64,000 nt of DNA from Argopecten irradians (lineage: Eukaryota > Mollusca > Bivalvia > Pectinida > Pectinidae), in the NCBI RefSeq assembly GCF_041381155.1, contig NC_091144.1, positions 35,007,262-35,071,261 on the forward strand, read 5' to 3'. The position numbers and the translations under genes are program-made. The stretch's first letter is position 1, and each line of letters begins with the position of its first letter. The notes beneath the pieces were generated by a model, which saw only the letters and a list, made by a program, of their open reading frames with translations, had not been told where the DNA came from and ran no database searches. Below, piece by piece: positions 1-64,000 of the stretch.

Positions 1-618
1 ATACACCAATCACAGAAGATCTTCCAGCGTGACTGGTAGACGGCAGAAGAGGAATACCTAATTGATCGGGCGATGCGGGCTGACACGTCCGAAGAAAAGC
101 CTGCCTGAGCGAGGCCTCCTGAGATAGCTTCCACGCGTGAAGGTGGAGGATCTCGGGACGTGAATGCATCGTCCGTGACCGAGGCTGGCGCAGGAAATTG
201 GATCTGAGTGGAAGAACCAGAGGAACATCCACCAGAAACGACAAGAGCTCCGGAAACCATGGTTGTCTCGGCCACAGGGGCGCTATCAGAAGGAGGGAGC
301 AATGATGCGTCCGAAACTTCTGTAGAACCCTGCCCACCAGGTTGAATGGAGGGAATGCATAAGCCTGCATCCCCTCCCAATCCAGAGATAGCGCGTCCAC
401 AGCCCAAGCCAATTGGTCTGGCACCGGAGAGACAAAGGTTGGCAGCTGGTTGTTCAGGGAAGTGGCGAAAAGGTCTATATGAGGCCTGTCCCACACCTGA
501 CAAATGCCCTCGAAGATCGAGGGATTTAGTTGCCATTCTGTCAGAACCGGCTGGCGGCGCCTGGAGAGAGTATCCGCCAGAACATTCAACCTGCCTGGAA
601 GATGCTTGACTAGAATAG
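1..618 (-). pseudogene. DIRS-like element: RNase H tail and tyrosine recombinase start
   Basis: Minus-strand reading here resembles the end of a DIRS RNase H domain (a conserved stretch near HLPGRLNVLADTLSRR) followed by the N-terminal part of a tyrosine recombinase. The recombinase catalytic region would lie beyond the left edge of the window. Fossil element part; not described further. Confidence 0.6.
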
Positions 619-2145
619 TCAACTGCATTTCCTGACAGAGAAGAAGAACACGGATAGCGAGGGCACAAAGGACGCGGGACCTTGTCCCCCCTGTCTCTCC
701 AGATACGCGACAACCGTAGAGTTGTCCGTAGCCACACAAACCACCTTGGAATGCAGAATCTTTCGAAAAGCCTGCAAAGCCAACAGAACAGCCCTCATCT
801 CCAGCACATTGATGTGCTCGGAGAGCTGATCCCCAGACCATTCCCCCGACCGGCAATGGCCATCGAGGTAAGCCCCCCAACCTGTCATGGACGCGTCCGT
901 GAACAAGGTCATGGTGGGAGCTGGCTTGGACAACGGAACCCCCTGTAGAACATTGTCTTTGAGAGTCCACCACCGTGCAAACTCCTTCACGGACTTGTTG
1001 AGAGGAAGCCAAGCCTCCCATTCCCTGCTGGCAGGAACCCAGTTCGCGAGGAGAAACATCTGGAGAGGTCTGATGTGAAGTCTCCCAAGGGGGACTACAT
1101 CTGCCAGGGAGTTGAGATAACCCAGAAAACTGAGAAACCAACGCACCTGGACGTGTGACCAACTGATGAAGGTCAGAGCAAGATCTCTGGCCTTCTCGAA
1201 CTTCTCCAAAGGTGGAAGGGCAATGCCCTGAACCGTGTTGAAACGGTTTCCCAGGAAGACAAAGTCTCGAGAAGGGGAGACCTCGGACTTCTCTCTGGAA
1301 GGAATGAAGCCGACTTTGAGCAAAAGTTTCAGGACCAGACGGGTGTTCTGCACCAAAGATTCCCGCACTAGGTGGATCATGAGGGAATCGTCGAAATAGA
1401 TGTGAACATCTATTCCCCTGGAGTGCAGAAACCCCACGACAACCTGCAGCAGCTTGGTGAAAACCAAAGGAGCTGTCGTGAGCCCGAAAGGCATGGCCCG
1501 GAACTGAAAAACCTTCCCGTTGCAAGTGAAACGGAGGAATTTCCGTGCCGACTTCTTGATGGGAATGTGGAAGTAGGCATCCTTCAGATCTACTGAAGTA
1601 GCCCACATCCCCTCTCTCACCGAAGCTATGATGCTCCGTGGAGTCTCCATCTTGAAGTGAGGAGAATCTACGTGCCTGTTGAAGGCACTTAGATCTATGA
1701 TGGGACGCCAAGCTCCGGACTTTTTCCGAACCAGAAACATTCTGGAATAAAAGCCCGGAGTGCATTCCACCATAGGCACCTCCTCGACCGCGCCCTTTAA
1801 AAGCATGGTCCTTACTTCCTCCTGGATGGCAAGTGTCTTTTCTGGATCCCCCGGAGGAGGGAAGAAGATAGGTCTTGATGCCAAGGGCGGATCCCGCAAG
1901 AGGGGAATGCCCAACCCCTCCTTGACCACAGACAAGGCCCATGTGTCCTCTGTGATTTCCTTCCACTCTGGGAGGAAGAAGGACAGACGACCTCCTACAG
2001 GAAGATCGGGACGAGGAAGATCGAGACCCTCCCAGGCGGGAGAATCGCTTCCTAACCCGAAACTGAATCCTGCGGGAGAAGGACCGGAATCTAAAACTGG
2101 AGGAGCGGAGTCCTCCAGAACAGACCCCTCGTCTGGAATGGCCAA
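619..2145 (-). pseudogene. DIRS-like element: reverse transcriptase-RNase H region
   Basis: This 508-residue frame shows reverse transcriptase motifs in the expected order: SGAWRPIIDLSAFN, DLKDAYFHIPI, FRAMPFGLTTAP and the catalytic YFDD box. RNase H motifs TDASMTGWGAYL, INVLEMRAV and TDNSTVVAYL follow. The style of the motifs (AYFHIPI, PFGLTTAP, YFDD) is that of DIRS/Ty3-type enzymes rather than LINEs. The region belongs to the retroelement and is not a host gene. Confidence 0.85.
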
Positions 2146-2659
2146 GGAGGGGAAAAAGAGTCAGGAACTCTTCTTCTTACCCCCAGGAGGGTTCTTGCCC
2201 TTCTTACCCTTCCCCTTGTTGCCCTTGAAGTAAGGCTTCGACTTCGGCTGTGCAGTAGACTGAGGAGCTGAAGTTCTAGCCTTCTTCTTGGGAGGCACGG
2301 ACCCCTGACGAGGTACTGGCCTTCACGGTCTGCAATCTCTTCAAAAGAAGGGCAGAAGCGACCGAGTCCTCCTTCAAATCCTTCTGAACAGAAGGAAGAG
2401 TCCCTCCAAAAAGAGTGGACCCAGAGAAGGGGGCAGTCAACAATCGGGACCGGTAAGGTTCTTCGACCGGGCGGTTTTTCAACACAGAAAAACGCCTAGC
2501 CAACAAGACATTGGCGAGCAATGACACCTGTAAAGACGCCAAGGGCTCTCAATGCCCTGTTCAGGGCAGAGGTAACTCTGTCCTGAATGTCGGCCTGCTC
2601 TGTCTCAGATATCCGACCCTCAGGCACATCGGATACCCTATATAGACTAACCGTCAGAA

Positions 2660-4672
2660 AGTCTATATAAGACAGAATTTGAATGGAAAGGCGCAGCAGC
2701 CTCTCCATCTTGTGGTGCTCCTTGGAGCCGAACACCACCTGGTCCACTGACTTGCCGGGCCAAGCTGCCAATTCTCTAGACTACAGCTTAGCTGGCTGAG
2801 AGGACAGCAGTCCATCGTGAATGGCATAATCAGAGGCCTGAACCTCTGATAAATCACCAACACTGAGCTGCAACCCGGCAAACCCAGGCGTGCGAGATGA
2901 AGAAGAATTCTTCTCCATAACTCGAGACTGGGCAGTGGCCAGAGCTGAAGACACAATAGTGCCTTCTGGCAGTGAGTGATCTGACTGAGCAGATGCCCGT
3001 GGAGCCACCAAAGAACCCAAAAGGGTGGTGGACTCCGGGATGGATGATGCGGAAGGTGGTGGGCAAACCTCCGCCCCGAGAATCCGAGATACATCGGCCC
3101 TAAGGGCCCGCATCCCAGACAAAACCTGCTGGGCATCCACCTCAGCAGCCTCGAGGTCACCCTCCTCCTGGAAATCCTCAACCTGAGGATCTGCATCCGA
3201 CAAACCAGATTGGTCAATATCGGAGCAGCCAGGGGAGAGATGAACAACATCATCATCCTCTGCCGAACCCACGACCTCACAGTCCATATCCTCCTCGTTG
3301 CCTGGACCCGAGGTCCTAACGGGGAGAAAAGGGCCAGCAAAAGAGACAGACTCAGGAAAACTCTCCTGAGCAGGCTCCAACAAGTGGCGTTTAGGAGCCG
3401 AACTCCTAACCACAGAAGCTGAGGGCTTCGACCTAACGGACGAAGCTCGACCCTTGGACTCGGAGACAAACGGGACTGCACGAGAAGCAGAAGTCCTAAA
3501 GGTCCGGCGAACCTTTCTAGGACCGGCCGTAACGGCCCCCGAAGCAGCAGTAGGTTGGGGGGAGCAACCGAACAGCTGACAGGTCTCCGCGAGGGAGAGA
3601 CCAAACCCCAAGGGTTCCAAGAAGGAATAGCCATGGGGTTAAAACCGTATCCCTGAAAATACGGAAAAGGTCCCGTGGGTTGGGAGTGACCCCAGAACTG
3701 GCCAAACTGGCCTGCCTGAGACTGGGGCTGGCCAACCTGACCAAAGGACGAGGTTGGACCACCACTCCCTCCAAGTGGAAACCCGGACATGTATGGGCTA
3801 GGCCCATAACTGCCGGGATGCTGCTGAAACCCAAAACCATCCGCAGGCTGGTTTGGGCGGCCCAAGGATGGTTGCCCGCAGGCACCCGTATACCCTAAGC
3901 CAGGGGGAAAAGGAGGCCGAAAATCGGACACCTGACCAACAAACCCAGGACCCTGAGGATGACCCCCTGGGAAAACCGAGCCAGCACACTCAGGAGCGGA
4001 CCTAATAGGACCGGGACCAGGTAACTGGACGGGAGGGAAAGTTGGACCAGAATTGATGCCGGGATTAGAGAGCTGCGCATCACTAATCCCAGTAGAAACG
4101 GACAAACCAGAAAGGAAGTCTGTAGTCCCTGAACCCAAACTCGGACGAATAGGTCCGGCATCAAGACCGCCCCCAACAGCAACACCACCTGGAATGCCGG
4201 AGCCGCTGACAACGTCAGAGACCGGCGGCTGGTAGTCCCTACCCGAAGGCAAGCATGGAAGCTTACGAGCATTCCCAGCCAATTCGACCCTAGACCGAGA
4301 AACGTCAGGGTCAGGCTGCCCCTCCCCTACTCCAGGAACATCCTGGACAGGAGGGACCACCCCCTGATCTCGAGAAGAACCTGTAGAGACAGGAACTACC
4401 GAGACAGGAACAGAAACAGAACTAGAAGCCTGCTTCCTTCTCCTCCCGTAAGATGAGGACGAATCCCTCTTACGGGAGGACGAAGATCGCCTTGGTGTAA
4501 TGCTGGCCTGGCCAAGAGCCTCTCCAACTGGACAAAGTTCACAAGGAGAGGACTCATGACAAGGGCGACATAGGGGACATGCATCATGTGGGTCCCGTTC
4601 CTCATAGAAATGGGAACACCCATGAGCAGACCCCTGACGCTGACCCGAGCGGGACATACCAGGCATTACAAC
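2660..4672 (-). pseudogene. DIRS-like element: Gag-like region
   Basis: Long minus-strand reading upstream of the reverse transcriptase. The beginning carries a cysteine-rich patch (HDACPLCRPCHESSPCELC) followed by serine/arginine-rich sequence, then a long stretch rich in proline, glycine and glutamine. That organisation suits a nucleic-acid-binding Gag-like protein. The most plausible start is MPGMSRSGQ near 4670; the hydrophobic sequence before it is probably untranslated leader. Part of a fossil element. Confidence 0.55.
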
Positions 4673-5165
4673 GACAATTACGTAAACAAGGTAAGAAAAA
4701 TACGTCAAAAACGTAAAATATAAGCAACACACACTAAACACGTAAAAAACAGTGTTAGGTGACACAAATCTTACCTAATAAAAACGGCAACGAAGCCTCA
4801 GCGACGAAAAACCGACCAAAAAACAAACGTAAACAAACCGGAAACAGCGAGACGTCACCAGTAATGACGGATCGCACGGAACACCGGCAAGCACGTGGAA
4901 CAAACGGCCGAAAAAGGCACAAAAAACGAATGACAGTACAAAAAGATAACAACACAGGGCAGATGGGTAAACACACAACTGAATGTGTGAAAAAATTTGA
5001 CTAAAACGTCAAATAAATGGACCTAACAGCGAAACAAAATAGACACAATGCAATTGCCGTCCGAGCTGTGTAGCGCCATAAAGGAAAGAGTAAGGGAGAC
5101 CACTCTATGTTACTCTCGTCGAGTACGAGATGAGGTACGGTAGGGAGACGGGATTCTCAAATCTT

Positions 5166-5340
5166 ATGTTTGTTGGGGCTACAAAGATGGGTGTAGGTAG
5201 CGTATTTGCATACTAAAGTTATGGTAACGTATTACTGAAATGAAAATATACATTATGTAATTATATATAACTATGTTTCTGTTACAAGAATACTGTATAG
5301 CCTGTACACAGCGGAATTTTAAGCGTTTATATATTATAAT
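5166..5340. other. AT-rich junction, no gene seen
   Basis: Short AT-rich stretch between the retroelement leader and the LINE fragment. It may include the target sequence of the DIRS insertion. Nothing else is recognisable. Confidence 0.4.
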
Positions 5341-6120
5341 TGCGGAATTTGTTTCCTCTCGAATACGCTTTAGGTGAACCTCATCAAAGCTATTGTCGCT
5401 AGTAGAGCATGTAGAATATAGGTCACTGTAGTCTATTTTCCATCTATTTAACACTGCCTTAGTTTCGGTAACAATATGACCATCACCATCAATTACTTCC
5501 CATGTAATTCTTTGCTTGCGTTGTTCTCCAATTCCAATTTTACCAATATCACGCCAAAATTCCCTAGAATCGTGTTTAACAAGTGATTCCTCTAATTCGC
5601 GTTGTTTCTGTAATTGATAATTACGTTTACACCTGCGATGAAGTTTGTCGAATAGTCGCCGAGCGATACAATACTCCTCCTTATAGCGACGACGTATTAT
5701 AGGTTAACCTTTTTACTTCAGCCAAGTTTTTTCTTTATCACATAATGCATCCCAATTCTCCTGTAACATATCGTTCCAGTAAGGTTTATATAACGACTTG
5801 CGTTTGTAACTATTATACGAGTGTTGCGTAAATGCATACGCGATGACATACCTGCTCCCTCCATTTCTGTATGTAGAAATTTTTCAAATGCGTCATAAGC
5901 TGTATTTATGTCGCTATTACAAGCGAATTCCTGCCCAATGCGGTCTTTAGTTTTATTAATTGCGTCTATATAATCGACGGATTTAAAAAAATCTCCAGGT
6001 ATTTTATTTGCGTTGAACATCGGAGCTGTGCGTTTGGACTCAATAGATGTTTCAAAGCGGTGATTATGATCCATTTCCAGAATATCGATAGAACATTGTA
6101 AGTAAGAGTGATCCGGAATT
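5340..6120 (-). mobile_element. LINE fragment, endonuclease-RT linker
   Basis: Minus-strand reading gives pieces of the protein segment that joins endonuclease and reverse transcriptase in many invertebrate LINEs. Recognisable pieces are YKPYWNDMLQENWDALCDKE, then SREFWRDIGKIGIG, then TETKAVLNRWKIDYSDLY. The reading frame changes at least twice (for example between the two ORFs covering 5718-6074 and the region just below), so this is a decayed fragment with neither catalytic domain present. It is a different family from the LINE at 6.8-9.4 kb, since the corresponding segments do not match. Confidence 0.6.
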
Positions 6121-6148
6121 GAACATGGTGTGTTTAAACCGTTGTTGT

Positions 6149-6637
6149 GTTTGATTGATTAACGTCCTATTAACAGCTATGGTCATGTAAGGACGGCCTC
6201 CCATGTATGCGGTGTGTTGCGTGTATGCCGTGCGGGGTGCGTGCTGTGGGAGACTGCGGTATATTCATGTTGTGTCTTCTTGTATAGTGGAACTGTTGCC
6301 CTTTTTATAGTGCTATATCACTGAAGCATGCCGCCGAAGACACCAAGCAACACACCCCACCCGGTCACATTATACTGACAACGGGCGAACCAGTCGTCCC
6401 ACTCCCTGTATGCTGAGCGCTAAGCAGGAGCAGAAACTACCACTTTTATAGACTTTGGTGTGTCTCGGCCAGGGGACAGAACCCAGAGCCTACCTCACAG
6501 GGGCGAACGCTCAACTCAAGGCCAAAAGTGAGGCGGTGCCAAGGGAGGCATTAGGAAAGATAAAGACATTTAGGAAGAAGAGAAAAGATAAGATCCTAAA
6601 TCAGGTACAATTCTAACGCCCTACCTGCAGGGCCGTT
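6149..6637 (-). mobile_element. Bivalve tRNA-related SINE, near full length
   Basis: Read on the minus strand, the copy begins at the GGCCCTGCAGGTAGGGCG head and passes a tRNA-like part with a B-box-like GGGTTCTGTCCC. It then runs through a long conserved central domain (GTGACCGGGTGGGGTGTG, TTGGTGTCTTCGGCGGCAT) and ends in AGGACGTTAATCAATCAAAC. A small head deletion removes part of the spacer before GGTACAATTC. The same family occurs more than a dozen times in the window. Confidence 0.8.
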
Positions 6638-6794
6638 GTCGTTAATCAAATTAGACATTCTGGTAAATACATTTTCTAAAACAGACTATAACTTACCTAT
6701 AATTAGCCCCCATTGTTCTCTATTGTTCCTCCTCCTAATGTTAAAATCGGATATGTTGGCTGAGTGGGAAGACACCATGTCGGTATGTGACTTG

Positions 6795-6999
6795 CAGATT
6801 CAGATTCTTTATTTTGCTTAAGTTTTACAACTTATCGCAACATATAAACAATTACATGCATAATAATACATAAGGGCATTGTTCTCATTACAAAACCATA
6901 TACACTTTCACAAACATTCACACCCACCCATAAAAGTTTAATTAAAAAAACACCATTAAATTCTATATCTATTGTAGTATCTATAGCAGAATCTATAGC

Positions 7000-7073
<74 letters not shown>

Positions 7074-9363
7074 AAAAAAATGGTCTTCACCTGACAGCAA
7101 ATTTCTTCTTTCTAAAGAATAAGAAATATATTTACCTAAATTATTTAAGTCCTTTACATTTTGTGTATTTAATAATTGACATAACTTAAACATGCTAGGA
7201 TTTTTATTATATAATATGGTTAAAAAATTTTAATCTTAAATCTTCATACACCTTACATTTAATAACAAAATGGAATTCATCTTCAATATCATCATTACAA
7301 AATGAACATATTCTCTGATTCCTAGGTATATTCTTATATCTTCCCCTCTCTATATTCAAATCATGGGCAGATAACCGAAATTTAGATATGTTTCTCTTAA
7401 CTTTAAAGTCTGAAGATTTATTTAGATAAGGTTGACAAAAATAAGTTGTAATGAGATATTTGTATAATTTTCCTTTATATGAATCATTTATCAAACGTAC
7501 ACATTCCTGTATAAAAGATCTTCTAACTTAAATAATTTAAATAGATCAGAATTAGATTTAAAAAAAGATTCAAAATCATATATATAGCCCAGACCCAAAT
7601 TATTTAATTCCAATCTCAACTGTAAAATCCAACTATGATTATTTTCTTCCATTTCTATAAGACATTCCTTTAAAATGCAATTGTTAGATTTTTTTAGTTT
7701 CATCCAGTAATTAAATATTCTAATTTTCCTGATAATAGATAAAGAAACTCTTCCGAGTTAAATATACATGTGTATACCATAGCATTAGTAGTGTTGTTCT
7801 TCACACCAAGTACTCTTTTTAAGAAGCTGTTGTGTACCTTTTCAATGTCAGGAGCTTTATGGAATCCCAATATTTCACCTCCATAATTCAAAACACTTCT
7901 AACATAAGAATCAAAAACTGCCAAACTGGTTTCAATATTAAAAAAGTTGTTTTTGCATACATTCATAACAGCGAACAAAGCTTTTTTTACCTTGTTCTGA
8001 GATATGCCTTTTAGTTTTAATTTTTTTTCCGTTATAGTTTAACATAGGCCCCAGATAATTGAATTTATTTACGACCTCAATTGGCTCATTATTGTAATAC
8101 CATTTCTCATTATTTCTAATAGTTCCATCATTTCTAAAAACAATTATTTTTGTTTTCTGCACATTAACAGTAAGCCCCCATTTTGTAGTATAATCCTGTA
8201 AGGAATTCAACATGACTTGGAGATCATCTGGCGACTCGGATAACAACACCATATCATCTGCATACATGTACATGAGTGGAAAACTATTAATGGTTCGAAT
8301 CTCTAATAAAGTGCAATTATCATTAATAAAATTAATTTCTAAGTCATTGACAAACAATGTAAATAATATCGGTGACAAAATTTCTCCTTGGAACAATCCA
8401 CAGTTGACCTTGTAGAAATCTGAGGAGGTACCATTGTATTTTACAAAACATCTTACATAATCATATATGCTTCTTATAATTCTCAACATTTTGCCTTATA
8501 CTACCTCCTTTATAAGTTAAATAAGTTAAATATTATATCTAATTACAAAATCAAATTCCTTTTTATAATCGACAAAACAACAGTATAATCGTTTTCGTTT
8601 TCTTAGTGCCCTATCTATCTGACATTGCAGAGCGAAAATGGCATCTACCGTTGACAGACCTTTCCGGAAACCAAATTGTGCGTCGGTTAATTTATTATAA
8701 TTTTGATCAACTGTAACGAGCCTTTCATTTAACACAGAAGTGAATATTTTACCAAGACAACTGACTAACGTAATTCCTCGATAATTATAAGGATTTTCTT
8801 TATCTCCCTTTTTAAAAACAGGGATACATGTACCAATACTCCAAATAGGATCGCAATTGTCCCGAATCAAATACTTGGTTAAATATGGTCCTAAGACATG
8901 GAATAAGAAAATCTTTTGCTGTTATAAAAAGTTCATTGTACAAACCATCAAGTCCATAAGCCTTATTACGTTTGAGTTTATTTATTGCCATTTTTACTTC
9001 TCTTTCAGTTATATCATTGTCTAGCTCTTCGTACGATACCGTTCCATTATCTACGTCATATTCTAGTAAGAACTCTGCCGCCTCTTCATTTGCATCTACA
9101 CTCGTCAGCTGCAAGTTTCTAAAATGATCATAAAAAGCTTGTCTTGTTATTTTGCCATTGTTTTGCCTACTTTTTTTCTTAAACATTTTATGAAACCTTT
9201 CCGGATTATTTTTCCTGAGGAAATTCATTAAATTACCTTGATGTCGTTTGTACCCTCTCTTTAGTCTAGCTTCGACTTTCTTATACTGTTTTTTCTTGTC
9301 AATAAGCTCACTGTGGTTTTGTCTAGATTTACATCGACAAAAAATTCTTAAAGCTGATCTCAT
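6795..9363 (-). mobile_element. LINE (CR1/L2/Jockey-like), 5' truncated, left copy
   Basis: Minus-strand reading from 9363 gives the linker (KKYKKVEARLKRGYKRHQG), the reverse transcriptase fingers (NPYNYRGITLVSCLGKIFTS, QFGFRKGLSTVDAIF), the palm with catalytic YADDMVLLS, and a C-terminal CSFC...H...C segment (QRICSFCNDDIEDEFHFV). The endonuclease is missing, as expected for 5' truncation. The reading is interrupted by frameshifts, with separate ORFs at 8812-9363, 8526-8870, 7938-8489, 7700-7978, 7491-7703 and 7207-7494. The 3' end is marked by AATAAAGAATCTGAATCTGC near 6795-6820, a tail style used by CR1/L2-type elements. A (GA)n tract lies in the 3' UTR. The same element, with its flank, is present inverted at the other end of the window. 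Confidence 0.8.
7004..7071. repeat. (GA)n microsatellite in LINE 3' UTR
   Basis: Uninterrupted GA dinucleotide tract of about 68 bp between the LINE coding part and its 3' end. The inverted copy has the complementary (TC)n tract at the matching place (about 63788-63843), so the tract existed before the copies separated. Confidence 0.95.
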
Positions 9364-9780
9364 ATTCGATTTATGATACTTGTTTCGAATTTTTCATTTG
9401 AAAATATAATAATATATTATAATAAATTTAATATGAAGGTAAACGAATGACAGATCCTCTATCTATCAACAAGACAATAACTATTTGAAACGTTTAAATA
9501 TTAAGCCTTCGTCCAAAATTGGTATATTTGGTACCTGTAAACAAGACATCCCTTCAAAGGTAGACTGGGTTGCCTATCGTAGTTTTTCTATCCTCCGCAA
9601 GGTTTCGCTACGAATATACAACTAGTATTTATGAGCGCAGCCTAGCGGATAAAATTGGTACTAACGCAGATAACCCCGTCTCATCCTCGATACTCCAGGG
9701 GTTCCGATCACTTACGATCTCTACACCCCTGGACTATCTCATAGTAAAACTATACAGAATAGAACAGGTAATTTAATCAT
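9364..9780 (+). promoter_or_regulatory. Upstream region and probable 5' UTR exon of the fucosyltransferase gene (left arm)
   Basis: This stretch matches 60497-60955 in inverted orientation and lies just upstream of the fucosyltransferase in both places, so it is the best candidate for the promoter and a non-coding first exon. A consensus splice donor (ACAG followed by GTAATT) sits at 9764-9773 and is conserved in the right arm. The intron and the next exon's beginning are lost in this left arm (see the gene entry). No TATA box is clear. Confidence 0.45.
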
Positions 9781-9807
9781 TTGATGTACATCAAATGAGC
9801 CGTGTAA

Positions 9808-10860
9808 CGTGCAATTCGGAAAAAGAAGAACATTTATTTCTACAATCCAGAATTCTTCCCCGTGTTTGATGATTGGATAGTTGATACGTGGGGAACAGGA
9901 AAGAAATTTGAAAACTGTCCGGTATCCGATTGTATTGTAACTAAAAACAAAAACATATCCATGGACAAAGTAGATGCCGTTATCTTTAAGCCAAGGGCCA
10001 TGCGATACTGCCCTCCAAAGAAAACTCCAGGTCAAGTTTGGATATTTACTGAATTTGAAAGTCCAACTTACTATTTCCAAAAGAAGTGTTTTTACGCCCT
10101 GAAGAATAAAGTGAACTGGACCATGTCATATCGCCGCGATGCTGACTTTACACTCGAACATGGCTACTTTAGAAAAAGCAGTAAACCCAAATACAACCAG
10201 AAAGATTTGGATGAAATTTATGCTAAGAAGAACAAGATGGCTGTGGCGTTTATAAGTAACTGTAAAGCACGTAGCAAGAGACATGAATTTATCAAACTTT
10301 TACAGTCTCATGGTATCCAAGTTGACATATTTGGATCATGCGGAACTAAATTGAAGGAATGTGACAACGATCTTCGCTATCGTGCATGCTTTAATATATC
10401 AGGGAGTCTTGAACCAGATTGCTTCGTTTCAGTTCTTCCAAAGTATAAGTTTTTTCTTTCATTTGAAAATGCCCTTTGTTGGGATTACACGACAGAAAAA
10501 TCTCAACATCGTGTCATGCAGCATCCAATAGTGCCAGTAATACGAGATGGCAGTAACACAACCATATTTCACCCCCCTCATTCCTACCTTAACACAAACG
10601 ACTACAAATCTGTGAAAGAACTTGCTCAACATATGAAGACGTTAGCTAACAACAAGACCGCTTATTTGGAATATTTTAAATGGAAGCAATATTACGAAAC
10701 AGAAGATATGTTTTTTGAATGGAACGCTGCATTTTGTAGTATTTGTGAAAGACTAAACAATCCGGAGAAACACCGCCGTGTTTACCGTGACGTAGCAGCT
10801 TGGCACATAAACCCAAACGGAAAACAAGCATGCCATAATGCATCGGATCTGACTTCTTAG
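9808..10860 (+). CDS. Alpha-1,3-fucosyltransferase-like (GT10), lacking N-terminal anchor
   Basis: An open single-exon reading of about 350 codons that matches GT10 fucosyltransferases, which move fucose from GDP-fucose to N-acetylglucosamine-type acceptors in the Golgi. The family signature is clear: KYKFFLSFENALCWDYTTEK, followed by VPVIRDGS and PPHSYLNTNDY. The N-terminal catalytic half includes NIYFYNPEFFP and WIFTEFESP. The frame opens at 9808 after a stop, and homology to the right-arm copy starts at about 9813. The first in-frame ATG is at 9961, inside the N-terminal catalytic lobe. GT10 enzymes normally begin with a short cytosolic tail and one membrane anchor; here that part is deleted. 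Compared with the right arm about 540 bp are missing, including the intron end, start codon and anchor. The catalytic domain has no internal stop. A candidate poly(A) signal AATAAA lies at 11145-11150. The gene may be a pseudogene or make a soluble or inactive product. Confidence 0.85.
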   Translation, partial: RAIRKKKNIYFYNPEFFPVFDDWIVDTWGTGKKFENCPVSDCIVTKNKNISMDKVDAVIFKPRAMRYCPPKKTPGQVWIFTEFESPTYYFQKKCFYALKNKVNWTMSYRRDADFTLEHGYFRKSSKPKYNQKDLDEIYAKKNKMAVAFISNCKARSKRHEFIKLLQSHGIQVDIFGSCGTKLKECDNDLRYRACFNISGSLEPDCFVSVLPKYKFFLSFENALCWDYTTEKSQHRVMQHPIVPVIRDGSNTTIFHPPHSYLNTNDYKSVKELAQHMKTLANNKTAYLEYFKWKQYYETEDMFFEWNAAFCSICERLNNPEKHRRVYRDVAAWHINPNGKQACHNASDLTS

Positions 10861-12230
10861 GTCAAACCTTTACTGGGTGAGGACTATGATGAGAAAACGT
10901 CACAATAACTGCCTTAGTTGCGTGTGTGTACTCAGGATTTTTTTCCTGTATAGACTAAACGAACCTGAACCGGAATATATAATTGTGATAACCGGAACAT
11001 ATAATTGTGATAACCGGGATATATAATTTTGATACGTCAGAACGATGAAAACCGATTAAAAACAACTCGACGATAGGTAAAAGGGAACACAATACGTCGC
11101 GTTATTCCACTCCCAGGCCGTTTTATAAATGTTTGGTGTGGGATAATAAAATTGATATTCCAGTTGACGTTCCGGACTACTAATTAGGCGAGATTTTCAC
11201 CTTGGACTCGAACTTCTTATTCTCAGTGTCACGTCACAAATTGTTCTTATCGTCATTATTAATCGAATGACGTCATACTGCTGTTCTTCGTTCGCTGTAT
11301 GCAGATGCAGGACAAACCACACCTAAAATCGGATGTGTGACGTCATCGGATTGCATGTTTTCGTATTCCTACAATAAACTGTCAACTCAAAATTGGTATT
11401 TATTCAGCGTTACATCTAGCTGTACGATTAGCCGTTAGGTGATTTTGATAAAATTGACGCACATATCCCGAACTTGAACTTGGTTACAATGGTTGATGAT
11501 TATTCGTCGGGAAGTAGATTATTGTTCAAATATCTATATAAATAGAGATTCAAAAAGACGTTCTTTAAGTAGTAATGCATGGAATAGTTGTTCATAATTT
11601 AAATGATTTGTTCTTAAAACGCACTTCATTTCCGACACAAAAATTGGAATTTGCTCAACAAAAATAACAACTTTTAAATATATATATATAGACATTTACT
11701 CTAATAATTAAATCATTTCTCCATTCTCTCTCAGAATATATCCAATCGACACCAGAAAGATATGTTTCTGACACTGAAAACGATCTGCTCCAAATTCTTA
11801 ACTCTTCACTAATTTCTAGGTTCCATAACAGTTCAAAAAGGCAATACTAAATCACCTCTTAAAGTACGTGTAATAAAAAAAATGAAAGAGCATGCACGCT
11901 TCAGTACAAGGAGTAGCCAAAACATATGAGACCTACTTAATGTTATTTACCGTTACGTCATGATCACATACACAACATTCCGAGGATTGTTTGTTTGTTT
12001 AATAAATTTAAGTCCTGTTAAAGTGATGTACGCTGTAACTGGCCGAAAACTATATACTATATAAGTGAATATAATAATGTTGGCATTAAAATCATTTCCA
12101 GTTCTTATTTGTACTTGTAAATTAAAAACCTATGCATTGAAACTGCTGCAATTCCCAAAATGTTGGTAACTTTTGTTAATAAATAACATACTAAAGACTC
12201 ATTTTGATTCGTGAATATGCAAAATACGGC
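10861..12230. other. Non-coding stretch 3' of the fucosyltransferase
   Basis: AT-rich sequence holding the presumed 3' UTR of the fucosyltransferase, with short near-repeats of CCGGAATATATAATTGTGAT at 10970-11030. No ORF with recognisable content and no repeat family I could name. Confidence 0.5.
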
Positions 12231-12234
12231 ACAT

Positions 12235-12335
12235 AAAACTTTAACAGCTATGGTCATGTAAGGGAGGCCTCCCATGTATGTAACGTCTATGCAATGCATA
12301 TTGCGTGTTTTGGAAGACTGCGGTATATCCGAGGA
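12235..12335 (-). mobile_element. SINE 3' fragment
   Basis: Contains the SINE 3' segment (AACAGCTATGGTCATGTAAG through GGAAGACTGCGGTATAT) in minus orientation, without tail or head. It is diverged and truncated at both ends. Confidence 0.75.
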
Positions 12336-12639
12336 TGAACAGTAGAATAAACAGTAACATTTTTACTAAATCATGTTCATGCAGAAAAAAACCAATGCCG
12401 ACTTGATTATCCTTGGTAATGCAATACTATTGATAAGACTCATTCCAATCATAACTTTATACAATAGGCAAGCAAAGCTTAACATGTAGTTTGTACAAAA
12501 TTACCTAGCGACTCACTGCAACACAAGTTAAAAACCTAAATATAAGTTCAATTGCATAGACAACTTAAAGTCTAAGATATAGTACTCTGATATAAAAACC
12601 ACTAATTTTTCAATGTTTCCTTCTAAACAATAAATATCA

Positions 12640-12800
12640 AAGAAACACCATTTAACAAAGCTTGACAATTTATTGACTCGTGCCCTATTCGGGCCTCGAA
12701 CTCACGATCTACGGCACCCAATCACCTAGCCAAACATACCTGCGCCTTCTACCACTGCGCCACATCCACATCCCCCAAAAAGGATGTTTCTATGCCGAAG
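12640..12800 (-). mobile_element. tRNA-derived SINE head (second family)
   Basis: The minus strand reads GATGTGGCGCAGTGGTAGAA (a good polymerase III A box, 12747-12769) and, 43 bp on, GTGAGTTCGAGGCCC (B box, 12690-12704). The spacing is that of a tRNA promoter. The sequence does not close into a clean acceptor stem, so a tRNA-derived SINE is likelier than a tRNA gene. The part after the B box (GGGCACGAGTCA) recurs at 12948-12960 beside a repeated AAACACAA-type flank, which suggests a partial local duplication. Confidence 0.6.
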
Positions 12801-12894
12801 TGATAGTCGGTTCGATATGCTGACATGATCACTGTGGAAATTGTCAAATTAAATCTTTGGATCAACAACACATAGTGAATATGATACATTGTGT

Positions 12895-12985
12895 TAAGTA
12901 AATATTAAATATCAAAAAACACAATTGAACAAAGCATGCCATTTTTAGTGACTCGTGCCCTATCCTTCTAAACAATACATATACG
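12895..12985. repeat. Local duplicate of 12600-12690
   Basis: Shares the run from ATATCAA...CAAAGCATG through GACTCGTGCCCTA with 12640-12690, and TCCTTCTAAACAATA with 12620-12634. The order of the two blocks differs, so a simple tandem duplication does not explain it. Confidence 0.5.
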
Positions 12986-13468
12986 TAAATATAAGAAAAT
13001 GACTCTATAAAAATCTGGACTTCTTGTTTTACAATTCAATTTCAAAAATAAAAAAAGTTTCTGAAATATAATGTATTATACATCATCCATGCAATTGTAA
13101 GCAATAGATAATAATATTTCTCTTTATTTTATCTGGCTTTCCATCAGTGAATGTGTTTTTTTTTGGCACATAACCTATCTTGTCTCAATCCATATAACTT
13201 TTTTCAGGATTTATTTGAAAGACATGTAAAAGCTTTAAACATGTTTAATCTTGTTTAAAGAGAAACTAGGTTATAAGTGTTGGTTGTGATGTAAGTGTAA
13301 GTGTAAGTAATGGTTTACTAAAAAATTGTTTATGGTAATACCACTTTGGTTGATTTTTAAAGCCGATCTAAGGCGTTCTACATGAAGAATATACGGACAC
13401 AGAGGGTCACTCTGTCGTACCCAACGTTGTCAAAACTTCAAAACAATTTTAGCAATAGTCAATATTAA

Positions 13469-14369
13469 AGGTAGGTCTCGCCCAATGAAATACTGTATAT
13501 AAAGAATACGAAATTGAAATTTATCCTGTACATAGATATAATCTTCAGTTCATTTTCGATGCATACAACGAAGAATATGGGTGGTCATTGCCTAGCTTGA
13601 CCAGGAAAATACTCCTCTAAAAATAGAGCGAAGTCAAGCTTTACATGGAACATGGCGTAATTTTTTTTACCAACACGAGGCCGCATCAACAAACGGAAGC
13701 GTGCAACAAAATGTCGGTTAGAAGTGACAGTCTTGTCACGGCATGTTTAGTCAAAAAAAAAGAAAAAAAAGACAACAAGTCGAAGTGCGATGGATTGTTT
13801 ATACATAATATATATAGAACACTTCAAGTTACTTACATACGCTCGCTAGCTTAGTACATCAAACATTTATGTTGTTAGTCTGCTGCTGTATGTGCTCTAG
13901 CATATGTTTTGAAATTTAACTCACCATGTGCAACATGAGTCCCAATAGAATCGGGCGAGTTCCGCTTGAGATGTGGCTTCTGTTTCTTCTATTGCTACAT
14001 GCCATCTCTGAATTTCATTCCCTAGAGATATCCTAGGGTGCTACCGATTCCATTCTAATTTCCTCCTCTTTGTTGCCGATTCAGATACATTTTTTTCTTC
14101 ACAGGCTTATATTCACCCATTTTGTTTATGTTCAGTGCGAAACAATGCGCATGAGCCAAGCTTCGACAACACAATCCATCGCAGCTTCATTTGAATGTTA
14201 TCCTGTCAGCCTGACATCGTGATAAATCAAGGATTTCCTTCAATTTTGTATTCAAGATACATTTGTTCAATATCATACGCATTTAGAAATTAAATTGATG
14301 TATTTTTTAAAATGTTTTCCGCTTATCGGATTTGACAAAAAAAAATATTTGGTTGGGCGAAACCTACCT
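13469..14369. mobile_element. 901-bp TTAA-flanked terminal-inverted-repeat element
   Basis: The left end reads AGGTAGGTCTCGCCCAA and the right end is its near-perfect inverse (TTGGGCGAAACCTACCT). Both ends are flanked by TTAA (13465-13468 and 14370-14373), the target duplication used by piggyBac-type transposases. No transposase is encoded; the only ORF (13645-13854) has no recognisable content. It is therefore a non-autonomous element. The right 270 bp recur at 59599-59865, directly abutting the second fucosyltransferase copy. Confidence 0.8.
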
Positions 14370-14373
14370 TTAA

Positions 14374-15710
14374 AGTGAATAGTCGGGCAAAGGAAACCAG
14401 TCTAAATGCGTTCTTTGGCCTTCCAAAAGTCATTGTATACCATAATGATGGTCAAGTTCTGCTTACGGTGTCCAGTTTTGACCATTGAAATTTTGGGGAA
14501 GCCCCGTGTAAATTTAGCACAGTTCTAAATATAAATTGCCAAACTCTTTGAAAACGAGGCTGCGTGGAAATGTCAACATGGACATGTGTTTCTCGGTCGT
14601 GTCGGTTTCGTTTCGTGTGATAAACCACTAATGCGGTATGTAAATTGTTGTTTTGAGATGATACATTTGATGCAAATGAAGTATTCTTACATTAATGACA
14701 ATGCTTTGTAATCATTTTTCGATAAAAGCATCTTTATACATGGAAATCGACACAAATATTCGGCCGATGCAGAGATGGGGCCCCGACAAGAGGCAATTAT
14801 TGCAGCATCGCATTCGTCGTATTTTACATCAAACGAATCATGAAGGTTAAATCAGAGATTTCAATAGTAATGATATTTAAATCTCTGGTTAAATACAAAT
14901 AATCGTAACATAATTTCCCATTTAAAACCACACGAAAACGCTCCATACAACTTCCATGCATGTAGCTGTCAAAGATGTGAAAATAAATTAGCTCATACAT
15001 AGATATTTTACAAGTACAATATATGTGTTCAATTATTCGTGTAGTTTTTTGCAGAGATTTAATTAAATTATCTATGTCTCTGGTTTTTTTTTTTGTAAAC
15101 AATATTTGAGTTCTGGAGAGAGATGACATGAATGTCCAGCTGGAAGGAAAGAAACTTTTATAATGTATATGTATTGTACAATGTATATATGTAAACGTAC
15201 ATTCCATGTAGCTGCTATAGAATTACAACTAGGAAATTCTCTCAAACATTGATAATATTTAATTATTCACATTCATGTAGGCCTATGCTGTGAGAATTAA
15301 CACATCATATATATTTCCAGAAAAACATATAGGCCTACATGTATGTTACTTTCCTTTTCTGTTGTTTCCTGTTTTTTTTGTGCTCTGGAGAAAAAGATGA
15401 TTGAGTTGGAAGAAAAGTAATTAATTAAGAGAAATGTGTACCACAGTACTTTGTCTGTAGCCGAGGGGTTCTATACTGTTTTAATAGTCCAGTAATTAAT
15501 AATTAAATTGAAAATTTCAAAATTAAGATGAAATTGTAAATTCCATTTTTGAATGAAGTGGTTCCCTACCTTTGAGAGTACACAGTGTGTATACCCTTTT
15601 TGGTTTTAAGGAATAATACCTGAATAGGAACCTGAAATAACATGACAATCAATCAGGAATGTGTGTGTTGGGGGGGGGGGGGGGGGGGGGGCTAAAAAGA
15701 CAGAAAATCA
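14374..15710. other. Non-coding stretch with poly-G run
   Basis: AT-rich DNA with no recognisable gene. The 127-codon minus ORF at 14824-15207 has biased, low-complexity composition and no domain. A run of 24 G lies at 15668-15691, a likely weak spot for sequencing. A short inverted pair around TGTAGGCCTATG / CATATAGGCCTACA lies at 15277-15340. Confidence 0.5.
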
Positions 15711-15713
15711 TGA

Positions 15714-15967
15714 GGTTGGGAAGTTGTAACTTGAGTGGGGGGTTGAAATATAGAAGAAATAGCTACAGATAACTGGAATAGGAAGGGTGCTTTATCATTG
15801 ATCGGTTCATTGCATATTTGGGGTTTATCATGGCTTTTTTTGGTTATTTAGTCTCATTGATTTTGGAGCATCTTTGAATCCATATGGTACTGTATATCTT
15901 TCTTTTTTCCATGTGTAGCTATTTCTTCTGTATTTCAACCCCCCGCCAAAGTCACAACTTCCCAATA
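15714..15967. repeat. Foldback: about 54-bp inverted repeat
   Basis: The arm at 15714-15768 (TTGGGAAGTTGTAACTT ... GAAATAGCTACA) is inverted at 15914-15967 (TGTAGCTATTTCTTC ... AACTTCCCAA) with about 145 bp between. The arms are over 80 percent alike by eye. It could be a small foldback transposon; no target duplication is evident. Confidence 0.7.
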
Positions 15968-16056
15968 GGTACCACTTTTTTGTTTAGAACTCAAATCAAA
16001 GACAGATGTACATAGTACTACATACTACATTTTAGTCTATGTGTTTGTAATCATCG

Positions 16057-16308
16057 CCCTTTGTCAGTATAATGTGACCGGGTGGGGTATGTTGCTTGGT
16101 GTCTTCGGCGGCATGCTTCAGTGATATAGCACTATAAAAAGGGCAAAAGTTCCACTATACAAGAAGACACAACATGAATACACCGCAGTCTCCCGAAACA
16201 CACACCTCGCACAACATACACGCAACACACCGCATACATGGGAGGCCGTCCTTACATGACCATAGCTGTTACATTGTAATAGGACGTTAATTAATCAAAC
16301 AAACAAAC
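16057..16308 (+). mobile_element. SINE copy, 5' truncated
   Basis: Begins inside the central domain (GTCAGTATAATGTGACCGGG) and runs to AGGACGTTAATTAATCAAAC with a short CAAA tail. Its tail abuts the left boundary of the displaced Ulp1 segment. Confidence 0.85.
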
Positions 16309-16358
16309 ATATGATTATTATTATAAATTTTATCAAATAAGGACAATGATATACATGC

Positions 16359-16984
16359 TGGCCCTGCAGGTAGGGCGTTAGAATTGTACCTGCTGCCCCT
16401 ATTGCATGATCGTAAAAGGCGACTAAATTTAGGATCTTATCTTTTCTAATCTTCCTAACTGACTTTATCCTTCCTAATGCCTCCCTTGGCACCGCCTCAT
16501 ACATGTACTGTCATTTTCTTGAAATGCAATACATATTCGTATTTATTCGGTTTATATTATTTGAACATGATTTTTATGATATGTATAGGTAATTCCAAAT
16601 TGAGTTGAGCGTTCGCCCCTGTGAGGAAGGCTCTGGGTTTGTTCCCTGGCCGAGACACACCAAAGTCTGTAAAAGTGGTAGTTTCTGCTCCTGCTTAGCG
16701 CTCAGCAAAAAGGGAGTGGGACGACTGGTTCGCCCGTTGTCAGTATAATGTGACCGGGTGGGGTGTGTTGCTTGGTGTCTTCGGCGGCATGCTTCAGTGA
16801 TATAGCACTATAAAAAGGGCAAAAGTTCCACTATACAAGAAGACAACATGAATATACCGCAGTCTCCCGAAACACTCGCCTCGCACAACATACACGCAAC
16901 ACACCGCATACATGGGAGGCCGTGCTTACATGACCATAGCTGTTAATAGGACGTTAATTAATCAAACAAACAATCAAACAAAAA
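16359..16984 (+). mobile_element. Full-length SINE with 11-bp target duplication
   Basis: Starts at TGGCCCTGCAGGTAGGGCG, carries the tRNA-like part, the central domain and the CAAACAATCAAACAAAAA tail. GATATACATGC flanks it at 16348-16358 and again at 16985-16995. The paralogous stretch at 53504-53514 has the site once, so this is a clean insertion that fixes both SINE ends. About 96 bp of extra AT-rich sequence (about 16499-16594) sits inside, replacing the usual CTTTTGGCCTT segment. Confidence 0.92.
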
Positions 16985-17559
16985 GATATACATGCATTGA
17001 TTTTGGTACTTTGATATCAGCTTTTTCAATAGAATTACTACTTTAGATATGGCTATGTTGGATATTTTAAAATATTTTTTAAACCTTTGTTATTAATATA
17101 GGTCATGGTTAGTAACCTTGACTGTTTAGCACAAAAGGAACTTGGAAAAAGGAATAAAAGTCAAACATGAAGTAGTATCAACAATGACCAACATTATAAA
17201 TGATACCCATGTTGTGAATACTGGTAAAAAGGTATGGTGCCATTATAAATTTTCGTTGGATGAAATTCTGCCCATATTTTTAAATTATAATTTCAGTCTG
17301 TTGCCAATTTCACAATAAGGTATCAATCAGATTTTTGCAGTTACGCTATGCTTTCATCATAGAAGTCACCCCCTCCTTGTTCTAATATAAAACTAATACA
17401 AATTTTTAGTGTTTAATCTTAAAATTTATAAGGTGTTGATCAAAACAAGTATATTTCACTGAAAATATGGTTAAATATATGATTTGTTTCTTCAGTACCG
17501 CGTCATGGAGTATGACTTTATAGTACAGTACCTGAACCGTTTAACGTTCCCAAATTTGC

Positions 17560-17705
17560 GTTTCGTTTGCGTTTGCGTTATTTCCGTTAGCAATCGTTAG
17601 CGTTAGCAATCGTTTATCGTTAATCATTATCGTTTGCGTTAGCAATCGTTAATCGTTAGTTGCGTTTTCAATCGTTTGCGTTAGAAATCGTTTGCGTTAA
17701 TCGTG
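17560..17705 (+). repeat. Subterminal CGTTAGC/CGTTAATC repeats, left
   Basis: Irregular tandem run of short units such as CGTTAGCAATCG, CGTTTGCGTTA and CGTTAATCGTTAG inside the left end of the 2.68-kb element. A matching run lies at 20055-20170. Subterminal arrays like this often bind the transposase. Confidence 0.8.
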
Positions 17706-19379
17706 AGCAGGACCCACTTCCGCTAACGTAAACCACTAAAAATAGAACTAAATGCCGGTGATATGCTTTGACGATTCGGATATAATGTTCATTTTTATCT
17801 ACTAAGATATTACGTTTACCGCTTCGTGTATCCACGACGACTGATAGATTACACAAGAAAATAGCTAAAACAGATAATAAAAATATAAAAATGTTATTAC
17901 AGACACGTTGCATAATATTGTTCTTGTTATGTTAAATATTATCAATGTACGAAGAACGCAAAAAAAGACTCGGAAGATTTGTAAATAAATTCGTCAAATT
18001 TAAAAATCATTAATATCAGAGATTTATATAATCTCTGTTAATATGACGAGTTTGAATACGAGGAATAGGTGAGATTTGGCATTTACATGTACATATTTTT
18101 AAATGCAATTTATTAGTACTTTTATTTATATGAAAATGGAATAAAATGATGTAATTGTTTGCAATCCTACAACTTCATGTAGAACACGTGTAGATAATTC
18201 GAACTGTGCAGGGGTACGTTACATTGTAAGCCTTCACACGTACTGTACGCGTGTCAAATCAGCTCATATCAATAAAAACTGGACAGTCACGGGCACCTAA
18301 TCACACGTGTTCGTTGTTATTTGTAACTGGAATCTCTTCAATTCCCAGCGTGACGCGCACGGGTATTTTACCTGTACAGGTATATAGGTCACGACTGGTG
18401 TTACCTTGTGTCGACCCCCTGTAGCTGGCCACGGGCGGAGTTCACCTGTAATTAACACCTTCTTGGGAGGGAGATTAACTTTATACCCAACTTACCTGTG
18501 CCCCATACACTGTGACAGTACATTTCACGTCCATATATGTACTGTCGTATTTCAAAGTTTTGATGTGTGCAATATGCTTCCTATAGTATAGATTACGTAG
18601 GAAAGAATTAACTTGCACTTATACATTGTATGAATAATTAATTAGTTTAAACTGTAAATTGAAGAGTTGCTTGATGTGAAATGTGATCAAATAACTATAT
18701 TTCTTACACCAGTTACAAATATACGCAGAAAATTGTCGCAGTACAATTTTACTGTATATAATCTTCAATGTACATACATGTATGCATGTGCATCACTGTC
18801 TTCATCGTCGTTGTCATCAATGATTTTGCATAATTGACTTAATTTTAATATAAATAACTGGAAGTGAAATATTTTCATTCTTTATATCTTTATTATGTGC
18901 ATAAACTATAAAATGAGAGAACTGCAAATAGTGAAACACGAATTCAAATGTTCAATCTTTATTACAGTAGCTGTGGCGTATGTACGTGCATTTGTAAATG
19001 TACATGTACGACCCTAAAATCGATGCCTAGTCAATTGTAAGCAATGAGCTTTTATGAATGCACACCCTAGTAATATACAGCGTGTAATCCGTTATGAAAA
19101 CAAATATTCCGAGAATGCAATTTTCCGTGGTAAACGGAAGAGCCTTTCGACAATCTACAAAAACCCAGAAACTTGTGATTGATGCGGGAAACAATATAAG
19201 ATGTTAATTATTACAATTGTTGAGTTATGAAACATAGAAATCAAACATATTAGATGAAAATTTGATTTACTGCATTTTAAATGTGTTCGTGTGAAAATGT
19301 TTTATTCGTCATTTCAATATCATGATAGTGTTTAAAGTACCAGTATACGACTGATCGCTTCACTAATGTTATGACATTG

Positions 19380-19985
19380 TGACGGTAATATTATCAATAA
19401 AGTGTTGTTGTAAAAAATTGTTTATTATTTCTTAAAATGTCGGACAAATATGACACTTAGAATAAAACAATTCTCTTTTAATACATACGGCTGTACACGT
19501 AATTTGTAAACGTACGTGTGAAGTGGAAACTTCGTATCGAGTACAGTCGTGTTTGTCTTCATTGTGTTATTATCAGTAAAGCGATGTTGTAACAATTTGT
19601 TATTTCTGAAATATCGGGTAAAATGACACTTTAGAATAATACCATTCTTTCACTATACATACAGTTGCACATGTAATTCATTTTGTAAACGTACATTTTG
19701 TTCATGGAAACTTTGCATCGAGTACTGTCGTCTTTGACTTCATCGTGTCCATATACATGTATGATATACAGAAACTCTAATCCCGAACATACTTCAGTTT
19801 TTCTTGTACTTTCGTTTGTATTTCAAAACATGTAAAGTGGAAACTTTGCATTGAGTACTGTTGTCGTTGACTTAATCGTGTCCATATAGTTTTCATAGGC
19901 AAATGTTTATATGATATACAGAAACTTTAATCCCGAACATACTCCAGTTTTTCTTGTACTTGCGTTTGTATTTCAGAACGTCAAG
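19380..19985 (+). repeat. Internal tandem duplication (about 180-190 bp)
   Basis: 19384-19560 and 19575-19750 are diverged tandem copies (shared AAACGTAC, GGAAACTT, ATCGAGTAC). Two shorter copies of ATACAGAAACT...CCCGAACATAC lie at 19767-19830 and 19915-19980. All are inside the 2.68-kb element. Confidence 0.7.
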
Positions 19986-20499
19986 ATCCGTAATTTATTT
20001 ACCGTCAAGCCGTGTCCGTGATTATAACAAAGGTATATCCGGTTTATCATAGCCGATCGTTTTGCGTTAATCGTTAGCCGGTATTGCGTAAATCGTTTAT
20101 CGTTAATCGTTAGCGTTAGCAATCGTTAGCGTTAGCTAACGGACGATTTTTTTGTGTTGCGTTTGCGTTAGGCTGGGAACGTTAAACGGTTCAGGTACTG
20201 TAGAAGCTTACCATCAACGAGGAGGCCACTGGGATTCAGTGGTGAGCAGTTCATAACATAATTATTGAAAAAAACAATTTGTACCCAAGGAAAGATATTT
20301 CATCTTCGAATAGAGTTGTCTCTCTATTGATTGTGACATCATTTCTTTGTGAGCAAAAACTACATCATTTTGTATGAATAATATGACGTAACACTCTCAG
20401 TAACATGACATAAAAATCAGTTCCTAATCACAAAAACAGATAAAAAATTATGTGAAGAATAAGTAGAGGATATTGCATTTCAAGTGAATTATTTTACAC

Positions 20500-20656
20500 A
20501 CTCAAGGCCAAAAGTGAGGCGGTGCCAAGGGAGGCATTTGGAAGGATAAAGTCAGTTAGGAAGAAGAGAAAATATATTATCTTAAATTAAGTCGCCATTC
20601 ACGGTCATGCAATAGGAGCAGCAGGTACAATTCTAACGCCCTACCTGCAGGGCATT
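20500..20656 (-). mobile_element. SINE head fragment
   Basis: Minus-oriented SINE 5' part, from the GCCCTGCAGGTAGGGCG head to CTTTTGGCCTTGAG, cut where it meets the displaced Ulp1 copy. Confidence 0.85.
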
Positions 20657-20985
20657 TATAGTATTTCATCATCAAGGACACTTTTCCAACACTTGCTAAC
20701 TTCGTGTGCTATGTTTGTAAACGTGTTCTTTCTGAATCCAGTCGCATTCAAAGCCATCATTTCATTTAGATGAGCAGAACCGTTTCCTGTAGCCATACTT
20801 CCCAAAACAGCTCGAACATTTACGTCAAAGCGTTTTGTATTCCCTACTTTTAAACGAAGACTGGTTTGCAGAAGAAATGAAAGTTACATCCATTACATCG
20901 AGCCGCTAATAAAGATGCGTAGCCATAGTTTTTAGTCTCAGTTTCCAGTCATGTATGCATCGTTACCTCTGAAACATGTCCCTAG
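20657..20985 (-). pseudogene. Mutator-like transposase fragment
   Basis: Minus-strand reading gives LETETKNYGYASLLAARCNG, ending CNFHFFCKPVFV, and then, in a different frame, RFDVNVRAVLGSMATGNG, HLNEMMALNATGF and KNTFTNIAHEVSKCWKSVL before a stop at 20657-20659. A CxxC just before an FDVN-RAV-G...G-G motif is typical of the animal Mutator-like transposase domain as I remember it. The frame change between the two parts and the lack of a catalytic core mark it as a decayed piece. It lies immediately next to the displaced Ulp1 exons. Confidence 0.5.
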
Positions 20986-21283
20986 GTCCATTAGACGATA
21001 TGAATACAAAAAGCTAGAAACTGATAACCGCTTGAATCTAAATGAAAGCTTGTTCACATGAGTTCGGAGTAATGTGTATGTAGTGTCTAACTTGGCCGAG
21101 AGAAATACGAATAGTGAGCAGTATGATTCAACATGTTTTTCCTATTGAAAAAATTGAATGAAAACATAAAATCTTGCATTCCGCACACTTACACACATTT
21201 CATAGTTAAAGGGACATAACACCTACAGACACGCTATTTTATAAAATCAGAGTATATACGTATAATAAATAAATAGTACGACT
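20986..21283. other. Non-coding, nothing seen
   Basis: AT-rich spacer between the Mutator-like fragment and the TTAA MITE. No feature recognised. Confidence 0.4.
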
Positions 21284-21287
21284 TTAA

Positions 21288-21622
21288 AGATGCTCCACCG
21301 CCGACAGAGCATAAATGATATTCATTATTTGAACAATAATTGGTGTTTAATCGTGTATATATATATATAATTAACACAAAAAATAATATAAAATAATTTA
21401 TTTCCTCGTCTTTGGTTCATGTGCAATCAGTACTTCATTCCATATAGGATATAGTGACACGGAATTTTTTCGAGATGCAATTTATTATTTTTTATGTTTT
21501 TAACGTGAAGTAAAATTAGAAGCTCAAACTTTTCAATGGTGGTAATGGTCTCAAGTAAGAAACTTTTGTAACTGAATAAAAATACTAAATCGTCTGCTCC
21601 ATTTGTCAGCGGTGGAGCATCT
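21288..21622. mobile_element. TTAA MITE (AGATGCTCC family), complete
   Basis: Ends AGATGCTCCACCGCCGACA and its inverse, flanked by TTAA at 21284-21287 and 21623-21626. No coding capacity. Further copies lie at 39118, 49399, 60974 and about 61271, and a diverged one at about 42530-42850. Confidence 0.9.
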
Positions 21623-21871
21623 TTAACCAATATAAATTTGCATCATTAAGAACAAAATATATTAAATTACTCAGTTACCTACTAAATTATCCCTTAAACT
21701 ATAAATTCCACTAAATACAATTCCATGGATACTTTCTCACGTTTGGACTTTATAAATTACAATTTACACATTAAAACATAGAATATTCAAAACCTAACGC
21801 ACATTCACCCCACAGCTATAGTGTGGAGTATTGGCAAATTCTTTTGGGAGTTTCTCCAGAGTTCGGCTATT

Positions 21872-22404
21872 CATTTTGTTTGTTTGTTTGTTTGTTTGAT
21901 TAATAAACGTCCTATTAACAGCTATGATCATGTAAGAACGGCCTCCCATGTATGCGGTGTGTTGCGTGTATGTTGTGCGAGATGCGTGTTTTGGGAGACT
22001 GCGGTAAATTAATGTTATGTCTTCTTGTATAGTGGAACTATTGCCCTTTTTATAGTGCTATATCACTGAAGCATGCCGCCGAAGACACCAAGCAACACAC
22101 CCCACCCGGTCACATTATACTGACAACGGGCGAACCAGTCGTCCCACTCCCCGTTTGCTGAGCGCTAAGCAGGAGCAGAAACTACCACTTTTATAGACTT
22201 TGGTGTGTCTCGGCCAGGGGACAAAACCCAGAGCCTTCCTCACGGGCGAACGCTCAACGCAAGGCCAAAAGTGAGGCGGTGCCAAGGAAGGCATTAGGAA
22301 AGATAAAGTCAGTTAGGAAGAAAGGAAAAGATAAGATCCTAAATTTAGTCGCCTTTTACGATCATGCAATAGGGGCAGCAGGTACAATTCTAACGCCCTA
22401 CCTG
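21872..22404 (-). mobile_element. Full-length SINE
   Basis: Minus-oriented copy from CAGGTAGGGCGTTAGAATTG at 22404 to a TTTG-repeat (the CAAA tail in minus) at 21872-21900. Head, tRNA-like part, central domain and tail are all present. Confidence 0.9.
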
Positions 22405-22469
22405 AGATTAAAACAATGATTTGCCAAATGAATATTATGCCATCATGAATTAAATAGAAATTCATGAAA

Positions 22470-22825
22470 AGATAAATACAAAAAGAGATCCCAGAGGGAT
22501 CTTGGCGCCCACCAAAGAATGATCTGGGTCTGACAATGGAAAGAGGGATCTTTTCCCTGCTTTTCAAACACACTATATATAAAATTTGAGACAGATCGCT
22601 ATAGTACTTTCTAAGAAATAGCGATAACAAACTTTAAGTATCAAAATCCAAGATGGCCACCTGTCGGCCATCTTGTTCACCGATCGGTCCCAAAAATGCA
22701 ATATGCACAACAAGGGTTTTTAAGAAATAGTGATAACAAGCATTGTTTACGGACGGACGGCGGACGACGGACCACGGACGCAGGGCGATTTGAATAGCCC
22801 ACCATCTGATGATGGTGGGCTAAAA
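22470..22825 (-). mobile_element. Helitron-like tandem-repeat element, short form
   Basis: In minus orientation it starts with the hairpin AGCCCACCATCA/TGATGGTGGGCT (22797-22822). It carries one unit of the approximately 155-bp satellite seen at 33-35 kb, including CAAGATGGCCGAC and its inverse. It ends with the hairpin GATCCCTCTGGGATC at about 22479-22493. It appears to be a minimal member of the family that forms the large array at 31.2-35 kb. Confidence 0.7.
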
Positions 22826-22849
22826 AAGGGAGTGGGGACCAGAAAAAGA

Positions 22850-23560
22850 GAACTGGAGTTTTGAATGTCTGGCGGAAGACACAGCAAGAAACGAAAAACA
22901 TGTGACAAGCGTGTTTATAAAATTATCACAAGTGCAAACAACACAAAGCCTCTGAAAATTATATATCATATTAAATATATAGATATGTAATTTATGTGAT
23001 ATTATGTAATAGGATATTACGAAATAGGATATATATATTTGGTTTAATTATATATTGTATTATATATCATATTATTATCATGAACTAACACATGTGTGGT
23101 GTCTAGGTAGAGTGATGGTGAAAGGGTTTTGAATGGATCTGTGTCTTTGTGTCATTACTCTTCAGGTGAAGGAGTGAGTATGTGTGTGAGAGTCGTTATG
23201 ACATGTGACCATGGACGGTCTTTTTGATTGGTCAGGACAGGTGCCTAGTTTTACCTGGGTAAGGTTTTATCCTCACCTGGCACTCCGTTCCTGACTAGTT
23301 GACAGACCAGTTGATTTTTCTTATTAGACTATTTTTATTTTAGAATTAACTAGAAGTTATCTGGTAAGTGTGTATTATGTTTAAATTTGTAAGTTTTGAT
23401 ATTCATCATAGCGTCTATATATGATAAAAGTTTATATACAATTTTGTAATTAATACAGGGTTTGCATTTTTATATAATATTTACATGTATATCTAAAAGT
23501 AATGATATTTTGTCATTGAGCTATTTTCAAGGTCATAGTTTAATGGGTAAAGTAATTCTA
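22850..23560. other. Non-coding, nothing recognised
   Basis: AT-rich sequence with no gene or named repeat; simple TATA-rich stretches at 22960-23090. Confidence 0.4.
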
Positions 23561-23561
23561 T

Positions 23562-23860
23562 TTTTAGCCCACCATCATCAGATGGTGGGCTATTCAAATC
23601 GCTTTTTGTCCGTGGTCCGTCCATCCGTCCGTCCGTCCGCTCTTACAGAGCATACATTGTGGGGTATTTCTTCTGTGGTAATGTGCATTGTGGGGTATTT
23701 TTCACATGTGGGGTCGACCCCACAAGCAAAAGTTGTATTTCGGTCTAATTTGACGCTGTGGGGTTGCTGGTTAAATAAAAAAAAGCAACCCCAGAATGTT
23801 TTGTCCATTATAACGGACAATGTCCATCGCCGACAAGGTGGTTGGTGACGGACAACACCG
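23562..23860 (+). mobile_element. Helitron-like element 5' part
   Basis: Starts with the same AGCCCACC...GGTGGGCT hairpin (about 23567-23591) followed by the CCGTCCGTCC stretch. It then has two CATTGTGGGGTATT units related to the first satellite at 31.3 kb and a GGGGTCGACCCC palindrome (about 23711-23722). No 3' hairpin is recognisable, so it is probably truncated. Confidence 0.6.
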
Positions 23861-24380
23861 TGAATTGAGCATAATTTTCCGAATAAAATATCTTTGATGA
23901 TTCCCGAGGCCTTCCGAATACAACGAGACTTTACGTTATTTCGTCATCTCTCGACATTGATTCGGTCCGCCATTTTGGATGGTTCACCCCTTCAGTCAAA
24001 GAAGGTAAGTTTTCTTATTTGTATTGACAGCGTGTGACAAATAGATGGAATAGTGTTATTAGAATTTTCGTAAACATCCTTAGTTTTAACATATTGGAGG
24101 GAAAATGTTGTATTTCGTGTATTTATCTGGAGCAAACTCTTTGTCCTTGTATGTGGGGTAGATTGATAGCCCAGTCTGGTCGCCATTTTGTACACTCAGT
24201 AAACAACAACGTAGGCTAACAGGTCATTAATTGAATGATATTAAATGAAATTGAACAGATGTACAAAACAACAAAATTCCTTATTTAGATGTTATTGATA
24301 AGGTTTGGAGTGCGAGATTACTTGTTACGAGATTGTAAGCCTACTTTCGTTTTGAAGGATACGGGGAAACTGACACGTGA
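23861..24380. other. Non-coding, nothing recognised
   Basis: No supported gene; the short ORFs here have no recognisable content. Confidence 0.4.
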
Positions 24381-24382
24381 TC

Positions 24383-24750
24383 GGAGGAAGGCTCTGGGTT
24401 CTGTCCCCTGGCCGAGACACACCAAAGTCTATAAAAGTGGTAGTTTCTGCTCCTGCTTAGCGTTCAGCATACAGGGAGTGGGACGACTGGTTCGCCCGTT
24501 GTCAGTATAATGTGACCGGGTGGGGTGTGTTGCTTGGTGTCTTCAGCGGCATGCTTCAGTGATATAGCACTATAAAAAGGGCAACAGTTCCACTATACAA
24601 GAAGACACAACACGAACATACCGCAGTCTCCCAGTACACTCACCTCGCACAACATACACGCAAGACACCGCATACATGGGAGGCCGTCCTTACATGACCA
24701 TAGCTGTTAATAGGACGTTAACAAACAAACAAACAAACAAAAAAATCGGC
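24383..24750 (+). mobile_element. SINE copy, 5' truncated
   Basis: Begins at GAGGAAGGCTCTGGGTTCTG within the tRNA-like part and ends in a CAAA tail (24721-24750). It lacks the head region. Confidence 0.88.
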
Positions 24751-24929
24751 GTAAATAAAAGCAATATCATTTTGATAATTGAATTGATAGTTTGAATATT
24801 ATTTCATTGGAAGAATTGAATTGATAGTGTGAATATTATTTTATTGAAAGTGGAAATTGGATTTGCTATATCTTTTCATTTAATTGGCGCTTTTACAAGT
24901 GCGGGAAGCTATCATCGAAAAGGAACAAA

Positions 24930-25070
24930 ATGGCGGACGTGTTTTCCGTGCTCATATTGACTGCTCTTCTTATTATCGCGTGTGTCCTCGTCGTTATTAT
25001 GCTGACAGTGTGTGCTTTATATAGAAATTGGTCCTACCTATTTCACAGATGGAATGCAGATCTTTCTTGA
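24930..25070 (+). CDS. Possible 46-residue single-pass membrane peptide
   Basis: A short ORF with a strong start context (AACAAAATGGCGG). It encodes MADVFSVLILTALLIIACV followed by more hydrophobic residues and a basic/aromatic tail ending RWNADLS. The layout is an acidic start, about 24 hydrophobic residues, then positive charges, which fits a small type III membrane protein. The frame ends with a TGA and no splice donor is obvious before it. It lies 200 bp upstream of the spliced recombinase-like gene and could be an upstream ORF or its own gene. No family recognised; chance is possible at this length. Confidence 0.3.
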   Translation: MADVFSVLILTALLIIACVLVVIMLTVCALYRNWSYLFHRWNADLS

Positions 25071-25268
25071 TTGAAATTCTGGAACTGAAAACGAAAAATT
25101 AGTCTTGTTGTAAGAGTGCAAATGTTAATGTAATTGTTGTCGGCATGCCATCGATATATAGTCAAAATTTGCAGATTTTGTCACAATTTGATACTTAATA
25201 TTTAATTTGTTTCTTTGAAGAATACATCTCCATGTACCGTTTTGCTAATTTTAGGAACTAACTAAAAT

Positions 25269-28200
25269 ATGGCCAGTAGAAAGGGAACATATGCATCGGC
25301 CCAGTTACCCGGGATGCCACCATCCTTCATGTGGCCAGTTAGGGTAGAGGGTACTGTTATTGCAGAGGGTAGAGGGTACTGCAAAACGGAGGTATACTGC
25401 AGGGCAGACGATGCTGTGTAAGTATACATTTATCATATATGCATCATTACCCTCATTTCAACTCTTACACTTATGCACATGTTAAATATGAAATGAAAGA
25501 AAATAAACTGATATGCAAAATATTTATCAGTCACATATAATTGTAGTGTTGTTCCGATTTATCAACTTATTCAATGTCTAGTCGTTTCTATCCAGATTAT
25601 TCAATCTAAGTTTATCATGATCGATTACAGTTTGACTAACATTTACAATATATAATGATACAAATTGTGTGGGTCACGACAGGTCAAGACAGGTGTTTCT
25701 TGCCAAGGAAGCTTAAAGCTAGCGTTTTATTGGGGAAACAATTTAAATGAAACAGAGCACTTAGACAATAACTAATACATCTTCATTTTCCGATGAAAAT
25801 GTGTGAAAGATGATCCCGCTACAATATCAGGAAATAAAAGTGATTTACCGGTAAACAAAAGAGAAAGTAGATTGGTAATTTCGAATTCATAGATAAGTAA
25901 ATAAAATGAAATCTATACTCTGAGTAATGTAAACTTCAGCTCATGATCGATCATTAGTTGATCATTAGTTGATCATCAGTCACTTGCTTGGAAGATTCTT
26001 TTGATGATACTGGATCATGAAAATGCAACCCATTCCCAACACTATGTCATCAGTCACATCTAATTGGATTACAAATTTTAAAAACATCAAGTTGAAGAGA
26101 AACATACATAAACACAATTTTATAAGATTCTTTTGATGATGCACTGGCCAGGTCAAAATTTTGGCATGGTCACTAATTAACCTCCAACTGCATGTTTATA
26201 TTTTATTTACAATAGATATTTATTCCTTTTTGGTTTTGGATAATTTTGGGTATAAACGTTCCTTAAATATTTAAGATAATGATATGAAGATTTTACATAA
26301 CATTTATTTAACAATTTTTTTGGATTTCGATATGGCTTCTGCTATGTGCTGTAATATGTGTGTTTAATTTTTTTCTTGGTTACTTTTTTTGCCTCATCAG
26401 ATTTCTTGCTAAGAAGCTAGAAAGCTTTCGGCCTAGAGCCGACATTTGGAAGGCCAAAGGAGAAAGTAATACTTGTTGATTTTTGTTTTCTTGCATGAAC
26501 AGTTGTTGGTTTTTTTTTAAATAAGGGTGTAAAATATGTAAACGCAAGCCCAGTGGATATTAAAAAAAAAGAACCACATATTTGATTGTGTTATATGGAT
26601 GTACCCCTTTGTATACATCAAAGTTAATTATTGAACAGAAAACTTCCTATCCAATCCATTGATCAAACTTTTGATTTGCAAAATATGATAATAATGCATA
26701 TTAGTAAAGATTAAAAATCCCATTTTATCAACTACAAAAATCTCCTGAGTTTCCTGATTACCATGACTCAGCTATACAGGATTGTTTTGTTATAAATACT
26801 AAATTTTACACCCTTTGTTGTTTTATTGTATCAATTTTGCTCAGTTTTACAACAGGTACCTGGAATTAATCAATGCTGATGAAAGCAGATTTAGTTTTCT
26901 GCCATGCCCAATATACACCTAATTATTATGTTTTATTAATATGTTAAATATCACTTGCTAGCATGAATATTCAGTTATTATGTTGAGACAAATGGAATAT
27001 TAATGTTGTATTCTTCATTGGTTTATCTTGAGTAAGGTAATTTGAGGTCAAATTATATGTGGAAAATGTCAACAGTTTAATATGTGCAAAAATTCCAGAG
27101 TGAGGCAAGTCTGCTTTTTTATTCGTGAGCCTCTTGTTTATTAGAACTGTTCAGTTTTTATCGTTTTAAGAGAAATACAGAGGATTTTACTCAACTGTTA
27201 ACAAAATGTTTACTGTTTAATTTCTCTTTCAAGTTTCGAAAAACCTCTTAAGGTTTATGATTTAGTTTTTATTTCAACATTCAGTGATTTTTAGTGCGAG
27301 TGTACTCGTACTATTATTTTCCTTGTCGGGTGTAAGAGTCTGTGTACATCCGCTATGCGCAGATTTCAACTGCGCACACGATGCCGCAAGTCAGTGTCTT
27401 ATAGTGTTTAATAGATTTCGCCATGATTAAGTGACACCAAACTTTCAAAAACATATATTAAGATATACTTGTCAGCGATAATCTACTATAAATTAACAAC
27501 AATGACATTACACAGTGCTAAACGCATTTGTTTTGTGTAAACTTCAAGCGGCGTATCATACAAACTCTTGCATCGGTCACAATATTCTAAGCATCTGATC
27601 AAGTTTGGAAACTTCCGGAACAATACAATGCAGGTTTATATAAGTCAATAAAAGAAAGTGACGAAATGGATACCTTTTAGTACAGGCCACATATTTAATT
27701 TATTTCACATCATCCTAGGTGTAAATTGCACTATCGCTTACTAAACCCTGTGACCATAGACTGCATTTGCTGCAGTCATTAATTTAAATAATAGTTACAT
27801 CATTGCTTATGATTTTTTTTTCAGACTTTATATATACATATAGCTACTTGATAACTTAAAATACATTTAATCATACGGTTATTCCCAACAATTCTGCTTG
27901 GATTCACACAAAATGTATTTTCTTCAGTAGTACATGTGTATTTTCATGTAATTTCAGAGGCCCTCCGAAAGAAGCCAGAGACATTCAGAATTTGGCATGA
28001 TGATTTACTTTGGGTGGAAGAAAATGGTAATTAAGTAGATGTTACTTCTTAATGAAATTTATAAAATAGAACCATAAATATGAGTAGTGGCATTTACCGA
28101 AATATATGGACTCTATCAGATATCACATCTTAAAAATTATGGATGACATCTTTTAGAGTATGAATTGTGTTTTGTTTGAATACAACTATAACCATATGTT

Positions 28201-29286
28201 CAAAGATTTATCATTATCAGTGTATAACTCTATAGCTATAGAATAGCTTTGTATATCGTTGAGTTTATGAAGGGGCTAATGTTAATGGATCAACTGAAAA
28301 TTATGTAACCATGCATGGGATGGTATATATATATATATATATATAGATATGGCCAAGCCTGGTTACGTGATAATGTAGGTATAATGATAATGGAGTCTGT
28401 GTAAAATTCAACATAACACAGCTTCTCTGGGGTTACCTAAGTTACAGGTGCACCATCATTATTATACCCTCATAACGGTAGTAAAATACAATGAAATTAT
28501 GAATTGTAGGTGCTGGTGTCTTCCGAGCGTATGATGCAATACTTGAGCTGACTCGTGATCCACGGGCAGGCTTGTCATCACCAGACCTGATAAGAACGTC
28601 TAATATGAGAAAATATATGGCCACAATGGTACAGGTATGCATGATGGGGTGTTGTTTGATATTAAATGAAAACTTTTTACTTTTGAATAGATATAATTCA
28701 AGGAGTCTTAAATTTTCTTGTTAATATGATAACTGTATTTTACTTTAATAAAGCATCATTCTCCCATTATTACTGAAATGCATAAAATGCAGCAGTTTTA
28801 CTAAATAGAGACTTTTAACCAAAAATTTTAGCATTCAAAATTTTTTATTTCCTAATATATTTTCTTTTCATCTTCTTAAATGCCTTCATTATTAAAAACT
28901 GTGGTTATTAACAGTTTTTTGAGTTTGGCATTTATCTTTCTAGGCCATGAGTACTGACGAATCACAGAAACAGTGGATAATAGACCACTTAGGTCACACC
29001 ATGGATGTACACACTGTACATTACAGACAAACATCAGATGTGCTTGAGAGAATTGAAGTGGCTAAAATTTTGCTCATTCAAGATCTTGGACTGGTGGGAC
29101 AATTCCGTGGGAAACGCTTAGAAGAAATACAGTTAGATGGTAAGAATTTCCAGAAAAAACTGGAAAAATGATTAGGGTTATTGTGTAATTAATAATGATT
29201 AATAATTTATCTTTAATTTCTTAACAGAAATTATGGAAGTCCAGGCGGATGTGGATGTAACTCCCCCATCAACATTAGAACATTAG
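25269..29286 (+). CDS. Spliced tyrosine-recombinase-like (Crypton-like) gene, 6 exons
   Basis: Exons 25269-25417, 26401-26465, 27958-28026, 28510-28634, 28944-29139 and 29228-29286 join in phase with GT-AG sites at every junction. They give about 220 residues starting MASRKGTYASAQLPGMPP. The second half resembles the C-terminal part of tyrosine recombinases: TSNMRKYMATMVQ (place of the box with the second Arg), then DHLGHTMDVHTVHYRQTS (LGH motif and candidate catalytic Tyr). These enzymes cut and rejoin DNA; eukaryotic Crypton transposons and their domesticated kin use this fold. The first box with the N-terminal Arg is not evident, so it may be partial or catalytically dead. The frame stops at 29284-29286, just before a Myb-like segment in another frame. 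Alternatively it may be a different uncharacterised mollusc family. Confidence 0.55.
27030..27140 (+). repeat. Possible Helitron-like 3' remnant in intron 2
   Basis: Ends in GTGAGCCTCTTGTTTA (27125-27140), the same TCTTGTT terminus seen at 34992, 49186 and 50595. The preceding hairpin is unclear, so this is tentative. Confidence 0.3.
27285..27785 (+). repeat. About 500-bp repeat with hairpin ends, copy 1
   Basis: Runs from TTAGTGCGAGTGTACTCGTA to GCATTTGCTGCAG and is about 90 percent like 56117-56610. Both ends carry short hairpins (CGAGTGTACTCG; CTGCATTTGCTGCAG). It lies in the second intron of the recombinase-like gene. Non-coding; probably a non-autonomous mobile element. Confidence 0.8.
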
Positions 29287-29645
29287 ACCAGCCTTTGAAC
29301 AGGAAACGACCACCGGTACAAACTCCAGAATTGGATGAAGATTTCATACCGGATATCACCGAAATAGATGAGGAAGAGGAGGAATATGAGCCTATACCCA
29401 AAAAGAGAAGGATGCAAGCACATCAACCGTCAGTGAGGCAGAAGTGGACTAGTGAGGAAGAGCAGGAACTAAAAAGTTTGTTCAAGCAAAATTTTAAAGA
29501 TGATAAACTGCCAGGACAAAAGCTTATCGAGTCCATGATGAGAAAAAGCAAATTGCAAAAAGGCCAAATTCATTTGCGCAAAAGGGACAATATCAAAAAG
29601 AAACTAAGCAACATGATGATCAAACTCAGGGGATCAAATCTTTGA
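29287..29645 (+). CDS. Myb/SANT-like C-terminal segment in a separate frame
   Basis: An open frame whose recognisable part begins NRKRPPVQTPELDEDFIPD, passes an acidic run (IDEEEEEYEP) and a basic nuclear-localisation-like run (PKKRRM), and ends in a tryptophan-anchored helical segment (QKWTSEEEQELKSLF ... IKKKLSNMMIKL). The helical end resembles Myb/SANT-type DNA-binding tails found after recombinase-like domains in some invertebrate proteins. No ATG opens the frame (it could only start at TTG), so it is probably the 3' part of the preceding gene, out of frame by one base or joined by another splice form. AATAAA at 29924-29929 is a candidate poly(A) signal for both. Confidence 0.5.
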
Positions 29646-29929
29646 CTGTTATGACTTCTCAATAACCAAACATGGAGACTTTATGTCTGTTGGGTCGAAT
29701 GGCTACCAAGTTTAGTTGAATGTATTTTTTACAATGTGTTATGAAAGTTTCTGGCATTATGAATGTGTCTGAATGACATTAAATACTGATTATTGGAAGG
29801 TATCCAATGCATATCATGTCATTATAAGTTCATTTAAGTTGTGAAACTACCTCTACTGTTATATAGGATTTTTACTTATACATGTAAATTCATTTTGAAA
29901 GTGTGTAAAGTAAAATAACCCCAAATAAA

Positions 29930-31240
29930 AGGGCTTTAGTATTTTACTACTTATCTCGTCTTCGACGGTAATTAACATCCAATTGAACTGAAACTTTGCC
30001 AGAAACTCTTGCGTCACTCACATTGTACGTACAAATACTGGATATTTTCGGGTTAAAGTCCACTTTAACTGTCAATTTGTCAAAAAAAACTTCCAACATT
30101 TAATTTACCTAAGCAAGAGTGGCAAAGCATGATTACGTGTAATACTTGTTTTTCAGTCATCTGTTTTGTCCACCATGTGTTAACTTTTCACATTTTGAAC
30201 TTCTTCTCCAGTTCTAACCGTGGAATCTAGCTGAAAGTTGCATAAATGATCCTGATATGGTCCCGACCAAGTGTTGTTATTTTTCGGGTCTATCTGATAT
30301 CCAAGATGGTCGCCACAGTCGCCATCTTGAAAACACATTTTGAACTTCTTTTCAAGTACTATAGATGCGATTTGGCTGAAACTAAAATGATCCTGATAGG
30401 ATCTTGAAAAAGTGTTGTTACATCTTTTGTTGATCCTAAATCGAGATGGCTACCATTATACCACCTAAATTGGTTTCCTATAAGACTATTTCCATAGTAG
30501 TCAGTTGACCTTTAAGGTCCCTAGAACTTTTGTTATACCAGATATCTTGATTAAATTCATCAGCATTCTAACAATGTATTGTAAGATAAGTTTTCAAAAC
30601 AACTTTTGTCAATCTAAACATATTGGATAGAATTAAAATGTTAACCATCTGACTTTATGTTGTTATGTATTGGAAATTAAGCCCATCAACTGTAAGACAG
30701 TTTTCTTGTTGGGCAATGACAAATGGGTTTTACTCATTCCACTAAACTGGAATATCTTGGTGTTACGAATTTTGGGTTTTTCTGTTATGATGAATTCTGA
30801 TCTTTTTTATGATTGAAACACAGAAGATTTGTTTTTGGATCTTGCTTTTTGACCAACCCATTTTCTCAAAATGCTCAAAATATTGTCGCCTCCCTATTTG
30901 ATTTTTAATGAAAAAATGAAAACAAAACAAAAAACACAGATACAAAAAATTTGTTATTATCACGGAAATTAAAATCGTACGAGACAGAAAGGTGAGCAGC
31001 CATAATATCTGGCGTTAGTAAAGTAATACAGATGCGGCCATGAATTGATTGATTAAAATTTTTTCAGTCAAGTTTTGTACCAAATAACCAAAATATATAC
31101 CAATTTGAGGTTATATTTACATTGAAGCTGCAGTTACCTGCTTTTACAAAGCACTGAAGTGGAGAAGCATACATCAAAGGAATGGGGAAATAACTAAGCA
31201 TACCTTTGAATCGGTTTGGTATATGTGTAATATGAAACTT
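29930..31240. other. Non-coding; short two-unit tandem repeat
   Basis: 30185-30475 holds two diverged units of about 150 bp (shared ACATTTTGAACTTCTT, TGATCCTGATA, AAGTGTTGTTA) with an inverted pair CCAAGATGG/CCATCTTG. It resembles a decayed member of the Helitron-like tandem elements. The rest is AT-rich with no supported gene. Confidence 0.5.
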
Positions 31241-31249
31241 AGTAAGGAC

Positions 31250-32562
31250 TAAGCAGGGTAATTGTCCAAAGCATTGTGGGGGGTTTAAGGAACCTACCAA
31301 AATTTGACATTGTGGGGTCTGGTTATACATAAACTTGTGAATTGTCTTATCCATTGGATTGTGAGGTTGTTGTCCAAGGCATTGTGGGGTATTTTAAGGA
31401 ACCTACCAAAATTTGACATTGTGGGGTCTGGTTATACATAAACTTGTGAGTTGTCTTATCCATTGCATTGTGAGGTTGTTGTCCAAGGCATTGTGGGGTA
31501 TTTTAAGGAAACTACCAAAGTTTGACATTGTGGGGTCTGTTTATATACATAAACTTGTGGGTTGTCTTGTCCATAACATTGTGAGGTTGTTGTCCAAGGC
31601 ATTGTGGGGTATTTTGAGGAAGTTACCAAAGTTTGACATTGTGGGGTCTGTTTGTGAGCTGTCTTATCCATTGCATTGTGAGGTTGTTGTCCAAGGCATT
31701 GTGGGGTATTTTAAGGAACCTACCAAAATTTGACATTGTGGGGTCTGGTTATACATAAACTTGTGAGTTGTCTTATCCATTGCATTGTGAGGTTGTTGTC
31801 CAAGGCATTGTGGGGTATTTTAAGGAAACTACCAAAGTTTGACATTGTGGGGTCTGTTTATATACATAAACTTGTGGGTTGTCTTGTCCATAACATTGTG
31901 AGGTTGTTGTCCAAGGCATTGTGGGGTATTTTGAGGAAGTTACCAAAGTTTGACATTGTGGGGTCTGTTTGTGAGCTGTCTTGTCCATAACGTTGTGAGG
32001 TTGTTGTCCAAGGCATTGTGGGGCATTTTGAGGAAGTTACCAAAGTTTGACATTGTGGGGTCTGTTTATTTACATAAACTTGTGGGTTGTCTTGTCCATA
32101 ACATTGTGAGGTTGTTGTCCAAGGCATTGTGGGGTATTTTGAGGAAGCTACCAAAGTTTGACATTGTGGGGTCTGTTATACTTGTTGGTTGTCTTGTCCA
32201 TAACATTTGAGGTTGTTGTCCAAGGCATTGTGGGGTATTTTGAGGAAGTTACCAAAGTTTGACATTGTGGGGTCTGTTTGTGAGCTGTCTTGTCCATAAC
32301 GTTGTGAGGTTGTTGTCCAAGGCATTGTGGGGTATTTTGAGGAAGTTACCAAAGTTTGACATTGTGGGGTCTGTTTATATACATAAACATGTGGGTTGTC
32401 TTGTCCATAACATTGTGAGGTTGTTGTCCAAGGCATTGTGGGGTATTTTGAGGAAGTTACCAAAGTTTGACATTGTGGGGTCTGTTTATATACATAAACC
32501 TGTGGGTTGTCTTGTCCATAACGTTGTGAGGGTGTTGTCCAAGGCATCGTGGGGTATTTTGT
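31250..32562 (+). repeat. Satellite array 1, units of 97-112 bp, about 12-13 copies
   Basis: Each unit contains TTGTCCAAGGCATTGTGGGG, a variable middle and TTTGACATTGTGGGGTCTG. Unit starts (TTGTCCAAGG) lie near 31369, 31481, 31591, 31688, 31799, 31907, 32007, 32117, 32217, 32315, 32427 and 32535. Short and long units alternate. A block of three units (about 317 bp, 31413-31729) is repeated almost exactly at 31730-32046, a higher-order repeat that points to recent expansion. ORFs across it on both strands are only a result of the tandem structure. Confidence 0.95.
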
Positions 32563-32865
32563 GCTAAGGACTACATAGTGGGGTGGTATGTCCATTTCAC
32601 TGTGGGGCAGCATTCTTTATAATATTGTGGGGTTGTTGTCCGTAGCCTTGTGGGGTATTTTATGCTAAGGGCTACATAGTGGGGTGGTATGTCCATTTCA
32701 CTGTGGGGCAGCATTCTTTATAACATTGTGGGGTTGTTGTCCTAGCATTGTGGGGTATTTTATGCTAAGGACTACATAGTGGGGTGGTATGTCCATTTCA
32801 TTGTGGGGTAGCATTCTTTATAACATTGTGGGGTTGTTGGCTACCCCAAAATGTAGCTCTTGTCT
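32563..32865 (+). repeat. Satellite array 2, 101-bp units, 3 copies
   Basis: Units start at GCTAAGG near 32563, 32664 and 32764 and contain CTACATAGTGGGGTGG and GCAGCATTCTTTATAA. They share the TTGTGGGGTATTTT segment with array 1, which suggests one grew out of the other. Confidence 0.92.
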
Positions 32866-32959
32866 GAATTCCTAATGCTTCCCCACAATGTCGATTTTAG
32901 CAGCATTGAAACCCCATAATGAATGTCCGAACTGACCACCCCATTATGTAACCCTCGTC

Positions 32960-34860
32960 TGTACGTCCGTTAATAATTCTTGTTACCGCTATTCCTCAGA
33001 AAGTGCTGAAAGGATCTTTCTCAAATTTCATATGTAGGTTTCCCTAGGACCCTAGTTGTGCATATTGCATTTTTGGACCGATCGGTCAACAAGATGGCCG
33101 ACAGTCGGCCATCTTGGATTTTGATAGTTGAAGTTTGTTACCGCTATTTCTCAAAAAGTGCAGAAGGGATTTCTCTCAAATTCCATATACAGGTTCCCCT
33201 AGGACTCTAGTTGTGCATATTGCATTTTGGGACCAATCGGTGAACAAGATGGCCGACAGGCGGCCATCTTGGATTTTGATAGTTGAAGTTTGTTACCGCT
33301 ATTTCTCAAAAAGTGCTGAAGGGATCTTTCTCAAATTTCATATACAGGTTTCCCTAGGACTCTTGTTGTGAATATTGCATTTTGGGACCAATCTGTCAAC
33401 AAGATTGCCGACAGGCAGCCATCTTGGATTTTGATAGTTGAAGTTTGTTACCACTATTTCTCAAAAAGAACTGCAGGGATTTTTCTCAAATTTCATATAT
33501 AGGTTCCCCTAGGGCCCTTGTTGTGCATATTGCATTTTGGGACCGATCGGTCAAAAAGATGGCCGACAGGCGGCCATCTTGGATTTTGATAGTTAAAGTT
33601 TGTTACCGCTATTTCTCAAAAAGTGCTGAAGGGATCTTTCTCAAATTTCATATACAGGTTCCCCTAGGACCCTAGTTGTGCATATTACATTTTGGGACCA
33701 ATCGGTGAACAAGATGGCCGACAGGTGGCCATCTTGGATTTTGACAGTTAAAGTTTGTTACCGCTATTACTCAAAAAGTACTGAAGGGATCTTTCTCAAA
33801 TTTCATATATAGGTTTTCCTAGGGCCCTAGTTGTGCATATTGCATTTTGGAACCGATCGGTCAACAAGATGGCTTGGATTTTGATAGTTAAAGTTTGTTA
33901 CCGCTATTTCTCAAAAAGTACTGAAGGTATCGTTTCTCAAATTTCATATGAAGGTTCCCCAAGGACCCTAGTTGTGCATATTGTTAATTGGGTCCGATCG
34001 GTAAACAAGATGGCCGACAGGCGGCCATCTTGGATTTTGATAGTTGAAGTTTGTTACCGCTATTTCTCAGAAAGTACTGAAGGGATCATTCTCAAATTTC
34101 ATATGTAGGTTCCCCTAGGACCCTTGTTGTGCATATTGCATTTTGGGACCGATCGGTCAACAAGATGGCCGACAGGTGGCCATCTTGGATTTTGATAGTT
34201 AAAGTTTGTTACCGCTATTTCTCAAAAAGTGCAGAAGGGATCTTTCTCAAATTTCATATACAGGTTCCCATAGGACCCTAGTTGTGCATATTACATTTTG
34301 GGACCGATCGGTGAACAAGATGGCCGACAGGTGGCCATCTTGGATTTTGACAGTTAAAGTTTGTTACCGCTATTACTCAAAAAGTACAGAAGGGATCTTT
34401 CTCAAATTTCATATATAGGTTTCCCTAGGGCCCTAGTTGTGCATATTGCATTTTGGAACCGATCGGTCAACAAGATGGCTTGGATTTTGATAGTTAAAGT
34501 TTGTTACCGCTATTTCTCAAAAAGTACTGAAGGTATCGTTTACAAATTTCATATGAAGGTTCCCCAAGGACCCTAGTTGTGCATATTGTTAATTGGGTCC
34601 GATCGGTAAACAAGATGGCCGACCGACGGCCATATTGGATTTTGATTGTTAAAGTTTGTTACCGCTATTTCTCAGAAAGTACTGAAGGGATCTTTCTCAA
34701 ATTTTATGTGTAGGTTCCCCTTGTACCCTAGTTGTGCATAGTACCTTTTAGGACTGATGCATAATGCCTTTCGGGACTGATCGGTAACAAGATGGCTAAC
34801 CGGCCGCCATCTTAGATTTCATTTGTGAAGTTTGTTACCACTATTTCTTAGAAAGTACTA
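32960..34860 (+). repeat. Satellite array 3, about 155-bp units, about 12 copies
   Basis: Units carry GTTACCGCTATTTCTCA, TTTCTCAAATTTCATAT, GTTGTGCATATTGCATTTTG and an inverted pair AAGATGGCCGAC/GGCCATCTT. Unit starts lie near 32984, 33139, 33292, 33447, 33601, 33756, 33898, 34054, 34207, 34362, 34505 and 34662. A four-unit block of about 606 bp (33756-34361) recurs at 34362 onward, including the same short unit lacking the inverted pair. This is a recent higher-order duplication. Confidence 0.95.
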
Positions 34861-34992
34861 TAGCGATCTGTCTCAAATTTTATATGTCATGTGTTTGAAA
34901 AAGTTTGAAAAGCAGGGAAAAGATCCCTCTTTCCATTGTCAGACATAGATCTTTCTTTGGTGGGCGCCAAGATCCCTCTGGGATCTCTTGTT

Positions 34993-35105
34993 ATATTCAA
35001 AGTTTGTTATCGCTATTTCTCAGAAAGTATTGAATGGATCTTTCTCAAAATTTCACATGTAGGTTCCCCCCTAGGGAGCCCTGGTTGTGCATATTGTGAT
35101 TTGGG
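34993..35105 (+). repeat. Stray satellite-3 unit
   Basis: One more diverged unit (AAAGTTTGTTATCGCTATTTC to GAGCCCTGGTTGTGCATATT) directly after the TCTTGTT terminus. It is the remnant of a neighbouring element. Confidence 0.75.
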
Positions 35106-36494
35106 AGCCGATTTAATATATGTACTCGATACTAAACTTAATATTCACGGTGACGACATCTGGATTTTCACTACTGGCTTCCGTGTATTCAAACACGGGT
35201 CGGGATTATAAAATTGCATTTAACATTTAATATTACAAATGCACGATTCAATTGGTTCAATACACACAAAATACAGTTCTTAAAACCCAAAAATTTGGAA
35301 AATATGAAGTTTTTAAAGTATAAAACTACCCGGAAGTTGACAATGTCACATCGAATGCCAGAACTAGCTACTTGGCTAATCGACAAAAAATTCCAACTTC
35401 ATACTCACCTGATCGTCAATACTAAGAAAGTAATATTTAAATGTAATTTAATTGCATAAATTTCCATCAGTACTTACCGAGATCGTTCTAGTAATACCAA
35501 CGAATTCCACCGATTTCCTTCACAAAATCGGTCTGCTTGCCTCCTCGTGAAAAACCGGAAGTCAATACATATGTATTACCAGCTAGGACCGCAGTTTAAT
35601 AATTCAAATATTGAAATTGCATGTGTGAAGTTCAGCTTCTGTTCATTTTAATTTTGTAACTGTCTTCCGGCATGCTGCTGAGACAGATAACCTATTTGAC
35701 AAGCCATTCTAAAAAAACTTTCAAAAAGAAACATCGAGTATGATGACGGTATTCATGGTGTTTATATAAAGCAGTAACCTCTAACTTATATATATTGGCA
35801 TTGACGTCAATATTGATTTACAGTTTTTGATATTAACAACTTGCTATTCTTTCCAATATGGCGACTGTCGCGAATTCGAAAACACACTACGATACGTTCG
35901 TGTAATGCGTGTCCTGCAGGGTGTCTTATTCTTTTTAACGCATAACATTAAGTAGGATATAATGTTAACCATAGAGCCACGATTTTGTTTTATTTCTTTT
36001 ATCGTCTACATGCCGATAGGATATCTAGAAATGCAATTAAACGAATGCATCCTAGTTAATCGAACTTAACATCGTCGAAAATAGAATGTAAACCGAAACA
36101 TATTTCAGTACCACCAATAAGGACATGTACAATATGCCTAGACTTTGGATGTTCTGATTCAATTGAAATAAACGTTTCCGTCACGTCAAAGAACTTTCAA
36201 TATTCGAAATTTTGTTAATTAAATGTCAATATATTGTTGTTATTAGTTGGACTTTTGATGGTTTTAGTTTAACGTATATATCGCTACAGTTGAATACTCT
36301 GTAACTTCCATTTTCCTTTCGTTATTAAAAATGAGGCCCTATGTTGTTGAGTTTTTTTCTCTCGCTCTTGTAATCAGTAATGTTGCTGTACTTTGTACAG
36401 TACCATGAAGGAATCTTTAGTTCAATTATTCTGCAAGTATAACCATAGTCTCTAGTCTCTATAGTAACAGGTGTCGGCAGTATGAGTTTCTCTG
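35106..36494. other. Non-coding, nothing recognised
   Basis: AT-rich stretch with only short ORFs lacking recognisable content. No repeat family identified. Confidence 0.4.
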
Positions 36495-36832
36495 ACCTAC
36501 ACCTCACTTTTGGCCTTTGGTTGAACGCTCGCCCCTGTCACTCCGAAGTTTATAAAAGTGTTACAATGTAGTTTGTGCTCCTGCTTAGCGCTCAGTATAA
36601 CTGTAGTGGGACGACGTGTTCGCTTATTGTCAGTATAATGTGCCCGAGTGAGGTGTGTTGCTTAGTATCTTCGGCGACACGTTTCAGTAATAAAGCACTA
36701 TAAAAAGGGCAACACTTCCAATATACAAGAAGACACAATACGAATATACTGCAGTCTCCTAAGACACGCACCTCGCTCTACACACATGGGGAGGCCGTCC
36801 TTACACAACCCTGACTGTTACTCGAGTCTGGG
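36495..36832 (+). mobile_element. Diverged SINE copy, head and tail missing
   Basis: Runs from CACTTTTGGCC through the central domain to GGGGAGGCCGTCCTTACAC. It has many substitutions and small gaps, so it is an old copy. Confidence 0.75.
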
Positions 36833-37145
36833 ACCTCCGTATTATCAATTGTGCCACTGGTCTCCTTTCTTATGTTTATTATATAAAATAGCGTAATGTG
36901 TACACTGTAATTATTTACTATACCAAGTAAGTGAAGGTGAAATAAATTCAGAAGTTATGTATAAAGTACACAATAACAAGACCTTAGTTAAGACTTTTTA
37001 CATAACCGTGAGTACGCGATCTTGATCAGTGAAGTTCCGTATCAGGTCAGCCTGGTGATCATTCCGGAATATATCGATGGTTGGGGTGATATAATGACAT
37101 TTGCAAATTTCAGGTTGAGCATTTTAGTCATAAGAGCCAATTTCC
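36833..37145. other. Non-coding, nothing recognised
   Basis: Spacer between two SINE copies; no feature seen. Confidence 0.4.
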
Positions 37146-37149
37146 CAGA

Positions 37150-37563
37150 TGTCTGGCCCTGAAGGTAGGGTGTTAGATACCTGCAGCCTCTATTGCATGA
37201 TATCGTCACAGGCGACTTAATTTCGGATATTATCTTTTCTCTTAATCATAACTGATTTCATGCTTCATAATGCCTCCCTTGCCACCGCCTCACTTTTGGC
37301 CTTGAGTTGAACGTTCGAGGAAGGCTCTGGGTTCTGTTCCCTGGCCGAGACACACCAAAGTCTGTAATAGCGGTAGTTTTTGCTCCTGCTTAGCACTCAG
37401 CAAACGACTGGTTCCCCCGTTGTCACTATAATGTTACCGGGTGGGGTGTGCTGTTTGGTGTCTTCGGCAGTATGCTTCAGTGATATAGCACTATCAAAAG
37501 GGCAACAGTTCCACTATACAAGAAGACACAACATGAATATACTGCAGTCTCCCAAAACTTGCA
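37150..37563 (+). mobile_element. SINE, plus arm of an inverted pair
   Basis: Starts at GGCCCTGAAGGTAGGGTG and runs through head, tRNA-like part and central domain to CAGTCTCCCAAAAC. It is cut where the minus arm begins. Confidence 0.85.
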
Positions 37564-37725
37564 CCCAGCAACACACCCCACCAAGTCATATTATACTTAC
37601 AACGGGCGAACCTGTCGTCCCACTCCCTGTATGCTGAGCGGTAAGCAGAAGCTACCACCTTTATATACTTTGGTGTGTCTCGGCCAGGGGACAGAACCCA
37701 GAGCCTTCCTCACAGGGGACAAGGC
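37564..37725 (-). mobile_element. SINE, minus arm of an inverted pair
   Basis: Contains the central and tRNA-like parts inverted (CAACACACCCCACC ... CCCAGAGCCTTCCTCA). With the preceding plus arm it forms a partial palindrome of about 160 bp arms. Confidence 0.85.
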
Positions 37726-37740
37726 AGAGCAAAAACTATA

Positions 37741-39110
37741 ACGGGCAAAAAATCTCTATAGGCTCTATGAATTATCAGAAAACTTTAAATGGCATGGTTC
37801 GTCAAAGAAAAATCATGCTTTAGGCTTAAATAATCTTAACCAAAAAAAAACCACTAGAACATAAAATGTAGCAATAATGAGGCGAACATATATCTGTTAA
37901 TTACTTTTTAAACTTATTATAAAATCCTACATTATGTATGTATTATTCAGATAATAAATTATCAGTTACTCTATATTATATAAGAACCTCGTGGTTTTAG
38001 CAGATACCAAAAGTGTAAAAATACAGTTCTTTCTTTTTAGATAGATATCGTTATTCAATAAAAAAAAAACCCACACACACAAAAATACCTGTGTCTACAT
38101 TGATCTGTAGGCGCTGGGACTTGGCGGAACGGACGAACACAAGTTAACACAGATGGCTTCTATTTCATGTCCGATTCCTCCCTTTTCTGCGTGAGTTCTA
38201 TTGCAAGCGTTTTCTGTGTCGCCGTCAGCTTTCCGATCATTTGTTCAACAAATCCTAAATTTTTCTCCGGCACATATGTATCAGCGTTCATCACCGACTC
38301 GTTTCCTAATTTTGACGAATTGAAAACTTTCCTCGGGGCTGGCTAGTCACTGTGATCATTGACGTTGACGTCGTCGCTTAAGTCAGAGGGGATGAAAAAA
38401 CGTTTTCTTTCTTACTTTTCTCAAATGACCGGACCGTGGAACAGAAAGGACTGGTATTTTTTCATGACGGATCTGGTTTCCGGCGATTGCAAACTGATCA
38501 CTCTATCAGTTATTAGCCGTTTGTATACATCTGGTATTTGCATTTCATTCATCTCCCGTGGTTGAAGGTACTTATAGTGTCTCCATACTGGTTACGGAAC
38601 GCATTAACAACTCCTTATAAGTTAAAAGGCAAGGATCAATACTTTCAATGAAATCGTCCATGTGTGATATGTAAACTATGCGCGGGAAAACTGACATAGT
38701 AGTATAGGCGTGTTGATCAAATGCGTCGACCAATAAAACAAGCGCTACACTCCCAGAATAAATCAGCCGCTTCATTACTCACAAATACACAGGTAGCTAG
38801 GCTATCTACTTAAAGAGGAAGTAATACACCGCTGCCTTTCGAAGTAATCCCGCTTCGACAGTAAATATATTATACATGTACAATGTGATATATTTTTATG
38901 TGCAATTTGACAGTGTTTCTTTCTATCTATCAGTTAAGAAAAATTCAATTGGACTATAGAGGCTACTAAACTCCTTATTAGCTTGAGGCATGAACATCAG
39001 GGCCATTTTGACAACCCTTCGGTAACAAAAAACGTGTGAATGGGGCGAAAGCGCTCACTAGTCAGTCATTATTGTTTTTATTTCTTATAGATTTCGTCCG
39101 TAAGGATTTT
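37741..39110. other. Mostly non-coding; possible decayed coding fragment on minus strand
   Basis: Between about 38140 and 38775 the minus strand shows coding-like pieces in changing frames: MKRLIYSGSVALVLLVDAF, then MNEMQIPDVYKRLITDR and SLQSPETRSVMKKYQSF, then NADTYVPEKNLGFVEQM. I do not recognise the protein. The composition differs from the AT-rich flanks. It could be a degraded host exon or a transposon gene. The remaining sequence holds nothing recognisable. Confidence 0.25.
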
Positions 39111-39117
39111 TCTTTAA

Positions 39118-39473
39118 AGATGCTCCACCGCTGATAACTGGTATTTTTTCACTATCAAAAACAGGAGCAGACGATTTCGTATTTTTCTTCAGTTACAAAA
39201 GTTACTTACTTTACGCCATTACCACCACTGAAAAGTTTGAGCTTCTAATTTTACTTTAAGTTAAAAATATGAAAAATAATTAATTGCATCCCGAAAACAA
39301 TCCGTGTCACTATATCCTATATGGAAGGAAGTACTGATTGCGCATGCACCAAAGGCGAAATAGATTATTTTATATTATATTTTGTGTTAATTAGACATAT
39401 ATATACATGATCAAACACTAATTATTGTTCAACTGATGAATATCATTTATGCTTTGTCGGCGGTGGAACATCT
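39118..39473. mobile_element. TTAA MITE (AGATGCTCC family), complete
   Basis: Ends AGATGCTCCACCGCTGATA and GGTGGAACATCT with TTAA at 39114-39117 and 39474-39477. It is inverted relative to the copy at 21288. Confidence 0.9.
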
Positions 39474-39477
39474 TTAA

Positions 39478-40105
39478 ACAGGGATGGATCGTGTATGATA
39501 TATATATGTATGAATAGGTGGTATGGTGTGAATGATATAAATGTTTAAAATAGCGCGGGCCATTCTCCTACCCGATAGTCAAACGATTGGCTAATGGAAC
39601 ATTTCTGAGCGGCAGTCTCATTAGTGCGGTTTGCATAACTATTATTTACAGGGTCTGTGTTCATTAGTTCGAGTTGACCAGTGACCAGTCTTGGCATATA
39701 AAGGGATTCGACAGGTGACAAGCACCTAAGCTTGCTCAGCCAGGTTTATTTGTAATAAGTAAAACTATTGTACAATGTTGACCATAGGCATTTACTGTTA
39801 GGGCATGTTAGATTATCACTGTAATGTAGGATTTTTAGGGTAACTCCGCCCACTAATTAATTGTATTGCCAATCAAAGTCTAACTTAGTATTTTAGTAAT
39901 TAATTTTAGCATATGGGATAATGATATAGAGTGGAACCCGAGAGTGAATGGAGGTGCTGGCGTGAGAGGACCCTTGGCAATTAGACCAAAATACAGTATG
40001 GGCCAGCACCCCAATTTATACTGTAACAGTTCTAACAGTTGTAATATGTGTTTGAATGACAATAACGGACAAATTATGAAGAGGAATGCTATGGCGTTTC
40101 ATTAA
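39478..40105. other. Non-coding stretch before the retroelement fragment
   Basis: Contains a TATAAAGGG box at about 39698-39706 and is followed by an integrase fragment. It could therefore include old terminal-repeat or leader sequence, but no paired repeat was found. Otherwise nothing recognised. Confidence 0.3.
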
Positions 40106-40109
40106 TCAT

Positions 40110-41900
40110 CGACAAATAAACAGTTCACCAAGTGGGTTGACCAACACGGAGGTTTCAGAAGGGAGTGGCTTATGCGATACTACGCTCATTCCCCGAAACT
40201 GAACAGCCATATCCTGATGGACCTCCAAACTAAAGAAATGGGGAAAATACCCAAAACCTCAGCAACCAACGATAAGCAAGATACATGGCCAGATGTTTTA
40301 CCAGCCATCATGATGTCATATCGAATGACACCAGCTACACAGTCCACATTGCATTCATCATACTACGTGCTATTTGGACAGGAGATGCGGATGCCAATCG
40401 ATTCAGACCTCATCCCAAAAAATTTCGGGTTCATCTGTCACAACATCTGAAAAAGCATTGCTAGAAAATTGGCAAAAGAGAACATACAGATTGCACAAGA
40501 TATGTACAAAAAGCAATATAACAAATATGTCAAACCTACAGAGTTTATGGAAGGAGACAAAGTGAGGTTATATTGCACACAATTCCTTGTGGGAACAGCA
40601 CCAAAACTACACAGAAAATGGGTAGGACCCTATAACATCATACGTAAAGGACCAAAAGACACGGTTAAACTCAAGAAGATGCAGTGATAACAAAGATGTC
40701 TGTTCTCTAATACATGCTGTTAGACTGAAAACGTATTATGATCCTAAAAGAAGGCCAATTTATCCTCCGGAGCAGTATGAGGACGATACAGAGGAAACAA
40801 AACTTAGTGCTGAAGAACTTACTGAGCAGGATGAATCACAAGAAAATGAAACCCAACCAGTCAACAACCCACCGAGACAACAGCTACATCAACAGACTAA
40901 TGATATGGCAAAATCTCCACAACAAGACAATGTTTTACAAACTCAAAAGACAACTCAAGGAGGAACTCAGATTCAGGATAACATACAAATAAGCCAAGAT
41001 ATACAAAGTAAAGCACGTGACAAGGAGAAGAAGTTAATTGCCAAAATACATTTGCAAAACGTACCAAGGACACACTGTATTATTACGCGCAATACAAAGA
41101 AGGACTATACCTAACGCATGGGTCTTTCAGAGTATGGTGCCTGAAGACCTAAGAAAAGGATTCCATGATCAAAAGAATAAGGAATCGGCCTCTGAACAAA
41201 CACAAATTCTTCAGCAAACAGGATGACGACAAAAAGAATGCAGTAGTTGCGCCAATACACGGATATTATCGTCCATCTCGGGACAAGTATTTTTGTGATC
41301 TAAAGAATAGAACCAGTATTAAATCAGAAAGTAGACAAGCAAACTGCATCACCAGAATCGCTTACTCCAGGCAGCACCGTACATTCTACTGCAAAGTGAG
41401 GTATACAGATACAGAGGAAGAATCTGCATGGATTCCAATAAATGCACAATAATAATTCTCATTTAAGAATAAGACCTACACTGATGCTTGAGTACATCAC
41501 ACAGGAACAAACACTACACTGATGCTTGAGTACATCACACAGGAACAAACAAAGTTGACAAATATCAAATCATGTGAATATCACACAAATCATGTGAATA
41601 TCACACAGATCATGTGAATATCACACAGATCATGCGAATATCACACAAATCATGTGAATATCATAGAGAGCACAATCAGGTATACAGACGGAACAACGCA
41701 AAGGTTCTAGAAACTTCATTTGATGGAAAGGACACTTCCTATTTGCTACAGTTTCCAGGAGAACGACCTGTATGGACTAAGGACACAGTTATGGCTAGCA
41801 TTGCATTCGGTAATGCCCACGGTATAATGTTGGATATTGTAAAGAAAACAGTAATAGATATACCGGAACTTTGGTATGACACCAAAAAAGACTGATTCGT
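40110..41900 (+). mobile_element. Ty3-type (LTR) retroelement fragment, broken
   Basis: Shows the C-terminal part of a Ty3-type integrase (DTWPDVLPAIMMSYRMTP, LFGQEMRMPIDSDL) followed by a post-integrase region (LHRKWVGPYNIIRKGPKDT). Gag, protease and reverse transcriptase are absent, and no flanking terminal repeats were found. The fragment is broken in several places and looks old. I treat it as a fossil. Confidence 0.65.
41565..41665 (+). repeat. 20-bp tandem repeat, about 5 units
   Basis: Repeats of ATCATGTGAATATCACACA with small changes. A 40-bp direct duplication (CACTGATGCTTGAGTACATC) precedes it at 41478-41548. It lies in the retroelement fragment area. Confidence 0.85.
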
Positions 41901-42086
41901 TGTAAATAAACATAAGTAGGATTTTTTTTTATTTTATTCAGAATTAGTAACATTAAAGTAAATTTAGTATAGGTAGTTTAAAACTAATTAAAATGTAAAT
42001 TCAAATAATTAGATAATCAAATAAATAATTGCCTTTATTGTGATAACTACGGCGGCGTATTAGGGCCACTATATAATTTAATTTAT

Positions 42087-42225
42087 CTTGTACGTACAAG
42101 TTAGTATCTTGTACGTAGAAGATAGTATCTTGTACGTACAAGTTAGTATCTTGTACATACAAGTTATCTTGTACGTACAAGTTACTATCTTGTACATACA
42201 ACTTAGTATCTTGTACATACAAGTT
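42087..42225. repeat. Palindrome array, left (about 7 units)
   Basis: Units of about 20 bp, each with a self-complementary CTTGTACGTACAAG or a one-base variant (CTTGTACATACAAG), separated by TTAGTAT. Confidence 0.95.
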
Positions 42226-42529
42226 AAGTTGAACTGCTGTTCATCACCGCAGAATTGAGTCACCCGCCTGATATTTTTCGTAATTAAAGATAGTCGGTCT
42301 ACTTTGCATTGCTTCAAGCACTATCACAGGTTTATTAACTTATTTGACAATATTGAAAATATAAATATATATTAATGAGGACAATATCTTTTTCACAATC
42401 GTAATTTGAAATTGCCGGATTAAAAGTTGGAACTGTATAGTCACTTGCATTATTTTGAAACTGACACTATAGTTTCTTTCGCTTGTTTTATAGATAAGAT
42501 ACATTTACTGATAAAATGGATAAGATACA

Positions 42530-42850
42530 TCTCCGATGAATGATAAGTTTTATCTATTAAAAAGAGGAGCAAACAAATTCGTAATTTTCTTCAGTATTAA
42601 AAGTTAAATACTTCACACTGGTGCCATTATTGGAGATGTTTGAGCATTTATTTACTTCAGAATAGTAGTATTGAAAATAATTAACTGCCTCCGAAAAAAA
42701 ATCCTTGGCATTATGCCCTAATTCGAATGAGTTACTGATTGCACAGACAACAAAAGCAAAACAAATTATTTCATATGTGTTTTTGTGTGTATTACACATA
42801 TATACACACATCAATTACTGTCCAAATGATGATCATAGTTAATACTCTGT
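42530..42850. mobile_element. Old AGATGCTCC-family MITE, ends lost
   Basis: The interior matches the MITE at 39118-39473 (AGAGGAGCAAACAAATTCGT, TTCTTCAGT, ATTAACTGC, ACATATATACACACATCAAT) with many changes. The terminal repeats are not recognisable. Confidence 0.65.
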
Positions 42851-43027
42851 TATAAACATTTACATATATATGTTCGGAAACTTATCACAGCATTACAACT
42901 CCACAACATGTCGCAAGGTATTTTTTTTCCTTTGGACAAAGGGTACGTAATATATGTATAGCTTCATGCGATGCCATTGTGACAGTAAACCAGCCACAGC
43001 CTTTAATACCGAGAGTTTCAACATTAT

Positions 43028-43437
43028 ACTACCTTGTACAAGATAGTATCTTGTACGTACAGGATAGTAACTTGTACGTACAAGATACTAAGTTGTTCGA
43101 ACAAGATAGTATAAGATACTATCTTGTACGTACAAGATACTAACGTGTACGTACAAGATACTAACGTGTACGTACAAGATACTAACTTGCACGTACAAGA
43201 TACTATGTTGTACGTACAAGATACTAAGTTGTCCGTACAAGATACTAAGTTGTCCGTACAAGATACTAACTTGTGCGTACAAAATACTATCTTGTAACTT
43301 GTACGTACAAGAAACTAAGTTGATACTATCTTGTACGTACAAGGTACTAAGTTGTACGTACAAGATACTAAGTTGTACGTACAAGATACTATCTTGTACG
43401 TGCAAGATACTAAGTTGTACGTACAAGATAAATTAAA
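43028..43437. repeat. Palindrome array, right (about 19 units)
   Basis: Longer array of the same palindrome, spaced by ATACTAA/ATACTAT. Many units are exact CTTGTACGTACAAG, others carry single changes. Confidence 0.95.
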
Positions 43438-43599
43438 TTATATAGTGGCCCTAATACAGCTCTATTAAGTAAAGTAAGTAGTTTTATTCAGAGAGTATCT
43501 TTAAACTACATGTATATAAGGCAATATATAGAATTGATAGTTTCAATGTATCTAAATTTGTCTATTGATGACTGTGTCCATCTATGATTTCATAATAAA

Positions 43600-43722
43600 A
43601 TAAAAATAATCTATGATTTCCCCGTTTATTTTTATTTTATTATTTTGTTCCTTTTGACCTCTTGTTGCATATGTACATATGTCATGAGTGAATAAAAAAT
43701 CTTGAATCTTGAAATCTTGGAA
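43600..43722 (+). mobile_element. LINE 3' tail fragment
   Basis: Ends in AATAAAAAATCTTGAATCTT plus another partial unit (43691-43720), the 3' tail style of CR1/L2-type LINEs. Little else of the element remains. Confidence 0.5.
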
Positions 43723-44440
43723 ACAGCAACAGAAAATGGACGATCCTAGGATGCGATGGATTGCAATTTCTTGTAGGATCACGGCTTATAGAAAAACATG
43801 ATGAATTGTGAAATATTCTTTTACAACCAGGATTTGGACACTATGGTATTAACATAACAAAAGCTTGTTTTAAACTCTTTTGGGATGTAGCTCTATCAGA
43901 TTTAGGCAAAATGTTAGGTTTCAGCTTCATAAAAGGTCAACTTTGTTGCCAGAAAGCCACAGACCAGATTGGCAGATTTTATCAATTTTCCTTTACGGGT
44001 CTACTGATGAACTCGTATATCCAAATGTCAAGTTGTGCATGGAAATGGATGAACTACCGACACTCAGTGGTTTTTACTAATGTTGTAGAGAAATTAAAGA
44101 TCCAAGGTTTCTTATCATGATAGGTGCCATCTTCACTTATGTATTTGCCATCTTCACTTATGTATTTGCGTTGGTTTTTTTCAGAAGTGCTTTTCGCCGA
44201 AATAACAGTGAAGTTATGATCGCAGCAAGAACAAAGTTTTTTGCTTTGTTCTACGGCTTGAATATGACATCTTATCAGGAAATATAGACAACTTAGATCT
44301 GAAACGTAAGATTCTTTCACCTAATCAAATTAAGTTTTTCATGGAGCAACACGGCGCATTCTCTATTAGTGGCTATCCCAGTGGAGGTGAAGGCGGATAT
44401 TTTATTCTTGAGGGAAGCAACAGACGTACAAAAAGGTTTA
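43720..44440 (+). pseudogene. Decayed fragment of an uncharacterised gene family
   Basis: Plus-strand pieces in changing frames read FGHYGINITKACFKLFWDVA, LSDLGKMLGF, then ILSIFLYGSTDELVYPNVKL and, further on, GYPSGGEGGYFILEGSNRR. I associate this layout with a large uncharacterised family common in cnidarians and molluscs, possibly transposon-derived (DUF6589-type), but cannot confirm it. At least three frame changes are needed to follow it, so it is not functional. It ends at the SINE at 44442. Confidence 0.4.
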
Positions 44441-44441
44441 C

Positions 44442-44958
44442 TTGTTTGTTTGTTTGATTATTTCAACCTCCTATAGACAGCCAGGGTCATGTAAGGACGG
44501 CCTTCAATTTATAAAGTGTGTAGCGTGGTGACGTGATATGTGCGTGTTTTGGGAGACTGCGGTATGTTCGTATATTGAAACTGTTGCCTTTTTTATAGTG
44601 CTATATAACTGAAGCATGCCGCCGAAGACACCAAGCATCACACCCCACCCGGTCACATTATACCGACAATGTGCGAACCAGTCGTCCCTCACACTGTATG
44701 CTGAGCGCTAAGCAGGAGCAGAAACTACCACTTTTATAGACTTTGGTGTGTCTCGGCCAGGGGACAGAACCCAGAGCCTTCCTCAAAGGGGCGAACGCTC
44801 AACTCAAGGCCAAAAGTGAGGCGGTGCCAAGGGAGGCATTAGGAAAGATAAAGTCAGTTAGGACGAAGAGAAAAGATAAGATCCTAAATTAAGTCGTCTT
44901 TTACGATCATGCAATAGGGGCAGCAGGTACAATTCTAACGCCCTACCCGGCAGGGCCC
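44442..44958 (-). mobile_element. Full-length SINE
   Basis: Minus-oriented, from GGGCCCTGCCGGGTAGGGCG at 44958 to a short TTTG tail at 44442-44455. The 3' part differs slightly from the others (ATTTCAACCTCCTATAGACA). Confidence 0.9.
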
Positions 44959-45317
44959 AACATTTTTTTAAGTAAAGTGAGGAATAATTTCAATCCCTGT
45001 GGTTATTTACGGAATAAATGGCGCTTGTTATTTGATTAGATTGTATTTTCGCTTCTGAACGGCAATCTTTGTTTACGGGTAGGCTTATAGCTCGAGATAT
45101 TTCAGTCCAAATAGCTAATAGATGAGAAGCGGCATATATAATTACGTGTAATCATATGCGCTAGGCAGAGAGCTGGACAGCTCGCGAGGTACACCTGTGT
45201 CAGGTAAGCATGGGTTAACTGCCACTTTGTATATAGGGCCGTATGGCTCGATAGAACCAGTATTGGTTCACAAATAGGATTATAAGTTTATATACTGGTA
45301 ATGGCTAGAAGACAGAA
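44959..45317. other. Non-coding, nothing recognised
   Basis: Spacer between SINE copies. No gene seen. Confidence 0.4.
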
Positions 45318-45715
45318 TTGTACTATTGCATGATCGTAAAAGGCGGCTGAATATAGGATGTTCTATTTTCTCTTCTACCTACCTGACTTTATCTTTCCTA
45401 ATCCCTCCATTGGCACCGCCTTGCTCGAAAATGGTAATTTCTTCTCCTGCTTTGCGCTTAGCATAACGGGAGTGGGACGACTGGTTCGCCAGTTGTCAGT
45501 ATAATGTGACCGGGTGGGGTGTTTCTTCGGCGGCATGTTTCAGTGATATAGCACTATAAAAAGGACAACAGTACCACTATACAAGAAGACACAATCCGAA
45601 CATACCGCAGTTTCTCAAAACACGCACCTTGCACTTCGCACACACAATATATACGTGGGAGGCCGCCCTTACATATCTGGCTGTTAATAGGACGTAAATA
45701 TAATCGGACAAACAG
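45318..45715 (+). mobile_element. SINE with internal deletion
   Basis: Head (ATTGCATGATCGTAAAAGGC) is joined directly to the central domain (AATGGTAATTTCTTCTCCTG), with the tRNA-like part missing. It ends TTAATAGGACGTAAATATAA with a poor tail. Confidence 0.8.
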
Positions 45716-45835
45716 CTGAGTTTAGTTGAACTATATATAATATAGTGTTAGTGAGAAGGACCAGGACTGCGTACAGTTCGTATATTTCTCCTAGGCGATA
45801 CATATTATACCACGTTAGTTGTAGGATGTAGGATT

Positions 45836-45900
45836 CAATTAACGTCATATTAACATTCAGAGTTATGTAAGGACGGCCTCCCATGTATGCTGTGTATTAG
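45836..45900 (-). mobile_element. SINE 3' fragment
   Basis: Only the last 60 bp of the SINE, inverted (AATTAACGTCATATTAACAT to CCTCCCATGTATGCTG). Confidence 0.7.
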
Positions 45901-46735
45901 GCCTAGCTAGCTAGAGTTGGTAGTGATATGTAACGTAGAGGAGAAATATAGGAATATTTCCAAACAAAAAGACTATTTTTTTTACGAAATGAGTAAGTTG
46001 GTCATTTTGCATGTATAAAAATATATAAAAAAGACTTGTGATTTTTATTTCCTTGGTGACTCTTTTGCTACAGTTAATAACTATTTCTCCTATTCGTCCG
46101 CATATTGTCCATAATCCAGAATACTCAGTATCATTTATTGTCGTTAGGTTTGTTGTTAAGCTTTAGAAGTGTTATCAATACTGACTATGGCAGAAATTTT
46201 TGCTATATTCATTGGTTAGTTTCACGTTGAATTCTATTATAATTGAAATACTGGGACTGTTATCTCTGCCTTTTGGTTTCATTTCTCTCATCTCCCGCCT
46301 AAAAAAACATGGTGGAAAGGTGCATTTTGAGGAATGAGTATCTGAGATTACAGAATAACACAACGCAAAGTACAGAGACCATTCCCGCTATATACGGGAC
46401 ACATATTCGCCAGAAACCTCGCCTCTACTACACAGTAAGAACCACAACACGGAAATCCGGAGCCTTCCACAATTGTAAGCTCACCATTCACTACAAACAC
46501 ACGAGACCTTACGGTATTGGTTGTTAATAATCTGGTCCTTCGGTTACGTCACAACTGGATTATATTAATAATAGTCTCTTTTTCGAATAGTTCCTCAGGG
46601 TGACGTTCTAAGACCATCGGATTTTATGTAAATAGTCTGTACCCGACATACAAATTAGCAGCAAGGAGACGCCCTAAGACCATCGTTATTTGTGTACTGT
46701 AATTAAATGCATTTCATTTTAACAAAGTTGGAAAA
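45901..46735. other. Non-coding, no supported gene
   Basis: Short ORFs at 46175-46363 (minus) and 46309-46527 (plus) have no recognisable content. Near-duplicate phrases around CTAAGACCATCG occur at 46608-46620 and 46675-46688. Confidence 0.4.
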
Positions 46736-46737
46736 GA

Positions 46738-47464
46738 TGGGTCAGCAAAACAGATAATGGTGTTAGCCAGTGTCTTGACACCATACTGTCAATGCTTAGG
46801 AGATGTGCCCATGCATGCACCACGTCAGAATATGAAGATGCGTTACATAAACTGCAAAATTCGTCTTACTGGTCCAGCAACAGTCGCCTTCGAAACTGGT
46901 TCACAAAGACTTGGATGACTGAAGCAAAGGTAAGTTTAATGACATGGATATCCCTGAGCTTAACTTTATAAGATTTTTCTGAATCCTTAATTAGGGGTAA
47001 CAACCCCACCCCAAGGAATTTCTTTGCTAACAGTCATTTTGTTGGATACCTCAGAAACCATCTCAATCCTAATCACTCAACAGAATGAAAAATGAACATG
47101 ACCTGATAGTATTACCAAACTTTTAATTTCAGTTGACATAAAATAGTTATCAACTGATATAGCAGATACATATTGTCACCCTAATTTAGATAGAAATAGC
47201 CTCACATAATGGAAGAACATGACAATGTGTCCTTCTTCTTAATGATTTATTTAGTTTATCAATGCTATTATTCTGTAATTTTAATTTTAAAAGAGATAGG
47301 TATGGGCAAACATATATAGAAAAGGCCTCTTGGTAAATACAAATAATGTCCTAGAGAGACAAAACAAAGTCTTCAAATATCAGTTCCTGGAGAAGAAAGA
47401 ACCATAATCTGTCGGGGATGAGTTCAACACTTCTCCAGGAATACTTACCAACCCTGATGTTAAA
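46738..47464 (+). pseudogene. Transposase C-terminal exons of the SWIM/Ulp1 gene
   Basis: The first exon reads VSKTDNGVSQCLDTILSML, then TTSEYEDALHKLQ and RLRNWFTKTWMTEAK, ending at a GTAAGT donor (46930). The second starts after an AG at 47299 and reads VWANIYRKGLLVNTNNVLER before QNKVFKYQFLEKKEP. It has an in-frame TAA (47405-47407) and ends at GTAAGT (47465). The WLP-like ending and the NTNN-ER-N-FK motif are typical of the stretch that precedes the SWIM finger in Mutator-type transposases. Confidence 0.65.
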
Positions 47465-47689
47465 GTAAGTCGCAATAATGATTATCTTAATCGGTATTGA
47501 AGTTTACAATTTTTTTTATTTTTTTTATTTTACATATTTAATTTTTGTACAAGCGTTAAATGCATATTTTTTAAAGGAACCAAAATTTAGAATTTTATTG
47601 CAATAGAAAACAAATTGAAAATGAAGATAATAAGGATTTTAATTAGACTATGTAAAATGTCGTATGGCGATAAACAATTTACTTTTTCG

Positions 47690-49186
47690 ACTTCTTCTCC
47701 AAAACTACTGAACCAAATTTGTTGAAATTTTGCAGAAACCTTCCACAGCCAAAGGTCAACCAAAATTGTGAATTATATGGTCCCAGACCCCCAGTTTGCT
47801 ATAGTTTATATAGGGAAAAGACATTTTTGAGCATTATTTGGTCATTTGTAATAGGATATAAGTCAAATGTTGTCAGAATTATCAGTATGAGATGGCCATT
47901 GAATCTTATTAACAATTTTTCCACGACTGACCCCCAGGGGCCTGAGGGGTGGGGCCAAAAGGGGTCAAAGAGGCTAAAACTTCAAAAATCTTCTTCTGAA
48001 ATTCCAGAAATGGCAGAATCAAATACTCTTCATAGATTGAAAGGTCTTGAGATCCTTTACAAAAATTGTGAATTATATGACCCTGGGGTATCACGTTTCC
48101 CCCTTGGGAGGGGGTCAAATTTACTATAGTTTATATAGGGAAAACTCATTTTTGAGCATTATTTGGTCATGTGTAATAGAAAATGAGTCAAACTTTGATA
48201 GAATTATTAGCCTGAGATAGTATTTTAACATCATATCCATATTGGTCCTGGCCGACCCCCAGGGGCCAGAGGGTGGGGCCAAAATTGGTCAAAATGGCTA
48301 AAATTTCAAAAGTCTCCTTCTGAATTTACAAATTTGATGGAACCAAATACTCTTCATAGATTCGAAGGTCTTTTTAAGGCCCTTTACAAAAATTGTGAAT
48401 TTCATGGCCCTGGCATCTCAGACTTTCCCCTGATTAGGGGTCAAATCTACTTTAATTGATATTGGAAAAACACATTTATGAGCATTATTTGCTTAATTTT
48501 CAATAGGTCAAACTTGGTTAGAATTATTACCCTGTGATAGCATTTTAGCATCATATCCATATTGGTCCTGGCCAACCTCCAGGGGTAGATGGGCGGGGCC
48601 AAAAGGGGTCAAAATGATTAAAATAAGAAAAACCAGATACTCTTCATAGATTGAAAAGTCAGTTATAAAATTACTGACTGGTTTCAAGGGCCTGATGGGC
48701 CAATCTGATTAAAATACCGATCCTTATAACCACTCCGTTATATAAAGGATCTGACAATATCCCATAGGGGGTCAAGTCCAGATGACCTTTAGACCACGTG
48801 GTCTTTATATAAGATACATTTTCTACACCTTGTCACATCCATTGAAAACGATATTTCGTCCTAGTAGACATATACAATTAGCTTTATTGTGCTCTTTGGG
48901 CGAGATGACTATGTAAACCAAAATAATTCTGACAGTTTTTTTCAGCTATTTCGTCCCTGAAATTCACTATCAAAATTTTGCAAGTAGCAATTTGATTGGC
49001 CATTTCCAAAGGTCACCTGGACATGACCCCTAATGGGATTTTATCAGATCCTTTTATCAAACGTAGTGATAATAAGGATCTGTATTTTAATCAGATTGCT
49101 GATGGGCCAATATATAGTGTTTTTGTGTCATTGTTTCATTCTGTATCCGAACTCAGGTGACCGCTAAGGCTCATGGGCCTCTTGTT
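47690..49186 (+). mobile_element. Helitron-like element with about 300-330-bp tandem units
   Basis: Three diverged units share AAATTGTGAATTATATGG, TTTGAGCATTATTTGGTCAT and GACCCCCAGGGGCC (starts near 47761, 48059 and 48388). The element ends in GGCTCATGGGCC followed by TCTTGTT (49168-49186). A 398-bp element is inserted near its 3' end. It lies within an intron of the SWIM/Ulp1 gene, in the same orientation. Confidence 0.65.
48701..49098. mobile_element. 398-bp MULE-type MITE with 9-bp target duplication
   Basis: Long terminal inverted repeats of about 90 bp start CAATCTGATTAAAATAC and end in the inverse. CTGATGGGC flanks it directly on both sides (48692-48700, 49099-49107). A 9-bp target duplication and long inverted repeats are hallmarks of Mutator-like elements. 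There is no coding capacity. Confidence 0.9.
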
Positions 49187-49398
49187 TTGTTTAGTTGTAC
49201 AGTGCATGCGACGAGTAAGTGTATGAAGTTATTGTATTGGAGCTTTGTATTATCATCAGCAGCTGATATATTTGTTTGCCACAGTATCTTTTTAGTATGC
49301 CTTTAGTATGCTTAGTGCTTACATCCTATCATATAACAATTTCAAATCCAAAATGAATAACATTTTAGTATATTAGCTTTAATTGTTGTATATCTTAA

Positions 49399-49753
49399 AG
49401 ATGCTCCACCGCTGACAACTGGTATTTTTCACTATCAAAAACAAGAGCAGACGATTTAGTATTTTTCTTCGGGTACAAAAGTTACTTACTTTACATCATT
49501 ACCACCATTAAAAAGTTTGAGCTTCTAATTTTACTTCAAGTTAAAACTATGAAAAATAATTAATTGCATCCCGAAAAAATTCCGTGGCACTATATCTTAC
49601 ATGGAATGAAGTAATGATTGCGCATGCACCAAAGGCGAAATAAATTATTTCATATTATTTTTTGTGTTAATTAGGCATATATATACACGATTAAACATCA
49701 ATTATTGTTCAAATGATGAATATCATTTATGCTCTGTCGGCGGTGGAGCATCT
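49399..49753. mobile_element. TTAA MITE (AGATGCTCC family), complete
   Basis: Ends AGATGCTCCACCGCTGACA and GGTGGAGCATCT, with TTAA at 49395-49398 and 49754-49757. Same orientation as the copy at 39118. Confidence 0.92.
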
Positions 49754-49799
49754 TTAACTATGCGCTCATTTTTAACCTACATTTGAAAATGTTATGAAA

Positions 49800-50596
49800 T
49801 TTATTCAGTAAGACAGATTTTTATGTTTTATGCTTATGTCCTGGCGCGGTGTCCATCGTCCGTTCGTCAACATTTCCTTTAAATCGCTACTAGTCATAGA
49901 GTTGTGCATGGATTGTAACCAAATTTGGCCACAAACATCCTTGGGGGAAGGGGAACAGAACTTGTATAAATTTTGGCTCTGACCCCCCGGGGGCAGGAGG
50001 GGCGGGGCCCAATAGGGGAAATAGAGGTAAATCCTATAAATCGCTACTTGTCCTAGAGTTCTGCATGGATTGTAACCAAATTTAGCAGCAAACATCCTTG
50101 GGGGAAGGGGAACAGAACTTGTATAAATTTTGGCTCTGACCCCCCGGGGCAGGAGGGGCGGGGCCCAATAAGGGACATAGAGGTAAATCCTATAAATTGC
50201 TACTTGTCCTAGAGTTCTGCATGGATTGTAACCAAATTTGGCCAAAGACATCCTTGGGGAGGAGGAACAGAGTTTGTATAAATTTTGGCTCTGATCCCCC
50301 GGGGCCAAAAGGGGCGGGGCCCAATAGGGGACATAGAGGTAAATCCTATAAATCGCTACTAGTCATATAGTTCTGCTTGGATTTCAACCAAATTTGGCCC
50401 AGAAACATCCTTGGGGTAAACAGAATTTGTATAAATTTTGGCTTTGACCTCCTGGAGCAGAAAGAGTGGGGCCCAATAGGGGAATTAGAGGTAAATATTC
50501 AAATTCCTTCAGAAAAGAAACAATGAACCTGTATTCAGAACATTACTAGGCATTACAAACCAGGTGAGCGATACAGGCCCTCTGAGCCTCTTGTTT
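49800..50596 (+). mobile_element. Helitron-like element with about 155-bp tandem units
   Basis: Four units share TGCATGGATTGTAACCAAAT, CATCCTTGGGG, TTGTATAAATTTTGGCTCTG and GGGGCGGGGCCCAATA (near 49898, 50052, 50210 and 50364). It ends with CAGGTGAGCGATACAGGCC, a small hairpin (50576-50588) and TCTTGTT (50589-50595). The ORF on the minus strand is a by-product of the tandem units. Confidence 0.75.
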
Positions 50597-50945
50597 TTTA
50601 TTTACTGGCATATGTTTATATAATATGTGTATGCGCTAATTATACCAAAAGTCAAAATACTTCTAACATGGTGATCATGCATCATATTGAAGGAAGAAAA
50701 CAAAAAAGTACCTTGATAAGTTTTTGGTACCTTGAAGCTTTTTGTATAGCATTTGTTTTCATGCCGCTTTTTATCATGTTTATATCAAAGTAGGGAAAAC
50801 GTTATTTGAATGATTTTTTTTTTATTTCTCAGTTATTTTTACATCAATTAGGTACATCAGAGACAATGCAATGGCAACAGTCTGCTTAAGCATATGATTC
50901 TGAGCTGCCTTTATACCTCCGAAACAGACCGACAACCTTCATCAA
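50597..50945. other. Non-coding, nothing recognised
   Basis: AT-rich intron sequence. No feature seen. Confidence 0.4.
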
Positions 50946-51070
50946 TTTGTTTGTTTGTTTGTTTGATTAATTAACGTTCTATTAACAGCTATGGTCATGT
51001 AAGGACGGCCTCTCATGTATGTGGTGTGCTGCGTGTAAGTTGTGCGAGGTGTGTGTTTTGGGAGACTGAC
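50946..51070 (-). mobile_element. SINE 3' part (outer minus copy)
   Basis: Tail and 3' domain in minus orientation (TTTG repeats to GTGTTTTGGGAGACTG), then an abrupt switch to a plus-oriented SINE. Confidence 0.85.
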
Positions 51071-51490
51071 TTTGTTTCCTAATACCTTCCTTGTCACCGC
51101 CTCACTTTTGGCCTGAAGTTGGACGTTCGCCCCTGTGAGGAAGGCTCTGGGTTCTGTCCCCTGGCCGAGACACACCAACGTCTATAAAAGTGGTTGTTTC
51201 TACTCCTGCTTAGCGCTCAGCATAACGGGAGTGGGACGACTGGTTCGCCCGTTGTCTGTATGTGACCGGGTGGGGTGTGTCGCTTGGTGTCTTCGGCGGC
51301 ATACTACATTGATATAGCACTATAAAAAGGGCAACAGTTCCATTATTCAAGAAGACACAACACGAATATACCACAGTCTCCCAAAACACGCACCTCGCAC
51401 ACATACACGCAACAAACCGCATACATGGGAGGCCGTCCTTACATAACCCTGGCTGTAAATAGGACGTTAATTAATCAAACAAATAAACAG
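51071..51490 (+). mobile_element. SINE, plus-oriented, nested in a minus copy
   Basis: Runs from CCTAATACCTTCCTTGTCAC through the tRNA-like and central parts to AGGACGTTAATTAATCAAAC plus a short tail. A minus-oriented SINE head follows at 51491-51595, so this copy sits between the two ends of a minus copy. Confidence 0.85.
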
Positions 51491-51595
51491 TTCGGAAGAA
51501 GAGAAAAAACTAGATCCTAAATTTAGTCGCCTTTTACAATCATGCAAAAGGTGCAGCAGGTACAATGATTCTAACGCCCTACCTGCAGGGCCAAC
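51491..51595 (-). mobile_element. SINE head (outer minus copy)
   Basis: GGAAGAAGAG to CCCTACCTGCAGGGCC in minus orientation. It completes the outer copy whose tail is at 50946. Confidence 0.85.
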
Positions 51596-52164
51596 AACTT
51601 TGCTTGAGCAAAATAGAGCTTGCTGAAACTATAAGCTAAAACGATGTAAAGCATGTGGGTGATTTGTCATTTCAGGGGAGTTTTCAGCCTTTCATTATCA
51701 GAGAAACTTAACCATTGGTTTTCAAATGGTAATATGTTTTTTTTATAATAATCATTATTACATAAATAAATATGGTTTGCCCCATGGTCAATAGTTGTGC
51801 CCATATATAGTTTTAAGTCAAATTAATATAACAAAATGGCCATCCGACAGCCAAAATGAATTTTGAGTTATATTTCGTATTCTTTTATCTTGAGAAATGT
51901 TTTCAAAATTCGCAATGTCATGTATATTTCCTACAAGGTATATCTATGCATGTTGACAAATTAAGGGCATATGTTTGTATTGATTGAATTAGACATAAAG
52001 GGCATAGGTTTGTATTGATTAAAATTAAATTTTTACATGATTTGAATTAGACATAAACAGGGAAGTCCTTCATTTTGCCAAAGTTTGCAAGGTAGGCAAT
52101 ATGTTTCTGATATCTACTAATTAAGTGTTTGAATACAGTTTACATAATCATGCCAAAGTTTTCA
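51596..52164. other. Intron sequence, nothing recognised
   Basis: AT-rich sequence leading to the AG acceptor (TTTTCAG) of the SWIM exon. A near-duplicate phrase AAGGGCATA.GTTTGTATTG occurs at 51964 and 51999. Confidence 0.45.
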
Positions 52165-52165
52165 G

Positions 52166-52717
52166 GTGTCTAGTCAGTCAGCTGTTGAAAAACAGTTTTA
52201 CATTGTAAACTTGGATTGTGGTAATGGACTGCCAAGCTGCAACTGCCACATTTGGAGCTGGACATTGTTGCCTTGTAAACACATGTTTGGGGTCTTCGCA
52301 CATAGCCAGTATTCATGGGAGGATGTAGCTGAACATTACAGGAGTTCACCCTTCTTCAACATTGATGATGTGGTAGTGAAGATTCCTGTGACTTCAGGTT
52401 CAATCCCAGAATAATTGCTTGAGGACCCAGACATCGTATCCAATGCAACAAGTGGGGAAGAAACGGATGTTGGTGATTTGCCTCTAGCAAAGAAAACATC
52501 AATAAAACTTAAAGCACTTACCATCACATGTAGAGAAAAGTTGTCTCTCCTGCAGAATGCGACATACCTGTGTCAGCATGAAGACGCTTTGAATGCACTA
52601 ATTGATGTCCTTGATATTGAGATCATCAAGATCAATAACAATTTATATAAAGATCACGGTCTGTGTGAGGAGGCACCACCACCTCAACAAAAACAAGGTG
52701 GCTGCACAGAAAAATGA
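52166..52717 (+). pseudogene. SWIM zinc-finger exon
   Basis: Follows a TTTTCAG acceptor exactly. The motif CNCHIWSWTLLPCKHMF fits the SWIM pattern CxC...CxH, a DNA- or protein-binding finger that closes Mutator-type transposases. An in-frame TAA lies at 52412-52414 between GSIPE and LEDPDIVSNA. The reading then continues in the same frame for 100 codons with acidic and helical sequence (EETDVGDLPLAKKTS, EDALNALIDVLDIEI). Confidence 0.7.
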
Positions 52718-53284
52718 AAAACCTAGCAGACTGAAACTAAACCGTTGAGGAAAAAAACCTGTGTAGTCCAATACCATTTCGAATACCATTGATGCATCAT
52801 CAACCATCATTGTTGATGGCATTGTCGAGAACAAACAACTTCAAGAGGGTATAACAGGTATCAACTTATATTGATTTAGGCTGTCGTAAAATTAACTTAA
52901 TACTATAAAACAAATCAGAATAAAAAGAGGGGTAAATCTGGGGCTGTTTACAAGATAGACAACACTTTATTTAATAAGTTATATACATATCTATATTATA
53001 GGATGAAACCTTATGATATGTTGCCTCCTTTGTTTTTTTTTTACTTTTTAATATCGCAGTCATGGCTTTTCAATTTGAATCTTTAGAAATGGTAAAAGAA
53101 ATGTCACACGGTGAATGGCAGAACTTGATTCAAGATGCAGATCGCACATGTTCCTTCCAATAATTGCTAAATGCTTCAAATGATGACTTATGAAACCACA
53201 TGAGAAGTTAGGTCTTAATGGAACACTTTGATAAGTTCTTTTTCCACCATACATTGTATTTAGATATTGTGTTGATATTTTCAG

Positions 53285-55453
53285 CTCTGAATCATGTTGA
53301 TCGCATTTGGGAGCAATCTAAGGAGTCCAATTATATACTAACAAAAGTATATGGATTTAATATTACTGATTTGGATATCAAATCTTTGAAAAGAGGAAAG
53401 TGGTTAACTGATCAGGTAAGTATGAAAATGTTATAAATGATAGATGTATTATTTGAAAAACATATGATTATTATTATAAATTTTATCAAATAAGGACAAT
53501 GACATACATGCATTGATTTTGGTACTTTGATATCAGCTTTTTCAATAGAATTACTACTTTAAATATGGTTAGGTTGGATTTTGTTTTTTTTAATATTTTT
53601 AAACCTTTGTTATTAATATAGGTCATGGATAGTTACCTTGCCTGTTTAGCACAAAAGGAACTGGACAAAGGAATAAAAGTCAAACATGAAGCAGTATCAA
53701 CAATGACCAACATTATCAATGATACCCATGTTGTGAATACTGGTAAAAAGGTATGGTGTCATTATAAATTTTCGTTGGGTGAAATTCTGCACATATTTTT
53801 AAATCATAATTTCAGTCTGTTGCCAATTTCACAATAAGGTATCAATCAGATTTTTGTAGTTACGTTATGCTTTCATCATGGAAGTCACCCCCTCCTTGTT
53901 CTAATATAAAACTGTAATACAAATTTGTAGTGTTTAATCTTAAAATTTATAAGGTGTTGATCAAAACAAGTATATTTCACTGAAAATATGGTTAAATATA
54001 TGATTTGTTTCTTCAGTACCGCGTCATGGAGTATGACTTTATAGTAGAAGCTTACCATCAACGAGGAGGCCACTGGGATTTAGTGGTGAGCAGTTCATAA
54101 AATAATTATTGAAGAACAAAAATTGTACCCAAGGAAAGATATTTCATCTTCGAATATTACAGAGTTGTCTTTCTATTGATTGTGACATCATTTCTTTGTG
54201 AGCAAAAAAACTACATCATTTCGTCTGAATGATATGACGTAACACTCACAGTAACATGACATATCAATCAGTTCCTAATCACAAAAACAGATAAAAAATT
54301 ATGTGAAGAATAAGTAGAGGATATTGCATTTCAAGTGAATTATTTTACACCCTGTTATCGTATAATTAAGTATATCAACCTTACAATGTTTTGGGCAAAC
54401 ACATTTATTGTGTGTTAATGAAATGTTCACACAAGTAAATAATATCTTTTCCCATTTCATCCGATATTGGTACGTGGATATGTCATATATAGGTGATTAT
54501 TTGTTTATCAGATTGTGGAACCAAAACGAGGAGCTGTGTTCTTTTAAAACCCACTAGGGGAAACTTCGTGTCAGCTAAGAAGGGCAATTAACAGCTGGAG
54601 GTAACCCATTTTCAAAACAATAATGTCCGTCATTGTTGAAGAATAAGAATTAGTAGATTAGTAGACTATGATTATAACTGTCAAGTACCAGTAATAACTA
54701 ATGAGATAGATTGAAAGGTAGCAATGGAATCTCGTTTTTTTAATTGAAAAAATACCTTTACATTTAACTATCAAAACTGTGTATAAATTTTATTCATTGA
54801 GATAATTTATCATAGTTGCAGTATATTTATCATAGTTGCAGTATATTTTGACACATGAATTACTAAAAAAATGTACATAAATGTATATTCATGTGTAATT
54901 TTTCATATCATTTACAAACATTATCTCAATAAAACTCTGATGTATAAAACATCCTGGCATTTAGAGACCAAAGATCACGCTCAACAACAAGACAGCTGCA
55001 ACTGTGGAGTGTACTGTTTGATGGTAAGTCAGGGTTAAATAAGTCTCAATCATGATGAATTATGGAGAAAAAAAATTGACCTATTTAATTTTTATGTTTC
55101 CATCTATTTTTCCCTATTTTAAAAATTTCAATGTGATTCAATTATGATTCGTTAAATATTCAATTGTTCAATGCAATCTTGGTAACTTAAAGCCTTCTGA
55201 TGTCAGAAGTGCAACATGCTCTGCAAACTACTTGGGGAATTTTTACATTTATCTTCCACTTGATGTAAAAATCAAGTCCTACTGCATTTATTGCTATTTT
55301 TTATTTACTAAATTTCTGTTTGCAGAAAGACATCTGACAGGAGAAACATTGTTGGGTATCTCCAGGACTGATGTGGAATCGAAGAGAAGGGAGATTGCAC
55401 GTACATTCCTACTTTATGAAGATAAGATAAAAAAAACATACATTGTAGTGTAA
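53285..55453 (+). pseudogene. Ulp1 (C48) cysteine protease exons
   Basis: Ulp1-type proteases remove SUMO-like modifiers. The exons read LNHVDRIWEQSKESNYILTK, then a second block starting VMDSYLACLAQKEL. The catalytic-His exon reads YHQRGGHWDLV (54017-54085). Next comes IVEPKRGAVFF with TAA (54545-54547) then NPLGETSCQLRRA. The catalytic-Cys exon holds HAQQQDSCNCGVYCLM, with the oxyanion Gln before the Asp-Ser and the Cys in NCGVYC. The last block reads RHLTGETLLGIS and ends FLLYEDKIKKTY. His, Gln and Cys are present. The phase between the exon at 54512 and the Cys exon does not close, so a small exon is missing or the gene is shifted. Confidence 0.7.
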
Positions 55454-55621
55454 AAGTTAATTTTCAATTCTAAGTTATTCAGAAATGTTTTACTCAATTG
55501 CATTAACGGTACTCGATTTTAGAAACTGTCTGTACTTTGATACTCAAATATCCATAAAGAGACACAATTGCAATACTGATGGTTTACAATTTTGTAACTG
55601 ATTCTTTTGTACATTTTGCAG

Positions 55622-56008
55622 TATACATTGAAAAGCAGTGTCCTTGTTACGGATTTGAAACCACCAATGAAGACCAGAACAATATTGTAGGTCCTTTTCT
55701 TTGTTTGATATGACTTTCCGTTTGTATTTATCTTGCAGTATTTTTAACACTTTTCTCACTTCTTATAATGAGGTCACAATGTAAATCTTAAGTCCTGTGT
55801 TAACAAAAGATTATCTTTACATTAAATAAAAAAGCAAACAAATATGAGCTTATCAGTGGTTCATCTATTTATCTAATTTCAATTTTATCTTTTCAGTTAC
55901 AATGCCAAACCTGTGCCAGTCTTTCACAAAAAGAACCACTGCGTGAGAGAACAGATGGCCAATGCTGTAGGAGTTCCTTTTAGATGCAAAGTGTGCAGTC
56001 TTGTATAG
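55622..56008 (+). pseudogene. C4HC3-like (PHD-type) finger, final exons
   Basis: The first block reads EKQCPCYGFETTNEDQNN and ends at GTAGGT. The second follows TTTCAG and reads LQCQTC in one frame and FHKKNHCVREQMANAV, ending FRCKVCSLV, in another, with a stop at 56006-56008. Taken by position, the cysteines and histidine suit a PHD-like finger closing the protein. A one-base frame change lies between CQTC and FHKK. Confidence 0.45.
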
Positions 56009-56116
56009 AGGACACAACTATATATATGATTTATTACTCTACATTTTGTATTTACACTAGTTTATTTAGTAAAGTTTGTTTTGCTATATGCATTTTAAAA
56101 ATAAGAAATTATTTAA

Positions 56117-56610
56117 TTATTAGCGCGAGTGTACTCGTACTATTATTGTTCTTGTCGGGTGTAGAATCTGTGTACATCCGCTATGCGCAGATTCCAACTG
56201 CGCACGCGATAGTCAGTGTCTTATAGCGTTTAATTGATTTCGCCATGATTTAGTGACACCAAACTTTCAAAAACATATATTTAGATATACTTGTCAGCGA
56301 TAATCTACTATAAATTAACAACAGTGACATTTCACAGTGCTAAACGCATTTGTTTTGTGTAACTTCAAACGACGTATCATACAAACCCTTGCATCGGTCA
56401 CGATAATCTAAGCATCTGATCGACTTTGGAAACTTCCGGAACAATACAATGCAATTCAGGTTTCTATAGTCAATAAAAGAAAGTGACGAAACGGATAACT
56501 TTTAGTACCAGCCACATATTTAATTTATTTCACATCATCCTAGGTCCTAGGTGTACGTTGCACTATCGCTTACTAAACCCTGTGACCATAGACCGCATTT
56601 GCTGCAGTTC
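56117..56610 (+). repeat. About 500-bp repeat with hairpin ends, copy 2
   Basis: Matches 27285-27785 in the same orientation, from TTAGCGCGAGTGTACTCGTA to GCATTTGCTGCAG. It lies about 110 bp after the end of the SWIM/Ulp1 gene. Confidence 0.8.
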
Positions 56611-57280
56611 TAATTAATATTTATAAAATTGCACAGCTTTGCGTAAGAGAAACAGAATGAAAAACACATTATAAAATATCAGTTTGAGTATTTGAGCTCT
56701 AGATCTAATGTACCCCAGAAAGGCGTTCAAGCATGACACAGGTAAGTCACCGCGTGTAGAGACTGGACGTTGTTCTAGCGGACAATTATTTTTAACAACG
56801 AAACAAGTTTGTCGTATCAATCAATATCAATATGACAATAAACACACTTTTATGGAACAAAGAACTTCAAAGTAATTTCACGTTTAAAGTTCTGATGAAG
56901 TAAAGGAAAGTATTTATTACAATGCACCAAGGGCGTAAACCATCTCCTTGCAATATTCCCAAGGATAATGAGCGAAAGTGATACGTACACCTGTTGCAGA
57001 GGATGATTTCATAGCGGAAATTAAGGATAGGAAGTATTTAGCGAGCACTTAATGTCAGACATATTTCTAGTTATTATGTTTATATTCAATTTTATGGTAA
57101 AATTACAAGTATTTGATGTACAGTGTACTAGCATTTTATATATATCATATGATTATATATATAATATACACTGAAATGTACTGTATACTGTAAATGCTGT
57201 GCAATGGATTAACTAAATATAAACAACAAATACGATATCAGAAATTGAAAATATTAATAAAGTTTTTTTTTCTTGTTTTC
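56611..57280. other. Non-coding, nothing recognised
   Basis: AT-rich stretch. The 68-codon minus ORF at 56614-56820 has no recognisable domain. Confidence 0.4.
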
Positions 57281-57282
57281 TG

Positions 57283-57612
57283 ACCTAAGGAATCTGGTAG
57301 ACTGACCTAGGGGATCCGGTAGACTGACCCAAGAGATACTATAGACTGACCTAGGGGATACTATATACTGACCTATGGGATCCAGTAGACTGATCTAGGA
57401 GATCCAGTAGACCGACCTAGGGGAGCCGGTAGACTGTTCTTAGGGATACTATAGACTGTCCTAGGGAATCCAGTAGGCTGACCTAGATAATATAGACTGA
57501 CCAAGGGGTCCGGTAGACTGCTAGGGGATCCAGTAGACTGACCTTGGAGATCCAGTAGACTGACCAAGGGGATCCGGTAGACTGACCTAGGGGATCCGGT
57601 AGACTAGGTAGA
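57283..57612 (+). repeat. Minisatellite of about 20-bp units, about 15 copies
   Basis: Imperfect units of GACCTAGGGGATCCGGTAGA with variants (GATACTATAGACTG, GATCCAGTAGACTG). Spacing varies from 18 to 24 bp. Confidence 0.9.
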
Positions 57613-58686
57613 CCTAGGAGATATCTCTATTTATATTAAAGGTATCTCTATTTATATTAAAGGGACATGAACCTAAATAAACCATGTAAATTTGAGTAAA
57701 ATACATATTTAAGACGTGACAGATACCTTACTAAGTAATATAAATCAGATCTATATCGATTGCTGAAGATGATGTTAAAACACCAAATAGTGCAGGTTTT
57801 CTTGTTTAATTCTCCCAAACTTGACAGGGTTATCCCGCGGTTGTAAGGGAAAAGATAACTGTTACCGGGTGAGGAAAAGACAGTCAACACGCACTTGACA
57901 ATAACGTGACGTCATAATTATATGCAGTGATCATTTTCGACGACGTCATTAATTTTGATGCATTACAACGTCGCTTTAATGGCGATGCTTTGAAAATGTT
58001 TCTAAACAAATGAACTTTCACGTTTGTCGTTTAAGTATGTGAGAAAAATAATCAAACATAGGTTTGTCATGTGGACAGGGATATCTCGATCCTCGTGAAA
58101 GATATTGGCCGTCAAAATAATTCACTCGAGTTGAGATATCCTTGTCCACATTTCAGACCTATGCAAGATTCTATCAATCTAGGTTAACAATAATGTGTAT
58201 TTCGTTGTTTGTTCGTTGGCCGTAGTGATAATCAACTACCACACATAATTTAGAAAACGCTGAGAAAAATATGACGACCCGCTTAATGAAAATTAGTAGT
58301 CTGTTTAGAATTGTACAGGTAAATGAATCCCAGTCAGAACGGCCCCACTGCAATAACGGCCACAGTCAGAACGGCGTCAGTTAAAACGGCCCCGTAACAA
58401 TATAAATATATGGTATTAGATTTTATATAATAATATTACAGTATGTCTTGGTAATTAATACGTGTATTCATAAAATTATTTTTCATGGTAGACTATTATG
58501 TGCCAATGCATTTAGATGCATATCCATAATATATTACATATAAAATAAACAAAAAGTGGTAAATATAAAAAGTACATTTTATTTATTGAATTTTATAAAT
58601 TTTATTAGAGGGTGTCTGCCAACACTGAACCTGCCTCCGCAGTTTCACGTGTTGCCCAGCTCTTGCCACGTGGATGCCCCCTCTGC
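57613..58686. other. Non-coding; small AACGGCC repeats
   Basis: Mostly AT-rich with no gene. 58330-58395 holds four or five short units around CAGTCAGAACGGCC. A direct duplication of CTCTATTTATATTAAAGG lies at 57624-57662. Confidence 0.45.
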
Positions 58687-58687
58687 A

Positions 58688-58815
58688 AGATTTGTTTGTT
58701 TGTTTGATTAATTAACGTCCTATTAACAGCTATGGCCATATAAGGACGGCCTCCCATGTGCATGTGGTGTGTTGCGTGTATGTTGCGTGTTTTGGGAGAC
58801 TGCGGTATATTATTT
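58688..58815 (-). mobile_element. SINE 3' fragment
   Basis: Tail (TTTGTTTGTTTG at 58690) and 3' domain to GGGAGACTGCGGTATATTA. The remainder of the SINE is absent. Confidence 0.88.
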
Positions 58816-59594
58816 AGTAGCTGTATGATGATAAGTATAGTATTAACAGCAAGCTAGTAACATTTCGGACCCTACAAATTTCTCACGTTTGTTATACAGT
58901 TGTCCCTAGACTACTTTTATTGATATATTTCGAACAAAAAGTTTGATTCTCTGGACTTTGATTTCATATTTGACTCGCTACGTTTCACGGTTTTTTGGGC
59001 CTCAAAAATTTCTAAAGAATAATTTTATTTTTTGTTGTTTACTGGTTCATCAACTGCATTTGATGGACATATATTTTAAAAGTTAGCGCGTCATGTTGAA
59101 ATATCTGTCCAACAAATGCAGTTCACACACCAGTAAAAAAAAAACAAATAAAAATCGTTCCTTATATCTACATTTAAACGACTACATCTTTTAATTTTAA
59201 TGTTCCGTTAAAATAAATCTTCGTGGCACCAATTTGGTAAAAAAAATGTTGTCAACATCAGAAAGTGCACAAAATATGGTGGTATAGTAATATAAAAAAA
59301 CACTACCTTTTTCATTCCATTCATACAATATTTTTTCAAATATTTTATTTTATGAAATATTACATTACAATTGTTTAATTGAGGAATTAAAAATACAGAA
59401 ACAATATAGGCAAAAGGTGATGCGCATTAACACTACTTGCGGAAGACACTGTTCCGGTGTATGTTTTCTTGCGCGACAACTGACTACAAGTGTAAACGAT
59501 TTCCCATTGGGTAAGATTATATAGCAAAGAAAAAAAAGGAAATGTAAATATTAATTGATTAAATGCTTGTATGAATTTGATCCTACTGTATCAT
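58816..59594. other. Non-coding, nothing recognised
   Basis: AT-rich DNA. An inverted pair around ACTGGTTCATCAACTGCATTTG (59040) and AACAAATGCAG...ACCAGT (59112-59138) could form a hairpin. Confidence 0.4.
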
Positions 59595-59598
59595 TAAA

Positions 59599-59865
59599 GG
59601 TAGGTTTCGTCCAACCAAATAATTGTTTTGTCAAATGCGATAAGCGAAAAACATATTAAAAATACATCAATTTAATTTCTAAATGCGTATGATATTGAAC
59701 ATATGTATCTTGAATACAAAATTGAAGGAAATGCTTGATTTATCACGATGTCAGGCTGACAGGATAACATTCAAATGAAGCTGCTTTGGATTGTGTTGTC
59801 GAAGCTTGGCTCATGCGCATTGTTACGCACTAAACCTAAACAAAATGGGTGAATATAAGGGTGTT
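59599..59865. mobile_element. Truncated copy of the 901-bp TTAA element
   Basis: The outer end AGGTAGGTTTCGTCCAACC has TTAA before it (59595-59598). The inner part matches 14106-14369 inverted and stops at about 59865, where fucosyltransferase sequence begins. Only one terminal repeat is present. Confidence 0.8.
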
Positions 59866-60160
59866 CCCCACGTATCAACTATCCAATCATCAAACATTGG
59901 GAAGAATTCTGGATTGTAGAAATAAATGTTCTTCTTTTTCCGAATTATACTGTTGGCTAGATAGTGAGTCGCTGTGGAATTTCCTATTGTAATATCTCTT
60001 ACATATGATATATCTCCCTGATGGAATATAGCAACAGTTTCCTTTGGCGAAATGTCTATCAACGTACTTTAATAAAGCCAATCCGATGATAATGATGCTG
60101 ATACATAATGTAATAGCTACAAAACGTCTGGGGGTAAATCGATGCCAAAGTTTCATTTTT
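59863..60160 (-). pseudogene. Fucosyltransferase N-terminal exon (GT10), truncated, right arm
   Basis: On the minus strand an acceptor (TTTTTCAG) at 60161-60168 precedes AAAAATGAAACTTTGG. The ORF starts at 60156 with MKLWHRFTPRRF, then the membrane anchor VAITLCISIIIIGLALL. This is a classic type II Golgi layout. At about 60060 the reading shifts by one base into TVAIFHQGDISYVRDITIGN and then NSIIRKKKNIYFYNPEFFPM, matching the left gene through VDTWG. There the gene stops against the truncated TTAA element, so the catalytic domain is lost. Product unlikely. It shows what the left gene is missing. Confidence 0.8.
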
Positions 60161-60496
60161 CTGAAAAATATTCAGAAAAAATTCTAAACATTTGTTTATT
60201 TATTTATTGATCATTTATTGTATTTATTTCTTTAAATCATTTATTTATTTATTTACTGATTCATAACATGACTGTTTGATACACCTAAAATCTCGATAAT
60301 AAGCAGGAATCGAAAATATGTCTTTAGAAATGATTTTGATTTTACTTTTAATTTGAATTTATTTTGGCCTTTTATTTCGGATTATTAATATACTAGCTTT
60401 ATACCGTTTTGACCTCATTATGGTCTTTAAATCAAGCTTTGAATTTCCTAAATGTATCTTGAAAAACAGTCAACAACAGTGTACCGCTATACGGCT
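60161..60496 (-). other. 5' intron of the right fucosyltransferase copy
   Basis: Lies between the conserved donor (ACAG/GTAATT, 60521-60530 on minus) and the exon-2 acceptor. It is AT-rich with TTTATTTATTTATT runs. The equivalent is deleted from the left arm. Confidence 0.5.
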
Positions 60497-60969
60497 CTTT
60501 TGATGTACATCAAATGATTAAATTACCTGTTCTTTTCTGTTACCTCCAGTTTTACAATGAGATAGTCCAGGGGTGTAGAGATCGTAAGTGATCAGAGTAT
60601 CGAGGATGAGATTGGGTTACCTGCGTTAGTACCAATTCTCTCCGCTAGGCTGCGCTCATAAATACTAGTTGTATTTTCGGAGCGAAACTTTGCGGAGGAT
60701 GGAAAAACTACGATAGGCAACCCAGTCTACCTTTGAAGGGGTGTCTTGTTTACAGGTACCAAATATACCAATTTTGGACGAAGGCTTAATATTTAGACGT
60801 TTCAAATAGTTATTGTCTTGTTGATAGATAGAGGATCTGTCATTCGGTTTCCTTCATATTAAATTTATTATTCGAGATTTGAGTTTTTCATTTTCAAATG
60901 AAAAATTCGAAACAAGTATCATAAATCGTATATGAGATCAGCTTTAAGAATTTTTTGTCAATGTAAATC
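60497..60969 (-). promoter_or_regulatory. Upstream region of the fucosyltransferase, right arm
   Basis: Inverted match of 9364-9780, about 90 percent alike by eye, including TACCAATTTTGG, CTACGATAGGCAACCCAG and the splice donor. It joins directly onto the LINE, as in the left arm. Confidence 0.5.
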
Positions 60970-60973
60970 TTAA

Positions 60974-61625
60974 AGATGCTCCACCGCCGACAGAGCATAA
61001 ATGATATTCATAATTTGAACAATAATTGGTGTTTAATCATGTATATATATGTCTAGTTAACACAAAATATAATATAAAATAGTTTAATTTGCCTTTGGTG
61101 CATGCGCAATCAGTACATTATTCCATATAGGATATAGTGTAACGGATTTTTTTCGGGATGCAATTAATTATTTTCGATATTTTAAACTTGAAGTAAAATT
61201 AGAAGCTGTACATCTACGTATACGTACATGTAACATGGTAAAATATTGTATTTTATGTTTATGTGTAAACACGCTCCATCGCCGACAGAGCATAAATGAT
61301 ATTCATTACTTGAACAGGAATTGGTGTTTAATCGTGTTTATATGTGTCTAATTAACACAAAAAATAATGTGAAATAGTTTAATTTGCATTTGGTGCATGC
61401 GCAATCAGTACTTCATTTCATATAGAATATAGTGCCATGGATTTTTTTTCGGGGTGCAATTAATTATTTTTTGTAATTTTGACTTGAAGTTAAAATGGAA
61501 GCTCAAATTTTCCAATGGTGGTAATGGTGTAAAGTAAGTAACTTTTGTAACTGAAGAAAAATATCAAATCGTCTGCTGCTGTTTTTGATAGTGAAAAAAT
61601 ACCATTTGTCAGCGGTGGAGCATCT
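60974..61625. mobile_element. Two AGATGCTCC MITEs in tandem inside the LINE
   Basis: The first copy starts AGATGCTCCACCGCCGACA at 60974 after TTAA (60970-60973) and is cut near 61210. A second, in the same orientation, starts at about 61271 (ACGCTCCATCGCCGACAG) and ends GGTGGAGCATCT at 61625 before TTAA (61626-61629). The left LINE copy shows the uninterrupted sequence at about 9315-9330. Confidence 0.88.
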
Positions 61626-61629
61626 TTAA

Positions 61630-63784
61630 CAAAACCACAGTGAGCTTATTGGCAAGAAAAAACAGTATAAGAAAGTCGAAGCTAGAATAAAGAGAGGGTA
61701 CAAACGACATCAAGGTAATTTAATGAATTTCCCCAGGAAAAATAATCCGGAAAGGTTTCATAAAATGTTTAAGAAAAAAGGTAGGCAAAACAATGGCAAA
61801 ATAACAAGTCAAGCTTTTGACGTAGGTAATGGAACGGTATCGTACAAAGAGCTAGACAATAATATAACTGAAAGAGAGGTGAAAATGGCAATAAATAAAC
61901 TCAAACGTAATAAGTCTTGTGGACTTGATGGTTTGTACAATTAACTTTTTATAACAGCAAAAGATTTTCTTATTCCATGTCTTACGACCACATTTAACTG
62001 AATATTTGACTCGGGACAATTCCGATCCTCATGGAGTATTGGTACATGTATCCCTGTTTTTAAAAAATGAGATAAAGAAAAATCCTTATTATTACCGAGG
62101 AATTACTTTAGTCAGTTGTCTTGGTACCGAGGAATTACTTAAGTGTTAAATGAAAGGCTCGTTACAGTTGATCAAAATTATAATAAATTAGCAAACGCAC
62201 AATTTGGTTTCCGGAAACGTCTGTCAACGGTGGATGCCATTTTCGCTCTGCAATGTCTGATAGATAGGGCACTAAGAAAACGAAAACGATTATACTGTTG
62301 TTTTGTCGATTATAAAAAGGCATTTGATTTTGTAAATAGGCGTAATCTGTTGTGTAAACTTATGAAGGAGGGAATAGAAGGCAAAATGTTGAGAATTGTA
62401 AGAAGAATTTATGATGATGTAAGATGTGTAAAATACAATGGTACCTCAGATTTCTAAAAGGTCAACAGTGGATTGTTCCAAGGAGAAATTTTGTCGCCGA
62501 TATTATTTACATTGTTTGTCAATGACTTAGAAATTAATTTTAATAATGATAATTGCACTTTATTAGAGTTTCGAACCATTAATATTTTTTCACTCATGTA
62601 TGCAGATGATGTGGTGTTGTTATCCGAGTCGCCAGATGATCTCCATGTCATTTTGAATTCCTTACAGGATTATACTACAAAATGGGGGCTTACTGTTAAT
62701 GTGCAGAAAACAAAAATAATTGTTTTTAGAAATGGTTGAACTATGAGAAATAATGAGAAATGATATCCATTAATGAGCCAATTGAGGTCGTAAATGAATT
62801 CAATAAGCTGGGGCTTATGTTAAACTATAACGGATTGTTTTTTTTAAATTCAAAGGCATATCTCAGAACAAGGTATAAAGCTTTGTTCGCTGTTATGAAT
62901 GTATGAAAAAACAACATTTTTAATGTTGAAACCAGTTTGGCAAATTTTGATCCTTATGTTAGTAGTGTTTTGAATTATGGAGGTGAAATATGGGGATTTC
63001 GAAAAGCTCCTGACATTGAAAAGGTACACAACAGCTTCTTAAAAAAGAGTACTTGGTGTGAAGAAAAACACTAGTAATGCTATGGTATATATATTTGAAC
63101 TCGGAAGAGTTTCTTTATCTATTATCATGAAAATTAGAATATTTAATTACTGGATGAAACTAAAAAATTCCGACAATTGCATTTTAAAGTAATGTCTTAA
63201 AGAAATGGAATAAAATAATCATAGCTGGATTTTACAGTTGAGATTGGAATTAAATAATTGTGGTATAGGCTATGTATATATGATTTGAAATCGTTTCTTA
63301 AATCTGATTCTGATCTATTTAAACTCAAGTTAGAAGATCTTTTAGACAGAAATGTGTACGTTTGATAAATGATTCATCTAAAGGAAAATTATACAAACAT
63401 CTTATTACAACTTATTTTTGTCAACCTTATTTAAATAAATCTTTAGGCTTTAAAGTTAAGAGAAACATACCTAAATTTCGGTTATCTGCCCATGATTTGA
63501 ATATAGAGAGGGGGAGATATAGGAATATACCTAAGAATCAGAGAATATGTTCATTTTGTAATGATGATATTGAAGATGAATTCCATTTCGTTTTTAAATG
63601 TAAAGTGTATGAAGATTTAAGATTGAAATTTATAAAACCATCATATATGTGAATTCCTTGCATGTTTAAGTTAATTCAAATATTAAATACACAAAATGTA
63701 AAGGTCTTAAATAATTTGGGTAAATATATTCTTTTGCTTTAGAAAGATGAAAATTGCTGTCAGGTTAAGACCAAATTTTTTTAC

Positions 63785-63847
<63 letters not shown>

Positions 63848-64000
63848 GCTATAGATACTACAATAGATATTGAATTTAATGGATGGTATGTTTTTTAATC
63901 AAACTTGTATGGGTGGATGTGAATGCGTGTGAAAGTGTATATGGTTTTGTAATGAGAACAATGTCCTTATGTAGCATTATCTATTATTATGCATGTATTT
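61630..64000 (+). mobile_element. LINE (CR1/L2/Jockey-like), right copy, runs off window
   Basis: Inverted match of 6855-9330. Pieces read NFPRKNNPERFHKMFKKKGR, QFGFRKRLSTVDAIF, VDYKKAFDFVNRRN, MYADDVVLLSESPDD and NIPKNQRICSFCNDDIEDEF. Frames change between 61723-61944, 62143-62457, 62473-62739 and 63362-63652. Relative to the left copy about 25 codons are missing after QAF (about 61820), and a double MITE insertion splits the linker. The (TC)n tract lies at 63788-63843. Homology is still running at base 64000. Confidence 0.85.
63788..63843. repeat. (TC)n microsatellite in LINE 3' UTR
   Basis: Uninterrupted TC tract of about 56 bp, the counterpart of the (GA)n tract at 7004-7071 in the inverted copy. 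Confidence 0.95.

Follow-up and report, generated by a model that had tools for sequence, protein, structure and literature searches.

Two opposite-facing fucosyltransferase copies in a window of the Argopecten irradians genome as probable members of a recently expanded and now decayed GT10 array

Results

The window, that is, the whole stretch of 64,000 nucleotides analysed in the present study, carries two copies of a GT10 (alpha-1,3-fucosyltransferase-like, FUT) gene, herein named C (left arm) and D (right arm). The letters A, B and E to H denote related copies outside the window. The features on which the argument rests are as follows.

5243-16053, plus strand: block of copy C, about 10.8 kb, comprising the LINE remnant, the FUT 5' region, the FUT gene, the 3' flank and a dispersed element
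6850-9322, minus strand: LINE-like reverse transcriptase remnant, antisense to FUT, with Pfam RVT_1 on the minus-strand ORF 7938-8492
9325-9769, plus strand: FUT 5' region, including a donor GT at 9768-9769 and a putative untranslated exon 1, both inferred from sequence alone; also present in A, H, F, G and D, and partly in B
9808-9813, plus strand: junction, placed by alignment, of a C-private deletion of about 515 bp, with a few filler bases; the exon-2 acceptor, the ATG and the anchor are gone
9808-10860, plus strand: open catalytic frame of C, 350 codons plus stop
10922-13143, plus strand: F-like tract of C, with the F state at 98 of the 106 sites where A and H agree and differ from F
14374-16053, plus strand: dispersed element of about 1.7 kb within the C block, with many genome copies at 92-97% identity
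59594-59859, minus strand: 3' flank of D after its deletion
59862-60156, minus strand: truncated coding exon of D, with ATG at 60156-60154 and acceptor AG at 60162-60161
59862-64000, minus strand: 5' part of copy D, whose relatives F and G still match beyond the window end
60970-61629, minus strand: tandem MITE-like pair in D, the second partial, formed by an element of about 360 bp (about 660 bp in all) at the LINE/FUT boundary

The sequence-only reading of this DNA had described arms at 6815-9900 and 59863-64000 that face in opposite directions about 50 kb apart, and self-BLAST bears this out: 6850-9897 matches 64000-59862 on the opposite strand in blocks of 89-98% identity. These blocks pair 6850-9058 with 64000-61818 on the minus strand (89.3% over 2233 columns), 9133-9322 with 61818-61629 (97.4%), 9325-9809 with 60970-60485 (90.1%), and, from a further comparison, 9813-9897 with gene-sense positions 4055-4139 of D (window 59946-59862), the last being 85 bp of coding exon at 97.6%. 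Aligned block by block, the arms have more than the LINE in common: the similarity also takes in the FUT 5' region together with its donor site and the first part of the catalytic exon.

The block of copy C has sharp ends. On the left, the match between A and C starts at 5243, and the sequence of A farther upstream is common to H, F, G, D and B. On the right, C departs at 16053/16054, the end of the dispersed element, where H and B go on together at 98.6% over 966 columns; this element occupies the same site in B and H and partly in A and G, and is absent from F and D. Because these ends are private to C and lie where other copies continue, C looks like an inverted ectopic duplicate of about 10.8 kb at a new site. 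The loss of about 540 bp with the exon-2 acceptor, ATG and anchor that had been claimed for the left gene is real, and the stretch absent from C between 9809 and 9813 measures 512-538 bp in A, H, F, G and D. Ancestral absence of this stretch was ruled out, since the ATG exon is kept in all seven other copies. The remaining catalytic frame belongs to the GT10 family by a match to PF00852 (E 6.9e-49; 166.4 bits against the curated cut-off of 23.9), accompanied by PF17039 (E 2.7e-18). Its first ATG, at 9961, is codon 52. The type II topology of GT10 enzymes (short cytosolic end, anchor and stem), as read from the sequence, is missing, C being without the whole 5' coding part.

Copy D was said to keep the anchor exon and to have lost everything after the codons for VDTWG. 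The exon is indeed retained, but a frameshifting deletion of 5 bp in the stem, at 60057/60056, means that it is also broken. Likewise, the match to the left arm does end at 59862 after these codons, but similarity resumes 3' of the gap, where 59859-59594 matches 14106-14373 at 94.4%. Since this 3' flank resumes at 59859 and is then collinear with F for about 970 bp, the loss in D is an internal deletion, 4.2 kb in extent and equivalent to 9898-14105 of C; truncation by an unrelated insertion was ruled out on the same ground. Type II topology is not preserved in D either, in which the hydrophobic stretch is kept, the frameshift follows and most of the catalytic part is gone. D lies on the same strand as all other copies except C.

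When the left arm was searched against the whole genome, FUT-associated copies were observed at six other places (A, B, F, G, D and H). A, B, F and G are on the contig of the window and H is on an unplaced contig of 50.8 kb; copy E, at 35.24 Mb, was added by a family search and then confirmed. There are thus at least eight copies, seven linked within about 460 kb (about 34.85-35.31 Mb, with C alone on the plus strand) and one unplaced, and this count is a lower bound because the searches score the best candidates only. The repeating unit consists of the LINE remnant, the FUT 5' region with noncoding exon 1, a single coding exon and the 3' flank (exons inferred), and the LINE remnant was found upstream of A, B, C, D, F, G and H. 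PF00852 has 107 matches in the genome, some of them several per gene. The search for an intact gene elsewhere, which the sequence-only reading had recommended, gave no near-identical undisrupted parent among the 116 of 125 candidates scored in the protein search; the best uninterrupted family members, distant from the array, are 74% (contig C1) and 70% (contigs C6/C657) identical to the catalytic frame of C.

The nearest relatives of C were determined segment by segment. The groupings tested were picked after the identities had been inspected; copy E was omitted from the trees, and D from the three later trees, which cover parts that D lacks. In the 5' region (6953-9628, gaps excluded), C is 98.75% identical to A, which lies 160 kb away, 98.03% to H and 92.71% to D. 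In the tree of 6953-9808, C pairs with A and H joins next, at 100/100, and a C and D sister grouping was rejected (lnL 486 lower, p-AU 0.0004); the two arms are not mutually nearest. An upstream segment of about 1.4 kb is common to A and C and missing from the other copies compared (H, F, G, D and B). Wherever A and H agree against F, the state of C can be scored: 153 of 157 such sites in 6823-9628 are A-like, those in 9637-10612 are mixed (16 A, 10 F), and 55 of 57 in 13384-14345, beyond the F-like tract, are A-like again. In the middle (10836-13374), C is 98.69% identical to F versus 93.21% to A, these two copies group together in the tree (C with F, 100/100), and a grouping of C with A and H was rejected (p-AU 6e-6). 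Moreover, blocks within 12507-12973 are common to C and F and absent from A, H, G and B.

Within the coding part, C is nearest to A in 9808-10118 (99.0%) and to B (100%) and E (99.7%) in 10119-10454; the tests for the coding segments are weak (p-AU 0.039 for C with A and H, 0.049 for C with F), and the relations are patchy. In 13375-14372, B, G, H and A are 98.8-99.6% identical to C versus 93.2% for F. The tree of this part is without resolution and does not reject the grouping of C with F (p 0.466), so that the ends of the F-like tract are approximate. C is therefore a mosaic, A/H-like upstream, F-like in 10922-13143 and B/H/A/G-like thereafter, and these segments with conflicting nearest relatives demonstrate gene conversion or a similar exchange among copies. 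Copy G is also mosaic, since its 5' part groups with F but its 3' flank with A and H. Copy H is A/C-like at its 5' end, yet 98.6% identical to B past the 3' element; it may have arisen by recombination between A and B or represent an alternative haplotype.

All eight copies are disrupted in this assembly. In addition to the deletions in C and D, frameshifts, stops or insertions were observed in A, H, B, E, F and G, with two stops common to A and H. Copy G is nearest to whole, being open from the ATG through most of its length and broken only near the C-terminal end. Some of the single-base disruptions, including this break in G, could be sequencing or assembly errors. The cluster has the composition of a pseudogene array, that is, linked copies with mostly independent disabling changes.

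Of the 21 within-array pairs, 20 have a dN/dS ratio under 1, and the values run from 0.16 to 1.07; the calculation covered seven copies, with D omitted, E masked after its insertion and gapped or stop codons dropped. The lowest values were those of G-B (0.16), C-G (0.17), C-B (0.23) and C-E (0.23), and the highest those of C-A (1.07) and F-G (0.86), neither of which indicates clear constraint; rearranged patches distort the values in which A or H takes part. These ratios fit a lineage that was functional and under constraint during much of its divergence. Private substitutions in the same seven copies, counted at two-state sites only and inflated in A and H by the rearranged patches, amounted to 34 nonsynonymous and 11 synonymous changes, in keeping with the neutral ratio (p 0.86).

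Several other repeats were observed. The MITE-like element found as a tandem pair in D occurs once in F and G, is absent from A, H and C, and is seemingly double in B; about 30 further genome places were found among 40 candidates scored. At the insertion point, A, H and C show two base differences from TTAA, which may be the footprint of an excision or simple substitutions. Large minus-strand ORFs occupy 619-4774: that at 619-2157 matches RVT_1 (E 7e-22), has a weak RNase H match below the cut-off and is possibly DIRS-like, and that at 2663-4771 has no Pfam match. A dispersed repeat at 6142-6601 has several copies in the window in both orientations and also borders the C block on the right, at 16054. 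Two adjoining satellite-like arrays, with units of about 111 bp and 155 bp, span 31262-35112, and a single unit of the 155-bp type lies apart from them at 22573-22717 on the minus strand.

Discussion

Three points bear on how the two arms should be read. First, the arms had been taken for a large inverted duplication framing the window. They are two of the eight copies found and not each other's nearest relatives, and the frame-like look of the pair results from the window edge, because the similarity of D to F and G runs past the window end. Second, the losses in C and D are unrelated, and their complementarity arose by chance only; the seemingly reciprocal loss is two separate deletions, since each copy gained its own disabling changes. 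Third, the suggestion of a duplication-inversion followed by deletions holds in part, in that C resembles an ectopic copy in inverted orientation and a deletion is present in both C and D, but the two are not a private pair.

Herein, we propose, with high confidence, that C and D are members of a recently expanded and now decayed GT10 array with duplication, inversion and exchange. C would have arisen when a unit of about 10.8 kb resembling A was copied, in reverse, to a site about 160 kb distant. Sequence was swapped among copies, in whichever direction and at whatever date, leaving the F-like middle tract of C. D belongs to a group with F and G, and each copy gained disabling changes, some of them common to A and H. 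Such a history appears to be ordinary birth-and-death evolution in which the copies also trade sequence.

Haplotypic duplication or misassembly was also considered. Here, C would represent A, or some other copy, from the other haplotype, placed in the wrong orientation, so that the inversion would be an artefact; the rest of the array would remain. The position of H on an unplaced contig indicates that the locus is incompletely resolved by the assembly, and the identity between C and A in the 5' part lies in a range that alleles of a very heterozygous animal might reach. However, the window contains no N and therefore no marked gap between C and D, C is sharp at 5243 and 16053, where the other copies go on, and its F-like middle is unlike a plain allele of A; we consider this explanation unlikely. 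It might also be speculated, although with little probability, that the whole cluster is a recently silenced lineage still segregating in the population, such that other haplotypes carry working members, intact segments now and then pass between broken copies by exchange and the reference represents only the dead haplotype.

Compatible with the array, the open catalytic frame of C might belong to a working gene that uses another first exon or start. C is the sole copy without a stop or frameshift in the catalytic frame over 350 codons, and a comparison of 339 codons gave a single substitution private to it. Despite this, an in-frame stop lies directly upstream, the first ATG falls inside the N-terminal domain, there is no anchor, and a copy that is young or was lately converted would equally have few private changes, so that a working gene appears very improbable. 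Finally, it is hardly credible that a single gene was duplicated in inverse and its two copies then lost complementary parts, as the sequence-only reading had proposed for one ancestral gene: the LINE, the 5' region and the gene start are common to both arms, with the catalytic part in one and the anchor in the other, but the 6953-9808 tree does not make C and D sisters, six more copies are likewise broken in different ways, the anchor exon of D is frameshifted, and the frame of C has no ATG before codon 52.

The array reading carries a caution, namely that two arms limited by a window cannot be read as a private pair when their nearest relatives lie outside it. Provided that the assembly is correct, the cluster shows in a small space how members of a large family of animal fucosyltransferases were duplicated, inverted, exchanged and left to decay. 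Among the publications listed in the literature searches, none deals with such an array, judged by titles and abstract openings.

Among known systems, the copies compare first with the GT10 alpha-1,3-fucosyltransferases, to which copy C is linked by scores over the cut-off for both PF00852 and PF17039 and by FUT9 as the best solved relative (E 3.1e-20). The array differs from them in that every copy found is disrupted in this assembly. The element of about 360 bp compares with the TTAA-flanked MITEs, which it resembles in its inverted ends and the TTAA at both sides and from which it differs in its tandem double form in D. Tandem multigene families that evolve by birth-and-death with interlocus gene conversion are a third comparison. 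Unlike such families, the cluster in this assembly has no undisrupted member among those found, and C is inverted; like them, it combines clustered similar copies, mosaic relations and mostly independent disabling changes.
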